Positions 1 to 64,000 of a stretch of DNA of 64,000 nt are shown in pieces. The notes under the pieces were generated by a model. That model was not told the origin of the DNA. It did no database searches and saw nothing but the letters and a program-made list of their open reading frames with translations. The first letter of the stretch is position 1, and every line of letters begins with the position of its first letter. The stretch comes from Odiellus spinosus (lineage: Eukaryota; Arthropoda; Arachnida; Opiliones; Phalangiidae). The stretch is from contig OY987237.1 in assembly GCA_963920705.1 (NCBI GenBank), positions 12,988,601 through 13,052,600 on the forward strand. Reading direction: 5' to 3'. The position numbers and the translations under genes are program-made.

Positions 1-146
1 TGATTTTGTCCTTCCCGTTGCGTAAGTCTTCGGGCACGGGAATCTCGCTGTTAGGGTCGCGCATATATTCCATGTACCCTTCGACCACCAGACCCAAATC
101 ACGCGCGTAGTCTTTTTCCGTTTTCACCAGTTCGTTCAGAACGAAA
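1..146 (-). CDS. trio: Trio-like RhoGEF, exon h: start of second DH domain (partial)
   Basis: This exon encodes the first helix of the C-terminal Dbl-homology domain, which in Trio/Kalirin catalyses GDP/GTP exchange on Rho-type GTPases. The acceptor is TTTAG ending at 147. The first base completes an Asn codon split with the preceding exon, giving [18 protein letters not shown]. The block [20 protein letters not shown] followed by VEGYMEYM and ending LRNGKDKI matches the start of Trio DH2 (human [28 protein letters not shown], GKDKI). The conserved Glu of ELV-TE, which in DH domains contacts switch I, is present. The exon runs off the window edge, so the remaining DH helices and the PH domain lie outside. 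Kalirin is not separable from Trio here; invertebrates usually have one such gene. Confidence 0.95.
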
Positions 147-763
147 CTAAAAACAACAACGAAAAATCCGAACACTATCAGATACCAACAATGAATTATC
201 GGTGGATAATTCGAACATTTCGCTACCAAAGGTAGTACCCGAGATACCAATTAATTTCCCGAATAATTAACTTATTTAATGTATGTAGATATCTGTTATT
301 CGTATATTTTCAGATATTTTATTTTCGGATAAATTGTTTGTAACTAAAAAATGAAATTTGTATATTCGTATAATTGTTAGATGTATAAGGTTTACCCGAA
401 GATAAGCATTTGACGCTTTATCTACGAACAAATTACTCGTATTCAAACATATATAACGATGGATAAGAAAATTCACATTTCCAGAATTAGTCTAAAATAT
501 AAGCAAAATATTTCAAATTGACTTTAAATTTGAAGAATATAAATAAAACGACGAAACTAAGATTTTAAATCATCTTTTTGTTCATTATTTTTCAGGAGAA
601 TAAATTTAGATTTTTTATCCGAACGTATAACGCGGATAATATTCTAAGGCCATTTTTGGATAAAAAAAGGATATTGTAATTTATCACGTGACATAAAAGT
701 TCAACTCCAAATTAAAACCTTTCGTGACCAACGATAAAAATTACGTATCATTTCTTTACTTAC
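147..763 (-). other. Intron g-h
   Basis: AT-rich intron of 617 bp between two phase-2 junctions. Bases 285-700 are a truncated copy of repeat family P, also present at 36.7 kb. I see no other gene or RNA. Confidence 0.85.
285..700 (+). repeat. Repeat family P, copy 1 (truncated)
   Basis: About 400 bp closely match 36,745-37,130, including the runs around CGTATAATTGTTAGATGTAT and CATATATAACGATGGATAAG. Both ends of the full-length element are missing here. Confidence 0.75.
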
Positions 764-915
764 TTTCTTTTTTGAAGTATTTTCTCCTTTTCGGTGTTTC
801 CTTCCGGTCCAGAATCGACCCAAGTATCATCCGTTTCCGGGTTCGTGGCTGGAGTAGCTGTTTCCGACGAACTTTGACCTTCTTCGGCGCATTCGGAATT
901 CTCGATATGATGTTC
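764..915 (-). CDS. trio: Trio-like RhoGEF, exon g: acidic linker before DH2
   Basis: 152 bp with acceptor TTTTATAG and donor AAA|GTAAGT. It opens in phase 0 and ends in phase 2. It encodes EHHIENSECAEEGQSS, then a Thr/Pro/Asp-rich stretch with DDTWVDSGPEG, and finishes EKEKILQKR before the split Asn codon shared with exon h. In vertebrate Trio the same position holds an acidic/Ser-rich segment ending in a basic KRR cluster just before the [10 protein letters not shown] helix, so both position and character fit. The region is probably disordered. An apparent 63-codon reading frame across the exon in another frame is a shadow. Confidence 0.88.
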
Positions 916-1378
916 CTATAAAAACCACCCAACCAAAATTGACCCAATTAATTTCATTTTTTCCCGACTCTACCGAATTACGTAATTAAACACTCTTGTT
1001 ACGATAGAGAGAAAAAACGTTAAAACGTGCTCTTCATACCAAATTATAACGTTATAAACGTTTCAGTTCGTACAGTCGACGCCGTTAAAATTATCTTTTG
1101 CCATTTCTAAGGGGTAGTTATTTTTTTTTTATCGGAGGCGATTGTACCACAAGTAATAACTAATAAAATAAATGTGGCATGCTATTTAACATCGGTGCGT
1201 TCAAATAAAAATGTACAGTTTAAGTTTTTCTTGCCAAAAAATTGGTGAACGCAAAAGTTAAAATGCTTTAAGCAATGGTTCAAACATTTCAAAACGTACC
1301 TTAAACTTAAAAATAATTAAAAATGTGTTTAAAAAATTTACGACACTATTCTTGGAATTTTAAATATTTTAAAATGGG

Positions 1379-1536
1379 GTTGTCACAGAGTTTTTATGGT
1401 CACGTGACTACTGTATAGATTCTAAAGTTGCGCGTTCTAAAACAAGGAAATCATCCTGTTACACGAAAAGATAAGGTAGCTTTCGCGAGGTCTTTTTCGT
1501 GAAAGTACTTCGTTAATTGTGTCAGCCTCACTTTAA
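1379..1536 (+). repeat. Dispersed repeat G, copy 1
   Basis: Holds GGTCACGTGACTAC, then a GGTAGCTTTCGCGAGGTC-type block, CGTGAAAGTACTT and AGCCTCACTTTAA. The same ordered motifs recur near 19.3-19.6, 29.8-30.2 and 61.4-61.6 kb. The ends are not well defined. Confidence 0.55.
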
Positions 1537-1874
1537 TATAATTTTTATTAATTATAAGTGGAAATTACATCGCGATACCCAGCTCAGAATAGTTTTAAAA
1601 TTGTCGATAAGTATAGCTTTATATTAAATGTAATAAATTAAATTTTGAGAATCTCATTTAAATATTGAAATGAATACAAAACAATTAGAATTGTCGGAAG
1701 ATTTGAAATAAATCGTGCCACTTCCCCTTTAAAAACTTAATTATTATAGGCCCCGAGGGAACGGCGAATTTTTGGAAAACTAATCTAATAGTAAGTGCTT
1801 GTCAAAAATATTTCAAGTTGAAATTTGGCAATTAATATAATATGGTTTCATTTGATATTAGCGTTAACTATCGG

Positions 1875-2211
1875 CAGAAGCCGATGAAACCCTCCTTTGA
1901 AGTCTATTACTCCCTGGTCTTGTTTACCCCTCTCTGTATGGGTTAGTTTCAAAAAGCGCGATTCGTACGCCTCCTAACGGTAGATGTTTTCGGAGCGGGA
2001 GTTCGTCCAGCGAATATCTCTAGCAGCCTCGGAGTTCGTCCAAAAACGTCGTCGTTTGTGGAGAGAGAGAATTTTCAATTTTCCGTAGACAGGGGGGTAT
2101 GAAGTACGACCCCTTCTAACTCGTAAAATTGTGAATTTTACCCATACAGAGAGGAGCGCTATATCGAACATTAGAGTAGTAGACTTCAAAGGAGGGTTTC
2201 ATCTACTTCTG
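1875..2211 (+). mobile_element. Family E non-autonomous DNA transposon, copy E1
   Basis: 337 bp starting CAGAAGCCGATGAAACCCTC and ending in its near-complement (CATCTACTTCTG), with terminal inverted repeats of about 39 bp. It is flanked by a 7-bp target duplication CTATCGG (1,868-1,874 and 2,212-2,218). No transposase is encoded. Short open frames inside it recur in every copy and are not genes. Confidence 0.92.
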
Positions 2212-2288
2212 CTATCGGGTATAATGTATAGTAATATCAAGTTTAATTAAAAGGTGGTCTAATTAATATATTTTATATAGAAAAATTA

Positions 2289-2301
2289 CCCCCCCCCCCC
2301 C
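2289..2301 (+). repeat. Poly-C run
   Basis: Thirteen C in a row followed by CGCGCCCCCC. A simple mononucleotide tract inside the intron. Confidence 0.9.
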
Positions 2302-2835
2302 GCGCCCCCCTGAGATACATTAAGGCCATCAAAAATTACCAAATAAATTTTTTCAAATAAAGTAAATTCTTATAAAATAAAAAGGTTTAATTTCGAGTGC
2401 CAAGCGATAAAAACAATTTAAAAAATCAAATTATTAGTGCACCATATTTATAATCTGAAATGGAATTAGAGGATTTCTGTTTTACATCTATCATGCAAAA
2501 ATAAAATTGAAGAATCAACGTTTCCATCAAGTCAAAAAAGGCTTCGTTAAAATTGCAACAACGATAAACTAATTGATTTAGACCGAAACTATATCGAAGT
2601 TTTTGCTTTAATTAATTACCCAGTCATTAAAATGTAATTTTAAAGAGAGAATGAAATGTTTAATTAAACAAATTAGTTTTTATCGACCTTTAACAGCTTA
2701 TGTCAAGTCTAGAATTCTTCGCGAATTTTGCAAAGCCAGGGTTTTATAACCTTGGAAAAGCTGAACCCAAAAGAGTTCGCCAGATTTTGAACTTAACGTG
2801 ATATAAACCTTCGATTTTATTCAAGTATTAATTGA

Positions 2836-3133
2836 CAGGGTTGTCATAGTTTTTTCATATTCAAATTCCCTGACCTTTTCCAATGATTTTCCCTGACCGT
2901 TTCAGCTAACACTACCCAATTTTTAACCTTTTCATATAATTGTGTTCGTCAAACTTTTTGCACGCGTATCTTTGTTCTAATCTATACAACTGGCACGGTC
3001 AGCTGAAAATATTTTCCGCAGAAAATTATTGTAATTTCCTAGCTTCTTGAAAGATCTTTAAATTCCCTGACTTTTCCCTGATATTTTAAAATATCTTAGA
3101 ATTCCCTGACTTTTCCTCACTTGTGGCAACCCT
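2836..3133 (+). mobile_element. Family L element with CAGGGTTG ends
   Basis: Left end CAGGGTTGTCATAG and right end CTTGTGGCAACCCT form an imperfect inverted repeat. The interior carries repeated TTCCCTGACCTTTTCC-like motifs. A clear target duplication is not visible. The ends look like those of hAT-type elements, but the superfamily is inferred only from the termini. Confidence 0.6.
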
Positions 3134-3376
3134 ACATTTAACTACCATTTTTTTAAATAATATTATTCGTTTTAAAATTCTAACCCTTGTTTTTTATTTG
3201 GTTAAATTAAATCTCTTCATTTCATCATACCTTTAAAATTAATTATTATTTCTGTTCATTTTAAATCAATTGCGTTAACCTTATTAGAGTCAATGATAAT
3301 AAATTCGATCAGAAATGCTCATTAATATAATGACAAAAATTTTATAAGTAGATATTAAATTGTAATTGCCTTTAAT

Positions 3377-3482
3377 CAGAAGCCAATGAAACCTGATTTG
3401 AAATTCATAATTCCCAGGACTCGTTCACACTTGTCTGATGAAGGTAAATTTCAAAAATCTGGATTTGATTCATCGGCTTCTG
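3377..3482 (+). mobile_element. Short degenerate E-like foldback (E12)
   Basis: CAGAAGCCAATGAAACCTGA at the left and TTTGATTCATCGGCTTCTG at the right frame only 106 bp. Flanks CTTTAAT and TTCTAAT are a decayed 7-bp duplication (5 of 7). It is probably an old internally deleted member of family E. Confidence 0.7.
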
Positions 3483-3718
3483 TTCTAATGGCAACGTTCA
3501 GCGAAGAGAGCCCCAAGATAATAAGTTATACTTAATCCTAATTAAGGTGATATAGTTTCGGTCTAATTTTAGTTTCATTATTATTTATATCCGCAGGGGT
3601 AACGCGTCAAAACAGTAAGATTTCTTAACACGAACATAAGAATTTAGTTCATTTATTCCCGAAAAGAATTCTTAGTAATTTGACGCGATTAAAAATCCCT
3701 CTGAAACAAAAAACGAAC

Positions 3719-3787
3719 CATTCTTTCTTTGACGATTTGCTCGATTTCGGAAGCTAGTTCAGCGGTGTTGGTACCACCTTCCTTTGG
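3719..3787 (-). CDS. trio: Trio-like RhoGEF, exon f: short helical linker
   Basis: A 69-bp phase 0/0 exon of 23 codons, beginning PKEGG and containing TAELASEIEQIVKERM. Human Trio has AAELVSAIEELVKSKM at the same place between the PPP block and DH2, so the match is strong despite the small size. The acceptor is TTTGCAG. The donor ATG|GTTCGT is weak. The segment is probably a short amphipathic helix of unknown partner. Confidence 0.88.
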
Positions 3788-4993
3788 CTGCAAATATGAA
3801 TAATGGCTCAAACTTCAAACACACACTACTCGAATTATTATGGCGTATTATAAAACTCCTATTCTTAACGTTTAGCACTTGATTTCCCGTTTCAAAAACA
3901 TTTATACCCTTTTTCAATATTATAAAAGTGAAGTATCAAGTTTGTTATTAAACTACGTGATCTACATTCGACTGGATACTGATAAGATTAAATAAAAAAA
4001 AAAAAAAAGGGGGTTAGAATGAACGCCGAAGAACGAATACTACTACAGATATTGAGTAAGGCTCGACATTTACAAGGATGACCGCGATAATATTCGATCT
4101 CGATTTTTATTACGTATAAAAGCCGACAGCCAATGATTAAGCGAATATTTCGCGGTTTAATTATAATCGAGGCAGATTTTTCTATTTTTTTTATTATACG
4201 TTATTAAGGAAACGTTTAATTCCAATCGTTATTTATGTAAATTAGTAAAATAGTACCCGAAGAATGATTGTTGTACTATAATAGTTTATACAACATTCAA
4301 ATTTTTGGAAATTTCGTTAAATGGAGAATGCAACTCGAGTGATTTTCGTTTAAATAGGCCTAATCCAACAGTAAGCAAAATTTACAAACAAATATTTAAC
4401 TAGAAATAAAACTTACCAGGGAAATAGGCTTAGCGGGATTCATGGAGATTCTGAATTTCTTCGCATTGAAGAGTCGGCGACCAATGAACAAAGCCCCCCC
4501 CCGGCGTTAAGGTGAGATCTACGTGGGACTTAGAATAACATTCGATTGGTAGCGAAGAGATTCAGAATCTACGTGATTATAGCTAAGCCTAATTTAAAAC
4601 TTATCAGGCAAATAGGCTTAGCTATAATCACGGAGATTCTGTATTTCTCCGCGTAGATGGGTCAGTGAGTAATCGAATTTTATTCTAAGTTTCACGGAGA
4701 TCTCGGCTTAACGAAAGGGCCTTCGTTCATTGGGGGCTGACTCTTCAATGGAAAGAAATTCAGGATGTCCATGAATACCGCTAAACCCATTTTGATGGTA
4801 AGTTTTAAATTTATTTCTTGTTGAATATTTGTTTGTAATTTTTTTTTTTTAATAATGGATTAGGCCTATTTAAACGATAAGGAATCGATTAAACAATCAC
4901 TTGTTTGATTGCATTCTCCCTTTAAAGGTATACTATACTTTGAAAACCAGCTATTTTCGTAAATTTAGTCTGTTAATCATAATTCAAACTCAC
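3788..4993 (-). other. Intron e-f
   Basis: 1.2-kb intron. The distal half is filled by palindromic element B1 (4,321-4,921). The remainder (3,788-4,320) is AT-rich with an A tract near 3,994-4,008; I see nothing else in it. Confidence 0.85.
4321..4921. mobile_element. Palindromic TTAA element B1 (rearranged, long)
   Basis: Flanked by TTAA at 4,317-4,320 and 4,922-4,925. Ends are ATGGAGAATGCAACTCGAGT and GATTGCATTCTCCC. It is longer than the usual ~430 bp because the centre holds a second pair of arms: AATAGGCTTAGC... occurs at 4,421 and again at 4,612. This suggests partial duplication or one B element inserted into another. Confidence 0.85.
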
Positions 4994-5272
4994 CCCTTTG
5001 TCCAGACTGTTTTCGGCTAGGGGTGTGGGAACTGCCGAAAAGGAGTGTTCTTGAATCTTCATGGGAGGCGGTAATTCAAGTTCCGATGTGTCTAATTCTT
5101 CTTCCGTCGTCGTGGTACAAACCGGTACACCTCCTGGAACCGAAGACGATGCTCCGATAGCCGTTGTCGACACCCCGTTTCCACCGTTCAAGTCCAAAGA
5201 CCGAGATTTCTGGGCCAATCGCGGTGTCTTACCACCGCCACCTACGACAGCACCGGAACTAGAGTTCGGTCT
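4994..5272 (-). CDS. trio: Trio-like RhoGEF, exon e: Ser/Gly linker with PPP block
   Basis: 279 bp, 93 codons, phase 0/0. The acceptor is a long T tract then AACAG, and the donor GGG|GTGAGT. It encodes RPNSSSGAVVGGGGKTPRL, then QKSRSLDLNGG, a Ser/Gly/Val run, TTTTEEELDTSELELPPPMK and IQEHSF. Human Trio has an acidic run followed by PLPPPMAIQQHS at the matching place, which anchors the assignment. The polyproline block could be an SH3-binding site, but no partner can be read from sequence. An open frame on the opposite strand is a shadow. A start codon within the exon is not needed, because the frame enters open from the acceptor. Confidence 0.93.
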
Positions 5273-5460
5273 CTGTTAAAAAAAAAAAAAAGGATATCCG
5301 GTTTAGAACCAAGAATAGAATACAAGCGGGATATTCATGTGCAGGACAAGGAACGAAAAAAGATAAGATAAATTATATGCATATCCGACAAAAAAAAAAA
5401 AAAAAAAATCTAATAATCTGAAAATTTCTGGATGAACTCGTAAAGGAGAGAATTTTCTTA

Positions 5461-5755
5461 AGCCTCGTTCACACTAGCATTTCTTAATCGATTTGAAACG
5501 GTAAAATCAAACCGATATTCAAATCGCCACGAATAGTTTTAAGAGTCAACTGTTCAAGCATTATCTTTATAAATCGATTTATTGTAGCTTTATCTATCGG
5601 TTGTTGAAACCGAATCGGTATGAAACTGGTTCCCGAAGCAGTTTCGAGAAATCTAATCAAATCGATTCGAGAAAAGACGGTTTCCTTTTCACACGACTCT
5701 AGCGAAACGTTTTGAAACGGTTTAAATCGATTCCTAGGCCTAGTATGAACGCAGC
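5461..5755 (+). mobile_element. Dispersed element H, copy 1
   Basis: About 295 bp from AGCCTCGTTCACACTAGCAT to TAGTATGAACGCAGCT. The ends are imperfect inverted repeats (consensus AGCYNCGNTCAYACTAG). The interior is rich in AATCGATT-like short palindromes. A related, more diverged block follows to about 5,973 and again at 54.6 kb. Confidence 0.75.
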
Positions 5756-6265
5756 TATATAAATTACAATGATTTTTTTAAAAAGAATTAAGCAACATTC
5801 ACATTGAACACTTTGAAACGGTTTTCCAACTGTTTCGAATATTAAAATAAATTTATTACGCGAATGACAAAATTTTTGGACAAATAACCTTTACAGATGA
5901 TCCCAAAATGTTCTAATTTGACCTTTACAAAACTTTTGTTTTAATTTAAAGTATCTAGTGTGAACCCGGCTTAAAGGATCCACGAATCCTTGGACTCGTG
6001 TCATTCCAAATATATGTTAGTTCGAAATATAAATATTTGCCCTTCAAAATTAATAAATTTAAATCTCAAAATTTTCAAGGGGCAATCGCAATTAAAACCG
6101 AGTACGATTAAAGAAAGAGCTGTAATCGCTATCAAATGTAATTTTGTAAAAACAATTGCACGAAACTAAGAGGAATTTAAGTATTTACAATAATTATTAT
6201 TTTTATTATGCCACATAAATAATTAATATAAAAAAGAGGCTAGTTATAATTTCTGTAAATTTATT

Positions 6266-6546
6266 CAGGTTCCATAAGAATATGGGAGGACCGCGATTCA
6301 ATAACCATCCTCCCAAACTTTGTAGCAAAAGTTCGTCCGCTTCGAATCGATTTTTCAAGTAAATCGCTCCTGCCATCTATTATTAACCCGCGCCACTAAC
6401 GACCTTGACATAATATTTTGGGTAATAAAAATGAAGCCGACCGAAAAAAGATCTAAGCGTACAAATGTTGGGAAAATTGCGGACGAACTTTTGTTACAAA
6501 GTTTGGGAGGATGGTACCAGAGGCTCCCATATTCTTATGGAACCTG
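6266..6546. mobile_element. Foldback/MITE with 23-bp inverted repeats
   Basis: CAGGTTCCATAAGAATATGG at the left is mirrored by CCATATTCTTATGGAACCTG at the right. A second inner pair (CATCCTCCCAAACTTTGTAG / CTTTGTTACAAAGTTTGGGA region) extends the stem. No clean target duplication is seen. There is only one copy in the window. Confidence 0.75.
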
Positions 6547-6936
6547 AATGGATTCTTGGTAATAGCTAATTATTATTCCGAAAAAGAATGAGCACTTTAA
6601 GCAAACCAGACTGTCTTGAAAAATAAAACTAAATTCAATTTTAAATTTACAACAGTAGGCTACGAATTGTAAGGAGAGATACAACAAGATTCTCGTCATA
6701 ACAAGGACTATAAAAACAAACAAATTCACTCTTTTTCAAGAAGTTCAAAATACTTTTAAGTCTTCGTCACGGGAACTAAAAATAATTTTTAACGCTACTA
6801 CTCAAGTGGTAAGAATACTGTTTTTATCCCTAAAATAATATCCGACTAAGTTCAAAGAAAGGAACGTGTACGAATAGATACTTTACAGCCTTAGAATGGC
6901 AAAAAGAATACCATATAGTTATTTATAACCCCAAAC

Positions 6937-7085
6937 AGAGCTCGGAATCGGATATCCATTATCTTCTGTTATTCGTATATTTTCAGTAAAATTGTTTGTA
7001 ACTAAAAATTGAAATTTGTATATTCGTATAATTGTTAGATGTATAAGATTTACCCGAAGATAAACATTTGGCGCTTTATCTACGA
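6937..7085 (+). repeat. Repeat family P, copy 3 (left end, cut by a tandem array)
   Basis: Starts CAGAGCTCGGAATCGGATATCC like the left end of the complete copy at 36.7 kb, and follows it to CTTTATCTACGA. There the 33-bp array begins, so the array arose inside, or replaced, the rest of the element. Confidence 0.7.
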
Positions 7086-8312
7086 TTTCAATCGTAATTC
7101 TCCTATATTTTCCTATAATTTCAATCGTAATTCTCCTATATTTTCCTATAATTTCAATCGTAATTCTCCTATATTTTCCTATAATTTCAATCGTAATTCT
7201 CCTATATTTTCCTATAATTTCAATCGTAATTCTCCTATATTTTCCTATAATTTCAATCGTAATTCTCCTATATTTTCCTATAATTTCAATCGTAATTCTC
7301 CTATATTTTCCTATAATTTCAATCGTAATTCTCCTATATTTTCCTATAATTTCAATCGTAATTCTCCTATATTTTCCTATAATTTCAATCGTAATTCTCC
7401 TATATTTTCCTATAATTTCAATCGTAATTCTCCTATATTTTCCTATAATTTCAATCGTAATTCTCCTATATTTTCCTATAATTTCAATCGTAATTCTCCT
7501 ATATTTTCCTATAATTTCAAACGTAATTCTCCTATACTTTCCTATAATTTCAATCGTAATTCTCCTATACTTTCCTATAATTTCAATCGTAATTCTCCTA
7601 TATTTTCCTATAATTTCAATCGTAATTCTCCTATATTTTCCTATAATTTCAATCGTAATTCTCCTATATTTTCCTATAATTTCAATCGTAATTCTCCTAT
7701 AATTTCAATCGTAATTCTCCTATAATTTCAATAGTAATTCTCCTATAATTTCAATAGTAATTCTCCTATAATTTCTATAGTAATTCTCCTATAATTTCTA
7801 TAGTAATTCTCCTATAATTTCTATAGTAATTCTCCTATAATTTCTATAGTAATTCTCCTATAATTTCAATAGTAATTCTCCTATAATTTCAATAGTAATT
7901 CTTATATAATTTCAATAGTAATTCTCCTATAATTTCAATAGTAATTCTTATATAATTTCAATAGTAATTCTCCTATAATTTCAATAGTAATTCTCCTATA
8001 ATTTCAATAGTAATTCTCCTATAATTTCAATAGTAATTCTCCTATAATTTCAATAGTAATTCTCCTATAATTTCAATAGTAATTCTCCTATAATTTCAAT
8101 AGTAATTCTCCTATAATTTTCTATAATTTCAATAGTAATTCTCCTATATTTTCCTATAATTTCAATAGTAATTCTCCTATATTTTCCTATAATTTCAATA
8201 GTAATTCTCCTATATTTTCCTATAATTTCAATAGTAATTCTCCTATATTTTCCTATAATTTCAATAGTAATTCTCCTATATTTTCCTATAATTTCAATAG
8301 TAATTCTCCTTA
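7085..8312 (+). repeat. 33-bp / 23-bp minisatellite
   Basis: About 18 near-identical 33-bp units (TTTCAATCGTAATTCTCCTA plus TATTTTCCTATAA) run to about 7,690. Then about 19 units of 23 bp lack the inner TATTTTCCTA, and 33-bp units return from about 8,120 to 8,312. The CG in TTTCAATCGT becomes AG from about 7,730 on. Because 33 is divisible by 3, a long open frame (FNRNSPIFSYN repeated) appears; it is not evidence for a protein. Confidence 0.95.
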
Positions 8313-9134
8313 TTTCTAAAAATATTATTACTATAAGTTCTTATAAATCGATGATAAATTTCCTATATTCATACAATATTTTGGGGTGCTATTCGGTGGT
8401 GACTCTGCTTGAAGTTAAATAATAAATATGTCCCTTTAAAGTGAGGATGTCGAGTGCATATGGATCTAATTTTACGTTTTATCAAACACCATATTCAAAA
8501 ATTTTACACCTCTGTTTAGACGCGTTCTTAAAAAACTTAAAAATGAAAATATCAAAAATATATAGTAAATTTTTCGAACGTGTAGGGGCCTTTTTTTCAA
8601 TCACGATTTCGTGCTCCCTTTGCGAAAGTGTTGAATAAACAAGGATTTTTCTTACCAGTTTCTGTAGCTTCCCCTAACATGGTTTAATTGCTTCATTTCT
8701 TATAAAGCGCGAACATGTAGAGATACACGCTTCTTAGTAAAAGAAAAAAGTATAGGTTTTAATTCTAGCGTCCTTCGACGTCTGTTAGAAGTTGGTTACG
8801 AGTGACATCGAGGCTACAGCTGCTTTTGATTTTTTTTTTTTTTGAGGCCGGGTTGAAAATAATATCTAAAGGGGGTGGGTCAATTTTAGCACCCTCCTCT
8901 CCTCCCTGTGTCTTTTCAAATAAATATATGACCCGATTTCAATCATCCGACATATTTAATATATAGAGTCGATAGAAATACGCAGATTTCAAAAAGTTAA
9001 AGAGACTCTGGAAATCGATTTAGATAAAATATGCCTAAAAATATTCGATCAAAAACTAGCAACAAAGTTGGCAACCTAAACTACAAATTTAAATCGGAAA
9101 CATCGTTAAAAAAAACGATTAAAAATATTAATAT

Positions 9135-9552
9135 CAGAGGTATATAATAACCCCCTTCGGGGGGAAGTATGAAAGGTAGGCAAAATCGACGAACAACAAG
9201 TGCCCGGCGTAAATCGTGGCGGATCGACACACCGCTTTACTCCCAAAAAATAGTTACACCATTTTGAACCTCACAAAATTTTCCCTACGCACACTTCCGG
9301 AACTTAGGAGCTGAAGTCAACCTTCGACTCCATTTTAACAGACAGCCTGACTCCTGAGACAGGAAGTTCTAAACACAAATCGAGCCGTCTTGTTTATACA
9401 AAGACCATTTACTAGAGTAGCGACATTGAGAAGTCCAGCGCGAGCTAGTGGCCTAGATAGTCAGCAGCGGGCTCTTGTTGTTCGTGATTTTTAGCATTGG
9501 TAGTATAGGGGCTTTCATACTTCCCCCCGAAGGGGGTTATTATATACCTCTG
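9135..9552 (-). mobile_element. Family C non-autonomous DNA transposon, copy C1
   Basis: 418 bp with ends CAGAGGTATATAATAACCCC and its complement, flanked by the 7-bp duplication TTAATAT (9,128-9,134 and 9,553-9,559). The terminal repeat includes CCCCCTTCGGGGGG, itself a small hairpin. The interior is comparatively GC-rich and non-coding. Orientation is opposite to C2 and C3. Confidence 0.93.
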
Positions 9553-10288
9553 TTAATATATATGGTAGGTGCCCCTAACTTGGGAAACCGTTCTTTAAAA
9601 ATTCATAGCTTTAGTTTGACTAACTCGAATTAGGGCTCGTTTTGTAGACGCCATATTGGGCTATCCGGAAAAAATAACTTCGACGCTCTAGGAAATTATC
9701 CAGAGAAGATATGACGCTAATTAGCCCCCCCCCAATCTGACTAATCAATTAAATGGAAGTTCCCTTTTAAGCCCCGGGAAGTAAGGTTTTAAGGACTTAG
9801 GATATACCCCACGTTTAAGACCTTGATCCCCGCGCTTCAGTAGACCTTTAATAGTAACCAATCCCAGTTAGTTTAAATATTTGGTGGTTTGGAAACGAAA
9901 TGTTTTGACCTTATATATTACAATTTTATCGCTAGTTCATCACTGGAGAAAATAATTCTTTAAAAAAGCAACCACCCACACGATTTTTGATATTATTTTT
10001 CATTTTAAATTGTTCTTTAGAACTGGTTTTAAACAGTGGTGGGTGGAATCATTTTTCAGGGGCCCAACCCCTATGTACCATAGTCAATGTCAATCTTATA
10101 AACTGGTCCTACAACCGAAATACGAGTAACTAAACATGCCTCTAATATCGAAATTTTATAATTTCAATGAAGTGAAAATAAATTTGGCTTGTTTTGGCCA
10201 TTTTACTCGAAGGCCTATGGCATAATATTTTTAGTTTAGTTTTTTTTCATAGATATTAATTTCACGAGGCAAGGTTGGTTATCTACTA

Positions 10289-10838
10289 AAGTCGCGTTCA
10301 TACTAATCGATTTAAAACGTTTCGCTAAAATCGTGTGAATCGATTTGATTCGATTTCTCGAAAGTGCTTCGGGAACCAGTTTCATACCGATTCGGTTTCA
10401 ACAACAGATAGTTGAAGCTACAATAAATCGATTTATATAGGTCACACCAGCATTTCTTAATCGGTTTGAAACGGTAAAATCAAACCGATATTAAAATCGC
10501 CAGGAATCGTTTTAAGCGTCACGTGTTCACGCGTTATCTTTATAAATCGATTTATTGTAGCTTCATATATCGGTTGTTAAAACTGAATCGGTACGAAACT
10601 GGTTCCCGAAGCAGTTTCGAGAAATCGAATCAAATCGATTCGAGGAAAGACGGTCTCCCGTTCACACGACTCCAGAGAAACGTTTTGAAACGTTTTAAAT
10701 CGATTGCAAGGCCAAATATGAACGCGGCTAAAAATAATGCGTGAAAACGTGACGCTTAAAACGATTCCTGGCGATTTTAATATCGTTTTGATTTTACCAT
10801 TACAAACCGATTTAAGAAATGCTAGTGCGACCGTAGCT
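10289..10838 (-). mobile_element. Element H copy 2 split by an inserted H copy 3
   Basis: 10,289-10,440 is the start of a minus-oriented H copy. It is interrupted by a plus-oriented copy (about 10,441-10,730), and the remainder of the first resumes about 10,731-10,838, ending CCGTAGCT. Open frames in this block are by-products of the repeat. Confidence 0.7.
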
Positions 10839-12047
10839 TAAGTATCTAAAACATGAGGTACCACTTCTAAATTACCAGAGATCAGTTTCCAAGCTAGGGC
10901 GCGGACAAAAACTCGATATTTCGTGATTTTAAAATTATCGATAATTATATGAAATATTTTCAGAATTTTTTTAATTTTCAAGGGTGTCTGTAATTTTGGG
11001 TTATGAATTTTAAAAACCCCTACTCAAACACGACCTCATTTTGATATTTAACACCTTTGTATTTTCGCACGACGTTTCTGTTTAAATATATTTATCTGTT
11101 TAATTTTAATTACAATCGTGATTATGGAACTTTAGAGTTAAATAATTTTAACTAGGTTTGGTTTCAATCTTTCGTAGCAACCTTAAAAGGGATTAAAATT
11201 GGCGTTAAGTCTTACTATTAGGGCCCATTCTAAAGACCTTAATCCAATCTCAAGGAAATTCGCCAAATTAACAAACTTAAAAAATTATATTACGACATCG
11301 TTTAAAGTGTTAATCTCAACAAAAATTATATTTTAGGATAATAAATTATAATAATAAATGCCTATATATTCATCTTCATTTCTGGGAAGGACACGATTTC
11401 AAGAAACATTAAAATTTAAAGCTTTAACCTTTGACCTCAATATCTTAATTTTTAATCAAAGAAGTTTTAAATTATAAATTATCCCTTTGCTAATTTACCA
11501 GAGAACATGGTAAATTACCGTTACCCTGGTAATTTACCGCGAAAATTACTGATTTAAAACTCTACACCGGGACTTACATTTCAAGTGATTCAAATAAATT
11601 TTATAATTGGCAATTTTTTATCATTTAATTCGTATTTTTATTTTTCGGGGCCAGATTTGGTCCAAATTCGTGGCTCTTCGTGAACTTCGTTTAACAAAAC
11701 AGCTTTAATAGAGTTTCGCGTGGGACTTATCCTTTATAAGGAGCCTACTTAAACCATATGTAAAAAAAAAAAAAAAATTAAATAATTTTGGCGCGACTTT
11801 TTCTATTGGCGCCAAACGCAACACGTACCGAATGGTTAGGGTCTTATAACTTCTTAAGCCTTACAATGCCAGGGATTCTTAACACAATCTTATTCGAGTT
11901 AATTCACGATCTTATATACAATGAACTTTTACGAGAGGCATTGACTCTCATAGAGCAAAAACAAATATTAATGCTAAGCCTAATCTAATAATAAGCTTGA
12001 AATAATGTTTACGAAGTATTTAAATGAAAATATTGAATTGTACTCAC

Positions 12048-12125
12048 GTCGGATTCGGCCTTGAGCGGTGCAGGGGGGCCAGGAGATGATGTTTTGTTAC
12101 CCATTTCCTCTTTGCCACTCAGTAA
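12048..12125 (-). CDS. trio: Trio-like RhoGEF, exon d: short Pro/Lys linker
   Basis: 78 bp, 26 codons, phase 0/0, encoding LLSGKEEMGNKTSSPGPPAP then LKAESD. The acceptor is GGCGTCTCAG, preceded by (TTG)n instead of a plain pyrimidine run, and the donor is GAC|GTGAGT. It joins in frame to exon c upstream and exon e downstream. Similarity to vertebrate Trio is not evident because this linker is poorly conserved, so the call rests on intact frame, good splice sites, and much higher GC and codon-like structure than the flanking DNA. It could be alternatively used, since its removal keeps the frame. Confidence 0.78.
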
Positions 12126-12184
12126 CTGAGACGCCAACAACAACAACAACAAAAAAATCATAAAATGTGATTAGTTATTTGAAA

Positions 12185-12735
12185 AATCTTAAAGAAATAG
12201 TTAAGCCTAATTCAGTGATTTGATAAAGGTTAACGATATGGCTAAGCCTAATTCATTAATTTAATAAAGGTTAAAGATATAGCTAAGACTAACTCAATAT
12301 TAAAAGAAAAAAAGTAAATCTGCACTTCAATTCAGAAAAGGGTTAAGCCTAATTTAGGACTCGAAAAAGGGTTAAGCCTAATTTAGAAACTCGAAAAAGT
12401 TTCAAACTGCTAAGCCTAATTTAGGAACTCGAAAAAGGTTCAAACTGCTAAGCCTATTTATTTAACTGGGATTCAGGGGAAAAGGATTAATAAATAGCTA
12501 ACCCTAATTTGATAATTTGAAAAAAGGTTAAAATCGCTAAGCCTACTTTATTTAAATCTTAAAAATTTAAATCGTGAAGACCTATTTATTAATTTCAGAA
12601 AAATATTAAAATCGCTAAGCCTACTTCATCTAACCTCGGAAATGGGTTATAACTCGATGGCAAAATTTTAAAGAAATCGCTAAGCCTAATTTAGAAAATT
12701 TCAAAAGTTTAAAATAGCTAAGCCAAGGCTTAGTT
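12185..12735 (+). repeat. Degenerate tandem array with AAGCCTAATTT core
   Basis: About a dozen irregularly spaced copies of GCTAAGCCTAATTTAGGAAC and variants, separated by GAAAAAGGTTCAAACT-like text. The core is shared with the 23-bp satellites at 23.1 and 58.9 kb, so this may be an old eroded array of the same family. Confidence 0.65.
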
Positions 12736-13808
12736 GAAGAAAACAATCACAGAAAAAAAGTAAAATACGGTTTGAAACGCGTAGGTGGATACTTCGGTTA
12801 TGGCTGAATAGGCTTTTTTTTATTTATTAGGTAGGAAACATGTTGTCTATGTTCCAAAATTAGTCTTAGGAGTAGAAATGTCAACTTAACTATTAAGACT
12901 ATGAGAAAATAAATGTAAGTTTTGGGGGCGATGATGTGAGTGGGTGGCAGTTCGTACTAGCCATATACGAAAGGAACCAAATAAACTTGGCAGTGAGTGA
13001 GGTTAGAGAACAAAAACTAGGTTATTAATAGGTCTATAATGAATCAGGGTTGTCGACGGGAACAAAATAGAAGACTTCTTCCGGTTTTTGAAAGCTTTAA
13101 AGATAATTCCATCGCCTATAATACGTTAATCTAAACCGATAGTAATTCTAAGTACTTGATCATAATATCCTTGTTTAACAACTAACTTTAACTATTAATT
13201 GATATTAGTTAAATTTAAAATTAAATCTCAAAATTGAAGATGAATTTTTTTTTTCAATTTAATTAAATTAATTTGTAAGATTAATTTTGCCACAAATCGG
13301 GTATAAACTGCTATTTATTTATGGGTGGGCTAATCTAATTGGTCCAATTTCCCATACATTGAAATTTAAATCTAATCAAACTTAAATTTATAATTTATTT
13401 TTTTATTTTTTGATTTTAAAACCACGAAGTTAATTACTAAGAATATTGTTGATATAAGTCTGGGTAAATCTGATTGGTCCTTTTTTCCCTCCAATAAAAT
13501 TGAAATATATATTACCATTTATAAAATTAAGAAGGGTTACCTATAACATTTGTGAAACCAAGTCCATAAAAATTTCCCTGATTTCCCCCAAAATATCTGA
13601 TATTTCAAGGTTTTCTAGGCTTACACGAACTATTTGAAACCTTGTTCATACAATTATTGCTTAGGATTAGTTTTTTAATCCGAATAACATCAGGATCGAG
13701 TAACGTAATAAACATCAAGAAGGGAGGATTATAATGATAGTAGTGTTAACGTTTAATCGAGTAATCGAGGGGTCAGACACTCTTGAATTCGCTGTAACCT
13801 GAATTCAC

Positions 13809-14240
13809 AGAGTTCAGCTTTGATAGCGAATTGAGTTCGAACTCTAATGAACTCTGAGTTCAGCTTTGATTGAGAATTGAGTTCGAACTCTAATGAACTC
13901 CGAGTTCAGCTTTGATTGTGAATTGAGTTCGAACTCTAATGAACTCTGAGTTCAGCTTTGATAGCGAATTGAGTTCGAACTCTAATGAACTCTGAGTTCA
14001 GCTTTGATAGCGAATTGAGTTCGAACTCTAATGAACTCTGAGTTCAGCTTTGATAGCGAATTGAGTTCGAACTCTAATGAACTCTGAGTTCAGCTTTGAT
14101 AGCGAATTGAGTTCGAACTCTAATGAACTCTGAGTTCAGCTTTGATAGCGAATTGAGTTCGAACTCTAATGAACTCCGAGTTCATCTTTGATTGTGAATT
14201 GAGTTCGAACTCTAATGAACTCTGAGTTCAGCTTTGATAG
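13809..14240 (+). repeat. 46-bp minisatellite
   Basis: About nine units of 46 bp beginning GAGTTCAGCTTTGATAGCGA. Each contains the palindrome GAGTTCGAACTC and the near-palindrome AATGAACTC/GAGTTCA. Two unit types (TGATAGCGAA and TGATTGTGAA) alternate at the array edges, while the centre is homogeneous. Confidence 0.95.
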
Positions 14241-14314
14241 TGCAAAGAGTTGAAAAATCTTCTACACCTGAGTTCGAGTGTGTCTGCCCCCTCACATTTA
14301 ATGTTTCTTCTTAC

Positions 14315-14450
14315 CTTCCAGGCGTGCGGTGGGGCTGAGGTGGGCGCGGGTGTAGCGGGTGTCTTTTTGGGACTGGATTTGGCCGCTTCGCTCGCCGCCC
14401 TCTCCAATCGGCCATGGCTCAACTTTCGGACAGGATTCGATAACCACTTC
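14315..14450 (-). CDS. trio: Trio-like RhoGEF, exon c: KWLSNPVRKLS block
   Basis: 136 bp. The first base completes an Arg codon from exon b, followed by 45 codons: KWLSNPVRKLSHGRLERAAS, then EAAKSSPKKTPATPAPTSAP and PHAWK. The acceptor is TTTGTCAG and the donor AAG|GTAAGA. Human Trio has LRKWLTSPVRRLSSGK at the same distance after its SH3 domain, so this is one of the strongest anchors for the gene identity. The second half, Lys/Pro/Thr-rich, is probably disordered. Open frames on the plus strand and in another minus frame here are shadows. Confidence 0.95.
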
Positions 14451-14862
14451 CTGACAAATACAAAAGAAAAAAGCAAATTTTACTATTTCTCTCGAAAAAG
14501 TACAATCTGGAACAAAATTATACCTCATGAAATTATATATGATTGATTATGGGAGTTACCTAAACTCGGTATGATGAAATTAATAGCTCGAAATATTTAA
14601 AAATCATGCTTAGATAATTTAAAGCAAAAGTACTAATTTTACCCCATGATGTAATTACAAACATTTACATCCTTGGAAGAGGTTTAAATGTCACCATAAA
14701 TCTCCTGTTTTAAAATGAGGAAATATATCCCTTATATGGTTGCCACATTTTCAATGAGAATATGGTGAGCGATATATTAAAGATAACAAGATAGGGGCGA
14801 TTCAGATACGAAGATATTACGATTGAGATAAAGCTTCGAAGTGTCATACTAATTTTGTTTAA

Positions 14863-15287
14863 AAGGAGAATGCAACCTAATAACAAATGATTTTTTGTCA
14901 ATTCCTTATCGTTTAAATAGGTTTAATTCACCGATAAAAAGTTTACTAAACAAATATTAAACTAGAAATAAATTTATAACTTACCCGGAAAATAGGCTTA
15001 GCGGGATTCATGGAGATCCTGATTTCCTTGCGAATAAGGTCTAGCGACCAATGAGCGAAGGTCCATCGTTCACGCGAGATCTCCGAGAGACTTACAATCG
15101 CGTTCGATTGGTCGCTAGACCCTTATATGCGAGGAAATCAGGATCTCCATGAATCCCGCTAAGCCTATTTTCCGGGTAAGTTTTAAATTTATTTCTAGTT
15201 TAATATTTGTTCGTAAATTTTTTCACTAGTGGATTAGGCCTATTTAAACAATAAGGAATCTATATGCTGTTAGTATGCATTCTCCCT
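14863..15287. mobile_element. Palindromic TTAA element B2
   Basis: TTAA at 14,859-14,862 and 15,288-15,291 frame AAGGAGAATGCAACCTAATA ... GTATGCATTCTCCCT. Long imperfect arms meet near 15,080 at a CACGCGAGATCTC centre, so nearly the whole 425 bp can fold back. No coding capacity. Confidence 0.92.
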
Positions 15288-15300
15288 TTAAAGGCAGGTT

Positions 15301-15597
15301 GAAGAGGAAATTCAGCTGATCTACATGAATCTCGCTAAGCCTAATTTTTTTTACTGACGAATTATTCCTATTTAAACGACAAGGAATCGATAAACAGTCG
15401 TCTTATAATGAATTACATTCTCTCTTTAATTGTATCATTGTCAAAAAACTTATATTACATCTTCATTCTATCTTTAATCGGAGAATGCAGTCGGACAAAT
15501 GATTTTCTACCAATTTCGGATCGTTTTAAAATAGGCCTAATCAACTAGTAAAAAAAAAATCTCAAGAAAACATTAAGCTAGAAATCAATTTAAGTTT
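15301..15597. mobile_element. Two partial B elements
   Basis: 15,301-15,425 is a right arm (CTACATGAATCTCGCTAAGC ... TTACATTCTCTCT then TTAA). 15,478-15,597 is a diverged left arm (TCGGAGAATGCAGTCGG ...). Each lacks its partner arm. Confidence 0.7.
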
Positions 15598-15708
15598 GAT
15601 ATCTTGTCGATTACGACGAGCCTCAGGCCAACGTCCAACTTAATTAGTGGGTTAAGTTAATTACTTTGAAAACTAATTGATGGGGGGGGATGGTGTTAAG
15701 TAACAAAC

Positions 15709-15868
15709 CTGAATGTTCCTCTTCTTTTACTAGCGGCTGCTGGTGAGCCGGTGCTTTGTGGACCCGCAGTGTTGCCACTCGAGTGCGAATGCGAATTTGG
15801 GGCGCCACCCAGGGCGTAAGAATTGGACGAGCCCAGGCCACACTCAGACGAACCCACCGCGCCACCAT
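15709..15868 (-). CDS. trio: Trio-like RhoGEF, exon b: Gly/Ser linker after SH3
   Basis: 160 bp, entering in phase 1 (the last G of the SH3 exon plus AT makes Asp) and leaving in phase 2. It encodes DGGAVGSSECGLGSSNSYAL, a His/Ser/Asn-rich run, GPQSTGSPAAASKRRGTF and the first two bases of Arg, which leads into RKWLSNPVRKLS. The acceptor is TCTTTCTCAG and the donor CAG|GTTTGT. Human Trio similarly has a Ser/Pro-rich stretch ending KRPGNTL before RKWL. The segment is low-complexity and probably flexible. Other open minus-strand frames over it are shadows. Confidence 0.93.
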
Positions 15869-16482
15869 CTGAGAAAGACAAAATAAACACAATTAAATTA
15901 AAATGTTCGTGGCAGCTTCACTTTAATCGTGGTATTTCAAGGAAAATATATGTTAGTGGTCCTTTAAATTTCTATTATCGGTATTAAGTGAACTATAAAG
16001 GTGTTTTTTGAGCATTAGAAGAAGCCGTAATTTGTAAGTGTCGCTCGGGCTATTTGCCAACACCCGACCTCACATTTAAAACTGTCATTTACAAGTGCCC
16101 TCCCGAATCCCAGAGACATCTCGGCTCAGGTCTGTTTATTTTCAACGTGTTACCTCTGAAGTAAGTATTCCACGATTCTCTCCTCCCCTCCCAAACAAGC
16201 CTCTTTAAATTCTAGTGTGCAAGCTACAATAAAGTGAAGCTGAAATGCCAGTATTTATTATTTCTAACAACTTTATATAAATATTTGGTGAACTGAAAAT
16301 GTTAAAATAAGACTGTCACCATTTTCTTTCAATTTCTATGGATTATATTTTTGGTTTTATTATTCTATTAAAACGCCATATTCAAAATTTTATACCTCTA
16401 GGTTGAAAGCGTTCGAAGGAAACCTCAAAATAAAAAGTTGATTTTTTTTTTTTTTTTTTTCAATATATGACGTAGTTTTCTA

Positions 16483-17190
16483 TTTGTTAAATTAATAAAT
16501 TAATCTTTGTATTTAAAGTAGTTAATAAATTAACCTTTGTATTAAAATTATTTAATAAATTAATAAAATCTTTGTATTTAAATTATTTAATAAATTAATA
16601 AAATATTTGTATTTAAATTATTTAATAAATTGATAAGGAATCTTTGTATTTAAATTATTTAATAAATTAATAAGGAATCTTTGTATTTAAATTATTTAAT
16701 AAATTAATAAGGAATCTTTGTATTTAAATTATTTAATAAATTAATAAAATTTGTATTTAAATTATTTAATAAATTAATAAAATTTTTGTATTTAAAATAT
16801 TTAATAAATTAATAAAGTAATCTTTGTATTTAAATTATTTAATAAATTAATAAAGTAATCTTTGTATTTAAATTATTTAATAAATTAATAAAGCAATCTT
16901 TGTATTTAAATTACTTAATAAATTAATGAAATCATATTTGTATTTAAATTAAAAATCAAATAGATCTTTGAAATTAAATTGGTTAACAAATTAATAGAAT
17001 AATATTTGTATTTAAATTAAAAATAAAATGGAATGATATTTGTATTTAAATTAAAAATAAAATGGAATGATATTTGTATTTAAATTAAAAATCAAATGAA
17101 ATCGTATTTGGATTTAAATTAAAAATTAAATAAAATCATATTTGAATTTAAATTAAAAATCAAATATAACATCTTTGAATTTAAATTAGT
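16483..17190 (+). repeat. AT-rich tandem array (about 35-42 bp units)
   Basis: Some 17-18 units of TTTGTATTTAAATTATTTAA plus TAAATTAATAAAN(0-8). The spacer varies (AA, AAT, GGAATC, GTAATC). Units become more diverged towards 17,190, where TTAAAAATAAAATGG replaces the usual text. The palindrome ATTTAAAT recurs in each unit. Confidence 0.9.
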
Positions 17191-17851
17191 TTAAATATTG
17201 ATTTCCAAGCCTATATAGTTTATTTCAACTGGTCTTTAAAACATAATTTGGGGTATATCGGCGGAATAACACAGGCGGAATAACACAGGCGGACGGACAG
17301 ACGGGTTAAAATATGGTTAACACGTGAGAGAGATATCAGGGTTAGGAATCACGTTGCTCAATTTTAACAAGCTCAAACTAAATTATAAAACAGCGGGGTC
17401 TCTTCGGAATAAACATGGTCCCGAATGTCACTGTAGTAAAAGCTCCTAATCATTTCCTTTGTACTTATTACTAATCCTAAATCTGAAAAGAACTAAGCCG
17501 GTAAACAGTAATAGCAAAGAACGGCGGTAACTCAAAAGTCTCCTCAGACTGATAAATTTTCGGAACGTGCCAAATCAGCTTTAAATCTGAGATCAGACGA
17601 CCAGATTTCGAAGCAGACGGCTATAGGGAGCTAGACATAATCACTCTTGTATAAACCCGAGCCTCTCCCAGGAGTCCAATTTAAAATAAGTTTCTTCGCG
17701 AGATAAGTTTACCTAAAGGTGAATGTTTCTAACGCTAGTGTTTAGCGCGTATATAGGACATCAAAATATAATCCTCAATCTTTCCGTCTGTCTGTCGGTG
17801 GGGAACGCTAAAATGTACACGCAAAGTTACATTTAGTTTAAGAGTTTTTAA

Positions 17852-18025
17852 AGGGAAACTTGGAGCTAAAAATGGAACATCTTTTGAATATATTTTCGGA
17901 ATCACCGGATGATAAAAATGTACTCGAGAATTATTTTTTGGAATTTTAAGACACGTTTTTGGTGCTCAAATTAATTTCTAAATTAATTTAGCACTTATAA
18001 TGTCCTAACATAAATAGAATAGGCC
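17852..18025 (+). mobile_element. TTAA element F, copy 1 (left arm)
   Basis: Follows TTAA (17,848-17,851) with AGGGAAACTTGGAGCTAAAA and the block CTTTTGAATATATTTTCGGAATCA, as in the complete copy at 60.36 kb. The right end is not recognisable, so it is truncated. Confidence 0.65.
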
Positions 18026-19017
18026 TTGAGCGACAAAAGCCGGACATTTTACTGGACATTTGTCCAATAAGAAGAAGCCTAAACTGGTAGAGGAAATTCT
18101 GACAATGTCTGGTAATATTTTAAAATGTCTGAACAATTGTCCAGAAATAAAATATTTTTATTTACATACCTGACGGGGGTAGAAATCACAACCAGCGGTT
18201 AGTTATGGTAACTATTTATATAATTATTTATAATAATATATTATTTTATAATTATTATAATATTAAACTTACTTATCCGACGAAAATAACATTTCTCTAA
18301 AAATGATTGTCGAATTTATTTTATCCAGATGGTTATACGTAAAATTTCACAACACTAACGCGAACATAAACACGAGAACACACGCTTAAATTTCACACGC
18401 CTGTGAACACGTCACGAGTTCTTGAACACACTACCGTTGTCATGATTATAAATAAATCTCCGTTATAATTTGAAATAATGATGGTGCATTTTCGATATAT
18501 ATCAATCGCAATACAAACTGCGGGAATTGTAACAACTTCTTACGTAACTAATGGATGGTATAAAATGTTTCACCCGTTTCTAGGCGCTCCTGACTCGTCC
18601 GAATGCCACAAATTGCAATTAGGAATGAGATTCGGGAGTGTATTCGAGGCGAGGAAGGGAGCCCGCTGTCGTAACACCGACACAAATCTAGAGGCATTAC
18701 TCTTTGTCGTCAACAGCGCCACCTACGCCTATAGTTTCGCGGTTGATCCTTATTAACCCGGGCCGTAAAGAGAAGGAGCTATTTAGGCGCTATTGTGAGA
18801 AACCAAAGCTCGCAAATATTCCAAAATACCATGTAATACAAAATTGGCTGACGACCAGAGATTCTAATTCTATAGATAGATATTTTAAGCGCTTATCTCG
18901 TATTGGGAACTAAAGAAATAGAGATAGTCTTGGGTTACCCGCGATTATAAAGAGAAATTGAAGGGGTTTTTACGTAATTCAGATGTATTCGAAGTATATA
19001 TTTGGATTAATGACTTA

Positions 19018-19317
19018 AGCTACGGTCTGTACACTAGCATTTCTTAATCGGTTTGAAACGGTAAAAATCAAACCGTTATTCAAATCTCCATGAATAGTTT
19101 TAAGCGTCAAGCGTTCACGCGTTATCTTCATAAATCGATTTATTGTAGCTTCATCTATCGGTTGTTGAAACCGAATCGGTACGAAACTGGTTCCCGAAGC
19201 AGTTTCGAGAAATCGAATCAAATCGATTCGAGAAAAGACGGTTTCCCGTTCACACGACTCTAGCGAAACGTTTCACAAATGTTTAAATCGATTTCAAGGC
19301 CTAGTATGAACGCGGCT
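19018..19317 (+). mobile_element. Dispersed element H, copy 4
   Basis: Full-length copy from AGCTACGGTCTGTACACTAG to CTAGTATGAACGCGGCT with the shared interior CCGAATCGGTACGAAACTGG. Small open frames in it recur in other H copies and are not genes. Confidence 0.8.
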
Positions 19318-19324
19318 TGGTATC

Positions 19325-19622
19325 CTCGGCACTATGGTCGCGTGATTTCGCTATTATAGAGCCTACAGTTGATTCTCGCGCGTGATAAGGTCGCTTTGGC
19401 GCGGTTTTTTTCGTAAAAGTACTTAACTTAAGTCAACTTAGTTTCGTATTAAAATTATCGTTAATTAACTCCCAGAAATTTTTATTTTGAAGTTTCTTTC
19501 TTCACACGTAAACCGGCAGAGGTAAAAAATTTTGAATATGACGTTTTAATAGTATAATAAAACTAAAAATATAATCCATAGTCATTCGAAAATAAATTAA
19601 AAAAAAATGTGACAACCTCACT
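19325..19622 (+). repeat. Dispersed repeat G, copy 2
   Basis: CACTATGGTCGCGTGATTTC, AAGGTCGCTTTGGCGCGG, CGTAAAAGTACTT and finally ACAACCTCACTTTAA. Same motif order as at 1.4 kb. Confidence 0.5.
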
Positions 19623-20039
19623 TTAATAAAAGCAATCAGCTTGTCATTGGGATTTAACAATATATTAGCTTGTCTGCTGAACTATAAACGTGGCCTTTAG
19701 AAAGACGAAAATAGGTCCTAAAGAGTCTTAGACTTGAGTGACTTAGAGGTTAGGTCTTTTTTAAAAGTATTCAGTATATAGAGTTGATTGTACCTCTGTA
19801 ATCCCGGAGATAGAATCGTTTAAAAAACAGGACTAGAGAACTTGATAACAAGAAGGAAAATTAAAAAAAAAAAAATTCAAAAAATTGCCTGATTTACGAC
19901 CATTTTTTATTTAGGCGAAAACCGACGTTTATATTTCAGTTATAATTTTGAAAGGAACATAATTTATCTTAAGAAAAACTCGTTTTACAAGGGGATTAAG
20001 AATACATTCCAAGAATGTAACGAAATATAAGCCCCGTTC

Positions 20040-20433
20040 ATACTACGATTTGGAACCGATTTAAACCGTTTCACTAGAGTCGTGTGAACGGGAAACAGTC
20101 ATTTCTCGAATCGATTCGATTTATCGAAACTGCTTCGGGAACCGGTTTCATATCGATTCGGTTTCAACAAAGCCGCGATCATACTTAATGTTGGAATCGA
20201 TTTAAACCCCTTCAAAACGTTTCGCTAGATCGTGTGAACGGCAAACCGTCATTTCTCGAAACTGCTTCGGGAACCAGTTCCGTTTCAACAACCGATAGAT
20301 GAAGCTATAATAAATCGATTTATTAAGGTAATGTGTGAACACGTGACGCTTAAAACGATTCCTGGCGATTTGAATATCGGTTTGATTTTACCTTTTCAAA
20401 TCGATTAAGAAATCCTATAGTGTGACCGTAGCT
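20040..20433 (-). mobile_element. Element H, two minus-oriented copies (first truncated)
   Basis: 20,040-20,170 starts AGCCCCGTTCATACTACG and breaks off at GGTTTCAACAA. A second copy begins AGCCGCGATCATACTTAATG at 20,171 and runs to CCGTAGC at 20,433. Confidence 0.7.
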
Positions 20434-20705
20434 TTCTCGTCTAGATACTTTTTGAGAATTTTATTTATTTATAGACGTATTTATTTATTTAAGATAAAAT
20501 TGGAAAAGGGTCAGAAATTACTATTGAAATAGCGCTTAGTACATGATGATTTGAACTCATTCCAAGGATGTTATATCTATCGATATAAAGTTGAATTATG
20601 TGCTGACAGTATTACGTATGGAAGGTTAAAATCTTCATGTTTTGGGGGTTATTTTGAATGGTAAAATTGCACAGTTCAAAATGAAACAAGATGGTCTCAC
20701 AAATA

Positions 20706-20986
20706 AGCTACGATCACACTAGCATTTCTTAATCGATTTGAAACGGTTAAATCAAACCGATATTCAAATTGCCAGGAATCGTTTTAAGCGTCACGCGTTC
20801 ACGCGTTATCTTTATAAATCGATTTATTGTAGCTTCATCTATCGGTTGTTGAAACCGAATCGGTACGAAACTGGTTCCCGAAGCAGTTTTGAGAAATCGA
20901 ATCAAATCGATTCGAGAAAAGACGGTTTCCCATTCACACGACTCTAGCGAAACGATTTGAAACGGGTTAAATCTATTCCAAGGCCA
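20706..20986 (+). mobile_element. Dispersed element H, copy 6
   Basis: AGCTACGATCACACTAGCAT opens the copy. The right end stops at ATTCCAAGGCCAAGAG, short of the usual TATGAACGCGGCT. Confidence 0.7.
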
Positions 20987-21579
20987 AGAGAAAAAAAAAT
21001 ATATAAGTCTTTTTGCTCTGGTAAAATACCTATTTGGTATTTTACCAGGGAAAAAAGTAAATTAACAGTACCCTGGTAATTTACAGCTTAAATTACCGTT
21101 GGAAATTACCGATTTACAACTAGTGATGCGCTATCAAAAGATTCGTTTGCTCTTGGTTATTTTTTTTTAATATTATCCTAAATTGAAGTTATTGCGCAAA
21201 ACGGAAATATATAGCCAATCCTCTTTATCTAAAAAAAAAAACTTGTCAAAACAAACAAACCTTTAATTACTCATTTTACATCTACACACGGTACTAGGAA
21301 AATTTTGACTTTAAAGAGGAAGTCTCGTCATATCCATTTGATTAATTTAAAGGGTAATTAAAAACTGATATATCACTTTATTGATTTTATGTTTTTTTCT
21401 GAATCTACGATATCGAAAACCAAAGAAAAAAATCAACCCTTATTTTTACGCGTCTCCTAATTATGATAGAAAACGTTCTAAAGATGGGACTTAGTCGTCT
21501 GCTACGAAAAAGCATGGTCCACCTGTCTTGGAATTGACCAATAGGCGCTCTTGCAAAATCCCCTCGTGTTTAGTATTAT

Positions 21580-21980
21580 CAGGGGTATATAATAACCCCC
21601 TTCGGGGGTAAGTATGAAAGCCCCTATACTACCAATGCTAAAAATCACGAACAACAAGAGCCCGCTGCTGACTATCTAGGCCACTAGCTCGCGCTGTACT
21701 TCTCAATGTCGCTACTCTAGTAAATGGTCTTTGTATAAACGAAACGGCTCGATTTGTGTTTAGAACTGGCTGTCTGTTAAAATGGAGTCAAAGGTTGACT
21801 TCAGCTCGCAAGTTCCGGAAGTGCGCGTAGGGAATATTTAGTAAGGTTCAAAATGGTGTAACTATTTTTTGGGAGTAAAGCGGTGTGTCGATCCGCCGCG
21901 ATTTACGCCGGGCACTCGTTGTTCGTCGATTTTGCCTACCTTTCATACTTCCCCCCGAAGGGGGTTATTATATACCTCTG
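21580..21980 (+). mobile_element. Family C transposon, copy C2
   Basis: 401 bp, starting CAGGGGTATATAATAACCCC and ending TTATATACCTCTG, with the 7-bp duplication GTATTAT on both sides (21,573-21,579; 21,981-21,987). Relative to C3 it lacks about 20 bp near the TTCCTGTCTCGGGAGTCAGG segment. Confidence 0.93.
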
Positions 21981-23107
21981 GTATTATTTATATTACAAAC
22001 GGGACATTAAATTGAAAGAGCGTGTTTGAATTTCGTTTACTTTTAGGCTCGATTTAGGCTTAGCATTTTTAAGAAAGGTCACCTGGTCTAAACGTCGCAT
22101 ATTTGCCGGAAGATAACCGAAATGAAATACATTTCACTCTCCCTTTAGTCAATTAAATATCACTCACTTTCGATAAATGGTTGGGGCATAATTTTAAAAT
22201 AGGCTTAGCAACAACGAAATTGACCTATATTTCACATCCCCTTTAGTCAAAAATCTATTAAAATCAAGATTAAACTAAAATTATATTTAAATATTAACCC
22301 TTAGTTTAAACAACGTCTAATATAAAATTAATAAAAAAAATTAGATTTAACAATTTCGAGACTAAATGTAAATATTGAAATGGGGTTTAAATCGAGAATA
22401 AATTAAATTTAAATATAATTAAAAACATAATTAAAATAATTAAGAAATACCTTGGTTGACGTAGAATTGAGATTTCACTCTAGCCATTACGTAACACGAC
22501 CTGAACACATGATTTTTAAATATTAAGTAATCTTCAAACCAAGATATTTCTTCACTATACTAGCGCTAGTTTAGTCATTATATGTACTATTATTTCTAAA
22601 TGAACTCGAAACGCACCTTCACTGTCAGACCGACTTCGCGATAATGACTCGAAATATTTTTATCTACACTTTATTTTTTATCTTCTTTATTTTTCTTTTT
22701 TTGTTTGAAACGTTTCGTAGGTTGATAGGTGATTTTTTCAGTCCTTAACAATTTGACGTAATCTATCTTAGCCGTATATATTTTAATATATTGAACGTGT
22801 TGAAAAATAACCCTAGAATGAGTCAAAACAGCGCGACTTCACATAAGGCTAAAATGATATTATGGTATATGTAAAAAGACCATGACATAAATATTCAAAT
22901 TATAATTTTCATGATCATAGTATTCGTATCGTTGTAATATAAAATTATATTGGGTTTCTATACGTAACTAGCTATTACAGCTCAAAAGAGTATTACAAAT
23001 TATAATAATTATTGGTGACGTGGTCTAATCATTTACGTAATATGATAAAATTACTGTAATTTCTCTTACATTGTTCCACTTTAAACATCTCGAAAAAAGC
23101 TATTTTA

Positions 23108-23822
23108 TTGTAAGGCTTAATCGACGTTTGAAATTAGCCTTAATCAACGTTCGAAATTAGGCTTAATCGACTTTCGAAATTAGGCTTAATAAAGGTTTGA
23201 AATTAGGATTTATAGAGGTTTGAAATTAGGATTTATAGAGGTTTGAAATTAGGATTTATAGAGGTTTGAAATTAAGCTTAATTGAGGTTTGAAATTAAGC
23301 TTAATTCAGGTTTGAAATTAGGCTTAATCCAGGTTTGAAACTAGGCTTAATCCAGGTTTGAAATTACGCTTAATCCAGGTTTGAAATTAGGCTTAACAGA
23401 GGTTTGAAATTAGGCTTAATCCAGGTTTGAAATTAGGCTTAATCCAGGTTCGAAATTAGGCTTAATCCAGGTTCGAAATTAGGCTTAATCCAGGTTCGAA
23501 ATTAGGCTTAATCGAGGTTCGAAATTAGGCTTAATCGAGGTTTGAAATTAGGCTTAATCGAGGTTTGAAATTAGGCTTAATCGAGGTTCGAAATTAGGCT
23601 TATTCGAGGTTCGAAATTAGGCTTATTCGAGGTTCGAAATTAGGCTTATTCGAGGTTTGAAATTAGGCTTAACAGAGGTTTGAAATTAGGCTTAACAGAG
23701 GTTTGAAATTAGGGTTAATCCAGGTTTGAAATTAGGCTTAATCCAGGTTCGAAATTAGGCTTAATCCAGGTTCGAAATTAGGCTTAATCCAGGTTCGAAA
23801 TTAGGCTTAATCGAGATTTGAA
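23108..23822 (+). repeat. 23-bp satellite, orientation 1
   Basis: About 31 units of TTTGAAATTAGGCTTAATCG plus AGG or CAGG-type variants (ATCGAGG, ATCCAGG, AACAGAGG, ATAGAGG). The plus strand reads AAATTAGGCTTAAT; the array at 58.9 kb reads the exact reverse complement. Variant subtypes occur in blocks, a sign of local unit duplication. Confidence 0.95.
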
Positions 23823-24443
23823 AAAAGTACCCGTACACGCACGGTTTCTCGTTACAGATACTAGACCTATAACTCATCTCTGTGAGCCACTCCGAGTCCT
23901 TGTTAATAGCACAATGCTTGTATACGTGCCAATTCGAGTTTGAATCCTACAGGCTACCTAGCTGACAAAGAACTACTAAGGTAGAGAGATTTATGAGCGA
24001 AAGGGGAAATACTAGACAACTCGATAAACATTCTAGTTTTAAAATTTCCTCACGTGGCAAGATTATTTTGGGCAAATTAACGAGCAAAAGCGAACGAGTG
24101 AAGGGCCAACTTGGCGAATACTTTGAAATTTTACACGAAAAAGTCCGGGTTCAAATTGAAAACACAAGAGTAACTCGTCTTTTTTATTTTACTAGATTTA
24201 TTAAACATACGAAACCATGATACTAAAATTATTAATTTTAAAGAAGGCATATTAGACTCGGATAACAAGATATTTTTGTTCAATTTGGGCCGTTAAAATA
24301 CGCTTAAAAACTAGCCAAAGGTTTCGCGATCATACAGTTAATTATCTAAGTCGGGAACGACACTAGCTAACCCTAAATCGAAGTGAATATGTGACAAAGT
24401 GAGAGCGAAAGTGACAAAGTGAATTTGAAAGCGAATGTAACAA

Positions 24444-24746
24444 CAAGAAGGATAAGACAAGGAGAGGAAAAGTGGGAACGGCGCGGTTCCTACTGCGTCG
24501 GCCTAAACTCCCACTCTGGGAGAACGGGGGACAGACGGGAGTAGAGATGCTTCGTGGTAAATTGTTGTCACGTGGGTAAAACGGATCCTTTATGAGACGC
24601 GTAGTAGCCGACGACGCTAGCGACCACGTGACAACAGTTTACCTCGAGACTTTTCTATCCCCCCTTTCCATCCGAGTGGGAGGTTGGCTCTTCTCTCTTT
24701 AACTCAACGCAGCCCCACTTTTCCTCTCCTTGTCTGATCCTTCTTG
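24444..24746. mobile_element. Family A foldback transposon, copy A1
   Basis: 303 bp, ends CAAGAAGGATAAGACAAGGA and TCCTTGTCTGATCCTTCTTG, 7-bp duplication GTAACAA (24,437-24,443; 24,747-24,753). An inner pair TTGTTGTCACGTGG / CCACGTGACAACA makes the whole unit a long hairpin. It is markedly GC-richer than its surroundings and non-coding. Confidence 0.93.
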
Positions 24747-25488
24747 GTAACAAGAAACGTGACCAAGTGACATACATGGAAAAGGGAACCCCCAATGGCT
24801 TTACGTGATGCGTAAATTTTCTTGATTATCTTTTTCATAATTAACAGCAAATTACCACAAAACTTTTGTTGTTAACAGTCAAACATCGACTAAAAATTAC
24901 TTCTTATATCCTCTTATTGACCTAAGAAGGCTACGATAACCTTGGTTAAAACTAAATAAACCGGCTAATTACGCTTCGTCTGAAGATGGTATTACCAATA
25001 TCCTTTAAACCCTATGTCTCTAAAATACGTCTATGTCAGATAAAACTCCCAATAATAATCAAAAATTTAAAAAAGAGAGTTAAATTTATTACTTGAAAGA
25101 ACAAATTTTTAAATATGCCATCCATTCGTCTTTTCTGATTTCTATATGTCCCAATTGCCTTTCCGTGTCCCTAATTAGTAGTAGTTGACGTCATATAGCG
25201 GATCGGTAGTCGGGGATAACTCCCCCCATTTCCTCCAAGACCCCCGGTTGAGAGGGAGGGGGGGGGGGTTCTAAGTCTCTCGGATCACTGTGTGTGTCAT
25301 CTACTAAAGGAACTCTTCTATGCCTACTTTCAAATATTCCACCTTTCCTTAGAGCATCAATTTAGAGATAGGTGGAGTGAAGATGGGGTAGGAAGTATTC
25401 AATCGATTTTTGGTAAAGGGATCGAATCTCATTCGGGATTCCCTCTAAATTCCCTTTATAGGAAGAAATACGTAAGGCGGATGGTTAA

Positions 25489-25909
25489 AGGGAGAATGCA
25501 ACCTAACAACAAGTGATTTTTTATCGATTCCTTATTGTTTAAATAGAACTAATCCACTACTGAAAAATTTTACGAACCAATATTAAACTAGAAATAAATT
25601 TAAAACTTATATGGAAAATAGGCTTAGCGGGATTCATGGAGGTTTAAGGTCTAGCGACCAATCAAACGCGATTGTAAATCTCGTGGAGATCTCCCTTGAA
25701 CGACGCGCCTTCGCTCATTGGTCGCTAGACCTTACACGTAGGCAATTCAGCTGATCTCCATGAATCTCGCTAAGCCTATTTTTCGGGTTAAGTTTTAAAT
25801 CTATTTCTAGTTTAATTTTTGTTTCGTAAACCTTTTATCGGTGGATTAGGCCTATTTAATCGATTAGGAATCGATAAAAAATAATTTGTTATTAGATTGC
25901 ATTCTCCCT
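25489..25909. mobile_element. Palindromic TTAA element B3
   Basis: TTAA at 25,485-25,488 and 25,910-25,913 frame AGGGAGAATGCAACCTAACA ... TTAGATTGCATTCTCCCT. The left arm lacks the stretch between TTCATGGAG and GTCTAGCGACC that other copies keep. Confidence 0.92.
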
Positions 25910-26427
25910 TTAATGTGAAAATGAAGCGAATTTATTTTTAGTGAATACTTGAACTAGAGTTCCTATTCATTCCACGATAATTTAATCTCGCGAACCAATT
26001 TTATTTTTGATAGTAAACTTGATTACGAAGTGTAAATAAGTCTGACGCGTGACAATTAACCCGCCTTACTCTGAATAAATTATAAAGATGTATGTCCGTC
26101 CCGCATTTTCAAAAAATGTTTCGCAAAGACGGAGTCTTATTTTTTAATTGTAGAATTGATAAAAAAACTACTCTATTTTCCTTTTCATCAGCCTCTTTAT
26201 GGGAAGCTTTAAAAGTAGCACTCTATGGTTCTTCGTTCAACACAAGGTTAAATGGTTAAGGACAGCAAAAAGTAGATGTTTTTGCTATTTTAACTCCACT
26301 GATACATATTTCTAAATATAAACAGACATCTTCCATAAAGATACGTGACTATTAAAATATACTATAAATATTAAACGCGTGAATTTATGACTCAGCAATT
26401 TTCTAAAGGGTTAATTACTTTTCTTAA

Positions 26428-27079
26428 AGGGAGACTGCAACTTAATAACAAGTGATTTTTTGTCGATTCCTTATCGTTTAAATGGGTCTAATCCAACAGT
26501 AAACAAAATACAAAGAAATATTAACTAGAAATAATATTAAAACTTACTCTGAAAATTTATTATTTAATATTTGCAGAGGTATATAATAACCCCCTTCGGG
26601 GGGAAGTATGAAAGCCCCTATACTACCAATGCTAAAAATCACGAACAACGAGAGCCCGCTGCTGACTATCTAGGCCACTAGCTCGCGCTGGACTTCTCAA
26701 TGTCGCTACTCTAGTAAATGGTCTTTGTATAAACAAGACGGCTCGATTTGTGTTTAGAACTTCCTGTCTCGGGAGTCAGGCTGTCTGTTAAAATGGAGTC
26801 GAAGGTTGACTTCAGCTCGCGAGTTCCGGAAGTGCGCGTAGGGAAAATTTAGTGAGGTTCAAAATGGTGTAACTATTTTTTGGGAGTAAAGCGGTGTGTC
26901 GATCCGCCGCGATTTACGCCGGGCACTTGTTGTTCGTCGATTTCGCCTACCTTTCATACTTCCCCCCGAAGGGGGTTATTATATACCTCTGATATTTGTA
27001 AATTTTTCATCGGTGGATTAGGCCTATTTAAACGATAAAGAATCGATAAAAAAACAACTTGTTAGGTTGCCTTCTCCCT
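26428..27079. mobile_element. TTAA element B4, interrupted by C3
   Basis: Left end AGGGAGACTGCAACTTAATA after TTAA (26,424-26,427); right end GTTGCCTTCTCCCT, where the duplication has decayed to TTGA. Transposon C3 sits inside it, so B4 is older. Confidence 0.85.
26574..26991 (+). mobile_element. Family C transposon, copy C3 (nested in B4)
   Basis: 418 bp, CAGAGGTATATAATAACCCC ... TATACCTCTG, 7-bp duplication ATATTTG (26,567-26,573; 26,992-26,998). Nearly identical to C1 and C2 over its length. Confidence 0.94.
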
Positions 27080-27550
27080 TTGATTATTGATTGTATCTAT
27101 TTTCAATTTGTACCGCTGGTGCTAACAAAATTAGCGTTACTTTAACTCTTATTTTCAACATTATACGAAATACTAGCGTATTTTCACCCTAAAATGTAAC
27201 CGTGGAGCAATAATAAGGGGAAGTCCAGGTTTCTAAATAATAATCCGATATTGAATGAAGTAATCTTAAGGCGCATTCACACTATAAGTCGCTTGAGAAA
27301 TCGCGTACGCTTGAATTCGCGACCTTGATTTTTCGACGCATTTATAGTTTCAAGTTTGCAATAAAACTTTCCCAATGGAAAGATAATAAATTTCGATAAA
27401 TCGAACTGATTTTTGTTATTTCATTTCAATACCTAAAAAGACAATGAACCGATCCAAATTGGAAAATAGAATTACATCAAACATATCAGATGGAAAAATC
27501 TGAATTCAATCTTAACTGAAATAAAATTTAAAATGGCATTGCTCTACTTT

Positions 27551-27870
27551 TGTTGAATAGTTGATATTATAAAAGAAGTTGTGGGTTCGACATCTTGTTC
27601 GAATATTGCTAACTACGTCACGAAATCACGTGGCGTTAAGGTTATACAGGGCAGTTATTTCCGTTTGCATAAAACGCTAGGGGTCAGAGGGCTCAGACGT
27701 CACTCGGGAGAGACCCGACCTTGAGAGCTGATACGGATATAGAAATAAATACGCTTAAGGAATGCTCAGTGCTCACGAGCGATATGAGATTTAGAAGCTA
27801 TGACGTAGCTGATGACGTCGACGGCATTCCCTAAGCTCCTCCTCTTTTATGATAGCAATGGTTGCAATAT
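27551..27870 (+). mobile_element. Dispersed element M, copy 1
   Basis: About 310 bp shared in reverse with 37.76-38.39 kb, including CACGAAATCACGTGGCGTTAAGG and CTGATGACGTCGACGGCATTCC. The ends TTGATATTATAAAAGAAG and CTCCTCTTTTATGATAGCAA form an imperfect inverted repeat. No target duplication could be fixed. Confidence 0.65.
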
Positions 27871-29119
27871 CTCCTCTAGCTTTAGCGTTCCTAGCCGACA
27901 GACCGACTGACATAATTTTGTCTGAAGATTTTAAAAAATAAACTGTACTCCTATATGAAATCTGGATGGTCGATTCTAATTCCTCTTCGTGAGATAGAAA
28001 AGTACTTAGTTATAAAGAGAGCGATTGCAGACAGTCGAGGTCGGTTGGGAACCTTGTTTTCCAATAATCAATGTGGGAAAAAGCCAAATTTTAAATTTAA
28101 ATCAATAAAATTCGGTCAAAATAAAAAATAAAAACGATTCATTTCCCTTTTAAAGCTCGGGCTCTTAATCAAGAAATTAAATTACATATTACATTTAATT
28201 AATTATAAGTTATATTAAGCCTAAACCTATTCTATTAAATAAATAGAACACATTACTAAGTAACTTCAATAATTACCGGTAATGTTAATTTAATACTAAG
28301 TAGAAATGGACAAAATCTATAAACAATAATGAAAACTAGTTTTAGCAAAGCCGTAATTTGGTGCAATTCGTAATTAAATATTCAGTACCTAAGTTAATTA
28401 CACAGTAATTATGAATATTCGTTTTAAATTAAAAAAATCCAATATTTTAGCCCACCCTTAAATTACCCCCACTATAACTAATTGCGTAACTTAACCGTGT
28501 TTAAATAAAAGGTAATTATACAAAAATTCGCGGTAATTAATCTTAAAAACCAACGTCATTCCAAGTATGAACCTAAATCACGTTATTAAATAATGGATGT
28601 TTAAAAATATAAAAAAAGGTAATCTAATCATCGGAGGAACCTCGTTTAAGTTACCGGTAATTTAATATAAGATAAATAAATCAAATAGGGAGGGTAAAGA
28701 TTAAACTTACCGTAACTTCAATATCATGTCGACTAATTTTAAATAATTAGGATTAACTAATCCTAATCGCGATTAAACTTAATCCAATTGAGCACATAAT
28801 CCGGCAGTAAAAAATAAAATAAAACTATATTTTTTTTTTGTTAATAATAAGGGGAGGGGGGATCTTAAGCCTTTTCACAAAAACATCTTCGGAAAATCGT
28901 CCAAATTCTCAGATTTACGTAAACACGGAATAACTTAATTATTTTTTAAATAAGGGTAATTATAAATACTATTAGGGACGGTATATTACAATTAGGGTAA
29001 TTTAAACTATATTTTCTACGATCTCTTCGTTTTCGGGGTAAGTATACGCGAGAATCTAATTGAATGAAACGTTATTTAGAAGAGCACCGGTTTCGAGATT
29101 TTAGGGTTAACCCGCTAGC

Positions 29120-29450
29120 AAACTATAACGTTAGGTTTTGAGTCTTTGACCGTCCGTTGGTTCGCACACCCACACAGTTTTACACGAAGAATCGGGAGAA
29201 GCTAAGGTTTTCGGACTATCGGATTCTGCGCGAGCGAGATTCCAGAGCTCGAGCTTCCAGGGATGGAGGATCGCGGGATGGTGATGGTCCAGGGTGCGGA
29301 ATGGAGAATGGATCTCCGTGGAACGATGGATGAATGCCTGGGCGGGCGCCCAACTCTGCGGCATTCTATATATACGCGTAAGGCTAGCGTACGAGCGACG
29401 CGCCAAGCAAATTCGATACGTCTTACATTATTCTTTACTAATAGATAAGC
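29120..29450 (-). promoter_or_regulatory. Candidate internal promoter in a GC-rich patch
   Basis: An isolated GC-rich, CG-containing block in AT-rich intron. On the minus strand GCGTATATATAGAATGCC offers a TATA box at 29,367-29,374, followed by about 240 bp of GC-rich sequence with an open frame (starting MPQSWAPAQAFIHRS) ending near 29,131. The orientation matches the host gene, so it could start a short isoform that keeps only the second GEF module. Trio and Kalirin are known to have GEF2-only isoforms. No convincing splice donor was found downstream, and the TATA motif is near-symmetric so direction is unsure. Confidence 0.3.
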
Positions 29451-29774
29451 GGAAACCCCAAAAATTGAATTCTACCCAAGAGGCAAGAGGTCAAAGGTAT
29501 ACATGTACCTATATATAAGAGGACCAGTTAAACGTGTATAAAATAAATTATATTAATTAAAAAATCGTAAGAAAACATTTTTAAAAATATAGTTCAGATA
29601 TTTTTAAAATTAAAATCGTTTCGTGAAAATTTTAATTGAAAGGAAAATTCTTTCAAAAAACTTTTAAAGACGAGTTTGTAGACCTTCCTATAATTTCCCT
29701 ATAGAAATCAACCTAAAAATATATTTTCTAACTTACGATTTGCTCTCTCAAATTACAAAAATGGACTTTCTAGA

Positions 29775-30250
29775 TTAAGTACTTTTACGAAAAAGACAGC
29801 ACGAAAGCGACCTGAACTGTAGGTTCTATCAGAAGCCGATGAAACCCTCCTTTGAAGTCTATTACTCCCTGGTCTTGTTTACCCCTCTCTGTATGGGTTA
29901 GTTTCAAAAAGCGCGATTCGTACGCCTCCTAACGGTTTATATTTTCGGAGCGGGAGTTCGTCCAGCGAATATCTCTAGCAGCCTCGGAGTTCGTCAAAAA
30001 AACGTCGTCGTTTGTGGCGAGAGAGAATTTCCAATTTTTCGTAGACAGGGGGTATGAAGTAGGACCCCTTCGATCTCGTAAAATTGGGAATTTTACCCAT
30101 ACAGAGAGGAGCGCTATATGGAACATTAGAGTAGTAGACTTCAAAGGAGGGTTTCATCTACTTCTGGTTCTATACAATAGCAAAATCACGTGACCATAGT
30201 GATGACGTTTTATTGCGTGGAATTTTTATTACAAAATATAAGATTTTACT
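29775..30250 (+). repeat. Dispersed repeat G, copy 3, split by E2
   Basis: AAGTACTTTTACGAAAAAGAC and AAGCGACCTGAACTG on one side of E2, and AAATCACGTGACCATAGTGATG on the other, together match the motif set of G in reverse order. E2 inserted into it. Confidence 0.55.
29830..30166 (+). mobile_element. Family E transposon, copy E2
   Basis: Clean copy with 7-bp duplication GTTCTAT (29,823-29,829; 30,167-30,173). Like E1 and E5 its right end reads CATCTACTTCTG, where most copies have CATCGGCTTCTG, which may define a subfamily. Confidence 0.93.
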
Positions 30251-30849
30251 GAAGCGGGTAATTTTGTCTATGACATATGATTATATTTTTTGAGTCGTTT
30301 TTTAACGATCTTTTCGAAAATGCTACCCAAATTCTATTTAAGTACCATTTTTCAACAAGTTTCTGACCCATATTAGTTCTTTATCGAATATCAGCAAGCG
30401 GGCTAGCTGTTGGTCAGCAGTCTTTATTTTATTGTGCAAAAAAATAGCCGCTAGCGAAATACTCGATGCTATTTCTGTACCGAAAGAATTATCGCTAACC
30501 TCAGCGGGCCATTCTTTTTATTCCCCCCGTGGATTGAGAAAATTTCGTTAGTGTCACCTCTATCTATTCTATAGATGTCCCTATAGCTTCTTGTTTTTGT
30601 AAGACGTTTTTGTAAGGCCACCATAAATTCAATTGATAAATTGTAGGTTTTTGCGATAAAGGAGACGAAGTAATCTCGAAACGTATCGAATTATATCAAA
30701 GAAGATACAAAATTAACGGTTTGGCCCAATTTTGGATTTCACATTTTGCTAGCGTTCCCATCCGACAGACAGACAGAAATACGGATAATTAGATAATTCG
30801 CGCGTCACGAGATTCTTCTCTATATTAAAAATTCTAATCTTAAAGTTAG

Positions 30850-30950
30850 CAGGGTTGCCACAGATTTTTCAGATTCAAATTCCCTGACCTTTTCCAACGA
30901 TTTTCCCTGATAGGTTCAGCTAATACCACCCAATTTTTAGCCATGCCCAT
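30850..30950 (+). mobile_element. Family L element, left end only
   Basis: CAGGGTTGCCACAGATTTTT and the following CCCTGACCTTTTCCAACGAT match the left part of the copy at 2,836. The similarity ends near AATTTTTAGCCATG and no right end is seen. Confidence 0.6.
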
Positions 30951-31404
30951 AAAATACGGTCGAAGTCAAAGTTCCTCCCCTTTTCCATTGCCAATTATTG
31001 AGCGTACATTTTGGCACGAAAAATGATCTATAAACCCAAGGTACGCGTTTTTTAAAGTCAAATTAGAATTTCCCGCCTTTTTTTTTTAGACAATTTATCG
31101 CTCGCGGTAACCTCTTGATATCCGCGGTTAAAGTGCTGGGGTTGAAATCCAATTTCATTTGTTCAAAAATGATCCGGCGCTTTCTTTTCATCTCTAGACT
31201 TTAAAGTCCTTAATAATAAAGCGATTGCGTCTTTGAATTGAACCTAGGGCATCTTGAACGTGTGAATGAGTATAAAGGAGATACCATGCAGGGATATCAG
31301 GCAAGAGAGCTAGTTCATTCTTCGTTTCTCCGTTGGGTTTTTTTTTTAATACCCATTCTCTCCAACATCTTCCTTCCATCTCGGGATGAAGGATGAATGA
31401 CTAT

Positions 31405-32172
31405 ACAGGGTGTTTCGAAAATGGTGGTAGGACCGAGCTACAGTGGGTTCGATGGGTCATTTTAAGACGAAAATGTTCTATGACGTTTTGTCGTACGGGG
31501 TGCCGTTTAAGAGTTACGAAATTAATCATGCGCGGATAACCCCTTAAAGGGAGAATGCAACCTAATTACAAGTGATTTTTTATCGATTCCTTATCGTTTA
31601 AATAGGCCTAATCCACCGATAAAAAGTTTACAATACAAATATTAAACTAGAAATAAATTTAAAACTTACCCTGAAAATAGGCTTAGCGGGACTCATGGAG
31701 CTCCTGAATCGCGTCCGTGTAAGGTCTAGCAACCAATGAGCAAAGGCCCGTCGTTCACGCGAGATCTCCACGAGACTTACGTCGCGCGCGATTGGTCGCT
31801 AGACCTTACACGGGAGGAAATCAGGAGCTCCATGAATCCTACCAAGCCTATTTTCAGGGTAAGTTTTAAATTTATTTCTAGTTTAATATTTGTTTGTAAA
31901 TTTTTTAAATAGTGGATTAGGCCTATTTAAACAATAAGGAATCGATAAAAAATCTCTTGTTGTTAGGTTGCATCCTCCCTTTAAAACGTACTCAAGGCAC
32001 ATTTTATGAAACGAGCCCCCATTTAAAATACCAGCTAAATAATTAAGTATACGTTTATTAATGTACGTTAAGGGGTCATCCGCGCATCATTCATTTCGTA
32101 ACTCTTAAACGGTGCCCTGTTCGACAAAACGTCATAGAGCCCACTGTACTACCATTTCCGAAACACCCTGTA
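31405..32172. mobile_element. Mariner-like foldback element D, split by B5
   Basis: TACAGGGTGTTTCGAAAATG at the left is mirrored by TTTCCGAAACACCCTGTA at the right. The arms continue for about 140 bp each (CATGCGCGGATAACCCC / GGGGTCATCCGCGCATC), with TA at both borders as expected of Tc1/mariner insertion. B5 lies at the inner edge of the left arm. No transposase remains. Confidence 0.75.
31548..31980. mobile_element. Palindromic TTAA element B5 (nested in D)
   Basis: 433 bp, TTAA at 31,544-31,547 and 31,981-31,984. AGGGAGAATGCAACCTAATT and GGTTGCATCCTCCCT are the ends; the centre is near CACGCGAGATCTCCACG. Very similar to B9, with the same CATCCTCCCT variant at the right end. Confidence 0.94.
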
Positions 32173-33224
32173 CAGTATAAGAGTGACAGCGAAAAAAGGT
32201 GCCTTCTCTTCATCTCGCCCTTTCCCCATGCATCTCCTATTACCCCTCATACGCTTTTTAAGTATTGATCGGGGATTCGAACCCCATACCTTCAGTATAT
32301 CCCCCTAAAAAAATATGGGACCCATTTAAAGCCCGTTTTCAATTGAAATGAACATATAGATACTTAATTTGGCGATATAATACGATTTATGGGTCAGTTA
32401 AAGAGTTTTAAATTACTCTAATTTTGGAAATTGGTAAATTACGTTACCGCGTAACTTAGCACGGGGGTGATTCTCAAAGTTTGTCTAAATTTCAGTGAAA
32501 ATAGTAACCGAATACTCTATTGGTGCAATCGGTTTACGCCTAGGAGGTAACGGAGAAAAGTTACGGCCATTTGCATTTTAAATATAGGGCTAATTTTTGG
32601 ACTTTTGCTCGATTTTTATTGAGTGGCGAAACACCTTTTTCGAGTGGCGTAACATAATTTTATGATCTTAAAATAATACAGGTAAAGGCTGAAAGCCTCA
32701 CTTTAAAACTTTAATAATATTAAACAGCGCAGTATCCCTTTAAATGAAAAATTTGAAACCCCCAAAGGGAAATGGTGTCGTGATATCTCTAATGAAAGCG
32801 ATAGGGCTGACTGTCAAAACGCTAAATAAAAAAAAATAAAAAAAATCAGCGAATTCGAACTCCAGCTAGCTGATAACAACGTTTTTTTTTGACAGCTAGT
32901 TCAATTTGAGACCATACATAAGTCGAAATTAATTTCACTCGAAAAAAAATCACCAAAGGCTAAATAATATTTCGATTTGATAATTTCACTAAACTGACAC
33001 GTAATAAATTAAAGAAAAAGTGAACTAATTAATTTCAAGATACTATAATACAAACGTATCAAAATATGGAATTCTCTACGCAACAATGTCTGTCTGTCTA
33101 TCGAACAGTAACGCTTCAGTTTAAACGTGACATTAGGAATACGAGAAGACCTGAAGCGAATTGCTACACAATGTTAAACTGATTATAATCAATTTCCCTT
33201 AACTTATGGTTCATCCTTCACATA

Positions 33225-33830
33225 TCCAGACTTTCCCTGACCTTTTGGAGCAATTGGACATTTTCTCGACTTTTTCCTGACCTTTTTGGCCAATTTTCAG
33301 ACATTTCTCTGACCCATTACAATTCCCTGAACTTTAAGCCCGTTTTTAAAATTCCTTTCCCTGACCTAATGGCCCTTTTTTAAGTTTCCCTTACTTTTCC
33401 GTAGCCTTTAAGGCCCAATTATTAAAATTCAGGACTTTTTCCTGACTATTTGGCTTAATTTTCAAATTTCGCCAGATCTCTTTTGTCTCAAATTTAAAAT
33501 TCCCCTTGACCTTTGGCTCAATTTGTAACTTCCTTAACATTTCCCTGGCCTTTTGGCCCAATTTTAAAATCTCACTGCATTTCCTTGACCTTTAGGGCCG
33601 GTTTTTAAAATTCCTTTCCTTGACCCATTGCCCCAATTTTGAAATTTCCTTATTTTTCCCTAACCTTCCTTACTTTTTCCTTTAGCCTTTTGACGTTTTT
33701 GCCCAATTATTAAAATTCCGAACTGACCATTTGACCCGATTTTCAAATTTCCCAAATTTTTCCTTGACCTTTTGGCCCAATTTTAAAATACCATTACTTT
33801 TCCCTGACCTCCGATTGCGTTTTTAATTCA
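33225..33830 (+). repeat. Degenerate CCCTGACC array 1
   Basis: Roughly fifteen imperfect units of TTTCCCTGACCTTTTGGCCC plus AATTTTNAAATT. Unit length is irregular, about 35-45 bp. Shares its core with element L and with the arrays at 46.3, 49.8, 56.0 and 63.2 kb. Confidence 0.8.
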
Positions 33831-34358
33831 TGTCCCGCGCCTAATAAGGCTTATTTAGTTATTATATGATTTAGAATGCAGGGGTTTTTAAAAACATAAT
33901 ATTGAAATAAATGGTGAGAGTTTCACTTGAAAATTAAAATTCGTTGTAAAACGAGCTCTTTCGTTTTGGGAATTTTTTTGATTTCAACGAAGCGGACATA
34001 TATTTGAGAGAAATCGGTGTCAAATAATGGTCGAAATATCAAAGTTGGTGACACTAATGGTTTATGATCGCAAATTTGACAACGGGTTGACTGCTTCGTC
34101 AACCACGGCTATACTTTCGCTGTCTATCCCTATACCAGGTGATTTTTGAAAAGCCCGACTTGTCAACTACCGAAACTTAAACTGTTAAGATAAATATATG
34201 GCTAGGTTTTAATAGCCACGTTAAATAGGTAGTGGTCCAAGCTTATCAAATATCAATGGTAAAATCTGTAACAACTTTTAATATCCAGCGCGCCCCATTT
34301 ACACGTAGCGCCATCTATATTAACAATATTCATTTAAATTTCGAAGTTTTTTTTATAA

Positions 34359-35032
34359 AGGGAGAATGGAATCTAAAAACAATTTTTTTTTTATCGATTC
34401 CTTATCGTTTAAATAGGGCCAGAAGCCGATGAAACCCTCCTTTGAAGTCTACTACTCTAATGTTCCATATAGCGCTCCACTCTGTATGGGTAAAATTCAC
34501 AATTTTACGAGTTAAAAGGGGTCCTACTTCATCCCCCCTGTTTACGGAAAATTGGAAATTCTCTCTCTCCGCAAACGATGACGTTTTTTGGACGAACTCC
34601 AAGGCTGCTAGAGATATTCGCTCGACGAAATCCCGCTCCGAAAATATCTACCGTTAGGAGGCGTACGAATCGCGCTTTTTGAGAATAACCCATACAGAGA
34701 GGGGTAGACAAGACCAGGGAGTAATAGACTTCAAAGGAGGGTTTCATCGGCTTCTGATAGGGCTAATCCAACGGTAAACAAAATTTAAAAACAAATATTT
34801 AACTAGAAATAAATTTAAAACTTACCATCAAAATAGGCTTAACTGGTTTTATGAACTTCACCTGAACTCCCCGTATAAGGACTAGCTACCAATGACATTG
34901 ATTAATGGCTCTGATATAGAGAATGCAGGATTTCCATGATCAATGTCATTGGTTGCTATAGTCCTTAGTTCAGGATAATCCAGCTAAGCCTATTTTGATG
35001 GTAAGTTTTAAATTTATTTGGATTTTAATTAA
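34359..35032. mobile_element. TTAA element B6, split by E3 (right end lost)
   Basis: AGGGAGAATGGAATCTAAAA begins the left arm. It is broken at ATAGGGC by E3 and resumes CTAATCCAACGGTAAAC. The right arm reaches GATGGTAAGTTTTAAATTTA and then fades, so the usual GCATTCTCCCT end is missing. Confidence 0.8.
34420..34756 (-). mobile_element. Family E transposon, copy E3 (nested in B6)
   Basis: 7-bp duplication ATAGGGC (34,413-34,419; 34,757-34,763). Inverted relative to E1. Removing it restores the AAATAGGGCTAATCC text of the B arm. Confidence 0.94.
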
Positions 35033-35636
35033 ATTTTGTGTAACTGCATCGGAAGTGGTTCTTTTTCAAAAATAAAGGGGTGAGGTTAAGAATCTCTCTG
35101 CAAAGTATTTCGTCAAAGTTTTTTTTTTTTGTTTTTTTGTTTTTTTTTTAAGAAACGTCAACTTTAAAACTAGACCAAATTCCTACAACCAATTAAACAC
35201 CGCAACTAGAACTAGAAAAAAAAAGAGCTGCATCCAATTCGAAGAAGACAAAAACTTCACTTATTTACTTGTAGGTTAGAGAAGCCAAAACAAAAAGTAC
35301 TAAGAAACTCGAAAAAAAAAAGAAAAAAAAAAAAAAAGGGTTTTTGTTAATCTTATTTAGAGCATTTTGGGTTTCTTACAAAATTTACGGGCAACCTAGA
35401 AATGAACCTACAGTTTACTCTAGAGTGAATTTCGCTGGCATTCAGAGATTAATTTAAAAGAGATGTGTAATACTCAATTTTAGATTAAAAATTACAAACA
35501 AATATTATAACATATTTCTGCTGACAAAGAAACTCCCCCAAACTTTCTACGAAATATTATAAATCTGATTTTTCCAGGATGGTGTATAAACCCTAAATTT
35601 AAAATTGGTTAATCTTATAATAAAGACAGGGTTCCC

Positions 35637-36117
35637 AGCGCATAGCCCAGAAAAAAATATAGGTATTATAGGTTTTAAAAGCCAAAAATATAGGTAATTT
35701 ATAGGTCCAAAAATATCAATTTAGAGGACTTTTTATAGGTTTTTAGTTTCGAAAAATATGGGTTTTATAGGTAGGTTTCGCTGACATGTAATGCAATATA
35801 GGTTCTATAGCCTCTAGACCTTTCTTCTGCACTACTAGCTACTCACGCCCTTCTAAAAAAATGGAGTAATAATTACCAGTGACCTAGGAGAGGAAACCTT
35901 TCTGCCACAGATTGGTTCTTAATCTTTGCAATCATTTGCACTTTTTCAAGCAAAAGTTATAGTTATATAGTTCATTCCTTTCAAATTTTATCACCGAAGT
36001 TGAACAAATTCCCCAAAAAATAGGTATTATAGGTTAAAAAGTGAAATTATAGGTTTTTATAGGATCACTTCAGAATTATAGGTAATTATAGGTATTATAG
36101 GTGGTCTGGGAGCCCTG
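35637..36117 (+). mobile_element. CAGGGTTCCCAG-ended element with ATAGGT-rich interior
   Basis: CAGGGTTCCCAG at the left and CTGGGAGCCCTG at the right frame 481 bp. The interior repeats TATAGGTATTATAGGTTTT and related text near both ends. A target duplication is not evident. Similar terminal design to the 60.9-kb element, so possibly hAT-related. Confidence 0.65.
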
Positions 36118-36716
36118 ACATGTAAAGATCTCACCATTAACATCGAATAAAAATAAATATTTTGGAACATTTCATTATCCCTTTAATTACCATTTATACT
36201 TATGTTCAAAATCAGTTGACAGTAAAGGGAAATCTAAGGCGTTTTGATACGTAGTGTTAAAATTAAAAAGTATAAATGAATGGAATCTTTGTATCTATGA
36301 TGAAGAAGAGGCGCCCACAACGATTCTTTTCAAAAACATCTTTAAAAACCTATCTCAAAAAAGATTAACCAAATCCTAGTTCTTAGTATTCAACGAGTCT
36401 ATTTTTAATCCATACCTAATTACGAATGCGCGATTTAAATGAGAACAACACAGCTCTCCATTGAAATGGGAAAACCTCAACAATTAATGTTCATTAATTA
36501 TTTTTTAATTAAATTATAGGTTCTTTTGTCTCATTTAATTTAATTGTCTTAGGTAGTAATGTTCTAATTTAAATTAAAAGCTTTACTCAATTGAAACTTT
36601 AAAACACCTAAAATTCAGTTTAAAGAGAGATGGTCGGATGCACGGAAGATCAAACATTTTTCTATGCGATGATTGAGGTTAGTTTTTTTGGATAGATCTA
36701 ATTTAAATTTAAAGTT

Positions 36717-37266
36717 AGAGCTCGGAATCGCATATCCATTATCTTGCGTTATTCGTATATTTTCTGATATTTTCGGATAAAATTCGAACTAAAAAATGAA
36801 ATTTGTATATTCGTATAATTGTTAAATGTATAAGATTTTCCCGAAGATAAGAATTTGGCGCTTTATCTACGAACAAATTACTCGTATTCAAACATATATA
36901 ACGATGGATAAGAAAATTCACATTTCCAGAATTAGTCTAAAATATAAGCAAAATATTTCAAATTGACTTTTAATTTGAAGAATATAAATAAAACAACGAA
37001 ACTAAGATTTTAAATCATCTTTTTGTTCATTATTTTTCACGAAAATAAATTTTGAATTTTTTTTATCCTAACGTATAACGCGGATAATATTCTAAGATAA
37101 GGCCATTTTTTGGGTAAAAACGGATATGGATTATGTTTTTTTTTACTTTATCTTCGAATAAGTTAATTCGAACGAAAAATAGTCTATTTTTAATCAAAGA
37201 TATAATATGCATCAGAATTTTGTAGATTTTATCCAATTAATAAAAATTATACGAATTCCGAGCTCT
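36717..37266 (+). mobile_element. Repeat family P, copy 2 (complete)
   Basis: 550 bp with ends AGAGCTCGGAATCGCATATC and ACGAATTCCGAGCTCT forming a short inverted repeat. The interior matches 285-700 and the start matches 6,937-7,085. Short open frames within it are AT-rich and repeat-derived. Confidence 0.75.
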
Positions 37267-37756
37267 ATTTAAACCATTTTTATCGAATGCGAATGGAATT
37301 TAGTCTCTGTTTGACCTCAAATTCTAAAATTCATTTCCTGGTATTCTAAAAGGGAAGTGAGAATTTACGACACACAAGTCTCAACATTGAATAAAACATA
37401 TAACTTTTATACCATGGATATGTATTTTTTTTTTTGCGCCAAAATTCGTGGAGAAAAATTGAAAACGGGGGAAAAAGACTTGGCGAATCTTTGCTACTGC
37501 CGGGGTTTTAAGTAGGCCACTTGAACTGCCATCCACGCTGTTCAGAGATCCTCTATACCAAGTCTCAAAGAAACCAAAAGTACCCTAAGAGGATTTTTTT
37601 GGCCCGCTGTTTAGGACTATAAGAGAATGAAGTCCAGATAGATCGCGTGATTTTAAAAGTCCACATAAATGAACAATAATAAAAACGTTTATCTCGGTAA
37701 TAAATTAAGGGCGGTAGGTTTTGTAATTAAAATGTTGGTTCCATTTTCGGTTTCAT

Positions 37757-38390
37757 AATGGATTAGTTGCTATCATAAAAGAGGAGGAGTTTAGGGAATG
37801 TCGTCATCAGCTACGTCATAGTTCGCAAAGCTCATAGAGCCAGAAGCCGATGAAACCCTCCTTTGAAGTCTATTACTCCCTGGTCTTGTCTACCCCTCTC
37901 TGTATGGGTTATTCTCAAAAGGCGCGATTCGTACGCCTCCTAACGGTAGATGTTTTCGCAGCGGGTGTTCGTCGAGCGAATATCTCTAGCTGCCTTAGCG
38001 TTCGTCCAAAAACGTCGTCGTTTGTGGAGAGAGAGAATTTCCAATTTTCCGTAGACAGGGGGATGAAGTAGGACCCCTTCTAACTCGTAAAATTGGGAAT
38101 TTTCTCCATACATAGAGGAGCGCTATATGGAACATTGGAGTAGTAGACTTCAAAGGAGGGTTTCATCGGCTTCTGATAGAGCTCGTGAGCGCCGATCATT
38201 TCTTAAGCTTATTTTTTTCTATATCCATGTCAGCTCTCAACCTCGGGTCTCTCACGAGTAACTTCTGAACCCTCTGACCCCTAGCGTTTTATGTATAACC
38301 TTAACGCCACGTGATTTCGTGACGTAGTTAGCAACGTTCGAACAAGATGTGGCACCCGCAACCTCTTTTATAATATCAATTATTGGCGAG
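37757..38390 (-). mobile_element. Dispersed element M, copy 2, split by E4
   Basis: TTGCTATCATAAAAGAGGAG opens it and CAACCTCTTTTATAATATCA closes it, reverse to copy 1 at 27.6 kb. E4 interrupts it at ATAGAGC. The shared segments include CTTAACGCCACGTGATTTCG. Confidence 0.7.
37841..38175 (+). mobile_element. Family E transposon, copy E4 (nested in M)
   Basis: 7-bp duplication ATAGAGC (37,834-37,840; 38,176-38,182). Typical ends and about 335 bp. Confidence 0.94.
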
Positions 38391-38812
38391 AAAATAATGG
38401 ACGACACGCGTTTGGACTTTAAGAACGATTCTGTCTCTTTGGAAGGGGTCAGCGCACGCGCAAAATGACCTTGGAAACCCGCAATAAAAGCTAGGGCTAG
38501 AACGAGGATTGTTTTATCGATCCAATCGGAGATTCGAAAGAAATGATCAATACACGTGTGAACTATAAACGCGCTACGTCATTTTTTGGCGCGAGAAAAA
38601 AAAGAACAAATCTCATTTTTTTTTCTCCACACGTGACATTATTGAACTTCGATCATATGACCCGAGAGAGCGCGTGAACGTGATATTATGATTACGCAAT
38701 ACTGAATAGAATTTGATAGAATAACCCAAACGGTTCATATGAATTTGGGGAGCAAGCTAATGTTAAAAATAGTAAAATAAAGGTACCATATTGTCACAAA
38801 AATTGCCATAAC

Positions 38813-39149
38813 CAGAAGCCGATGAAATCCTCCTTTGAAGTCTATTACTCCCTGGTCTTGTCTACCCCTCTCTGTATGGGTTAGTTTCAAAAAGCGCGAT
38901 TCGTACGCCTCCTAACGGTAGATATTTTCTGAGCGGGAGTTCGTCGAGCGAATATCTCTAGCAGCCTCGGAGTTCGTCAAAAAACGTCGTCGTTTGTGGA
39001 GAGAGAGAATTTCCAATTTTCCGTAGACAGGGGGGTATGAAGTAGGACCCCTCCGATCTCGTAAAATTGTGAATTTTACCCATACAGAGAGGAGCGCTAT
39101 ATCGAACATTAGAGTAGTAGACTTCAAAGGAGGGTTTCATCTACTTCTG
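38813..39149 (+). mobile_element. Family E transposon, copy E5
   Basis: Flanks CCATAAC and GCATAAC agree at 6 of 7 bases. The right end is of the CATCTACTTCTG type. Confidence 0.9.
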
Positions 39150-39703
39150 GCATAACTAATAAAAAAATACTTTTACACGGCGTTTGCGGCCGCTAGAGTG
39201 TCTCGAATCAGAATCTGCCGGTACATTTACCCGGAGCTTCGCTGACAGTATTAAGCAACGGGGCGTTGTGTACTTTTACGGAATAAAATGATAAACTTTT
39301 GATAATATTGAAATTTGTCGCATCTCGTTTTACGTAGGGGTAGAACTAGGGGAAAAGGAAATTCATTTATAGGTCATACACCATGACGTAGAGTACCTAA
39401 CTTTCCAAACGTGGAAATGAAATTGACCTTGTACTAGATTTAAACGCAAAAACAGACACATAAATTATATATCTATCTAAACCGAGTAGCTATTATAACA
39501 ACTGGAACCAAAATTGATATTGGATAATATATTCAACGACATTTCACGGTTTCAAACAAATTCAATTAAACGTTTTTATGTCAACAGAAGTTGGGCTAAT
39601 ATGGAACGAAGTTGCGGCGCATTTAGACACAATCTTAAACACTGTATATCAAGAAAGTAGTCACTATCTTTGACACTAAAACATAATATATATTGAATTT
39701 TAC

Positions 39704-40041
39704 CAGAAGCCGATGAAACCCTCCTTTGAAGTCTACTTCTCCAATGTTCCATATAGCGCTCCTCTCTGTATGGGTAAAATTCACAATTTTACGAGTTAGA
39801 AGGGGTCCTACTTCATCCCCCCCTGTCTACGGAAAATTGGAAATTCTCTCTCTCCACAAACGACGACGTTTTATTGACGAACTCCGAGGCTGCTAGAGAT
39901 ATTCGCTGGACGAACTCCCGCTCCGAAAATATCTACCGTTAGGAGGCGTACGAATCGCGCTTTTTGAAACTAACCCATACAGAGAGGGGTAGACAAGACC
40001 AGGGAGTAATAGACTTCAAAGGAGGGTTTCATCGGCTTCTG
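39704..40041 (-). mobile_element. Family E transposon, copy E6 (no target duplication)
   Basis: Both ends are intact, but the flanks ATTTTAC and CTAGAAT do not match. Inverted relative to E5, 555 bp away. Recombination between copies would explain the mismatch. Confidence 0.88.
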
Positions 40042-41834
40042 CTAGAATCACGTTTGAGATAATATTTGTTTTTTAGTATAATACTAATATTAATTCTACA
40101 ACAAAGAAATGTTGGACCAGTTTAATTGGCCAAGACCCAAAATTGTGGTAAAAACTTATCTAATAGCATCCATTTTTAAAAGCGGATAAATATCTATCTA
40201 TACGTTTAGTACGACGTAGCAGGAAGACACGCTTTCTTAAAATAACCTAGAGAAAGTCCTTAAAGCAAGGTTGTGCCAAAATTAAAATTGACAAACGTTT
40301 TTCCTAGTATTGTTTACGAGTTTCACTAGAGTGAAATTAATATTGAAAACATTTAAAGAATTGTAAAAGGGATGATTAAACAACGAAACAAGTACTTGAT
40401 ACAAAATATTTAGATTAATAATTTAATCTTATAAGAATATTACCACGGGCATAGTCTGAAACATATATAAAAAACAAAAAAAAAACAAGATAATCTCTCT
40501 ATATTTATCTGAAGAAAATGAAACGCGCCATCTAACGGGCATTTCCCGCCAAATTCCCACGCCCCATTCTATTGGCTAATAACGTACGAATGTGAATTTC
40601 TTATATGTTATTTGAAAATCAATTTATTTGGACCTAAAATAGTATTTTATAGGTATATAAGGTCAAAAATCAAAACCAAAATTCAACAGTAATTTCCAAC
40701 GAAGTTTATCTTAGCCTACTATCTAGCTTCGCGTGTACATTTTTAGCGTTCCCCACAGACAGACAGACCTATAGAATTATAGATTTGGTTTATTATACTT
40801 AAATATGAACACAATCGGACTGGATTAATCTAAAATATATCTTGTCCTTATTTACCCAAATTAAAATTATACCAAGATAACAACGTACCATTGGATGAAA
40901 CGCAAACCGCCGTGATCCATTTTGATAAACAAACACAATCCACGAAACTCATGCGTATACCGTAAGGTGATAAAAAACTAGGCCCAATTTATTTTAAAGT
41001 CGTAAGAACCGAGGCTTAACGTTTTTTTAAAAACCTACCTAAGCATATTTTAAATAAACTTTGCAAAAGCGAATTCGCGCGACTTTTGGCGCCTTTTCGA
41101 GCACGAGGAAAAATGCACTGTTTAATTGACGAGCGCGCGCGATTTAGCCCTAAGCCTAATTTATCCTTTGGCACGCGCACCAACGTTTCTTCCCTACCTT
41201 TTCCCGCCCTTTTATAATTCACCCCTTCAGATAACTCAAGCTCAACGTTCGTTCGACGTATTCTGAAGTAACGCCTACGAGACCAGGAGGACGGGGGCGT
41301 TAGGATACCTATAGTAGACTAAGCCTATTTGAAAAGTAATCTTCATTGTTTCAAATAAATTGAATATTCCGAGTATTTTACATTTATTTTTCAGCGCGTG
41401 CAAACCGATTGCGCAATTTATGCATATATTTATTTAGAGAAATATAGGGATTATAGCTTCACCCGCGCTACCAATTAAAGTTGAAATTAAGATATAGGGA
41501 CACGAAGTTCCTCTGAATTTCCCGCCATTTCTCCTAGGGCTGTTGCCGGGGTTTGATGACGTCAAACTCTTACAACTCATTCGTAAACATCGAACGAAAC
41601 GAGGAAATTACACCCTCCTCCAAACCGACAGATACGGAGTCACGGAAAGTGTAAGAGAAAATTTAAACGGTTTAATTGGAAAGAGAGGGTATTGACGTTT
41701 TCTTTGATTGAAAATCCTATATTTCCGATTGGATATAGTTTTCAAGGTCATCTGAAAGAAATAATCGAAGCTCGCTTCTGATTGGTTGGTTTCTAATAAC
41801 GCAAATTTGAAGGCGTAATTAAATAAGGTTGAAT

Positions 41835-42114
41835 CAAGAAGGATCAGATAAGGAGAGGAAAAGTGGGAACGGCGCGGCTCCTACTGCGTCGGCCTAAACT
41901 CCCACTCTGGGAGAACGGGGGTAGAGATGCTTCGTGGTAAATTGTTGTCACGTGGGTAAAACGAATCCTTTATGAGACGCGCTAGCTAGCGACCACGTGA
42001 CAACAGTTTACCTCGAGAATTTCCTATCCCCCTTTCCACCCGAGTGGGAGGTTGGCTCTTCTCTCTCTAACACAACGCAGCCCCACTTTTCCTCTCCTTA
42101 CCTGATCCTTCTTG
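41835..42114. mobile_element. Family A foldback transposon, copy A2
   Basis: 280 bp, CAAGAAGGATCAGATAAGGA ... CTGATCCTTCTTG, 7-bp duplication GTTGAAT (41,828-41,834; 42,115-42,121). Shorter than A1 and A3 because GGACAGACGGG is missing on the left side. Confidence 0.93.
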
Positions 42115-42121
42115 GTTGAAT

Positions 42122-42268
42122 TAAGGCTAGACCTTACACGGAGGCAATGAATCCCGCTAAGCCTATTTTCAGGGTAAGTTTAATATTTGTTTAGTAAACT
42201 TTTTATTTATGGATTAGGCTTATTTAATCGATAAAGAAAATCACTTGTTATCAGGTTGCATTCTCCCT
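42122..42268 (+). mobile_element. Right arm of a B element
   Basis: From GGCTAGACCTTACACGGAGG through CAGGGTAAGTTTAATATTTG to GGTTGCATTCTCCCT and TTAA. No left arm; A2 ends directly beside it. Confidence 0.75.
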
Positions 42269-42655
42269 TTAAATTACCAGGATAATTACCGAGTTAAACT
42301 CTACCTAAAACACGAAGAAGAAAATCACTTCAATCGAATTCTCGAAATGTCTTTTCACTATCCCCTTAAAATGATAAATTTTCGCTAGAAATAGTACGGA
42401 CAATATTAAAATATTCTTTCGATGAAATGGCGTTGTTAAAAATACCTCGATTTCTCATTTCATATTTTTTTTTCTTAAAAATTTTGTGGACGAAGAAGGA
42501 GTGGGCGGTCGATAAGAGCGCATTCCTCAATCCCCTGATTCTAATGTATAAAAAGAATCCCATTTCTTCACTGAGAAAAAAACCGGATGTACGTCATACG
42601 CTTCTCTTTCCATCTAACCCCATCCAAAAGTCGTGAACAGATTTATAGATAATAT

Positions 42656-42993
42656 CAGAAGCCGATGAAACCCTCCTTTGAAGTCTATTACTCCCGGGTC
42701 TTGTCTACCCCTCTCTGTATGGGTTATTCTCAAAAGGCGCGATTCGTACGCCTCCTAACGGTAGATGGTTTCGGAGCGGGAGTTCGTCGAGCGAATATCT
42801 CTAGCAGCCTTGGAGTTCGTCCAAAAAACGTCGTCGTTTGTGGAGAGAGAGAATTTCCAATTTTCCGTAGACAGGGGGGGATGAAGTAGGACCCCTCCTA
42901 ACTCGTAAAATTGGGGATTTTACCCATACAGAGAGGAGCGCTATATGGAACATTGGAGTAGTAGACTTCAAAGGAGGGTTTCATCGGCTTCTG
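42656..42993 (+). mobile_element. Family E transposon, copy E7
   Basis: Complete ends. The flanks ATAATAT and GTATATG do not form a clear duplication. Very close in sequence to E8 and E11. Confidence 0.88.
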
Positions 42994-43152
42994 GTATATG
43001 AAAACCCATCCTCAAGAGGATCACCCATTAATGCTAGACATACTGATCATTCTTCAGCAATAGAGTAGGAATAGGAGAAAAATATGGCGGGAATAGAAAT
43101 TTTACTTCTTCCACTCTCCAATTTCTTATGATTAAAATCACGAGATAAATTT

Positions 43153-43670
43153 GGCTAAGATCACACTAGCATTTCTAAATCGATTTGAAACGGTAAAATC
43201 AAACCGATATTCAAATCGCCAGTAATCGTTTAAAGCGTCACGTGTTATCTATAGCTACGTTCATACTAGGCCTTGGAAATGATTTAAAACGTTTAAAAAC
43301 GTATCGCGTGAACGGGAATCGATTTGATTCTATTTCTTGAAACTGATTCGCGAACCAGTTTCGTACTGACTCGGTTTCCACAACCGATAAGCTGCGTTCA
43401 TACTAGGCCGTGGAATCGATTTAAACCGTGTCAAAACGTTTCGCTAGAGTCGTCTTTTTACGAATCGATTTGACTCGAATTCTCGAAACCGCTTCGGAAG
43501 CCAATTTGATACCGATTTGGTTTCAACAACCGATAGATGAAGCTACAATAAATCGATTTATAAAGATAACGCGTGAACACGTGAGGCTTAAAACAATTCA
43601 TGGCGATTCAAATATCGGTTTGATTTTACCGTTTCAAACCGATTAAGAAATGCTAATGTGACCGTAGCTT
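43153..43670. mobile_element. Cluster of H elements (one plus fragment, two minus copies)
   Basis: 43,153-43,245 is a plus-oriented left piece. From about 43,250 a minus copy starts TAGCTACGTTCATACTAGGC and breaks at CCACAACCGAT. At 43,390 another minus copy begins AGCTGCGTTCATACTAGGCC and is complete to CCGTAGCT. An open frame near 43,428-43,646 belongs to the repeat. Confidence 0.7.
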
Positions 43671-44408
43671 ATTTGAGGCAATGACGTCATATAATCCTAA
43701 CATTTTAAAGATAGTTTATAAGAGCAATATTTCGAGATTATCCGAAGGAATGTTAAGTTTTCGTGACGCAATTTTAAGATGTTTAAAAAGAGGGATATAT
43801 GTTTTTTTTTTTGGGATGGGAAATCTGTTAAAATGGCTAAAAGCCTTAAAATATTACGTCATGTAAAAAAGAACACGAGGACAAATTCAAGGTTATTCCG
43901 ATGATCAAGAGACGCTATTAAGATCAATGAAGCTTCATTCTTTCTATCCTAAATACATTTTACAGCGCGATAAAAAAAAATGGAATTTACAAATCCCCGA
44001 TTAAGCCCTTCCTGTTTCTAATATAAACATGTTAAATATACTTCGATCTAGCTTGAAATAGAATATTTACATATATACGTGTAGGAAAATATATTTTGAG
44101 TTTTAGCCACACCCCCATACCAATGAGGCGGGTGTAGGCGCTTATTTTGTTCGATGTAGTAGTAGTATTTGTAAAAGTATGAAAAAATTGAAACATCACT
44201 AAAATTTTAAAAATCTCAAAGTCTAGTCTCACAAACGTTTACAAACTAAAAATCCCAAAAAAATCAACTTAAAAATACCAAAAAAGGGCTAACCTAAAAC
44301 ACCACTGAAATAAGTTCGAATGGTTTACTATTATGAAAAAGTTCTTCCGTTCACTTTCAAAGGTCTCACCCAATATGCGCATGAATTAAAGCAATGGGAA
44401 TAGTTCTA

Positions 44409-44880
44409 TAATAGGAACATATTCTTGATCTATTTTCCCAATATTTCCATGATATTTGACCTATTTTCCCAATATTTCCTTGATATTTGACCTATTTTCC
44501 CAATATATCCATGATATTCGATCTATTTTTCCAACATTTTCATGATATTTGTTCTATTTTTTAAATATTTCCATGACATTTGGTCTATTTTCCCAATATT
44601 TCCTAGATATTTGACCTATTTTCCCAATATTTCCATGATATTTGACCTATTTTCCAAATATTTCCATGATATTTGACCTATTTTCCCAATATTTCCATGA
44701 TATTTGACCTATTTTCCCAATATTTCCATGATATTTGATCTATTTTTAAAATATTTCCATGATATTTAATCTATTTTCCCAATATGTCCATGATATTTGA
44801 CCAATTTTCCCAATATTTCCATGATATTTTATCTATTTTTCCAATATTTCAATGATATTTGAACTATTTTTCCATTTCCC
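44409..44880 (+). repeat. 31-bp minisatellite
   Basis: About fifteen units of ATTTCCATGATATTTGACCT plus ATTTTCCCAAT. Substitutions are scattered (CTTGATATT, AAAATATTTC), so it is moderately diverged and probably older than the 23-bp and 24-bp arrays. Confidence 0.93.
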
Positions 44881-45818
44881 GAATATTTAAACATTTTTTC
44901 CAGGTAATCAAGGTTCACTATTAGCCCACATTTTATTCGCTATTTGTCAACTAAATAGGCTTGACAGTAAAAGAGCTGAGATTTTCTAGCACTGATAGGG
45001 CTAAGTAGCCTTACAAGGATTCGATCAGGCATGGAGATGTAACCCATAGCAACCGGGTATCTCTACCACATCGATTTGGTTGCTCTTAAAAAGGCGCCAT
45101 CTACTTTAGGTATTTTTACAAAGTTATCTTACTAATTTAAACAATAAACACCTTTAAGTACTATTTGTAATTATGAAAAATTACCGCACGAATTTTAAGA
45201 ATAATTTTCAACAAACTTATCTAAATATTAATTAAGTATTTTGATTATTTATAATAAACTTAATTTTATGAACGAATTAAACTCGATTAAACGCTAAGTA
45301 AAAAATTATCTTGATTTTAATTACCGGTACTAAACTTTGATTATTAATTTGGGAAATAAGTTATCGAATTAATCAAGACTTAATAATACTAGTAATACCG
45401 TTATTATTATATTTTACTTAATTAAGATTAGTGTAAATTTTTAAAATAAAGCTAAATTTAAAATTAAAAGTTAAGTACCAAATTTCCATAACTTAGTTTT
45501 TAAAATAAACCTTAATTATAATAAGTTCCAATTAAGCTAATTAAACTAAAGTTACTTCATATTAAAACCGAAATCCATTGATTAACGAATTTGATATGAA
45601 AATTAAATAATCCCAATAATACCAAACATTTGAATCAATCAAATATTTCTAGCTCTCGCCAATAGATGTCGCAACTCGCGCAAACTTATAATTCTAGTTA
45701 CAACCTAAGAAAGAACAAAATTCCTATAAAAAAACCGGTTTTTCAATAGGAATTTAGGTCAATTCCAAGGTTGAAACTAAGAATATCAAAAAACCTAATA
45801 ATTGAAATTTGGACTTAC

Positions 45819-46206
45819 CCTCATCCATTGAGCCTTTACTGGAAGAACTTCTCATTCCGGGTGTGGGTTTCAAACAGGCCAATGGCACGAGTCCCTCGAT
45901 GGGCAGTCCGCTATTACTATTGGCCGAGGAGGCGCCGTGACCTTGAGACGGCGCTCCGCCAATGCCATGAGAGTATTGTTGCTGCGGGAGGAGTACGTCC
46001 TCAGAATTGGCGTGACCTTGAATTCGAACGAGGCACCAATCGGTTCCTCCAGCGCCCGTTACGACTTCGAGGACGTCGACTTGTTGACCAACACGGACTG
46101 CTAATTGGGGGAATTGCGTCCAAATAGGAGATGCGCAAGCGCTGATTGGTGTAGCGCTTGAACTAGGAGAAAAGTCTTCAACTACCAAGGTCACTTCGAC
46201 ACTCGC
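45819..46206 (-). CDS. trio: Trio-like RhoGEF, exon a: SH3 domain
   Basis: 388 bp, entering in phase 0 (acceptor TTTTTTCTAATTGTAG) and leaving in phase 1 (donor GAGG|GTAAGT). It encodes the SH3 domain found between the two GEF modules of Trio/Kalirin: VEVTLVVEDFSP, QLAVRVGQQVDVLEVV, GTDWCLVRIQG and EGLVPLACLKP are successive SH3 strands, matching human TVVIHDFTA, ELTIRRGQTVEVLE, PDWCLVR and AEGLVP. The Trp of DWCLVR and the Pro of GLVP, which line the SH3 ligand groove, are present. Two insertions enlarge the domain: about 20 residues after DFSP and about 37 Gln/Gly/Ser-rich residues before EGLVP. It ends SSSSKGSMDEG-like text. A plus-strand open frame across it is a shadow. The length is not a multiple of 3, so skipping would shift the frame. 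Confidence 0.95.
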
Positions 46207-46289
46207 CTACAATTAGAAAAAAGAAAGAAAAAAAAAAATAAGTATATAATAATGAAATTAAATTGACGCATTGAATAATGTGAATTTTC

Positions 46290-46545
46290 AAATTCTGATT
46301 TTTCCATGAACATTTTGAATAAATTTACAAATTCCTAACCTTTTCCCTCAAATTTTACCTGAACCTCTGTTCTAATTTTCAAAATATTAAACTTTTCACT
46401 GAACCGTTGGCCTAATTTACAAACTCCAGCCTTAACTTACAAATTCCCTAATTTTCCCATGACCTTTTGGACTCATTTTAAACTGCTTTAATTTTTTCAA
46501 ATTCTGACTTTTCCCCTCAATCTTTAGCCTAATTCTCAAAATTCT
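46290..46545 (+). repeat. Degenerate CCCTGACC-type array 2
   Basis: A handful of strongly eroded units (CTAACCTTTTCCCTCAAATT, CATGACCTTTTGGACTCATT) between the SH3 exon and E8. Confidence 0.55.
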
Positions 46546-46556
46546 ACGGTTTAAGG

Positions 46557-46892
46557 CAGAAGCCGATGAAACCCTCCTTTGAAGTCTATTACTCCCGGGT
46601 CTTGTCTACCCCTCTCTGTATGGGTTATTCTCAAAAGGCACGATTCGTACGCCTCCTAACGGTAGATGTTTTCGGAGCGGGAGTTCGTCGAGCGAATATC
46701 TCTAGCAGCCTTGGAGTTCGTCCAAAAACGTCGTCGTTTGTGGAGAGAGAGAATTTCCAATTTTCCGTAGACAGGGGGGATGAAGTAGGACCCCTCCTAA
46801 CTCGTAAAATTGTGAATTTTACCCATACAGAGAGGAGCGCTATATGGAACATTGGAGTAGTAGACTTCAAAGGAGGGTTTCATCGGCTTCTG
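46557..46892 (+). mobile_element. Family E transposon, copy E8
   Basis: Flanks TTTAAGG and TTTATGG agree at 6 of 7. It lies 350 bp upstream of the SH3-exon acceptor, the nearest E copy to any exon apart from E1. Confidence 0.92.
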
Positions 46893-48387
46893 TTTATGGC
46901 AATAATGTTCTTACGAATTATTAATTAAGAAATAAAACGCAGTAACTACAGTAAAAATTGCATAACCGAAGTTACTTGAATTTGAAATTCAGTTTACATA
47001 ATTGAAGCATCCCTAAAAAGTGACATAAATGCGAATTTTTGGGATTATTTACAGTGGCAGACTTAATCTAAATCTTCAAAAAAGATGGGGCTTATATTCT
47101 CTTTAAAAAAAAAAATAACTATGCATATAAAAAGGACCTGCAAATGAAACTGCCAAAAATCACGCAAAAATGACATTCAAATTCGCTTATCCTACTTCTT
47201 TTAGGTTTCAACCTTGGAATTATCATAAATAAACTGGATTTTACGCAGGAAATAGAGCATTCTAAGCGTGTAAAAAATGTGTATACATTTACATCCTTAG
47301 AATGGGTTACGTATCGTAATAATAAATTTGTTTCCTTGTAAAGTTATCGACCCATTCTAAAATAGTAACGAAATATATTTTAACATATCATGCAAATAAA
47401 TATATATATTTTTGAAGTTTGTCCGTTTAGATTGAATATGAGCCAATTAAGGGAGGTTAGGGGAAGTAAAACTATAAGGTAGATACTTCGCGGAGTTATT
47501 TAAACTCTTTGCAACATATACATGGGGCTGTCACTGTAACGGTAATTATAAATATTAAATAGTTTTATAATGATTTTGAGAGAATTACGCTAAATTTTCA
47601 TTAGTAATTTATGAAAAATCAGTGTTGGCTTCACTTTCATGGTGTATCAATAAACCTCAGCTTACATCATTATGAAAACTACCCTTGAACGATAAGTTGA
47701 AGTCTCACGAGAAACTTTCATAGAAAAACAAGGGATTCGTAGCTTTGAAAACGTTGCAAACTCCAACTGGTTTCTAGTTTAGAAGAACTAAGATGAGTTT
47801 CATCTTGGATTATGAGCGACCCATTTTTTGCGAGGATTTTTTTTTTTTTTTTTTCATCTCGCGTCAGGACGCCTAAGGAATTATTATAGATGAAGTTTTC
47901 TCACGCGAAAAGGAACCATCCAACCCGTGATGGACCAAGAATAGTGAGGTTATTATTTCATTTTTTTTTGCCCCTGTTCATTTTCGTATAAAAGAGATGA
48001 TACACTGTTAGGTCAGGACCTTCAGCCGCGCTCTATTAACCCTTTTTAACCCTAACTCTAATATTAAGGAAGAAATAAATATTTTTTCAGATAAGGAGTG
48101 TGTCTCTGAGCAGTTAGAATCCCCAAAGAAAATTTTTGTCCATTGGAACCCTGAATACCGGCTTTGCTGCGCGCACCGGTGTGAGAGGGTGCGAACACTT
48201 TTACAGGCGCCATAGGAAATACATACGATTTTTCCAAGACAATATTTAGTAATTAAAAAAATAGTTCGGCAACTAGAAGCGGCGCTATTTGTGACATTAC
48301 TTGTAATGGGCGGATATAATTACAACCAGTAATGGGCCGATATAATTACCACTAGTAACGGATCGATATTATTACCACAATAATATA

Positions 48388-48464
48388 ACTCACCAAAAAT
48401 ATTTCTTTATTATATAATCAATTTTGGAAATTGATTATAAAATAACGAAATATTTTTGGTGAGT
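48388..48464. repeat. 77-nt imperfect hairpin
   Basis: ACTCACCAAAAATATTTCNT pairs with its mirror near 48,464 around a TTGG loop at about 48,424. Both strands can fold. It abuts the left target duplication of E9. Origin unknown; it could be the remains of a foldback element. Confidence 0.75.
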
Positions 48465-48469
48465 AATAT

Positions 48470-48807
48470 CAGAAGCCGGTGAAACCCTCTTTTGAAGTCT
48501 ACTACTCTAATGTTCCATATAGCGCTCCTCTCTGTGTGGGTAAAATTCACAATTTTACGAGATCGGAGGGGTCCTATTTCATACCCCCTGTCTACGGAAA
48601 ATTGGAAATTCTCTCTCTCCACAAACGACGACGTTTTTTTTGACGAACTCCAAGGCTGCAAGAGATATTCGCTGGACGAACTCCCGCTCCGAAAATATCT
48701 ACCGTTAGAAGGCGTACGAATCGCGTTTATAGAAACGAACCCATACAGAGAGGGGTAGACAAGACCCGGGAGTAATAGACTTCAAAGGAGGGTTTCATCG
48801 GCTTCTG
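48470..48807 (-). mobile_element. Family E transposon, copy E9
   Basis: 7-bp duplication GTAATAT (48,463-48,469; 48,808-48,814). Inverted relative to E8. Confidence 0.93.
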
Positions 48808-48837
48808 GTAATATTATTATTTTTTTCTCATTCGGCT

Positions 48838-48930
48838 GGTAAAAAAAATCAAAGAAATACTAAGCTAGAAATCAATTTTCAATTTATTCGGAAAGTAAGC
48901 TTAACGAGAATCTATGTAATTTGATATATA
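48838..48930. mobile_element. Diverged B-arm fragment
   Basis: CTAAGCTAGAAATCAATTTT and GGAAAGTAAGCTTAACGAGA resemble the middle of a B left arm. Both ends are lost. Confidence 0.5.
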
Positions 48931-49210
48931 GTTGAACAGTCTCCAGCAAATCACGCGAGAAACGAGATTTTTTAGTCGTTGGTCGGAGATTGTTGAAGGT
49001 AAAACAATAATTAATAATTTTCAAAATAAAATAGTGTTTAAAAAAATGGTTATAAGTTAAATAAAATTAAATTATCGAATTTTACGTAAGTGAAATTGAA
49101 TATCACATTAAGAATAATAAAATATTAGAATGTTTCGTAACTGTAGGCATACATAGGGTTCATCTGCTTATGAAATTACTATAGGATAAACCTACTATGC
49201 TTTTAAAGTT

Positions 49211-49212
<2 letters not shown>

Positions 49213-49248
<36 letters not shown>

Positions 49249-49258
49249 CAAACCAAGG
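49213..49258 (+). repeat. Poly-T tract, 46 bp
   Basis: Uninterrupted T run (poly-A on the transcribed strand). No retrotransposon or target duplication is recognised around it. Confidence 0.9.
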
Positions 49259-49794
49259 CTTAAAGGTTTATAATATATTCAAGGAAAATTGTTTGAATAT
49301 ATAAATATGTTTCTAGATGGTGGGATTATCATGGGTAAATGTGTTGGGGATTTTAAGAAATAAATTCTAAGCGGCCTTCCCCGCATTACGTTTTTATGGG
49401 GGGACACTGTGGAACAATGGGCCACAGATGCACTACCAAGATTACAATCAATATTACGTAAAAGGGCTTTTTCCATCGTTGCATAGCGATTTTTATTTAT
49501 TTTTTTTTCTTTCCCCAGTACTTTTACAAGCTTTTTTTTTGTCAGCTATGGCTATAAGAAAAGTTGGATAAATGGATAAAGCAATATGAGCCTATTTTCT
49601 CTCACGTTATTACATCATATCTGGAGGAAAAATATCAAAAATCTGCCTTTTTTATTTTTTTCTTATTTATTATATTGATTTTTTATAATTGGTTTTATTT
49701 TAGTTCCATTGTCAAATAGAATTTTTCTAGAATTTTTCGAAAAGATCATTAAAAAATGATTCAATATATATACCTGGCGTTTCCCTAAACTTTC

Positions 49795-50515
49795 ACCTGA
49801 CCATTTACAGCAATTTTTAAATTCCCTGACCTTTTATATCATTTTTTAAAATCCCCTGACCTTTTATATAATTTTTTTTAAATCCCCTGACCATTTATAT
49901 CATTTTTTTAAATCCCCTGACCATTTATATAATTTTTTAAATTCCCTGACCTTTTATATCATTTTTTTAAATCCCCTGACCATTTATATCATTTTTTTAA
50001 ATCCCCTGACCATTTATATAATTTTTTTAAATCCCTTGACCATTTATATAATTTTTTTAAATTCCCTGACCTTTTATATCATTTTTAAAAATTCCCTGAC
50101 GTATTCTTGACATTTTACCGCGATTTTTAAACTCCTTGAAGTATAATTGACATTTCATCGCGATTTTTAAATTCCCAGACCTTTTTCCTGACCTCTTATG
50201 TATTTTTTAAATTACCTGACCTTTCATCGCAATTTTTAAATTACATGGCGTTTCCTTGACCTTTGTCCCAATTATCAAATTCCATAACTTTTCCCCGACC
50301 TTTGTCCCAATTATCAAATTCCCTAACCTTAGTCCCAATTACCAAATTCCCTAACCTTTGTCCCAATTATCAAATTCCATAACTTTTCCCTGACCTTTGT
50401 CCCAATTAGCTGGCGTTTCTTTGACCTTTGACCCAATTGTTAAATTCCATTACTTTTCCCTGAACTTCTGTCCCTTGAATATTTAAATTCCATTACTTTA
50501 CCCTAACCTTTTGAC
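49795..50515 (+). repeat. CCCTGACC minisatellite 3 (30-bp units)
   Basis: Eleven or so tight units of CCCTGACCATTTATATCATT plus TTTTTAAATC to about 50,100. They grade into eroded units with CCCTGACCTTTGTCCCAATT to 50,515. Core shared with element L. Confidence 0.92.
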
Positions 50516-51065
50516 CCATGTCTTTTCCAGGCTTTTCACGCGGACCTGTGTAAATCCTACACAAAGGCTAGTAGGACTATTATCTAATTTAATTTCTAAT
50601 TCTGCATGTATGGAACCTTCCTTATAGGTATTGATTATGGATGCAGCGCTCAGTCTGTCTCTAAGTTGAGGATATTCTGCTTTTATGGCTTTTCCCCCCA
50701 TTGTTTTATTGAAGTCGGAGTTTTTTTCCTTTCTTTTTATCGCACAAATGAAAGGGAATTGATTTCTTTGGTATTTCGCATGTTCTACTTTGGAGCTCAA
50801 TCGAAATTAATGCGGACTACTTCCTTATATATTCGGGTTATAACATTGTATTAATACGCCTCAGCTTTCTTCATAACGCAAACTCCGATTAATATTGAAA
50901 CTGATCTTCTCATTTCCGTTTCACGCCCTCGGTCAAATCGGATAATTTATGCATTTTAGTTTTCGCGCATTTTTCTTTATTTTCCCGCCAAATAAATCAA
51001 TTCGCGATTCGTAAACTTTAATTGGCTGTACAGGACTGGGAAATTCAACTACTACTAAATTAATT

Positions 51066-51069
<4 letters not shown>

Positions 51070-51101
<32 letters not shown>
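51070..51101 (+). repeat. Poly-A tract, 32 bp
   Basis: Uninterrupted A run following TTAATTGGGT. No associated element recognised. Confidence 0.9.
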
Positions 51102-51104
<3 letters not shown>

Positions 51105-51227
51105 AGATTGCGGCAATTAATTACCAAATGGTAATTACGCTTTATATCATAGTGATACTTATACTGTAACTAAATATCTATAGAGTAAAACAAACAATAT
51201 GTATTAATAAATTATAATTTAAGTGGA

Positions 51228-51555
51228 AATGACGCGACCCAAGTGGTATCGACGCGACCCAAGTGGTATCGACGCGATCCAAGTGGTATCGACGCGATCC
51301 AAGTGGTATCGACGCGATCCAAGTGGTATCGACGCGATCCAAGTGGTAATGACGAGACCCAAGTGGTATCGACGCGATCCAAGTGGTAATGACGAGACCC
51401 AAGTGGTATCGACGCGACCCAAGTGGTAATGACGCGACCCAAGTGGTAATGACGCGACCCAAGTGGTAATGACGCGACCCAAGTGGTAATGACGCGACCC
51501 AAGTGGTATCGACGCGACCCAAGTGGTATCGACGCGACCCAAGTGGAAAAGACGC
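51228..51555 (+). repeat. 20-bp minisatellite
   Basis: About sixteen units of GACGCGACCCAAGTGGTATC, with alternation at two sites (CGACCC/CGATCC and TATCG/TAATG). Because 20 is not divisible by 3, long open frames in several phases arise by lack of stops and are not genes. Confidence 0.96.
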
Positions 51556-51600
51556 ACCTAAGTCGTAATTATGGTATTCCTATAATAATTAAGCATTGCA

Positions 51601-51893
51601 TTAATTAAACCTCGCCAGGCGATAATTAAACCTCGCCAGGCGATAATTAAACCTCGCCAGGCGATAATTAAACCCCGCCAGGCGATAATTAAACCCCGCC
51701 AGGCGATAATTAAACCTCGCCAGGCGATAATTAAACCTCGCCAGGCGATAATTAAACCTCGCCAGGCGATAATTAAACCTCGCCAGGCGATAATTAAACC
51801 TCGCCAGGCGATAATTAAACCTAGTCAGGCGATAATTAAACCTCGTCAGGCGATAATTAAACCTCGCCAGGCGATAATTAAACGTAACCAAGT
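51601..51893 (+). repeat. 21-bp minisatellite
   Basis: About fourteen units of AATTAAACCTCGCCAGGCGAT. CGCC-A-GGCG in each unit is a small self-complementary stem. Only 45 bp separate it from the 20-bp array, yet the units are unrelated. A 21-bp period gives an open frame that is an artefact. Confidence 0.96.
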
Positions 51894-52705
51894 TTGAATT
51901 AACAAAATATTTTAAGTGTTGATAGTATAAAGTAAAAAATAACGTAAAATAGAACTTAAAAAAAGTTCAAACCATACAGTCTGTAAGAAAACTATAGAAA
52001 ATGATTTATAAGGAAGTAATTTGATCTAAGGTAAGCTTTCCTCCCGCACTTTTTGGACCCGAGCAGTGAGCACTACTGTATTTCCTCTCCTGGGAGCTAA
52101 AACTTTGGAGAGTTCATCAAATATTATATTTGCCTATAGGGAGGAAACCCAAGATAAAATAACCTTCCCATGATAGGAAGAGCTTCCGTACAAGGACCTA
52201 ACGCTCTCTCGAGAGACTATTCAACATCTCAAGGAAAGAGATTTTCGCCAAAAGGTCAAATAAAGGCTTCCTTAATAAATATAAGAAATACGCGGTGTGA
52301 AGAATTTTAGCTATAAAACACTAGAACCATAAAAAAGGTACCATCCCGAGTAAAACCTGACCTATGACCTTTAAGTAGAATTTATTAAAACAGAATTAAG
52401 ACTAGTTTCTCAAGTCTTACGACTACTTGTAGCCACAAGAACTCCTTAGATAGAATACTTAATTTTTTCGTACAATATCCAAAACTTTTGGCCTCGTTCG
52501 CAAAATACGTTTGAATTAAACTATGATAAGACTGTCTTTATGCTTATAATTAACAGAATTAATTCCAATGAATTAAATCTGTTTATTACAAGAGGGATAG
52601 AGCAAAGAGCCAAGGGGGGAAGAAAGATTGACGTCATGGAACCCCCTTACTGGGGGCGAATAATATAACTCCTTCACTAATTCCGAGGTAAGGAATATTA
52701 ACTTT

Positions 52706-52802
52706 TTATTGGTGGATTAAGCCTATTTAAACGATGAAGAAATCGAAAAAAAAAAGAAAAGAAAAATCACTTGTTAAGTTGTTATTAGGTTGCATTTTCC
52801 CT
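52706..52802 (+). mobile_element. Right end of a B element
   Basis: GGATTAAGCCTATTTAAACG ... TTAGGTTGCATTTTCCCT then TTAA. The rest of the element is absent. Confidence 0.7.
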
Positions 52803-53479
52803 TTAATTATCCCCCAAATTCTATCTAAACAAGAAATAAAATTGAATTAAAGATCCTTTAGAGTCAAAATACGAACATCAAGAGAGAGGTTTGGGTTTAT
52901 TTTTCGCTTTTAGAACGTAATTCAGATAAGATTTTTAAACCCGGTCATGTCGTCATCATTTTTTCCCTCGGAACTTAATTCTACAGTTAGCTATCAATTA
53001 AATATGACCATAACTTAAAATACAGTGTTTATTCACGTTATAAATTAAGCTGAAAGTTTGCTAAGCCTAATTATAATCACGTTAAGGTTTAATTTAATTA
53101 TTTTTGACCGCTATAAAATGATTCGAATGTCCTGGGAATTTGGGTCAAATGTCTGGTCAAACCCACCTTCACTCTTACCACGCGTGTCTGAAGTTTTATA
53201 CATATATTGATCCGGTTTAATTTCCGAGGTTCTATCTTGGGTGATGGGAGTCATTAGTTTAGATTGTACGTGGGTTTAACTCGCCAGTCTTAAGGAAATA
53301 TAATTGGTTGTTTAATTGGTAGTCTGAAGGGTGTGCGTGGGAAAGGTAGGGCTAAAACAATAAACCGTATTTTTCGATCTCTTATTTTGCGTTCATACAA
53401 ATTAAAGAAGAGTGTGTGTAGGGTTCTACTTCTTCGCTAATTGGAGGCGTATTTCTAATTAGATGGGTAGCGATCTTAA

Positions 53480-54068
53480 AGGGAGAATGCAACCTAACAA
53501 CGAGTGATTTTTTTTATCGATTCCTTATCGTTTAAATAGGCTTAATTAAACAGTTAAAAAAATTACAAACAAAAATTTATATTAAACTAGAAATAATAGG
53601 CTTATATGGATTCATGGAGATAACCTGAACTCCCCGTATAAGGACTAGCAAGAAGGATCAGATAAGGAGAGGAAAAGTGGGAACGGCGCGGCTCCTACTG
53701 CGTCGGCCTAAACTCCCACTCTGGGAGAACGGGGGACAGACGGGGGTAGAGATGCTTCGTGGTAAATTGTTGTCACGTGGGTAAAACGAATCCTTTATGA
53801 GACGCGCTAGCTAGCGACCACGTGACAACAGTTTACCTCGAGAATTTCCTATCCCCCTTTCCACCCGAGTGGGAGGTTGGCTCTTCTCTCTCTAACTCAA
53901 CGCAGCCCCACTTTTCCTCTCCTTATCTGATCCTTCTTGGGACTAGCGACCAATGACATCGATCGATGGCTCTTACATAGGAAATGTAGGATCTCCATGA
54001 TCAATGTCGTTGGTTGCGTGGAGTTCAGGCCTCTTTTGATGGCAAGTTTTAAATTTATTTCTAGTTAA
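53480..54068. mobile_element. TTAA element B8, split by A3 (right end lost)
   Basis: AGGGAGAATGCAACCTAACA after TTAA (53,476-53,479). The arm reaches CCCCGTATAAGGACTAG, is broken by A3, and resumes CGACCAATGACATCG. The right arm stops at AATTTATTTCTAGTT. Its centre resembles B6. Confidence 0.85.
53649..53939. mobile_element. Family A foldback transposon, copy A3 (nested in B8)
   Basis: 291 bp, CAAGAAGGATCAGATAAGGA ... CTGATCCTTCTTG, 7-bp duplication GGACTAG (53,642-53,648; 53,940-53,946). Nearly identical to A2. Confidence 0.95.
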
Positions 54069-54967
54069 CGCGTGACGTCTCTTTACAGGTTTTTCTTTCC
54101 ATTTCAATTCGTGGCTCAGTTGGCGTGGCCCAATCTCGAACCGTTCTTAAAACATTCACCAAGTTTTCCAAAACATTTATACTAAAAATGCTCAGTATTG
54201 CTTAATTATTAGTTAAAAGTTGATTATAATTCGACAGAATTAAGCATAAACAATGATTACGTATTACTCCTTGAAGATTGATGGTACATCATTTGTTTAA
54301 AAATAAGAATTCTGGGTGTGTCTGAAACGTGGACCTAGATTGATTATGTCTAACTAAGGTATATCATAAAAGCGATCACCCGTAAAAGGAGAAGCTACAA
54401 TTAATTGCAGATTAAATCGATTAAAAGTAGATATTATTTCCAAAGTCTAGTAACCTTTATAAAGCATCCCTTAGCTAACGAATAATTTAATTTAAAAATC
54501 AAACGTTAGGATTCATTGTCACTTTAAAAAAAGTATTACAACTTCCACCTTGGCGTTGGTAGGGTTTTATTTCAAGGCCCGTACAATCTTAATATTCAGT
54601 AAACTTTCTTTGAATCGAAACAGCTAGACACTTTGATATGGTATTCAAACTGTGTCGAATATTCAAATGAATTTATTACGCGAATAATTTAATTTTTTGA
54701 CGAAGAACCTCTTCAGTTGACCCCAAAAATGTTCCAATTTGATCTTTGCAAGTTTGCAAAAGGCTTAACGGTTTAAAAGTCTAATGTGAACGCTTATGTT
54801 TTGATGGTAACGGATTGGCGCGCGTCATTAGAAAAACATATACTAGTCGGATTGGCGTGTCGATATACATTAACAACACGAGCCTCGCTTTCAAAACACA
54901 CACATAACATAAATGACAACTAAAAAATATTAAAGGGCGAGTCTCATAGTTAAATTTAAAATGATCC

Positions 54968-55520
54968 TAAAGGAAAACTTGGAGTTAAAATTGGAACAGC
55001 TTTTGAAATTATTTTCGGAATCAGTACCATCAGAAGTAGATGAAACCCTCCTTTGAAGTCTACTACTCTAATGTTCGATATTGCGCTCCTCTCTGTATGG
55101 GTAAAATTCCCAATTTTACGAGATCGGAGGGGTCCTACTTCGTACCCCCCTGTCTACGGAAAATTGGAAATTCTCTCTCTCCACAAACGACGACGTTTTT
55201 TTTGACGAACTCCAAGGCTGCTAGAGATATTCGCTCGACGAACTCACGCTACGAAAATATCTACCGTTAGGTGGCGTACGAATCGCGCTTTTTGAAACTA
55301 ACCCATACAGAGAGGGGTAGACAAGCCCATGGAGTAATAGACTTCAAAGGAGGGTTTCATCGGCTTCTGGTACCATGCCAAAGGCATCAAACGTTGGCCT
55401 ATCCTTTTTAATGTTAGGAAATTACAAGCGCTGTTAAACAGTTAAAGGCCTGAAATAATATGATTGGTCCGAATTTAAAATTATTATCAGGTGATTTAGG
55501 TGTATATATTTAAAAAATGT
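54968..55520. mobile_element. TTAA-type element F, copy 2, split by E10
   Basis: AGGAAAACTTGGAGTTAAAA ... TTTTCGGAATCA lies left of E10. GAAATAATATGATTGGTCCG near 55,452 matches the interior of F at 60.5 kb. The right end is not clear. Confidence 0.6.
55031..55369 (-). mobile_element. Family E transposon, copy E10
   Basis: 7-bp duplication GTACCAT (55,024-55,030; 55,370-55,376). The left end is of the CAGAAGTAGATG type, the same subtype as the right ends of E1, E2 and E5 seen in reverse. Confidence 0.94.
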
Positions 55521-55979
55521 TTAAATTATTATTTCCATATATTGAGGTTTTCCCCTTACTAGTAGAAACACGCTTTTTTTTTTTCATAAGGAAAACATAC
55601 TTAGTATATAAGCTACATATTTAACGCCCCAATCAAAACACATCGTCGGAATATATGAAAAGGATAGGAATTAGAACTGGGTGCCAGTCGTTCATATCTG
55701 AATGCCATCTTGGCGCCCGCCTCCGCGTATTTCTCCTTCCCGTCACCTTATTTCGTTAACATCTCCACTCGAGATCATAGTTATAAAATGAACTATTAAC
55801 CAACAGTCGCTATATCATTATGACAAGGACGCCGGCTTTACAATAATAAAAGTACAAATACAAATTTTGTCGCTATGGAAACTAAAAAATGCTTTACGAT
55901 TCATTATCCTCGACCTTAGGATTTCCTCATTCAAAAATTAGTCTATTTTTCTTTTGACTTTTCGACCCGATTAAATTTC

Positions 55980-56440
55980 ACGACTATTACTTGACCCTTA
56001 TTTGACCAAAAATATCTAAATATTCCTTGTTTTTCACTCAACCCTTTTGCCTTATTATCATTTTTTCATGACTTATACTTGACCCTTTGACCGCAATTTC
56101 CAAATTCTACGGTTTTTCAATTGATAATTTGACCCCATTATTTTCCATGACTAATACTTGACCATATATGCCCTTAATTTCCAAATTCATTTGTTTTAAC
56201 TTTGACCTTTTGACCAATTATCAACTTCCATTACTAATACTTGACCATTTGACCGCCTTATCAAATTACCCATTCTTGGATCCCAATTTAAATATTACTT
56301 GACCTTTTGACCTCAAAATCAAATCACTTGACCTTTTGACCCTATATAAAAATCTCCCGACAATTCCCTTCGACTTCTGTCCTCATTATCAAATCTAGAG
56401 ACGTTTCAATTGACTATTTCACCAGGTTTTCAGCGAAATA
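55980..56440 (+). repeat. Degenerate TTGACC array
   Basis: Irregular repeats of ACTTGACCTTTTGACC and ATCAAATTNC over about 450 bp. Resembles the CCCTGACC arrays but lacks the CCC, so relationship is uncertain. Confidence 0.6.
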
Positions 56441-56712
56441 CACGTTTCTTTGGCTCTATTAAAAATACTGATATCTTAAACAATAGAGCGTTACAGAGAT
56501 GCGAGTTTGAACATCGATGCCAAGTATTTGGTTGACAAGGCTCCAAGATTACAAGCATTCAAAGCCCAATTCTCTCACCACTTCCACGTTTTGTGAAGGG
56601 AAAAAGGTTTAAAGTGGACAAAAAACATCTTAACGATGTTATGGTCATTTGTTTTTATACGGAAATGTTTTTTTTTTTATTATTATTATTTTCGATCGGT
56701 CATAAAAAGAGT

Positions 56713-56928
56713 CTATTTTTCTACTTGGATGTTCCCTAAATACAAGTCCTCGGGCATGGCGCCATTATACCCGAACAAGTATCTGTAAGACTCGAATCTC
56801 TGAAGAATTCCCATCGGTGTTTTTATAATGTTTTCAGAGCACGATGTTCCCACTGCCCCACATCCTCTAGGGCGTCCCATCTGGACTCTTAAATCTTTAC
56901 GAGACCCGAATTTAAGGTTCCTTTCCGC
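56713..56928 (-). pseudogene. Unrecognised 71-codon open segment with A-rich tail
   Basis: A minus-strand frame opens after a TAG at 56,929-56,931 and runs to TAG at 56,713-56,715. It includes FGSRKDLRVQMGRPRGCG, then ILQRFESYRYLFGYNGAMPE and DLYLGNIQVEK. Composition is more coding-like than the surroundings. About 28 bp after the stop the minus strand reads (AAT)n then a dozen A, like the 3' tail of a retroposed transcript. I do not recognise the protein. Alternatives are a 5'-truncated retrocopy, the last fragment of a retrotransposon, or an alternative 3' exon of the host gene (the preceding GAAGTTAG is a poor acceptor). A chance frame cannot be excluded. Confidence 0.35.
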
Positions 56929-57148
56929 CTAACTTCCGCAGCTCTATCTCTCCAGAGTTTGTACCGAGTTGCATTCTATGACAGTAGAAAAGTCGTTTTT
57001 TTTTAAACGATGGGTTAGGTCTTTTTAACCACGATGTAATACGAATTTGGATATTAAAAAGATTCGAACCATAATTACGCTCCATGAATTATTTCTTAAA
57101 CATTTTTTAATTAATTTTAAATAGACTTGAGAAACATTTGGGTCAAAC

Positions 57149-57485
57149 CAGAAGCCGATGAAACCCTCCTTTGAAGTCTATTACTCCCGGGTCTTGTCTA
57201 CCCCTCTCTGTATGGGTTATTCTCAAAGGGCGCGATACGTACGCCTCCTAACGGTAGATGTTTTCGGAGCGAGAGCTCGTCGAGCGAATATCTCTAGCAG
57301 CCTTGGAGTTCGTCCAAAAAACGTCGTCGTTTGTGGAGAGAGAGAATTTCCAATTTTCCGTAGACAGGGGGTATGAAGTAGGACCCCTTTTAACTCGTAA
57401 AATTGGGAATTTTACCCATACTGAGAGGAGCGCTATATGGAACATTGGAGTAGTAGACTTCAAAGGAGGGTTTCATCGGCTTCTG
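57149..57485 (+). mobile_element. Family E transposon, copy E11
   Basis: Perfect 7-bp duplication GTCAAAC (57,142-57,148; 57,486-57,492). Confidence 0.94.
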
Positions 57486-57946
57486 GTCAAACTCAAAACT
57501 TTATACAGTCAAAGGCAGCCTCTGGATCGCAAGGTAATGTTCCAATTGCGCAATTTTCCCCGGGGCGCAATTCCCCCCCCCCCCCCGGGTACAATTTCCC
57601 CCCGGGTGCTTTTTTTCCCTGGGTGCAATTGCCCTTTGCGCCATCTTTCGACTGTACAAAGTTTCGCGTCAAACGCAATAACACAGTGTCTATGAATTTG
57701 GCTCTCTTTCATTTCCTCGTTTATTTTTTTCCTATTTCCGATATTTCTGATTTATTCCTCGATTTCTTTGTAATTTCATGATTTCCAGAAGTACACAAAT
57801 ATATTTCTCGCTTCCTGTACACCTGATTTTTGTGTGGCTAGGCTAACGGTAAAAGTATATGATAAACGTTTTTAAGACATAGCGCGCGAATCCCTGGCTT
57901 TTATTCGCTCCAACTTCTGAAACAACATCACTCGTCACTACTACCC

Positions 57947-58225
57947 ATGGCAATAAGGTCAACATTTCAAGTCATATCTATAACGAGTTACGGTCAAGTT
58001 ACGAGGAAACCAATACATTGGAAAGAAGAAAAATTTCAATGTTTATATAAACAGCCTCTCGCAGACATAACATCGGAGAGGTTTCGAGAGGGTTATGGGG
58101 GTGAAAAACATTACCCCATAAACATTTTCCGGGTTAAATTGAATCCAGAGTTAAAGGCTGGGATAAGGGAAAAAGAGCTAAGCCTAAAAATACAAGACTT
58201 AACTTTGAAATATAGCATAATCTAA
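57947..58225 (+). other. Unassigned 92-codon open frame
   Basis: Plus-strand ATG frame starting MAIRSTFQVISITSYGQVTR, with a Lys/Glu-rich second half, in a region without recognisable repeats. It resembles no family I know, has no visible promoter or splice context and is antisense to the host gene. Chance is the likeliest explanation. Confidence 0.15.
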
Positions 58226-58399
58226 TATCGAGAAATTTTGCAGGAATTGATTGTATAGGCCCATAGGGAGAGATGCGGAGCTCGGCCCGGAAGAAGCCAT
58301 CATCGTATCAATGCCGTTAAGAAAGTCAACGCAAAAACTAACAAAATATCCAAACATTGCGTGCGCCGTAAAAAACACTACATTTTAAAGTACCCGTGA

Positions 58400-58800
58400 A
58401 ACATCGTTTTTATTCATTTTACCCGTTTTCTTTTATTTTACTGAATGGTTTTCCTTTATTTTCCCGTTTTCCCTGGTTTTCCTTATTTCCCCGATTATTC
58501 AATTCGGTTTTCCTCTATTTCCCCCAATTTTTCAGGTTTATCTCTGTTTTCCTTTATTTCCCAGATTGTTTTTACGGTTTTCCTTAGTTTTCATTTTTAA
58601 CCTAATTTTTTTCCCGTTTTCCCTGGTTTTCCTTTATTTCCCCGATTGTTTTTACGGTTTTCCCTGGTTTTCATTTTTACCCTCATTGATTTTCCCGTTT
58701 TCCCTGGTTTTCCTTTATTTCCCCGATTGTTTTTACGGTTTTCCCTGCTTTCCTTTATTATTTAAGTAATTTTCCGATTTTTCCTGATTTTCTTCAAATT
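58400..58800 (+). repeat. Pyrimidine-rich degenerate array
   Basis: Units of about 55-60 bp built from GTTTTCCCTGGTTTTCCTTT and ATTTCCCCGATTGTTTTTAC. Three of them (about 58,558-58,750) are nearly identical. Open frames over it are Phe/Ser/Pro artefacts. Confidence 0.8.
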
Positions 58801-58904
58801 TTCCCAAGTTATCCATTATCTTCCGAGCTTAAAGTCGTTTTTCTAGATTATCTCTTAATTCTTAATTTTTTTAGAAATATAGGAATTAGTTAAATCGCGA
58901 GAAT

Positions 58905-59372
58905 CATTTCAAACGTCGATTAAGCCTAATTTCAAACGTCGATTAAGCCTAATTTCAAACGTCGATTAAGCCTAATTTCAAACGTCGATTAAGCCTAATT
59001 TCAAACGTCGATTAAGCCTAATTTCAAACGTCGATTAAGCCTAATTACAAACGTCGATTAAGCCTAATTTCAAACGTCGATTAAGCCTAATTTCAAACGT
59101 CGATTAAGCCTAATTACAAACGTCGATTAAGCCTAATTACAAACGTCAATTAAGCCTAATTACAAACGTCAATTAAGCCTAATTTCAAAATTCGATTAAG
59201 CCTAATTTCAAACGTCAATTAAGCCTAATTTCAAAATTCGATTAAGCCTAATTTCAAAATTCGATTAAGCCTAATTTCAAACGTCGATTAAGACTAATTT
59301 CAAACGTCGATTAAGCCTAATTTCAAACGTCAATTAAGCCTAATTTCAAAATTCGATTAAGCCTAATATCAA
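58905..59372 (-). repeat. 23-bp satellite, orientation 2
   Basis: About twenty units of GTCGATTAAGCCTAATTTCAAAC, the reverse complement of the 23.1-kb array. Variants TTACAAAC and AAATTCG form small blocks. Confidence 0.95.
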
Positions 59373-59455
59373 ACGTCAGTAATTTCAATATATATTCCTA
59401 ATTAATATAAAAAAGCGTTATTTGTTATCATTTAGTAAGAATAGCTATATAGTAC

Positions 59456-59875
59456 TTAATAACTTATTAGGCCAATTATTAGGCAGGTGGTTTTAATCTT
59501 CAGTGTTAAAAATAGTGTCACAGGACCTTTACAAATGTCTCTCCTTCTCCTCGACTTCCAAACAGATCCCGCGTGTGTTTCAAAAGTTAAAATATAAAAA
59601 AATCGCGGGTCATCTACGTTTACGTAATATCGAAAAATAGTTGAACGATAGTATTGAAAATAAATAAGTTTTTCAACTAAACTTCGTACTAAGGGAAGAA
59701 ACGGTTGCAGAAATAAACTGTTTCCTGTCAAAATGTAGGAGTATAACGTCTTTGAAACTCGGTTTGCGACGACAGAATGGAGTCGCCACACCGAGTTACA
59801 AAACGAACTTTTGTGGTCGACCGAGAAATTAAAAGCCACAGTGTACTTCTCGAATTTCGAAAAAAATAAATACAT
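59456..59875 (-). other. Unassigned 139-codon open frame
   Basis: The longest open frame outside tandem arrays and the SH3 exon, starting MYLFFSKFEKYTVAFNFSVD and ending LIIGLISY. It is same-sense with the host gene and rich in Phe, Tyr, Leu and Ser, typical of AT-rich non-coding DNA. It shows no motif I recognise. A 16-bp-stem hairpin lies at 59,758-59,800. Confidence 0.15.
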
Positions 59876-59919
59876 TAGCCATCAGCCACCTCCACAAGGG
59901 ACAATGTATTATTATTTAA

Positions 59920-60354
59920 AGGGAGAATGCAACCTAATTACAAGTGATTTTTTATCGATTCCTTATCGTTTAAAAATAGGCCTAATCCACCGATAAAAAG
60001 TTTACAATACAAATATTAAACTAGAAATAATTTAAAACTTACCCTGAAAATAGGCTTAGCGGGATTCATGGAGATCCTAAATTGCCCCCGTGTAAGGTCT
60101 AACGACCAATGAGCGAAGGCCCGTCGTTCACGCGAGATCTCCACGAGACTTACGTCGCGCGCGATTGGTCGCTAGACCTTACACGCGAGGAAATCAGGAG
60201 CTCCATGAATCCCACTAAGCCTATTTTCAGGGTAAGTTTTAAATTTATTTCTAGTTTAATATTTGTTTGTAAATTTTTTAAATAGTGGATTAGGCCTATT
60301 TAAACAATAATGAATCGATAAAAAAATCACTTGTTGTTAGGTTGCATCCTCCCT
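59920..60354. mobile_element. Palindromic TTAA element B9
   Basis: 435 bp, TTAA at 59,916-59,919 and 60,355-60,358. The latter is also the left flank of F3. Closest to B5 in sequence. Confidence 0.94.
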
Positions 60355-60358
60355 TTAA

Positions 60359-60707
60359 AGGGAAACTTGGAGCTAAAAAAGGAACAGCTAGTGAATTTAT
60401 TTTCGGAATCATCGTGACAAAAAAACGTATTTGAGAATTTTTTCGCAATTCCTAGAAACATTTGGTGTTTCAATCCATCAGCGCTTTTAATGTCATAATG
60501 TTAGGACATTAAAAGCGCTGAAATAATTATATGATTAGTCCGAATTTATATTTACTTTTATTCAAATTTTACCAAACTTTAGAAATTAATTTTAACACCA
60601 AAAACGCGTCTAAAAATTCCGATAAAATTCTAAGGTACGCTTTTTGGCATCCGGTGATTCCGAAAATAAACTCAAAAGCTGTTACATTTTAAGATCCAAG
60701 CCTCCTT
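60359..60707. mobile_element. TTAA element F, copy 3 (complete)
   Basis: AGGGAAACTTGGAGCTAAAA at the left and TAAGATCCAAGCCTCCTT at the right, with TTAA at 60,355-60,358 and 60,708-60,711. Inner inverted pairs TCAGCGCTTTTAATGTC / GACATTAAAAGCGCTGA and TTTTCGGAATCA / TGATTCCGAAAA make it foldback. No coding capacity. Confidence 0.82.
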
Positions 60708-60895
60708 TTAACGTACGAAATTATTATTAAAACCAAATCCATAATTAATCGTTTCTAAGTGACCTAATCCACTAGTAAACAAAATTACAAATATTTAATT
60801 AAAAGATAATTTTTAAGGGAGAAATCACCGTGAACAAGGGTTAATAGATTCTTAAAAAAACTTTAAAATAAAAATGACAAAAATTTATATGTATT

Positions 60896-61341
60896 CAGGG
60901 CTCCCACCAAAATTTGAAAAAAAAAAAAAAAATATATAGGGAAATAGGGGATTTTTCAAGCTAAAATAGGGTGAAATAGCAACCAAAAATTTTAAAATGG
61001 GGAGCAAATAGGAACCAATTTAAGAAGAAATTAGATCTTTAATTTTCACAAAATGACTTATAAAGTAGGTTTTTTTTTGTAAAAACATTTTATCACAAAC
61101 CTGACTTTAATTTCAAATTTTTTCGTGATAATTATATCACGCTGACTTAATTTAAATGGGGGAATTCGACTTAGCATAAAATTTGGGTTTATTATTATAG
61201 GCCGACAGCACTTTAAACCAAATTTACTAGAAATATGGTGATTAAGGGACCAAAAATCACGATTTCATGGTGGTTTAGGGACTTTCAAAAAAAAAAAAAA
61301 AAAAGTAGGGGGTTTTAGGTATTTTAGAGACCTGGTGGGAG
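60896..61341 (+). mobile_element. CAGGGCTCCCACCA-ended element
   Basis: CAGGGCTCCCACCA at the left; CTGGTGGGAGC at the right, its last bases lost. The flanks share GTATT. The interior has A tracts and TAGGG-rich text. The design resembles the 35.6-kb element. Confidence 0.6.
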
Positions 61342-61424
61342 CGTATTCTATTTTCCGATATATGAAGTAATTTATTTTTGGAACGTAATTAAAGATATTT
61401 TTCGAACGAAAGCTAGTTGACTTG

Positions 61425-61597
61425 GATTAAGTACTTTTACGAAAAAGACCGCGCGAAACGAATCTTTTCACTGGTGTCAGAACGTGCGAAAATCACGTGA
61501 TTTCAGGGTTGTGGTATATTTTTCTAAATATATTATTCGATCTTTTCGAAAATGCAACTCAATTTCGATTTAGAATTCATGACAGCCTCACTTTAAA
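61425..61597 (+). repeat. Dispersed repeat G, copy 4
   Basis: AAGTACTTTTACGAAAAAGA, GCGCGAAACGAATC, AAATCACGTGATTTC and GACAGCCTCACTTTAAAA in the same order as the 29.8-kb copy. Confidence 0.5.
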
Positions 61598-62179
61598 AAG
61601 GCTTTATTTGTCCATTTTTCGTTAAAATTTCGTATATTTTCGCGTTCGCGAAGACTGACGCAATGAAATCATAACTACCGTGGATTGATATAAAGGTATA
61701 AAATCTCATTGCGAATAAAAATTGGTTATCAAACTATAGTGAACAATCATAAACTACATATCTGACAGAAAGATGGATTATTGTGTCTATATATTTTTTT
61801 TCCTTATTGACACTTAACTGGCTACCGTTCGCTGTCTGCAAAATCTTGCAAAATAATTTTAAGGTAAAAATATAGTAACTACATTAACTTTCCAATCTAT
61901 CATTTAAAACATTTTAGCTGTAAAAATTAAATTTTTCAGTGTTTTCTGGTTTTACTGTTGCGTAAGATAACTTAACTAAAGGTTACCTCGAGAGGTTTAC
62001 GGCGCTTGTAATGTCCTTGTAAGCAGAGACGTAAATAAGCACAAGTCACTGGTCATTGTCCGATAAAAAAAAGTACATTTCAATGCAAGAAATGTAGCAT
62101 TGTCCAGTAATTTTGTTAAATGTCCGATAACTTTTGAATTTTTAAGGGGGAGTTACTGGACATTTGTCCAATAAGAAAA

Positions 62180-62400
62180 ATTCCTTATTTCCGTCCCTGC
62201 TTGTAAGGCGCTTGTAATGAAAAGAATAGGCCCGTGTTTGATGCCTAATATGATTGGTTCGAATGTGTATTTACTTTAGAAATTATTTTAAACACCAAAA
62301 CGTGTCTAAAAATTGTTTAAAAAAATTATTGATTCCGAAGGTGTTAAATTTTTAGCTTTCACTTTAACGATCTTTAAGAAAATGTAATACAAGCTCGTGA
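62180..62400 (+). repeat. Fragment related to element F
   Basis: CTAATATGATTGGTTCGAAT, CACCAAAACGTGTCTAAAAAT and TTGATTCCGAAGG echo the right half of F3. Ends are lost. Confidence 0.5.
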
Positions 62401-63177
62401 AAAAACACCGAGATTAAAATTGATTAAATAAATTGCCTACCTTTTAATACCGGGGATTAAAAGGGGTAAGTTTAAACATAAAAACTTCTGAATTATCCAA
62501 AACATTAACACGGATTACGTATTATCTCGAATATCATCGCAAAAACAAACGCGTTTTTTAAAGAAAAACATAAATTTCTTATATTTTATAACCGGTAAAT
62601 TAAAAACTAAAAAATTTGAATTTTACTGATTAATAATAACATTTTTGGCGCGAAATAAATTGCGCCAAAAAAACTCCCTCGTGGGGTGATTTTTTGTGTC
62701 CAGCGCGCGCCAATCGGCTGGTAAAACTCAGCGCGCGCCAAAAATTGGAGGACGAAGGAGAAATCGGAATTTCAATCCCCTAGTAACCATGACAACCGAA
62801 ATAGAGACCTCGATTATTGGCTAAAAGATTCGTCTGGAAAATAAATCTTAGCCAATCGGAGACCAGAGGAGAGAGAAGTTAATACAATATATATATATTA
62901 TATAGAGAAAAAAAAATTAACCCACCAGGAAATTGGAAAAGGAAAAAAAAAGAGAGAAAATTCTCGAGAAGTGGATTAAAAACATTTCGAGTGTCTAGAG
63001 ATGGCTTTGTACAAATTAAACTTAATGAGTTAAATATAAATTAAGACTTAATTACTAAAATAATTAAGGCATCACGTAGGATTAAGATTAAAAACGATTA
63101 TAATAAGATCCAGTTCCTACGAAATTCTCGAATTTAACTAACTTATACAGATTTTGTAATTTAAGATTTTCCTTGAT

Positions 63178-63729
63178 TATTTTGCAATAATTTCCCTGAC
63201 CATTTTGGCCATAATTTCCCTGACCATTTTGGCCATAATTTCCCTGACCATTTTGGCCATAATTTCCCTGACCATTTTGGCCATAATTTCTCTGACCATT
63301 TTGGCCATAATTTCCCTGACCATTTTGGCCATAATTTTCCTAACCATTTTGGCCATAATTTCCCTGACCATTTTGGCCATAATTTCCCTGACCATTTTGG
63401 CCATAATTTCCCTGACCATTTTGGCCATAATTTCCCTGACCATTTTGGCCATAATTTCCCTGACCATTTTGGCCATAATTTCCCTGACCATTTTGGCCAT
63501 AATTTCCCTGACCATTTTGGCCATAATTTCCCTGACCATTTTGGCCATAATTTCCCTGACCATTTTGGCCATAATTTCCCTGACCATTTTGGCCATAATT
63601 TCCCTGACCATTTTGGCCATAATTTCCCTGACCATTTTGGCCATAATTTCCCTGACAATAATATCCCTAATCATTTTGGCCATAATTTCCCTGAGCATTT
63701 TGGCCATAATTTCCCTTAACATTTTGGCA
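63178..63729 (+). repeat. 24-bp minisatellite with CCCTGACC core
   Basis: Twenty-three units of CATAATTTCCCTGACCATTTTGGC, nearly identical apart from the right edge. A 24-bp period leaves long open frames on both strands (GKLWPKWS, REIMAKMV, LTILAIIS repeated) that are artefacts. Confidence 0.96.
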
Positions 63730-64000
63730 ATAAATTAATTAAATTACCATCATAAAATATTTGTCAGAAAATCAATTAGAGCATTTTAAGAATGCAAACT
63801 TACTAGATATGAAGTTATCTATATATTCTATTTTGTTTAAAAAAAAAAGTCTGACAATATAATGAAAAATATCTTTTGGGATAAAAAGAGAGATAAAGTA
63901 GAAGGGATTTTTATTCCCTTTTTAAATCGTTTCCACAAATTGAATTGACTGAAAAGCTGATAAAAATAAAGTGTATATTCGCGTTCATTCTATTAATTAA

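Follow-up and report, generated by a model that had tools for sequence, protein, structure and literature searches.

The 1360/Hoppel element of Drosophila, a member of the P superfamily, makes target-site duplications (TSDs) of 7 bp. Galileo, also of the P superfamily in Drosophila, is described as inserting at GTANTAC with a 7-bp TSD that is occasionally 8 bp (PMC4168063, PMC2775673), and its flank motif is printed as AANGT, compared with ANAGT in the case of P and 1360 (PMC4168063). In D. mojavensis, nearly complete Galileo copies average 5.2 kb, two-TIR copies measure 1.7-2.2 kb and the terminal repeats are long (PMC3573991). Drosophila P carries 31-bp terminal inverted repeats (TIRs) and 11-bp internal repeats (PMC7776569); this element and zebrafish Pdre2 have a THAP transposase, CA...TG ends, and inverted repeats in terminal as well as subterminal position (PMC7776569, PMC10983969, PMC9682801). 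P-element MITEs of Anopheles gambiae have 8-bp TSDs, with copy numbers given as 5-310 and, elsewhere in the same paper, as 44-571 (PMC1562414).

Here we describe three MITE families, A, C and E, in a window of 64,000 nt from Odiellus spinosus (GCA_963920705.1, contig OY987237.1, positions 12,988,601-13,052,600, forward strand). With a probability of about three in four, we attribute their movement to transposases of the P-element (THAP9-like) superfamily, acting with a 7-bp stagger as in Galileo and not one of 8 bp. No description of A, C and E was recognised in the open-licence literature searched. Galileo resembles them in three traits: its 7-bp (occasionally 8-bp) TSD, its target and its derivatives that are mostly terminal repeats (PMC4168063, PMC2775673, PMC3573991). 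It differs in being kb-sized with long repeats, whereas A, C and E measure 280-418 bp with 33-41-bp repeats, and in its AANGT flank, since A, C and E mostly have T three bases out from the duplication. The target motif printed for 1360/Hoppel is of like general form (PMC4168063), but its flank, ANAGT, again differs from the T found here. The copies are as follows.

24444-24746, plus strand: A1, MITE family A (CAAGAAGG ends), 303 bp, exact TSD GTAACAA
41835-42114, plus strand: A2, family A, 280 bp, exact TSD GTTGAAT
53649-53939, plus strand: A3, family A, 291 bp, exact TSD GGACTAG, ungapped empty-site relatives
9135-9552, minus strand: C1, MITE family C (CAGAGGTA ends), 418 bp, exact TSD TTAATAT
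21580-21980, plus strand: C2, family C (left end CAGGGGTA), 401 bp, exact TSD GTATTAT
26574-26991, plus strand: C3, family C, 418 bp, exact TSD ATATTTG, empty-site relatives gapped only
1875-2211, plus strand: E copy, 337 bp, exact TSD CTATCGG
29830-30166, plus strand: E copy, exact TSD GTTCTAT
34420-34756, minus strand: E copy inside an interspersed repeat, exact TSD ATAGGGC
37841-38175, plus strand: E copy, exact TSD ATAGAGC, ungapped empty-site relatives
38813-39149, plus strand: E copy, duplication matching at 6/7
39704-40041, minus strand: E copy without duplication (2/7 matching)
42656-42993, plus strand: E copy without duplication (2/7 matching)
46557-46892, plus strand: E copy, duplication matching at 6/7
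48470-48807, minus strand: E copy, exact TSD GTAATAT
55031-55369, minus strand: E copy, exact TSD GTACCAT
57149-57485, plus strand: E copy, exact TSD GTCAAAC
3377-3482, no strand assigned: old E-like remnant, 106 bp, without exact TSD
6263-6558, minus strand: copy of X2, a fourth 7-bp family (CAAGAATCC ends), one terminus absent

Duplication length and empty sites

The window counts of the initial annotation were reproduced: exact 7-bp TSDs flank 3/3 copies of A, 3/3 of C and 7/11 full-length copies of E, and two further E copies (38813 and 46557) match at 6/7. The chance of an exact 7-bp match, given the base composition, is about 1.2e-4 per copy. The E-like remnant was outside those counts, as was a pair at 19517-19798 that has only the first 8 bases of C in common and whose flank bases match at 3/7, or at 6/8.

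The tabulation of fetched genome copies by duplication length, which had been suggested as a check, gave mostly exact 7-bp duplications and not mainly 8-bp or variable ones. Among the fetched A copies, which were the best-scoring 30 of 40, 27 were exact, two matched at 6/7 and one had no duplication. For E (30 of 40 scored), 27/30 were exact including the window's own copy, i.e., 26/29 new copies, with two at 6/7 and one without. For C (20 of 40), 15 were exact, one (L075) matched at 6/7, two were poor (5/7 and 4/7), and two fitted 8 bp (L089 exactly, L081 at 7/8), which parallels the occasional 8-bp cases of Galileo. Because the fetched copies are the best-scoring ones, young copies are over-represented. 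Over distinct window and fetched copies, exact 7-bp TSDs were present in 30/33 (A), 18/23 (C) and 33/40 (E).

Empty insertion sites were sought for 76 sites, made up of the 17 copies in the window together with 29 loci of E and 30 of A; the loci fetched for C (20) were not long enough for this. A spanning relative was present elsewhere in the fetched DNA for 20/76. At 15/76 sites (8 A, 7 E and 0 C), at least one relative was ungapped at the junction with the 7 bp counted once, and 8 of these 15 also had gapped relatives; five sites of the 76 had gapped relatives only. Across the site of the E copy at 34420-34756, unoccupied copies of the host repeat comprised 28 ungapped and 12 gapped.

Termini and other MITE families

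The terminal anatomy was analyzed in one copy per family. The E copy at 57149-57485 has a 39-bp TIR (97%) and a 15-nt subterminal inverted repeat (93%), A3 (53649-53939) a perfect 33-bp TIR and a 30-nt subterminal inverted repeat (80%), and C3 (26574-26991) a perfect 41-bp TIR and an 18-nt subterminal inverted repeat (89%). TIRs of 33-41 bp with subterminal inverted repeats of 15-30 nt, as seen in these single copies, constitute a P-like anatomy. Along with the CA...TG ends, these terminal and subterminal repeats are what A, C and E have in common with Drosophila P and Pdre2 as described in the papers cited above; these elements differ in their 8-bp TSD, and a CATAGA-ended P family of this genome (L095-L098, see below) matches them more closely. 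At the sequence level, the ends showed little similarity to the Drosophila P end: A came closest, with a shuffle p of 0.04 that is uncorrected for eight tests, and in these eight tests no family's ends stood out beyond that weak match.

Past their first bases, the terminal repeats of A, C and E are unlike, save for a weak E-C match. In 28 end-to-end comparisons, the lowest shuffle p values, all uncorrected, were 0.01 (E-C), 0.03 (X1-X2) and 0.002 (X2 vs the CGG-ended coding family described below). Such dissimilarity, the E-C match excepted, together with the 8-bp cases in C, would suit an origin of A, C and E in different superfamilies that converged on a 7-bp stagger and CA...TG ends. We consider this convergence improbable: the target profiles predict each other between families (see below), and a scan of the fetched DNA, most of it fetched for A and E, returned 95 exact 7-bp duplications at CA ends vs 2 at all other end dinucleotides combined.

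Besides A, C and E, a minimum of three MITE families with 7-bp duplications and different ends (X1-X3) were detected, suggesting several related transposases. X2 had exact 7-bp TSDs in two copies elsewhere (L028 and L046). A candidate family X4 (822 bp, L060) proved to be an A copy sitting inside a different repeat. A copy assigned to X5, L066 (CAGGCTGGGAAATAAG), looks hAT-like and was left out of the 7-bp families.

L066 does have a 7-bp duplication, and could be cited in favor of assigning the A, C and E MITEs to hAT, with an unusual transposase of that superfamily cutting at a 7-bp stagger. The hAT terminal consensus is YARNG, and C ends (CAGAG) fit it; however, A (CAAGA) and E (CAGAA) ends do not. 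In addition, 8 bp is not the duplication length of these families, as only 2/20 fetched C copies fit it, whereas the hAT-looking MITEs CAGGGACG and CAGGGGCG had 8-bp duplications in the 5 copies returned by a scan that reports only copies with exact duplications. Matches to the hAT dimerisation domain are abundant in the genome (150 scored of 220 candidates) and count in favor of this explanation, although no such match was tied to the ends of A, C or E. We regard a hAT origin as unlikely, and the coding family with a 7-bp TSD described below, which is P-type, also speaks against it.

Target-site preference

Insertion sites are AT-rich and some lie within other repeats. In A, C and E, 70-89% of the symmetrised sites had T at position 2; C had the target consensus [G/A]TAWTA[C/T], and the targets of A and E were weaker and alike. 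T2 and A6 occurred jointly in 14/30 A, 14/18 C and 21/33 E sites, compared with shuffle means of 2.4, 2.9 and 4.3 and shuffle maxima of 8, 9 and 11, respectively. The symmetrised profiles are palindromic by construction; in single sites, base-pairing symmetry (paired positions of 3) was 1.03 for A, 1.67 for C and 1.24 for E, above the shuffle means but in no family above the shuffle maximum (1.17, 1.67 and 1.36).

Between A, C, E and the CGG-ended coding P family (7 sites), one family's site profile predicted the sites of another better than 1000/1000 composition-keeping shuffles in 12/12 directions. The 7-bp length and the mutually predictive profiles support grouping A, C and E into a single target-site class. 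T2 and A7 were present together in 4/5 hAT-like 8-bp sites from the same fetched DNA, so that target alone does not separate these families from hAT. Dada-type elements make 6-7-bp duplications, a length that would cover the one seen here. Multicopy small RNA genes are the described insertion targets of Dada (PMC8869645); the AT-rich sites described above, some of them in other repeats, speak against a Dada origin, which we consider very improbable.

Transposase-coding families

The initial annotation had pointed to P-type elements among possible sources, and this lead fits best: a P-type family elsewhere in the genome has a 7-bp TSD in 7/7 copies. Seven elements represent this CGG...CCG-ended coding family; in each the 20-bp ends are perfectly paired, and exact 7-bp TSDs flank all of them at targets similar to those of A, C and E. 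Each of the seven has a match to the P-type RNase H domain (PF21787), in four of them within open frames of 798-801 aa; the other three hold two stops inside the frame. An N-terminal THAP domain was present in the one copy read. Because its ends are CGG...CCG, this family is a cousin of A, C and E and not their master, and because these 7-bp ends differ from those of A, C and E, the duplication length marks a group wider than one enzyme.

A multi-copy 2.5-kb P element (L095-L098) was also considered as the master and rejected, as it has CATAGA ends and, by eye, 8-bp TSDs in 4/4 copies. Thus, no single coding family combines CA...TG ends with 7 bp, the CGG-ended family having the latter and the CA-ended P family 8 bp. 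P-type transposases are abundant in this genome: of 386 candidates for PF21787, 150 matches were scored, and PF12017 gave 68 matches.

Coding partners of A, C and E were searched for with three scans, one per family, in which the terminal repeat was retained and the MITE interior excluded. They gave 59 places for A, 65 for E and 57 for C. On inspection by eye, no facing pair occurred within 20 kb and none of the places lay beside a listed P-type match; neither a coding element nor any long one bearing the ends of A, C or E was returned by these scans. This negative is weak because, by an estimate from base composition, each pattern would let through only about half of real partners. One facing E pair was 24.3 kb apart (C2:3623332 and 3647644). 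A guessed pattern, CAGAAGCC, paired at approximately 4.7-4.9 kb on several contigs and resembled a long E element, but these pairs sit inside giant palindromes unrelated to E and were rejected. The proposal that one transposase group mobilizes A, C and E is supported at the level of the superfamily; the support does not extend to one gene moving all three.

Discussion

The attribution of A, C and E to P-superfamily transposases draws on the element ends, the 7-bp stagger, the empty sites of A and E, the common target preference, and the terminal and subterminal repeats. It also draws on the occurrence, in the same genome, of a family with THAP and P-type RNase H domains, equal stagger and similar targets. 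We infer that P-type enzymes move the three families and that these enzymes are several and related rather than one. A transposase produced elsewhere would bind the terminal and subterminal inverted repeats of the MITE and then excise it; an AT-rich target near [G/A]TANTA[C/T] would be captured, the MITE ends would be joined 7 bp apart, and gap repair would leave the duplication.

A broader interpretation, for which we see even odds, is that a radiation of the P superfamily in this genome split into 7-bp and 8-bp lineages. The former would include at least six MITE families (A, C, E and X1-X3), with E at approximately 10,000 copies, and the CGG...CCG THAP transposon, and stagger, end recognition and target would vary separately. 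The last point follows from the THAP transposon, whose ends are CGG...CCG and whose target is similar.

The A. gambiae MITEs, attributed to P elements and coexisting with them in the genome (PMC1562414), are a parallel, but their TSDs are 8 bp compared with 7 bp here, and E has 20,794 termini in the genome. If E is P-type, this would be a P-MITE burst far larger than those described for Anopheles, where the figures cited reach 571 copies at most (PMC1562414).

Stagger length is often taken as constant per superfamily and is used to classify non-coding elements. In this genome, P-type 7-bp and 8-bp families occur together, both with transposase-bearing copies, and the spacing determinant in the P transpososome is therefore approachable by protein comparison. 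A common 7-bp duplication would then mark a lineage of enzymes rather than one enzyme.

Seven-base duplications in the window and the genome

The class of elements with a 7-bp target-site duplication is real and is spread across the genome. In the window (C15:12988601-13052600, 64 kb out of a 443-Mb genome), the counts of the initial annotation for the MITE families A, C and E, which have CA...TG ends, were reproduced exactly. Perfect 7-bp duplications flanked 3/3 A, 3/3 C and 7/11 full-length E copies; two of the remaining E copies matched at 6/7 and two had no duplication. The chance of an exact 7-bp match is about 1.2e-4 per copy at the base composition of the window. Similar counts were obtained for genome copies, which were sampled as best-matching, young ones.

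Duplications at sampled genome copies
A: best 30 of 40 scored copies (517 first-look candidates); exact 7 bp in 27/30, two at 6/7, one without; median pairwise identity 99.7%
E: best 30 of 40 scored copies (484 first-look candidates); exact 7 bp in 27/30 (one being a window copy), two at 6/7, one without; 98.8%
C: 20 of 40 scored copies taken by rank (1245 first-look candidates), without the copy from the window itself and two whose matches fell slightly short; exact 7 bp in 15/20, one exact 8, one 7/8, one 6/7, two poor (5/7, 4/7); 98.8%

The 16-bp E terminus (two degenerate positions) occurred 10,362 times in forward and 10,432 times in reverse orientation in the genome, compared to 0 for the control. 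At two ends per copy, an assumption, this corresponds to roughly 10,000 copies of E.

Empty sites were examined by joining the flanks of 76 sites, with the 7 bp counted once, and comparing them with other fetched DNA. A spanning relative was detected elsewhere in this DNA for 20 sites. At least one relative was ungapped at the junction for 15 sites (8 A, 7 E and 0 C, the last testable at three sites only, all in the window), eight of which also had relatives gapped there; the other five sites had gapped alignments only. The host of the E copy at 34420 is an interspersed repeat, unoccupied copies of which are continuous across the site.

Coding P-type families

At least 150 scored matches to PF21787 (P-type RNase H) were found among 386 candidates in the genome, together with 68 matches to PF12017. 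One group has an 801-aa frame that starts with a THAP domain (PF05485, E 1.9e-13), and its 5' side was read at two loci (951 bases of L099 and 521 bases of L100). These were identical across 304 aligned element bases; both mismatches of their 311-base alignment fell in the 7-bp flank. With zero mismatches, the 20-bp end CGGTGCCTCCGAGATCCTTC formed seven facing pairs in the genome, and with 2-3 mismatches it occurred at five more single places, equal to the number for the reversed-pattern control.

Elements with CGG...CCG ends
3768-3777 bp: four
2996 bp: two
12,993 bp: one, presumably containing an insertion
Duplications: TTTGAAG, ATTATAC, GTCAATC, ATACAGA, GTTTTAC (twice), ATTAAAC

A PF21787 match was present inside 7/7 elements, four with open frames of 798-801 aa and three with two internal stops. 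All 14 ends were read over 26 bases, and 7/7 elements had an exact 7-bp duplication; thus, the genome does contain a P-type family with a 7-bp stagger, and its targets resemble those of A, C and E. As its ends differ from theirs, this family is related to A, C and E without being their master element.

A second, multi-copy 2.5-kb element with CATAGA...TCTATG ends (L095-L098) had 8-bp duplications in 4/4 copies (GCTCCTAC, GTTTTAAA, ATTTCAGC and ACTTTAAC), and pieces of THAP and PF21787 were present in the L095 copy. Stagger length therefore varies among P families of one genome. At L095:2595-5093, this 8-bp-duplicating element is nested in a 7-bp-duplicating A element.

On visual inspection, many of the listed matches to P-type and hAT transposases lie in a few regions, whereas fetched copies of A and E are dispersed over the large contigs.

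Clusters of transposase matches, by contig
C1 (3-10 Mb), C2 (29-32 Mb), C45, C33, C118, C224

Target preference

With both strands pooled, which makes the profiles symmetrical by construction, T occupied position 2 (hence A position 6) in 79% of 81 exact sites, and the third base outside the duplication was T in 69%. The sharpest target was that of C (T 89% at position 2, A 75% at position 3), i.e., [G/A]TA-N-TA[C/T]. On single sites, T2 and A6 occurred together in 14/30 A, 14/18 C and 21/33 E sites, with shuffle maxima of 8, 9 and 11, respectively. In each family, complementary positions per site were more numerous than the shuffle mean but did not exceed the shuffle maximum. Profiles of A, C, E and the coding P family (the last resting on 7 sites) each scored every other's sites above 1000/1000 composition-keeping shuffles. 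Galileo, a Drosophila element of the P superfamily, is described as duplicating 7 bp, or 8 bp in a few cases, the consensus being GTAGTAC, GTATTAC or GTANTAC (PMC2775673, PMC4168063). The flanking bases given for it, AANGT (PMC4168063), are unlike the flanks of A, C and E sites.

Anatomy and assignment

In one copy each, terminal repeats measured 39 bp in E, 33 bp in A and 41 bp in C, and subterminal inverted repeats 15, 30 and 18 nt, respectively, resembling the layout described for the P element (PMC7776569). When the fetched DNA was scanned without guidance, CA...TG pairs were found with duplications of 7 bp (108), 8 bp (8), 6 bp (3) and 5 bp (2); the sample is biased towards A and E, for which most of this DNA was obtained. 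The 7-bp pairs included at least three more families, X1 (CAAGAATAGATTCAAC), X2 (CAAGAATCCATTCAGG) and X3 (CAGAAATAGATGAACC), with two copies each; a further X2 copy, lacking one terminus, lies in the window at 6263..6558. By eye, CARRARNNVAT was common to E, X1, X2 and X3 and fitted C and A loosely.

The best home of A, C and E is the P superfamily (probability about 0.74). The main rival, that they belong to hAT, appears unlikely; hAT-looking MITEs (CAGGGACG, CAGGGGCG) had 8 bp in the 5 copies returned by a scan of the same DNA that lists only copies with an exact duplication.

The window holds a hAT-looking MITE at 62024-62199 (ends CAGAGACG/CAGGGACG, 8-bp duplication CTTGTAAG), with relatives at L045, L046 and L071 that likewise have 8 bp. 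A single hAT-looking MITE at L066:2498-2785 (ends CAGGCTGGGAAATAAG) has a 7-bp duplication, CGCTGAC, in contrast to the 8 bp of the CAGGGACG family, which it resembles.

Genome scans with exclusion patterns, each estimated to miss about half of possible partners, detected no long element that ends like A, C or E; the patterns gave 59 (A), 65 (E) and 57 (C) unusual ends and, by eye, no facing pair within 20 kb. The initial proposal that one transposase group moves all three families is supported at the superfamily level only, and the 7-bp duplications of the CGG-ended family argue against duplication length as a sign of one enzyme.

Other features

Six loci (L009-L014; contigs C1, C4, C5 three times, and C7) are giant near-perfect palindromes, 4.9-5.1-kb stretches whose two ends are inverted copies (>99%) reaching the limits of the fetched DNA. 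Two subfamilies, with ~85% similarity to each other, can be told apart. Frames of 465-484 aa are truncated at the ends of the stretches, and that of L009, the only one searched, had no Pfam match. The same C-terminus variant lies ~13 kb from a contig end at C2:34476091, C5:24919249 and C13:13479 (genome coordinates), a placement that would suit a subtelomeric repeat. Tandem arrays in the window include others with units of 20-46 bp and two of one 23-bp unit family (~86% alike) in opposite orientation:
22975-23941, 23-bp tandem array
58791-59480, 23-bp tandem array

Implications

Elements of this kind are already known from Galileo and P-MITEs. Three things are unusual here: how abundant E is, how many families make 7-bp duplications, and the coexistence of P families with 7-bp and with 8-bp duplications in a single genome.
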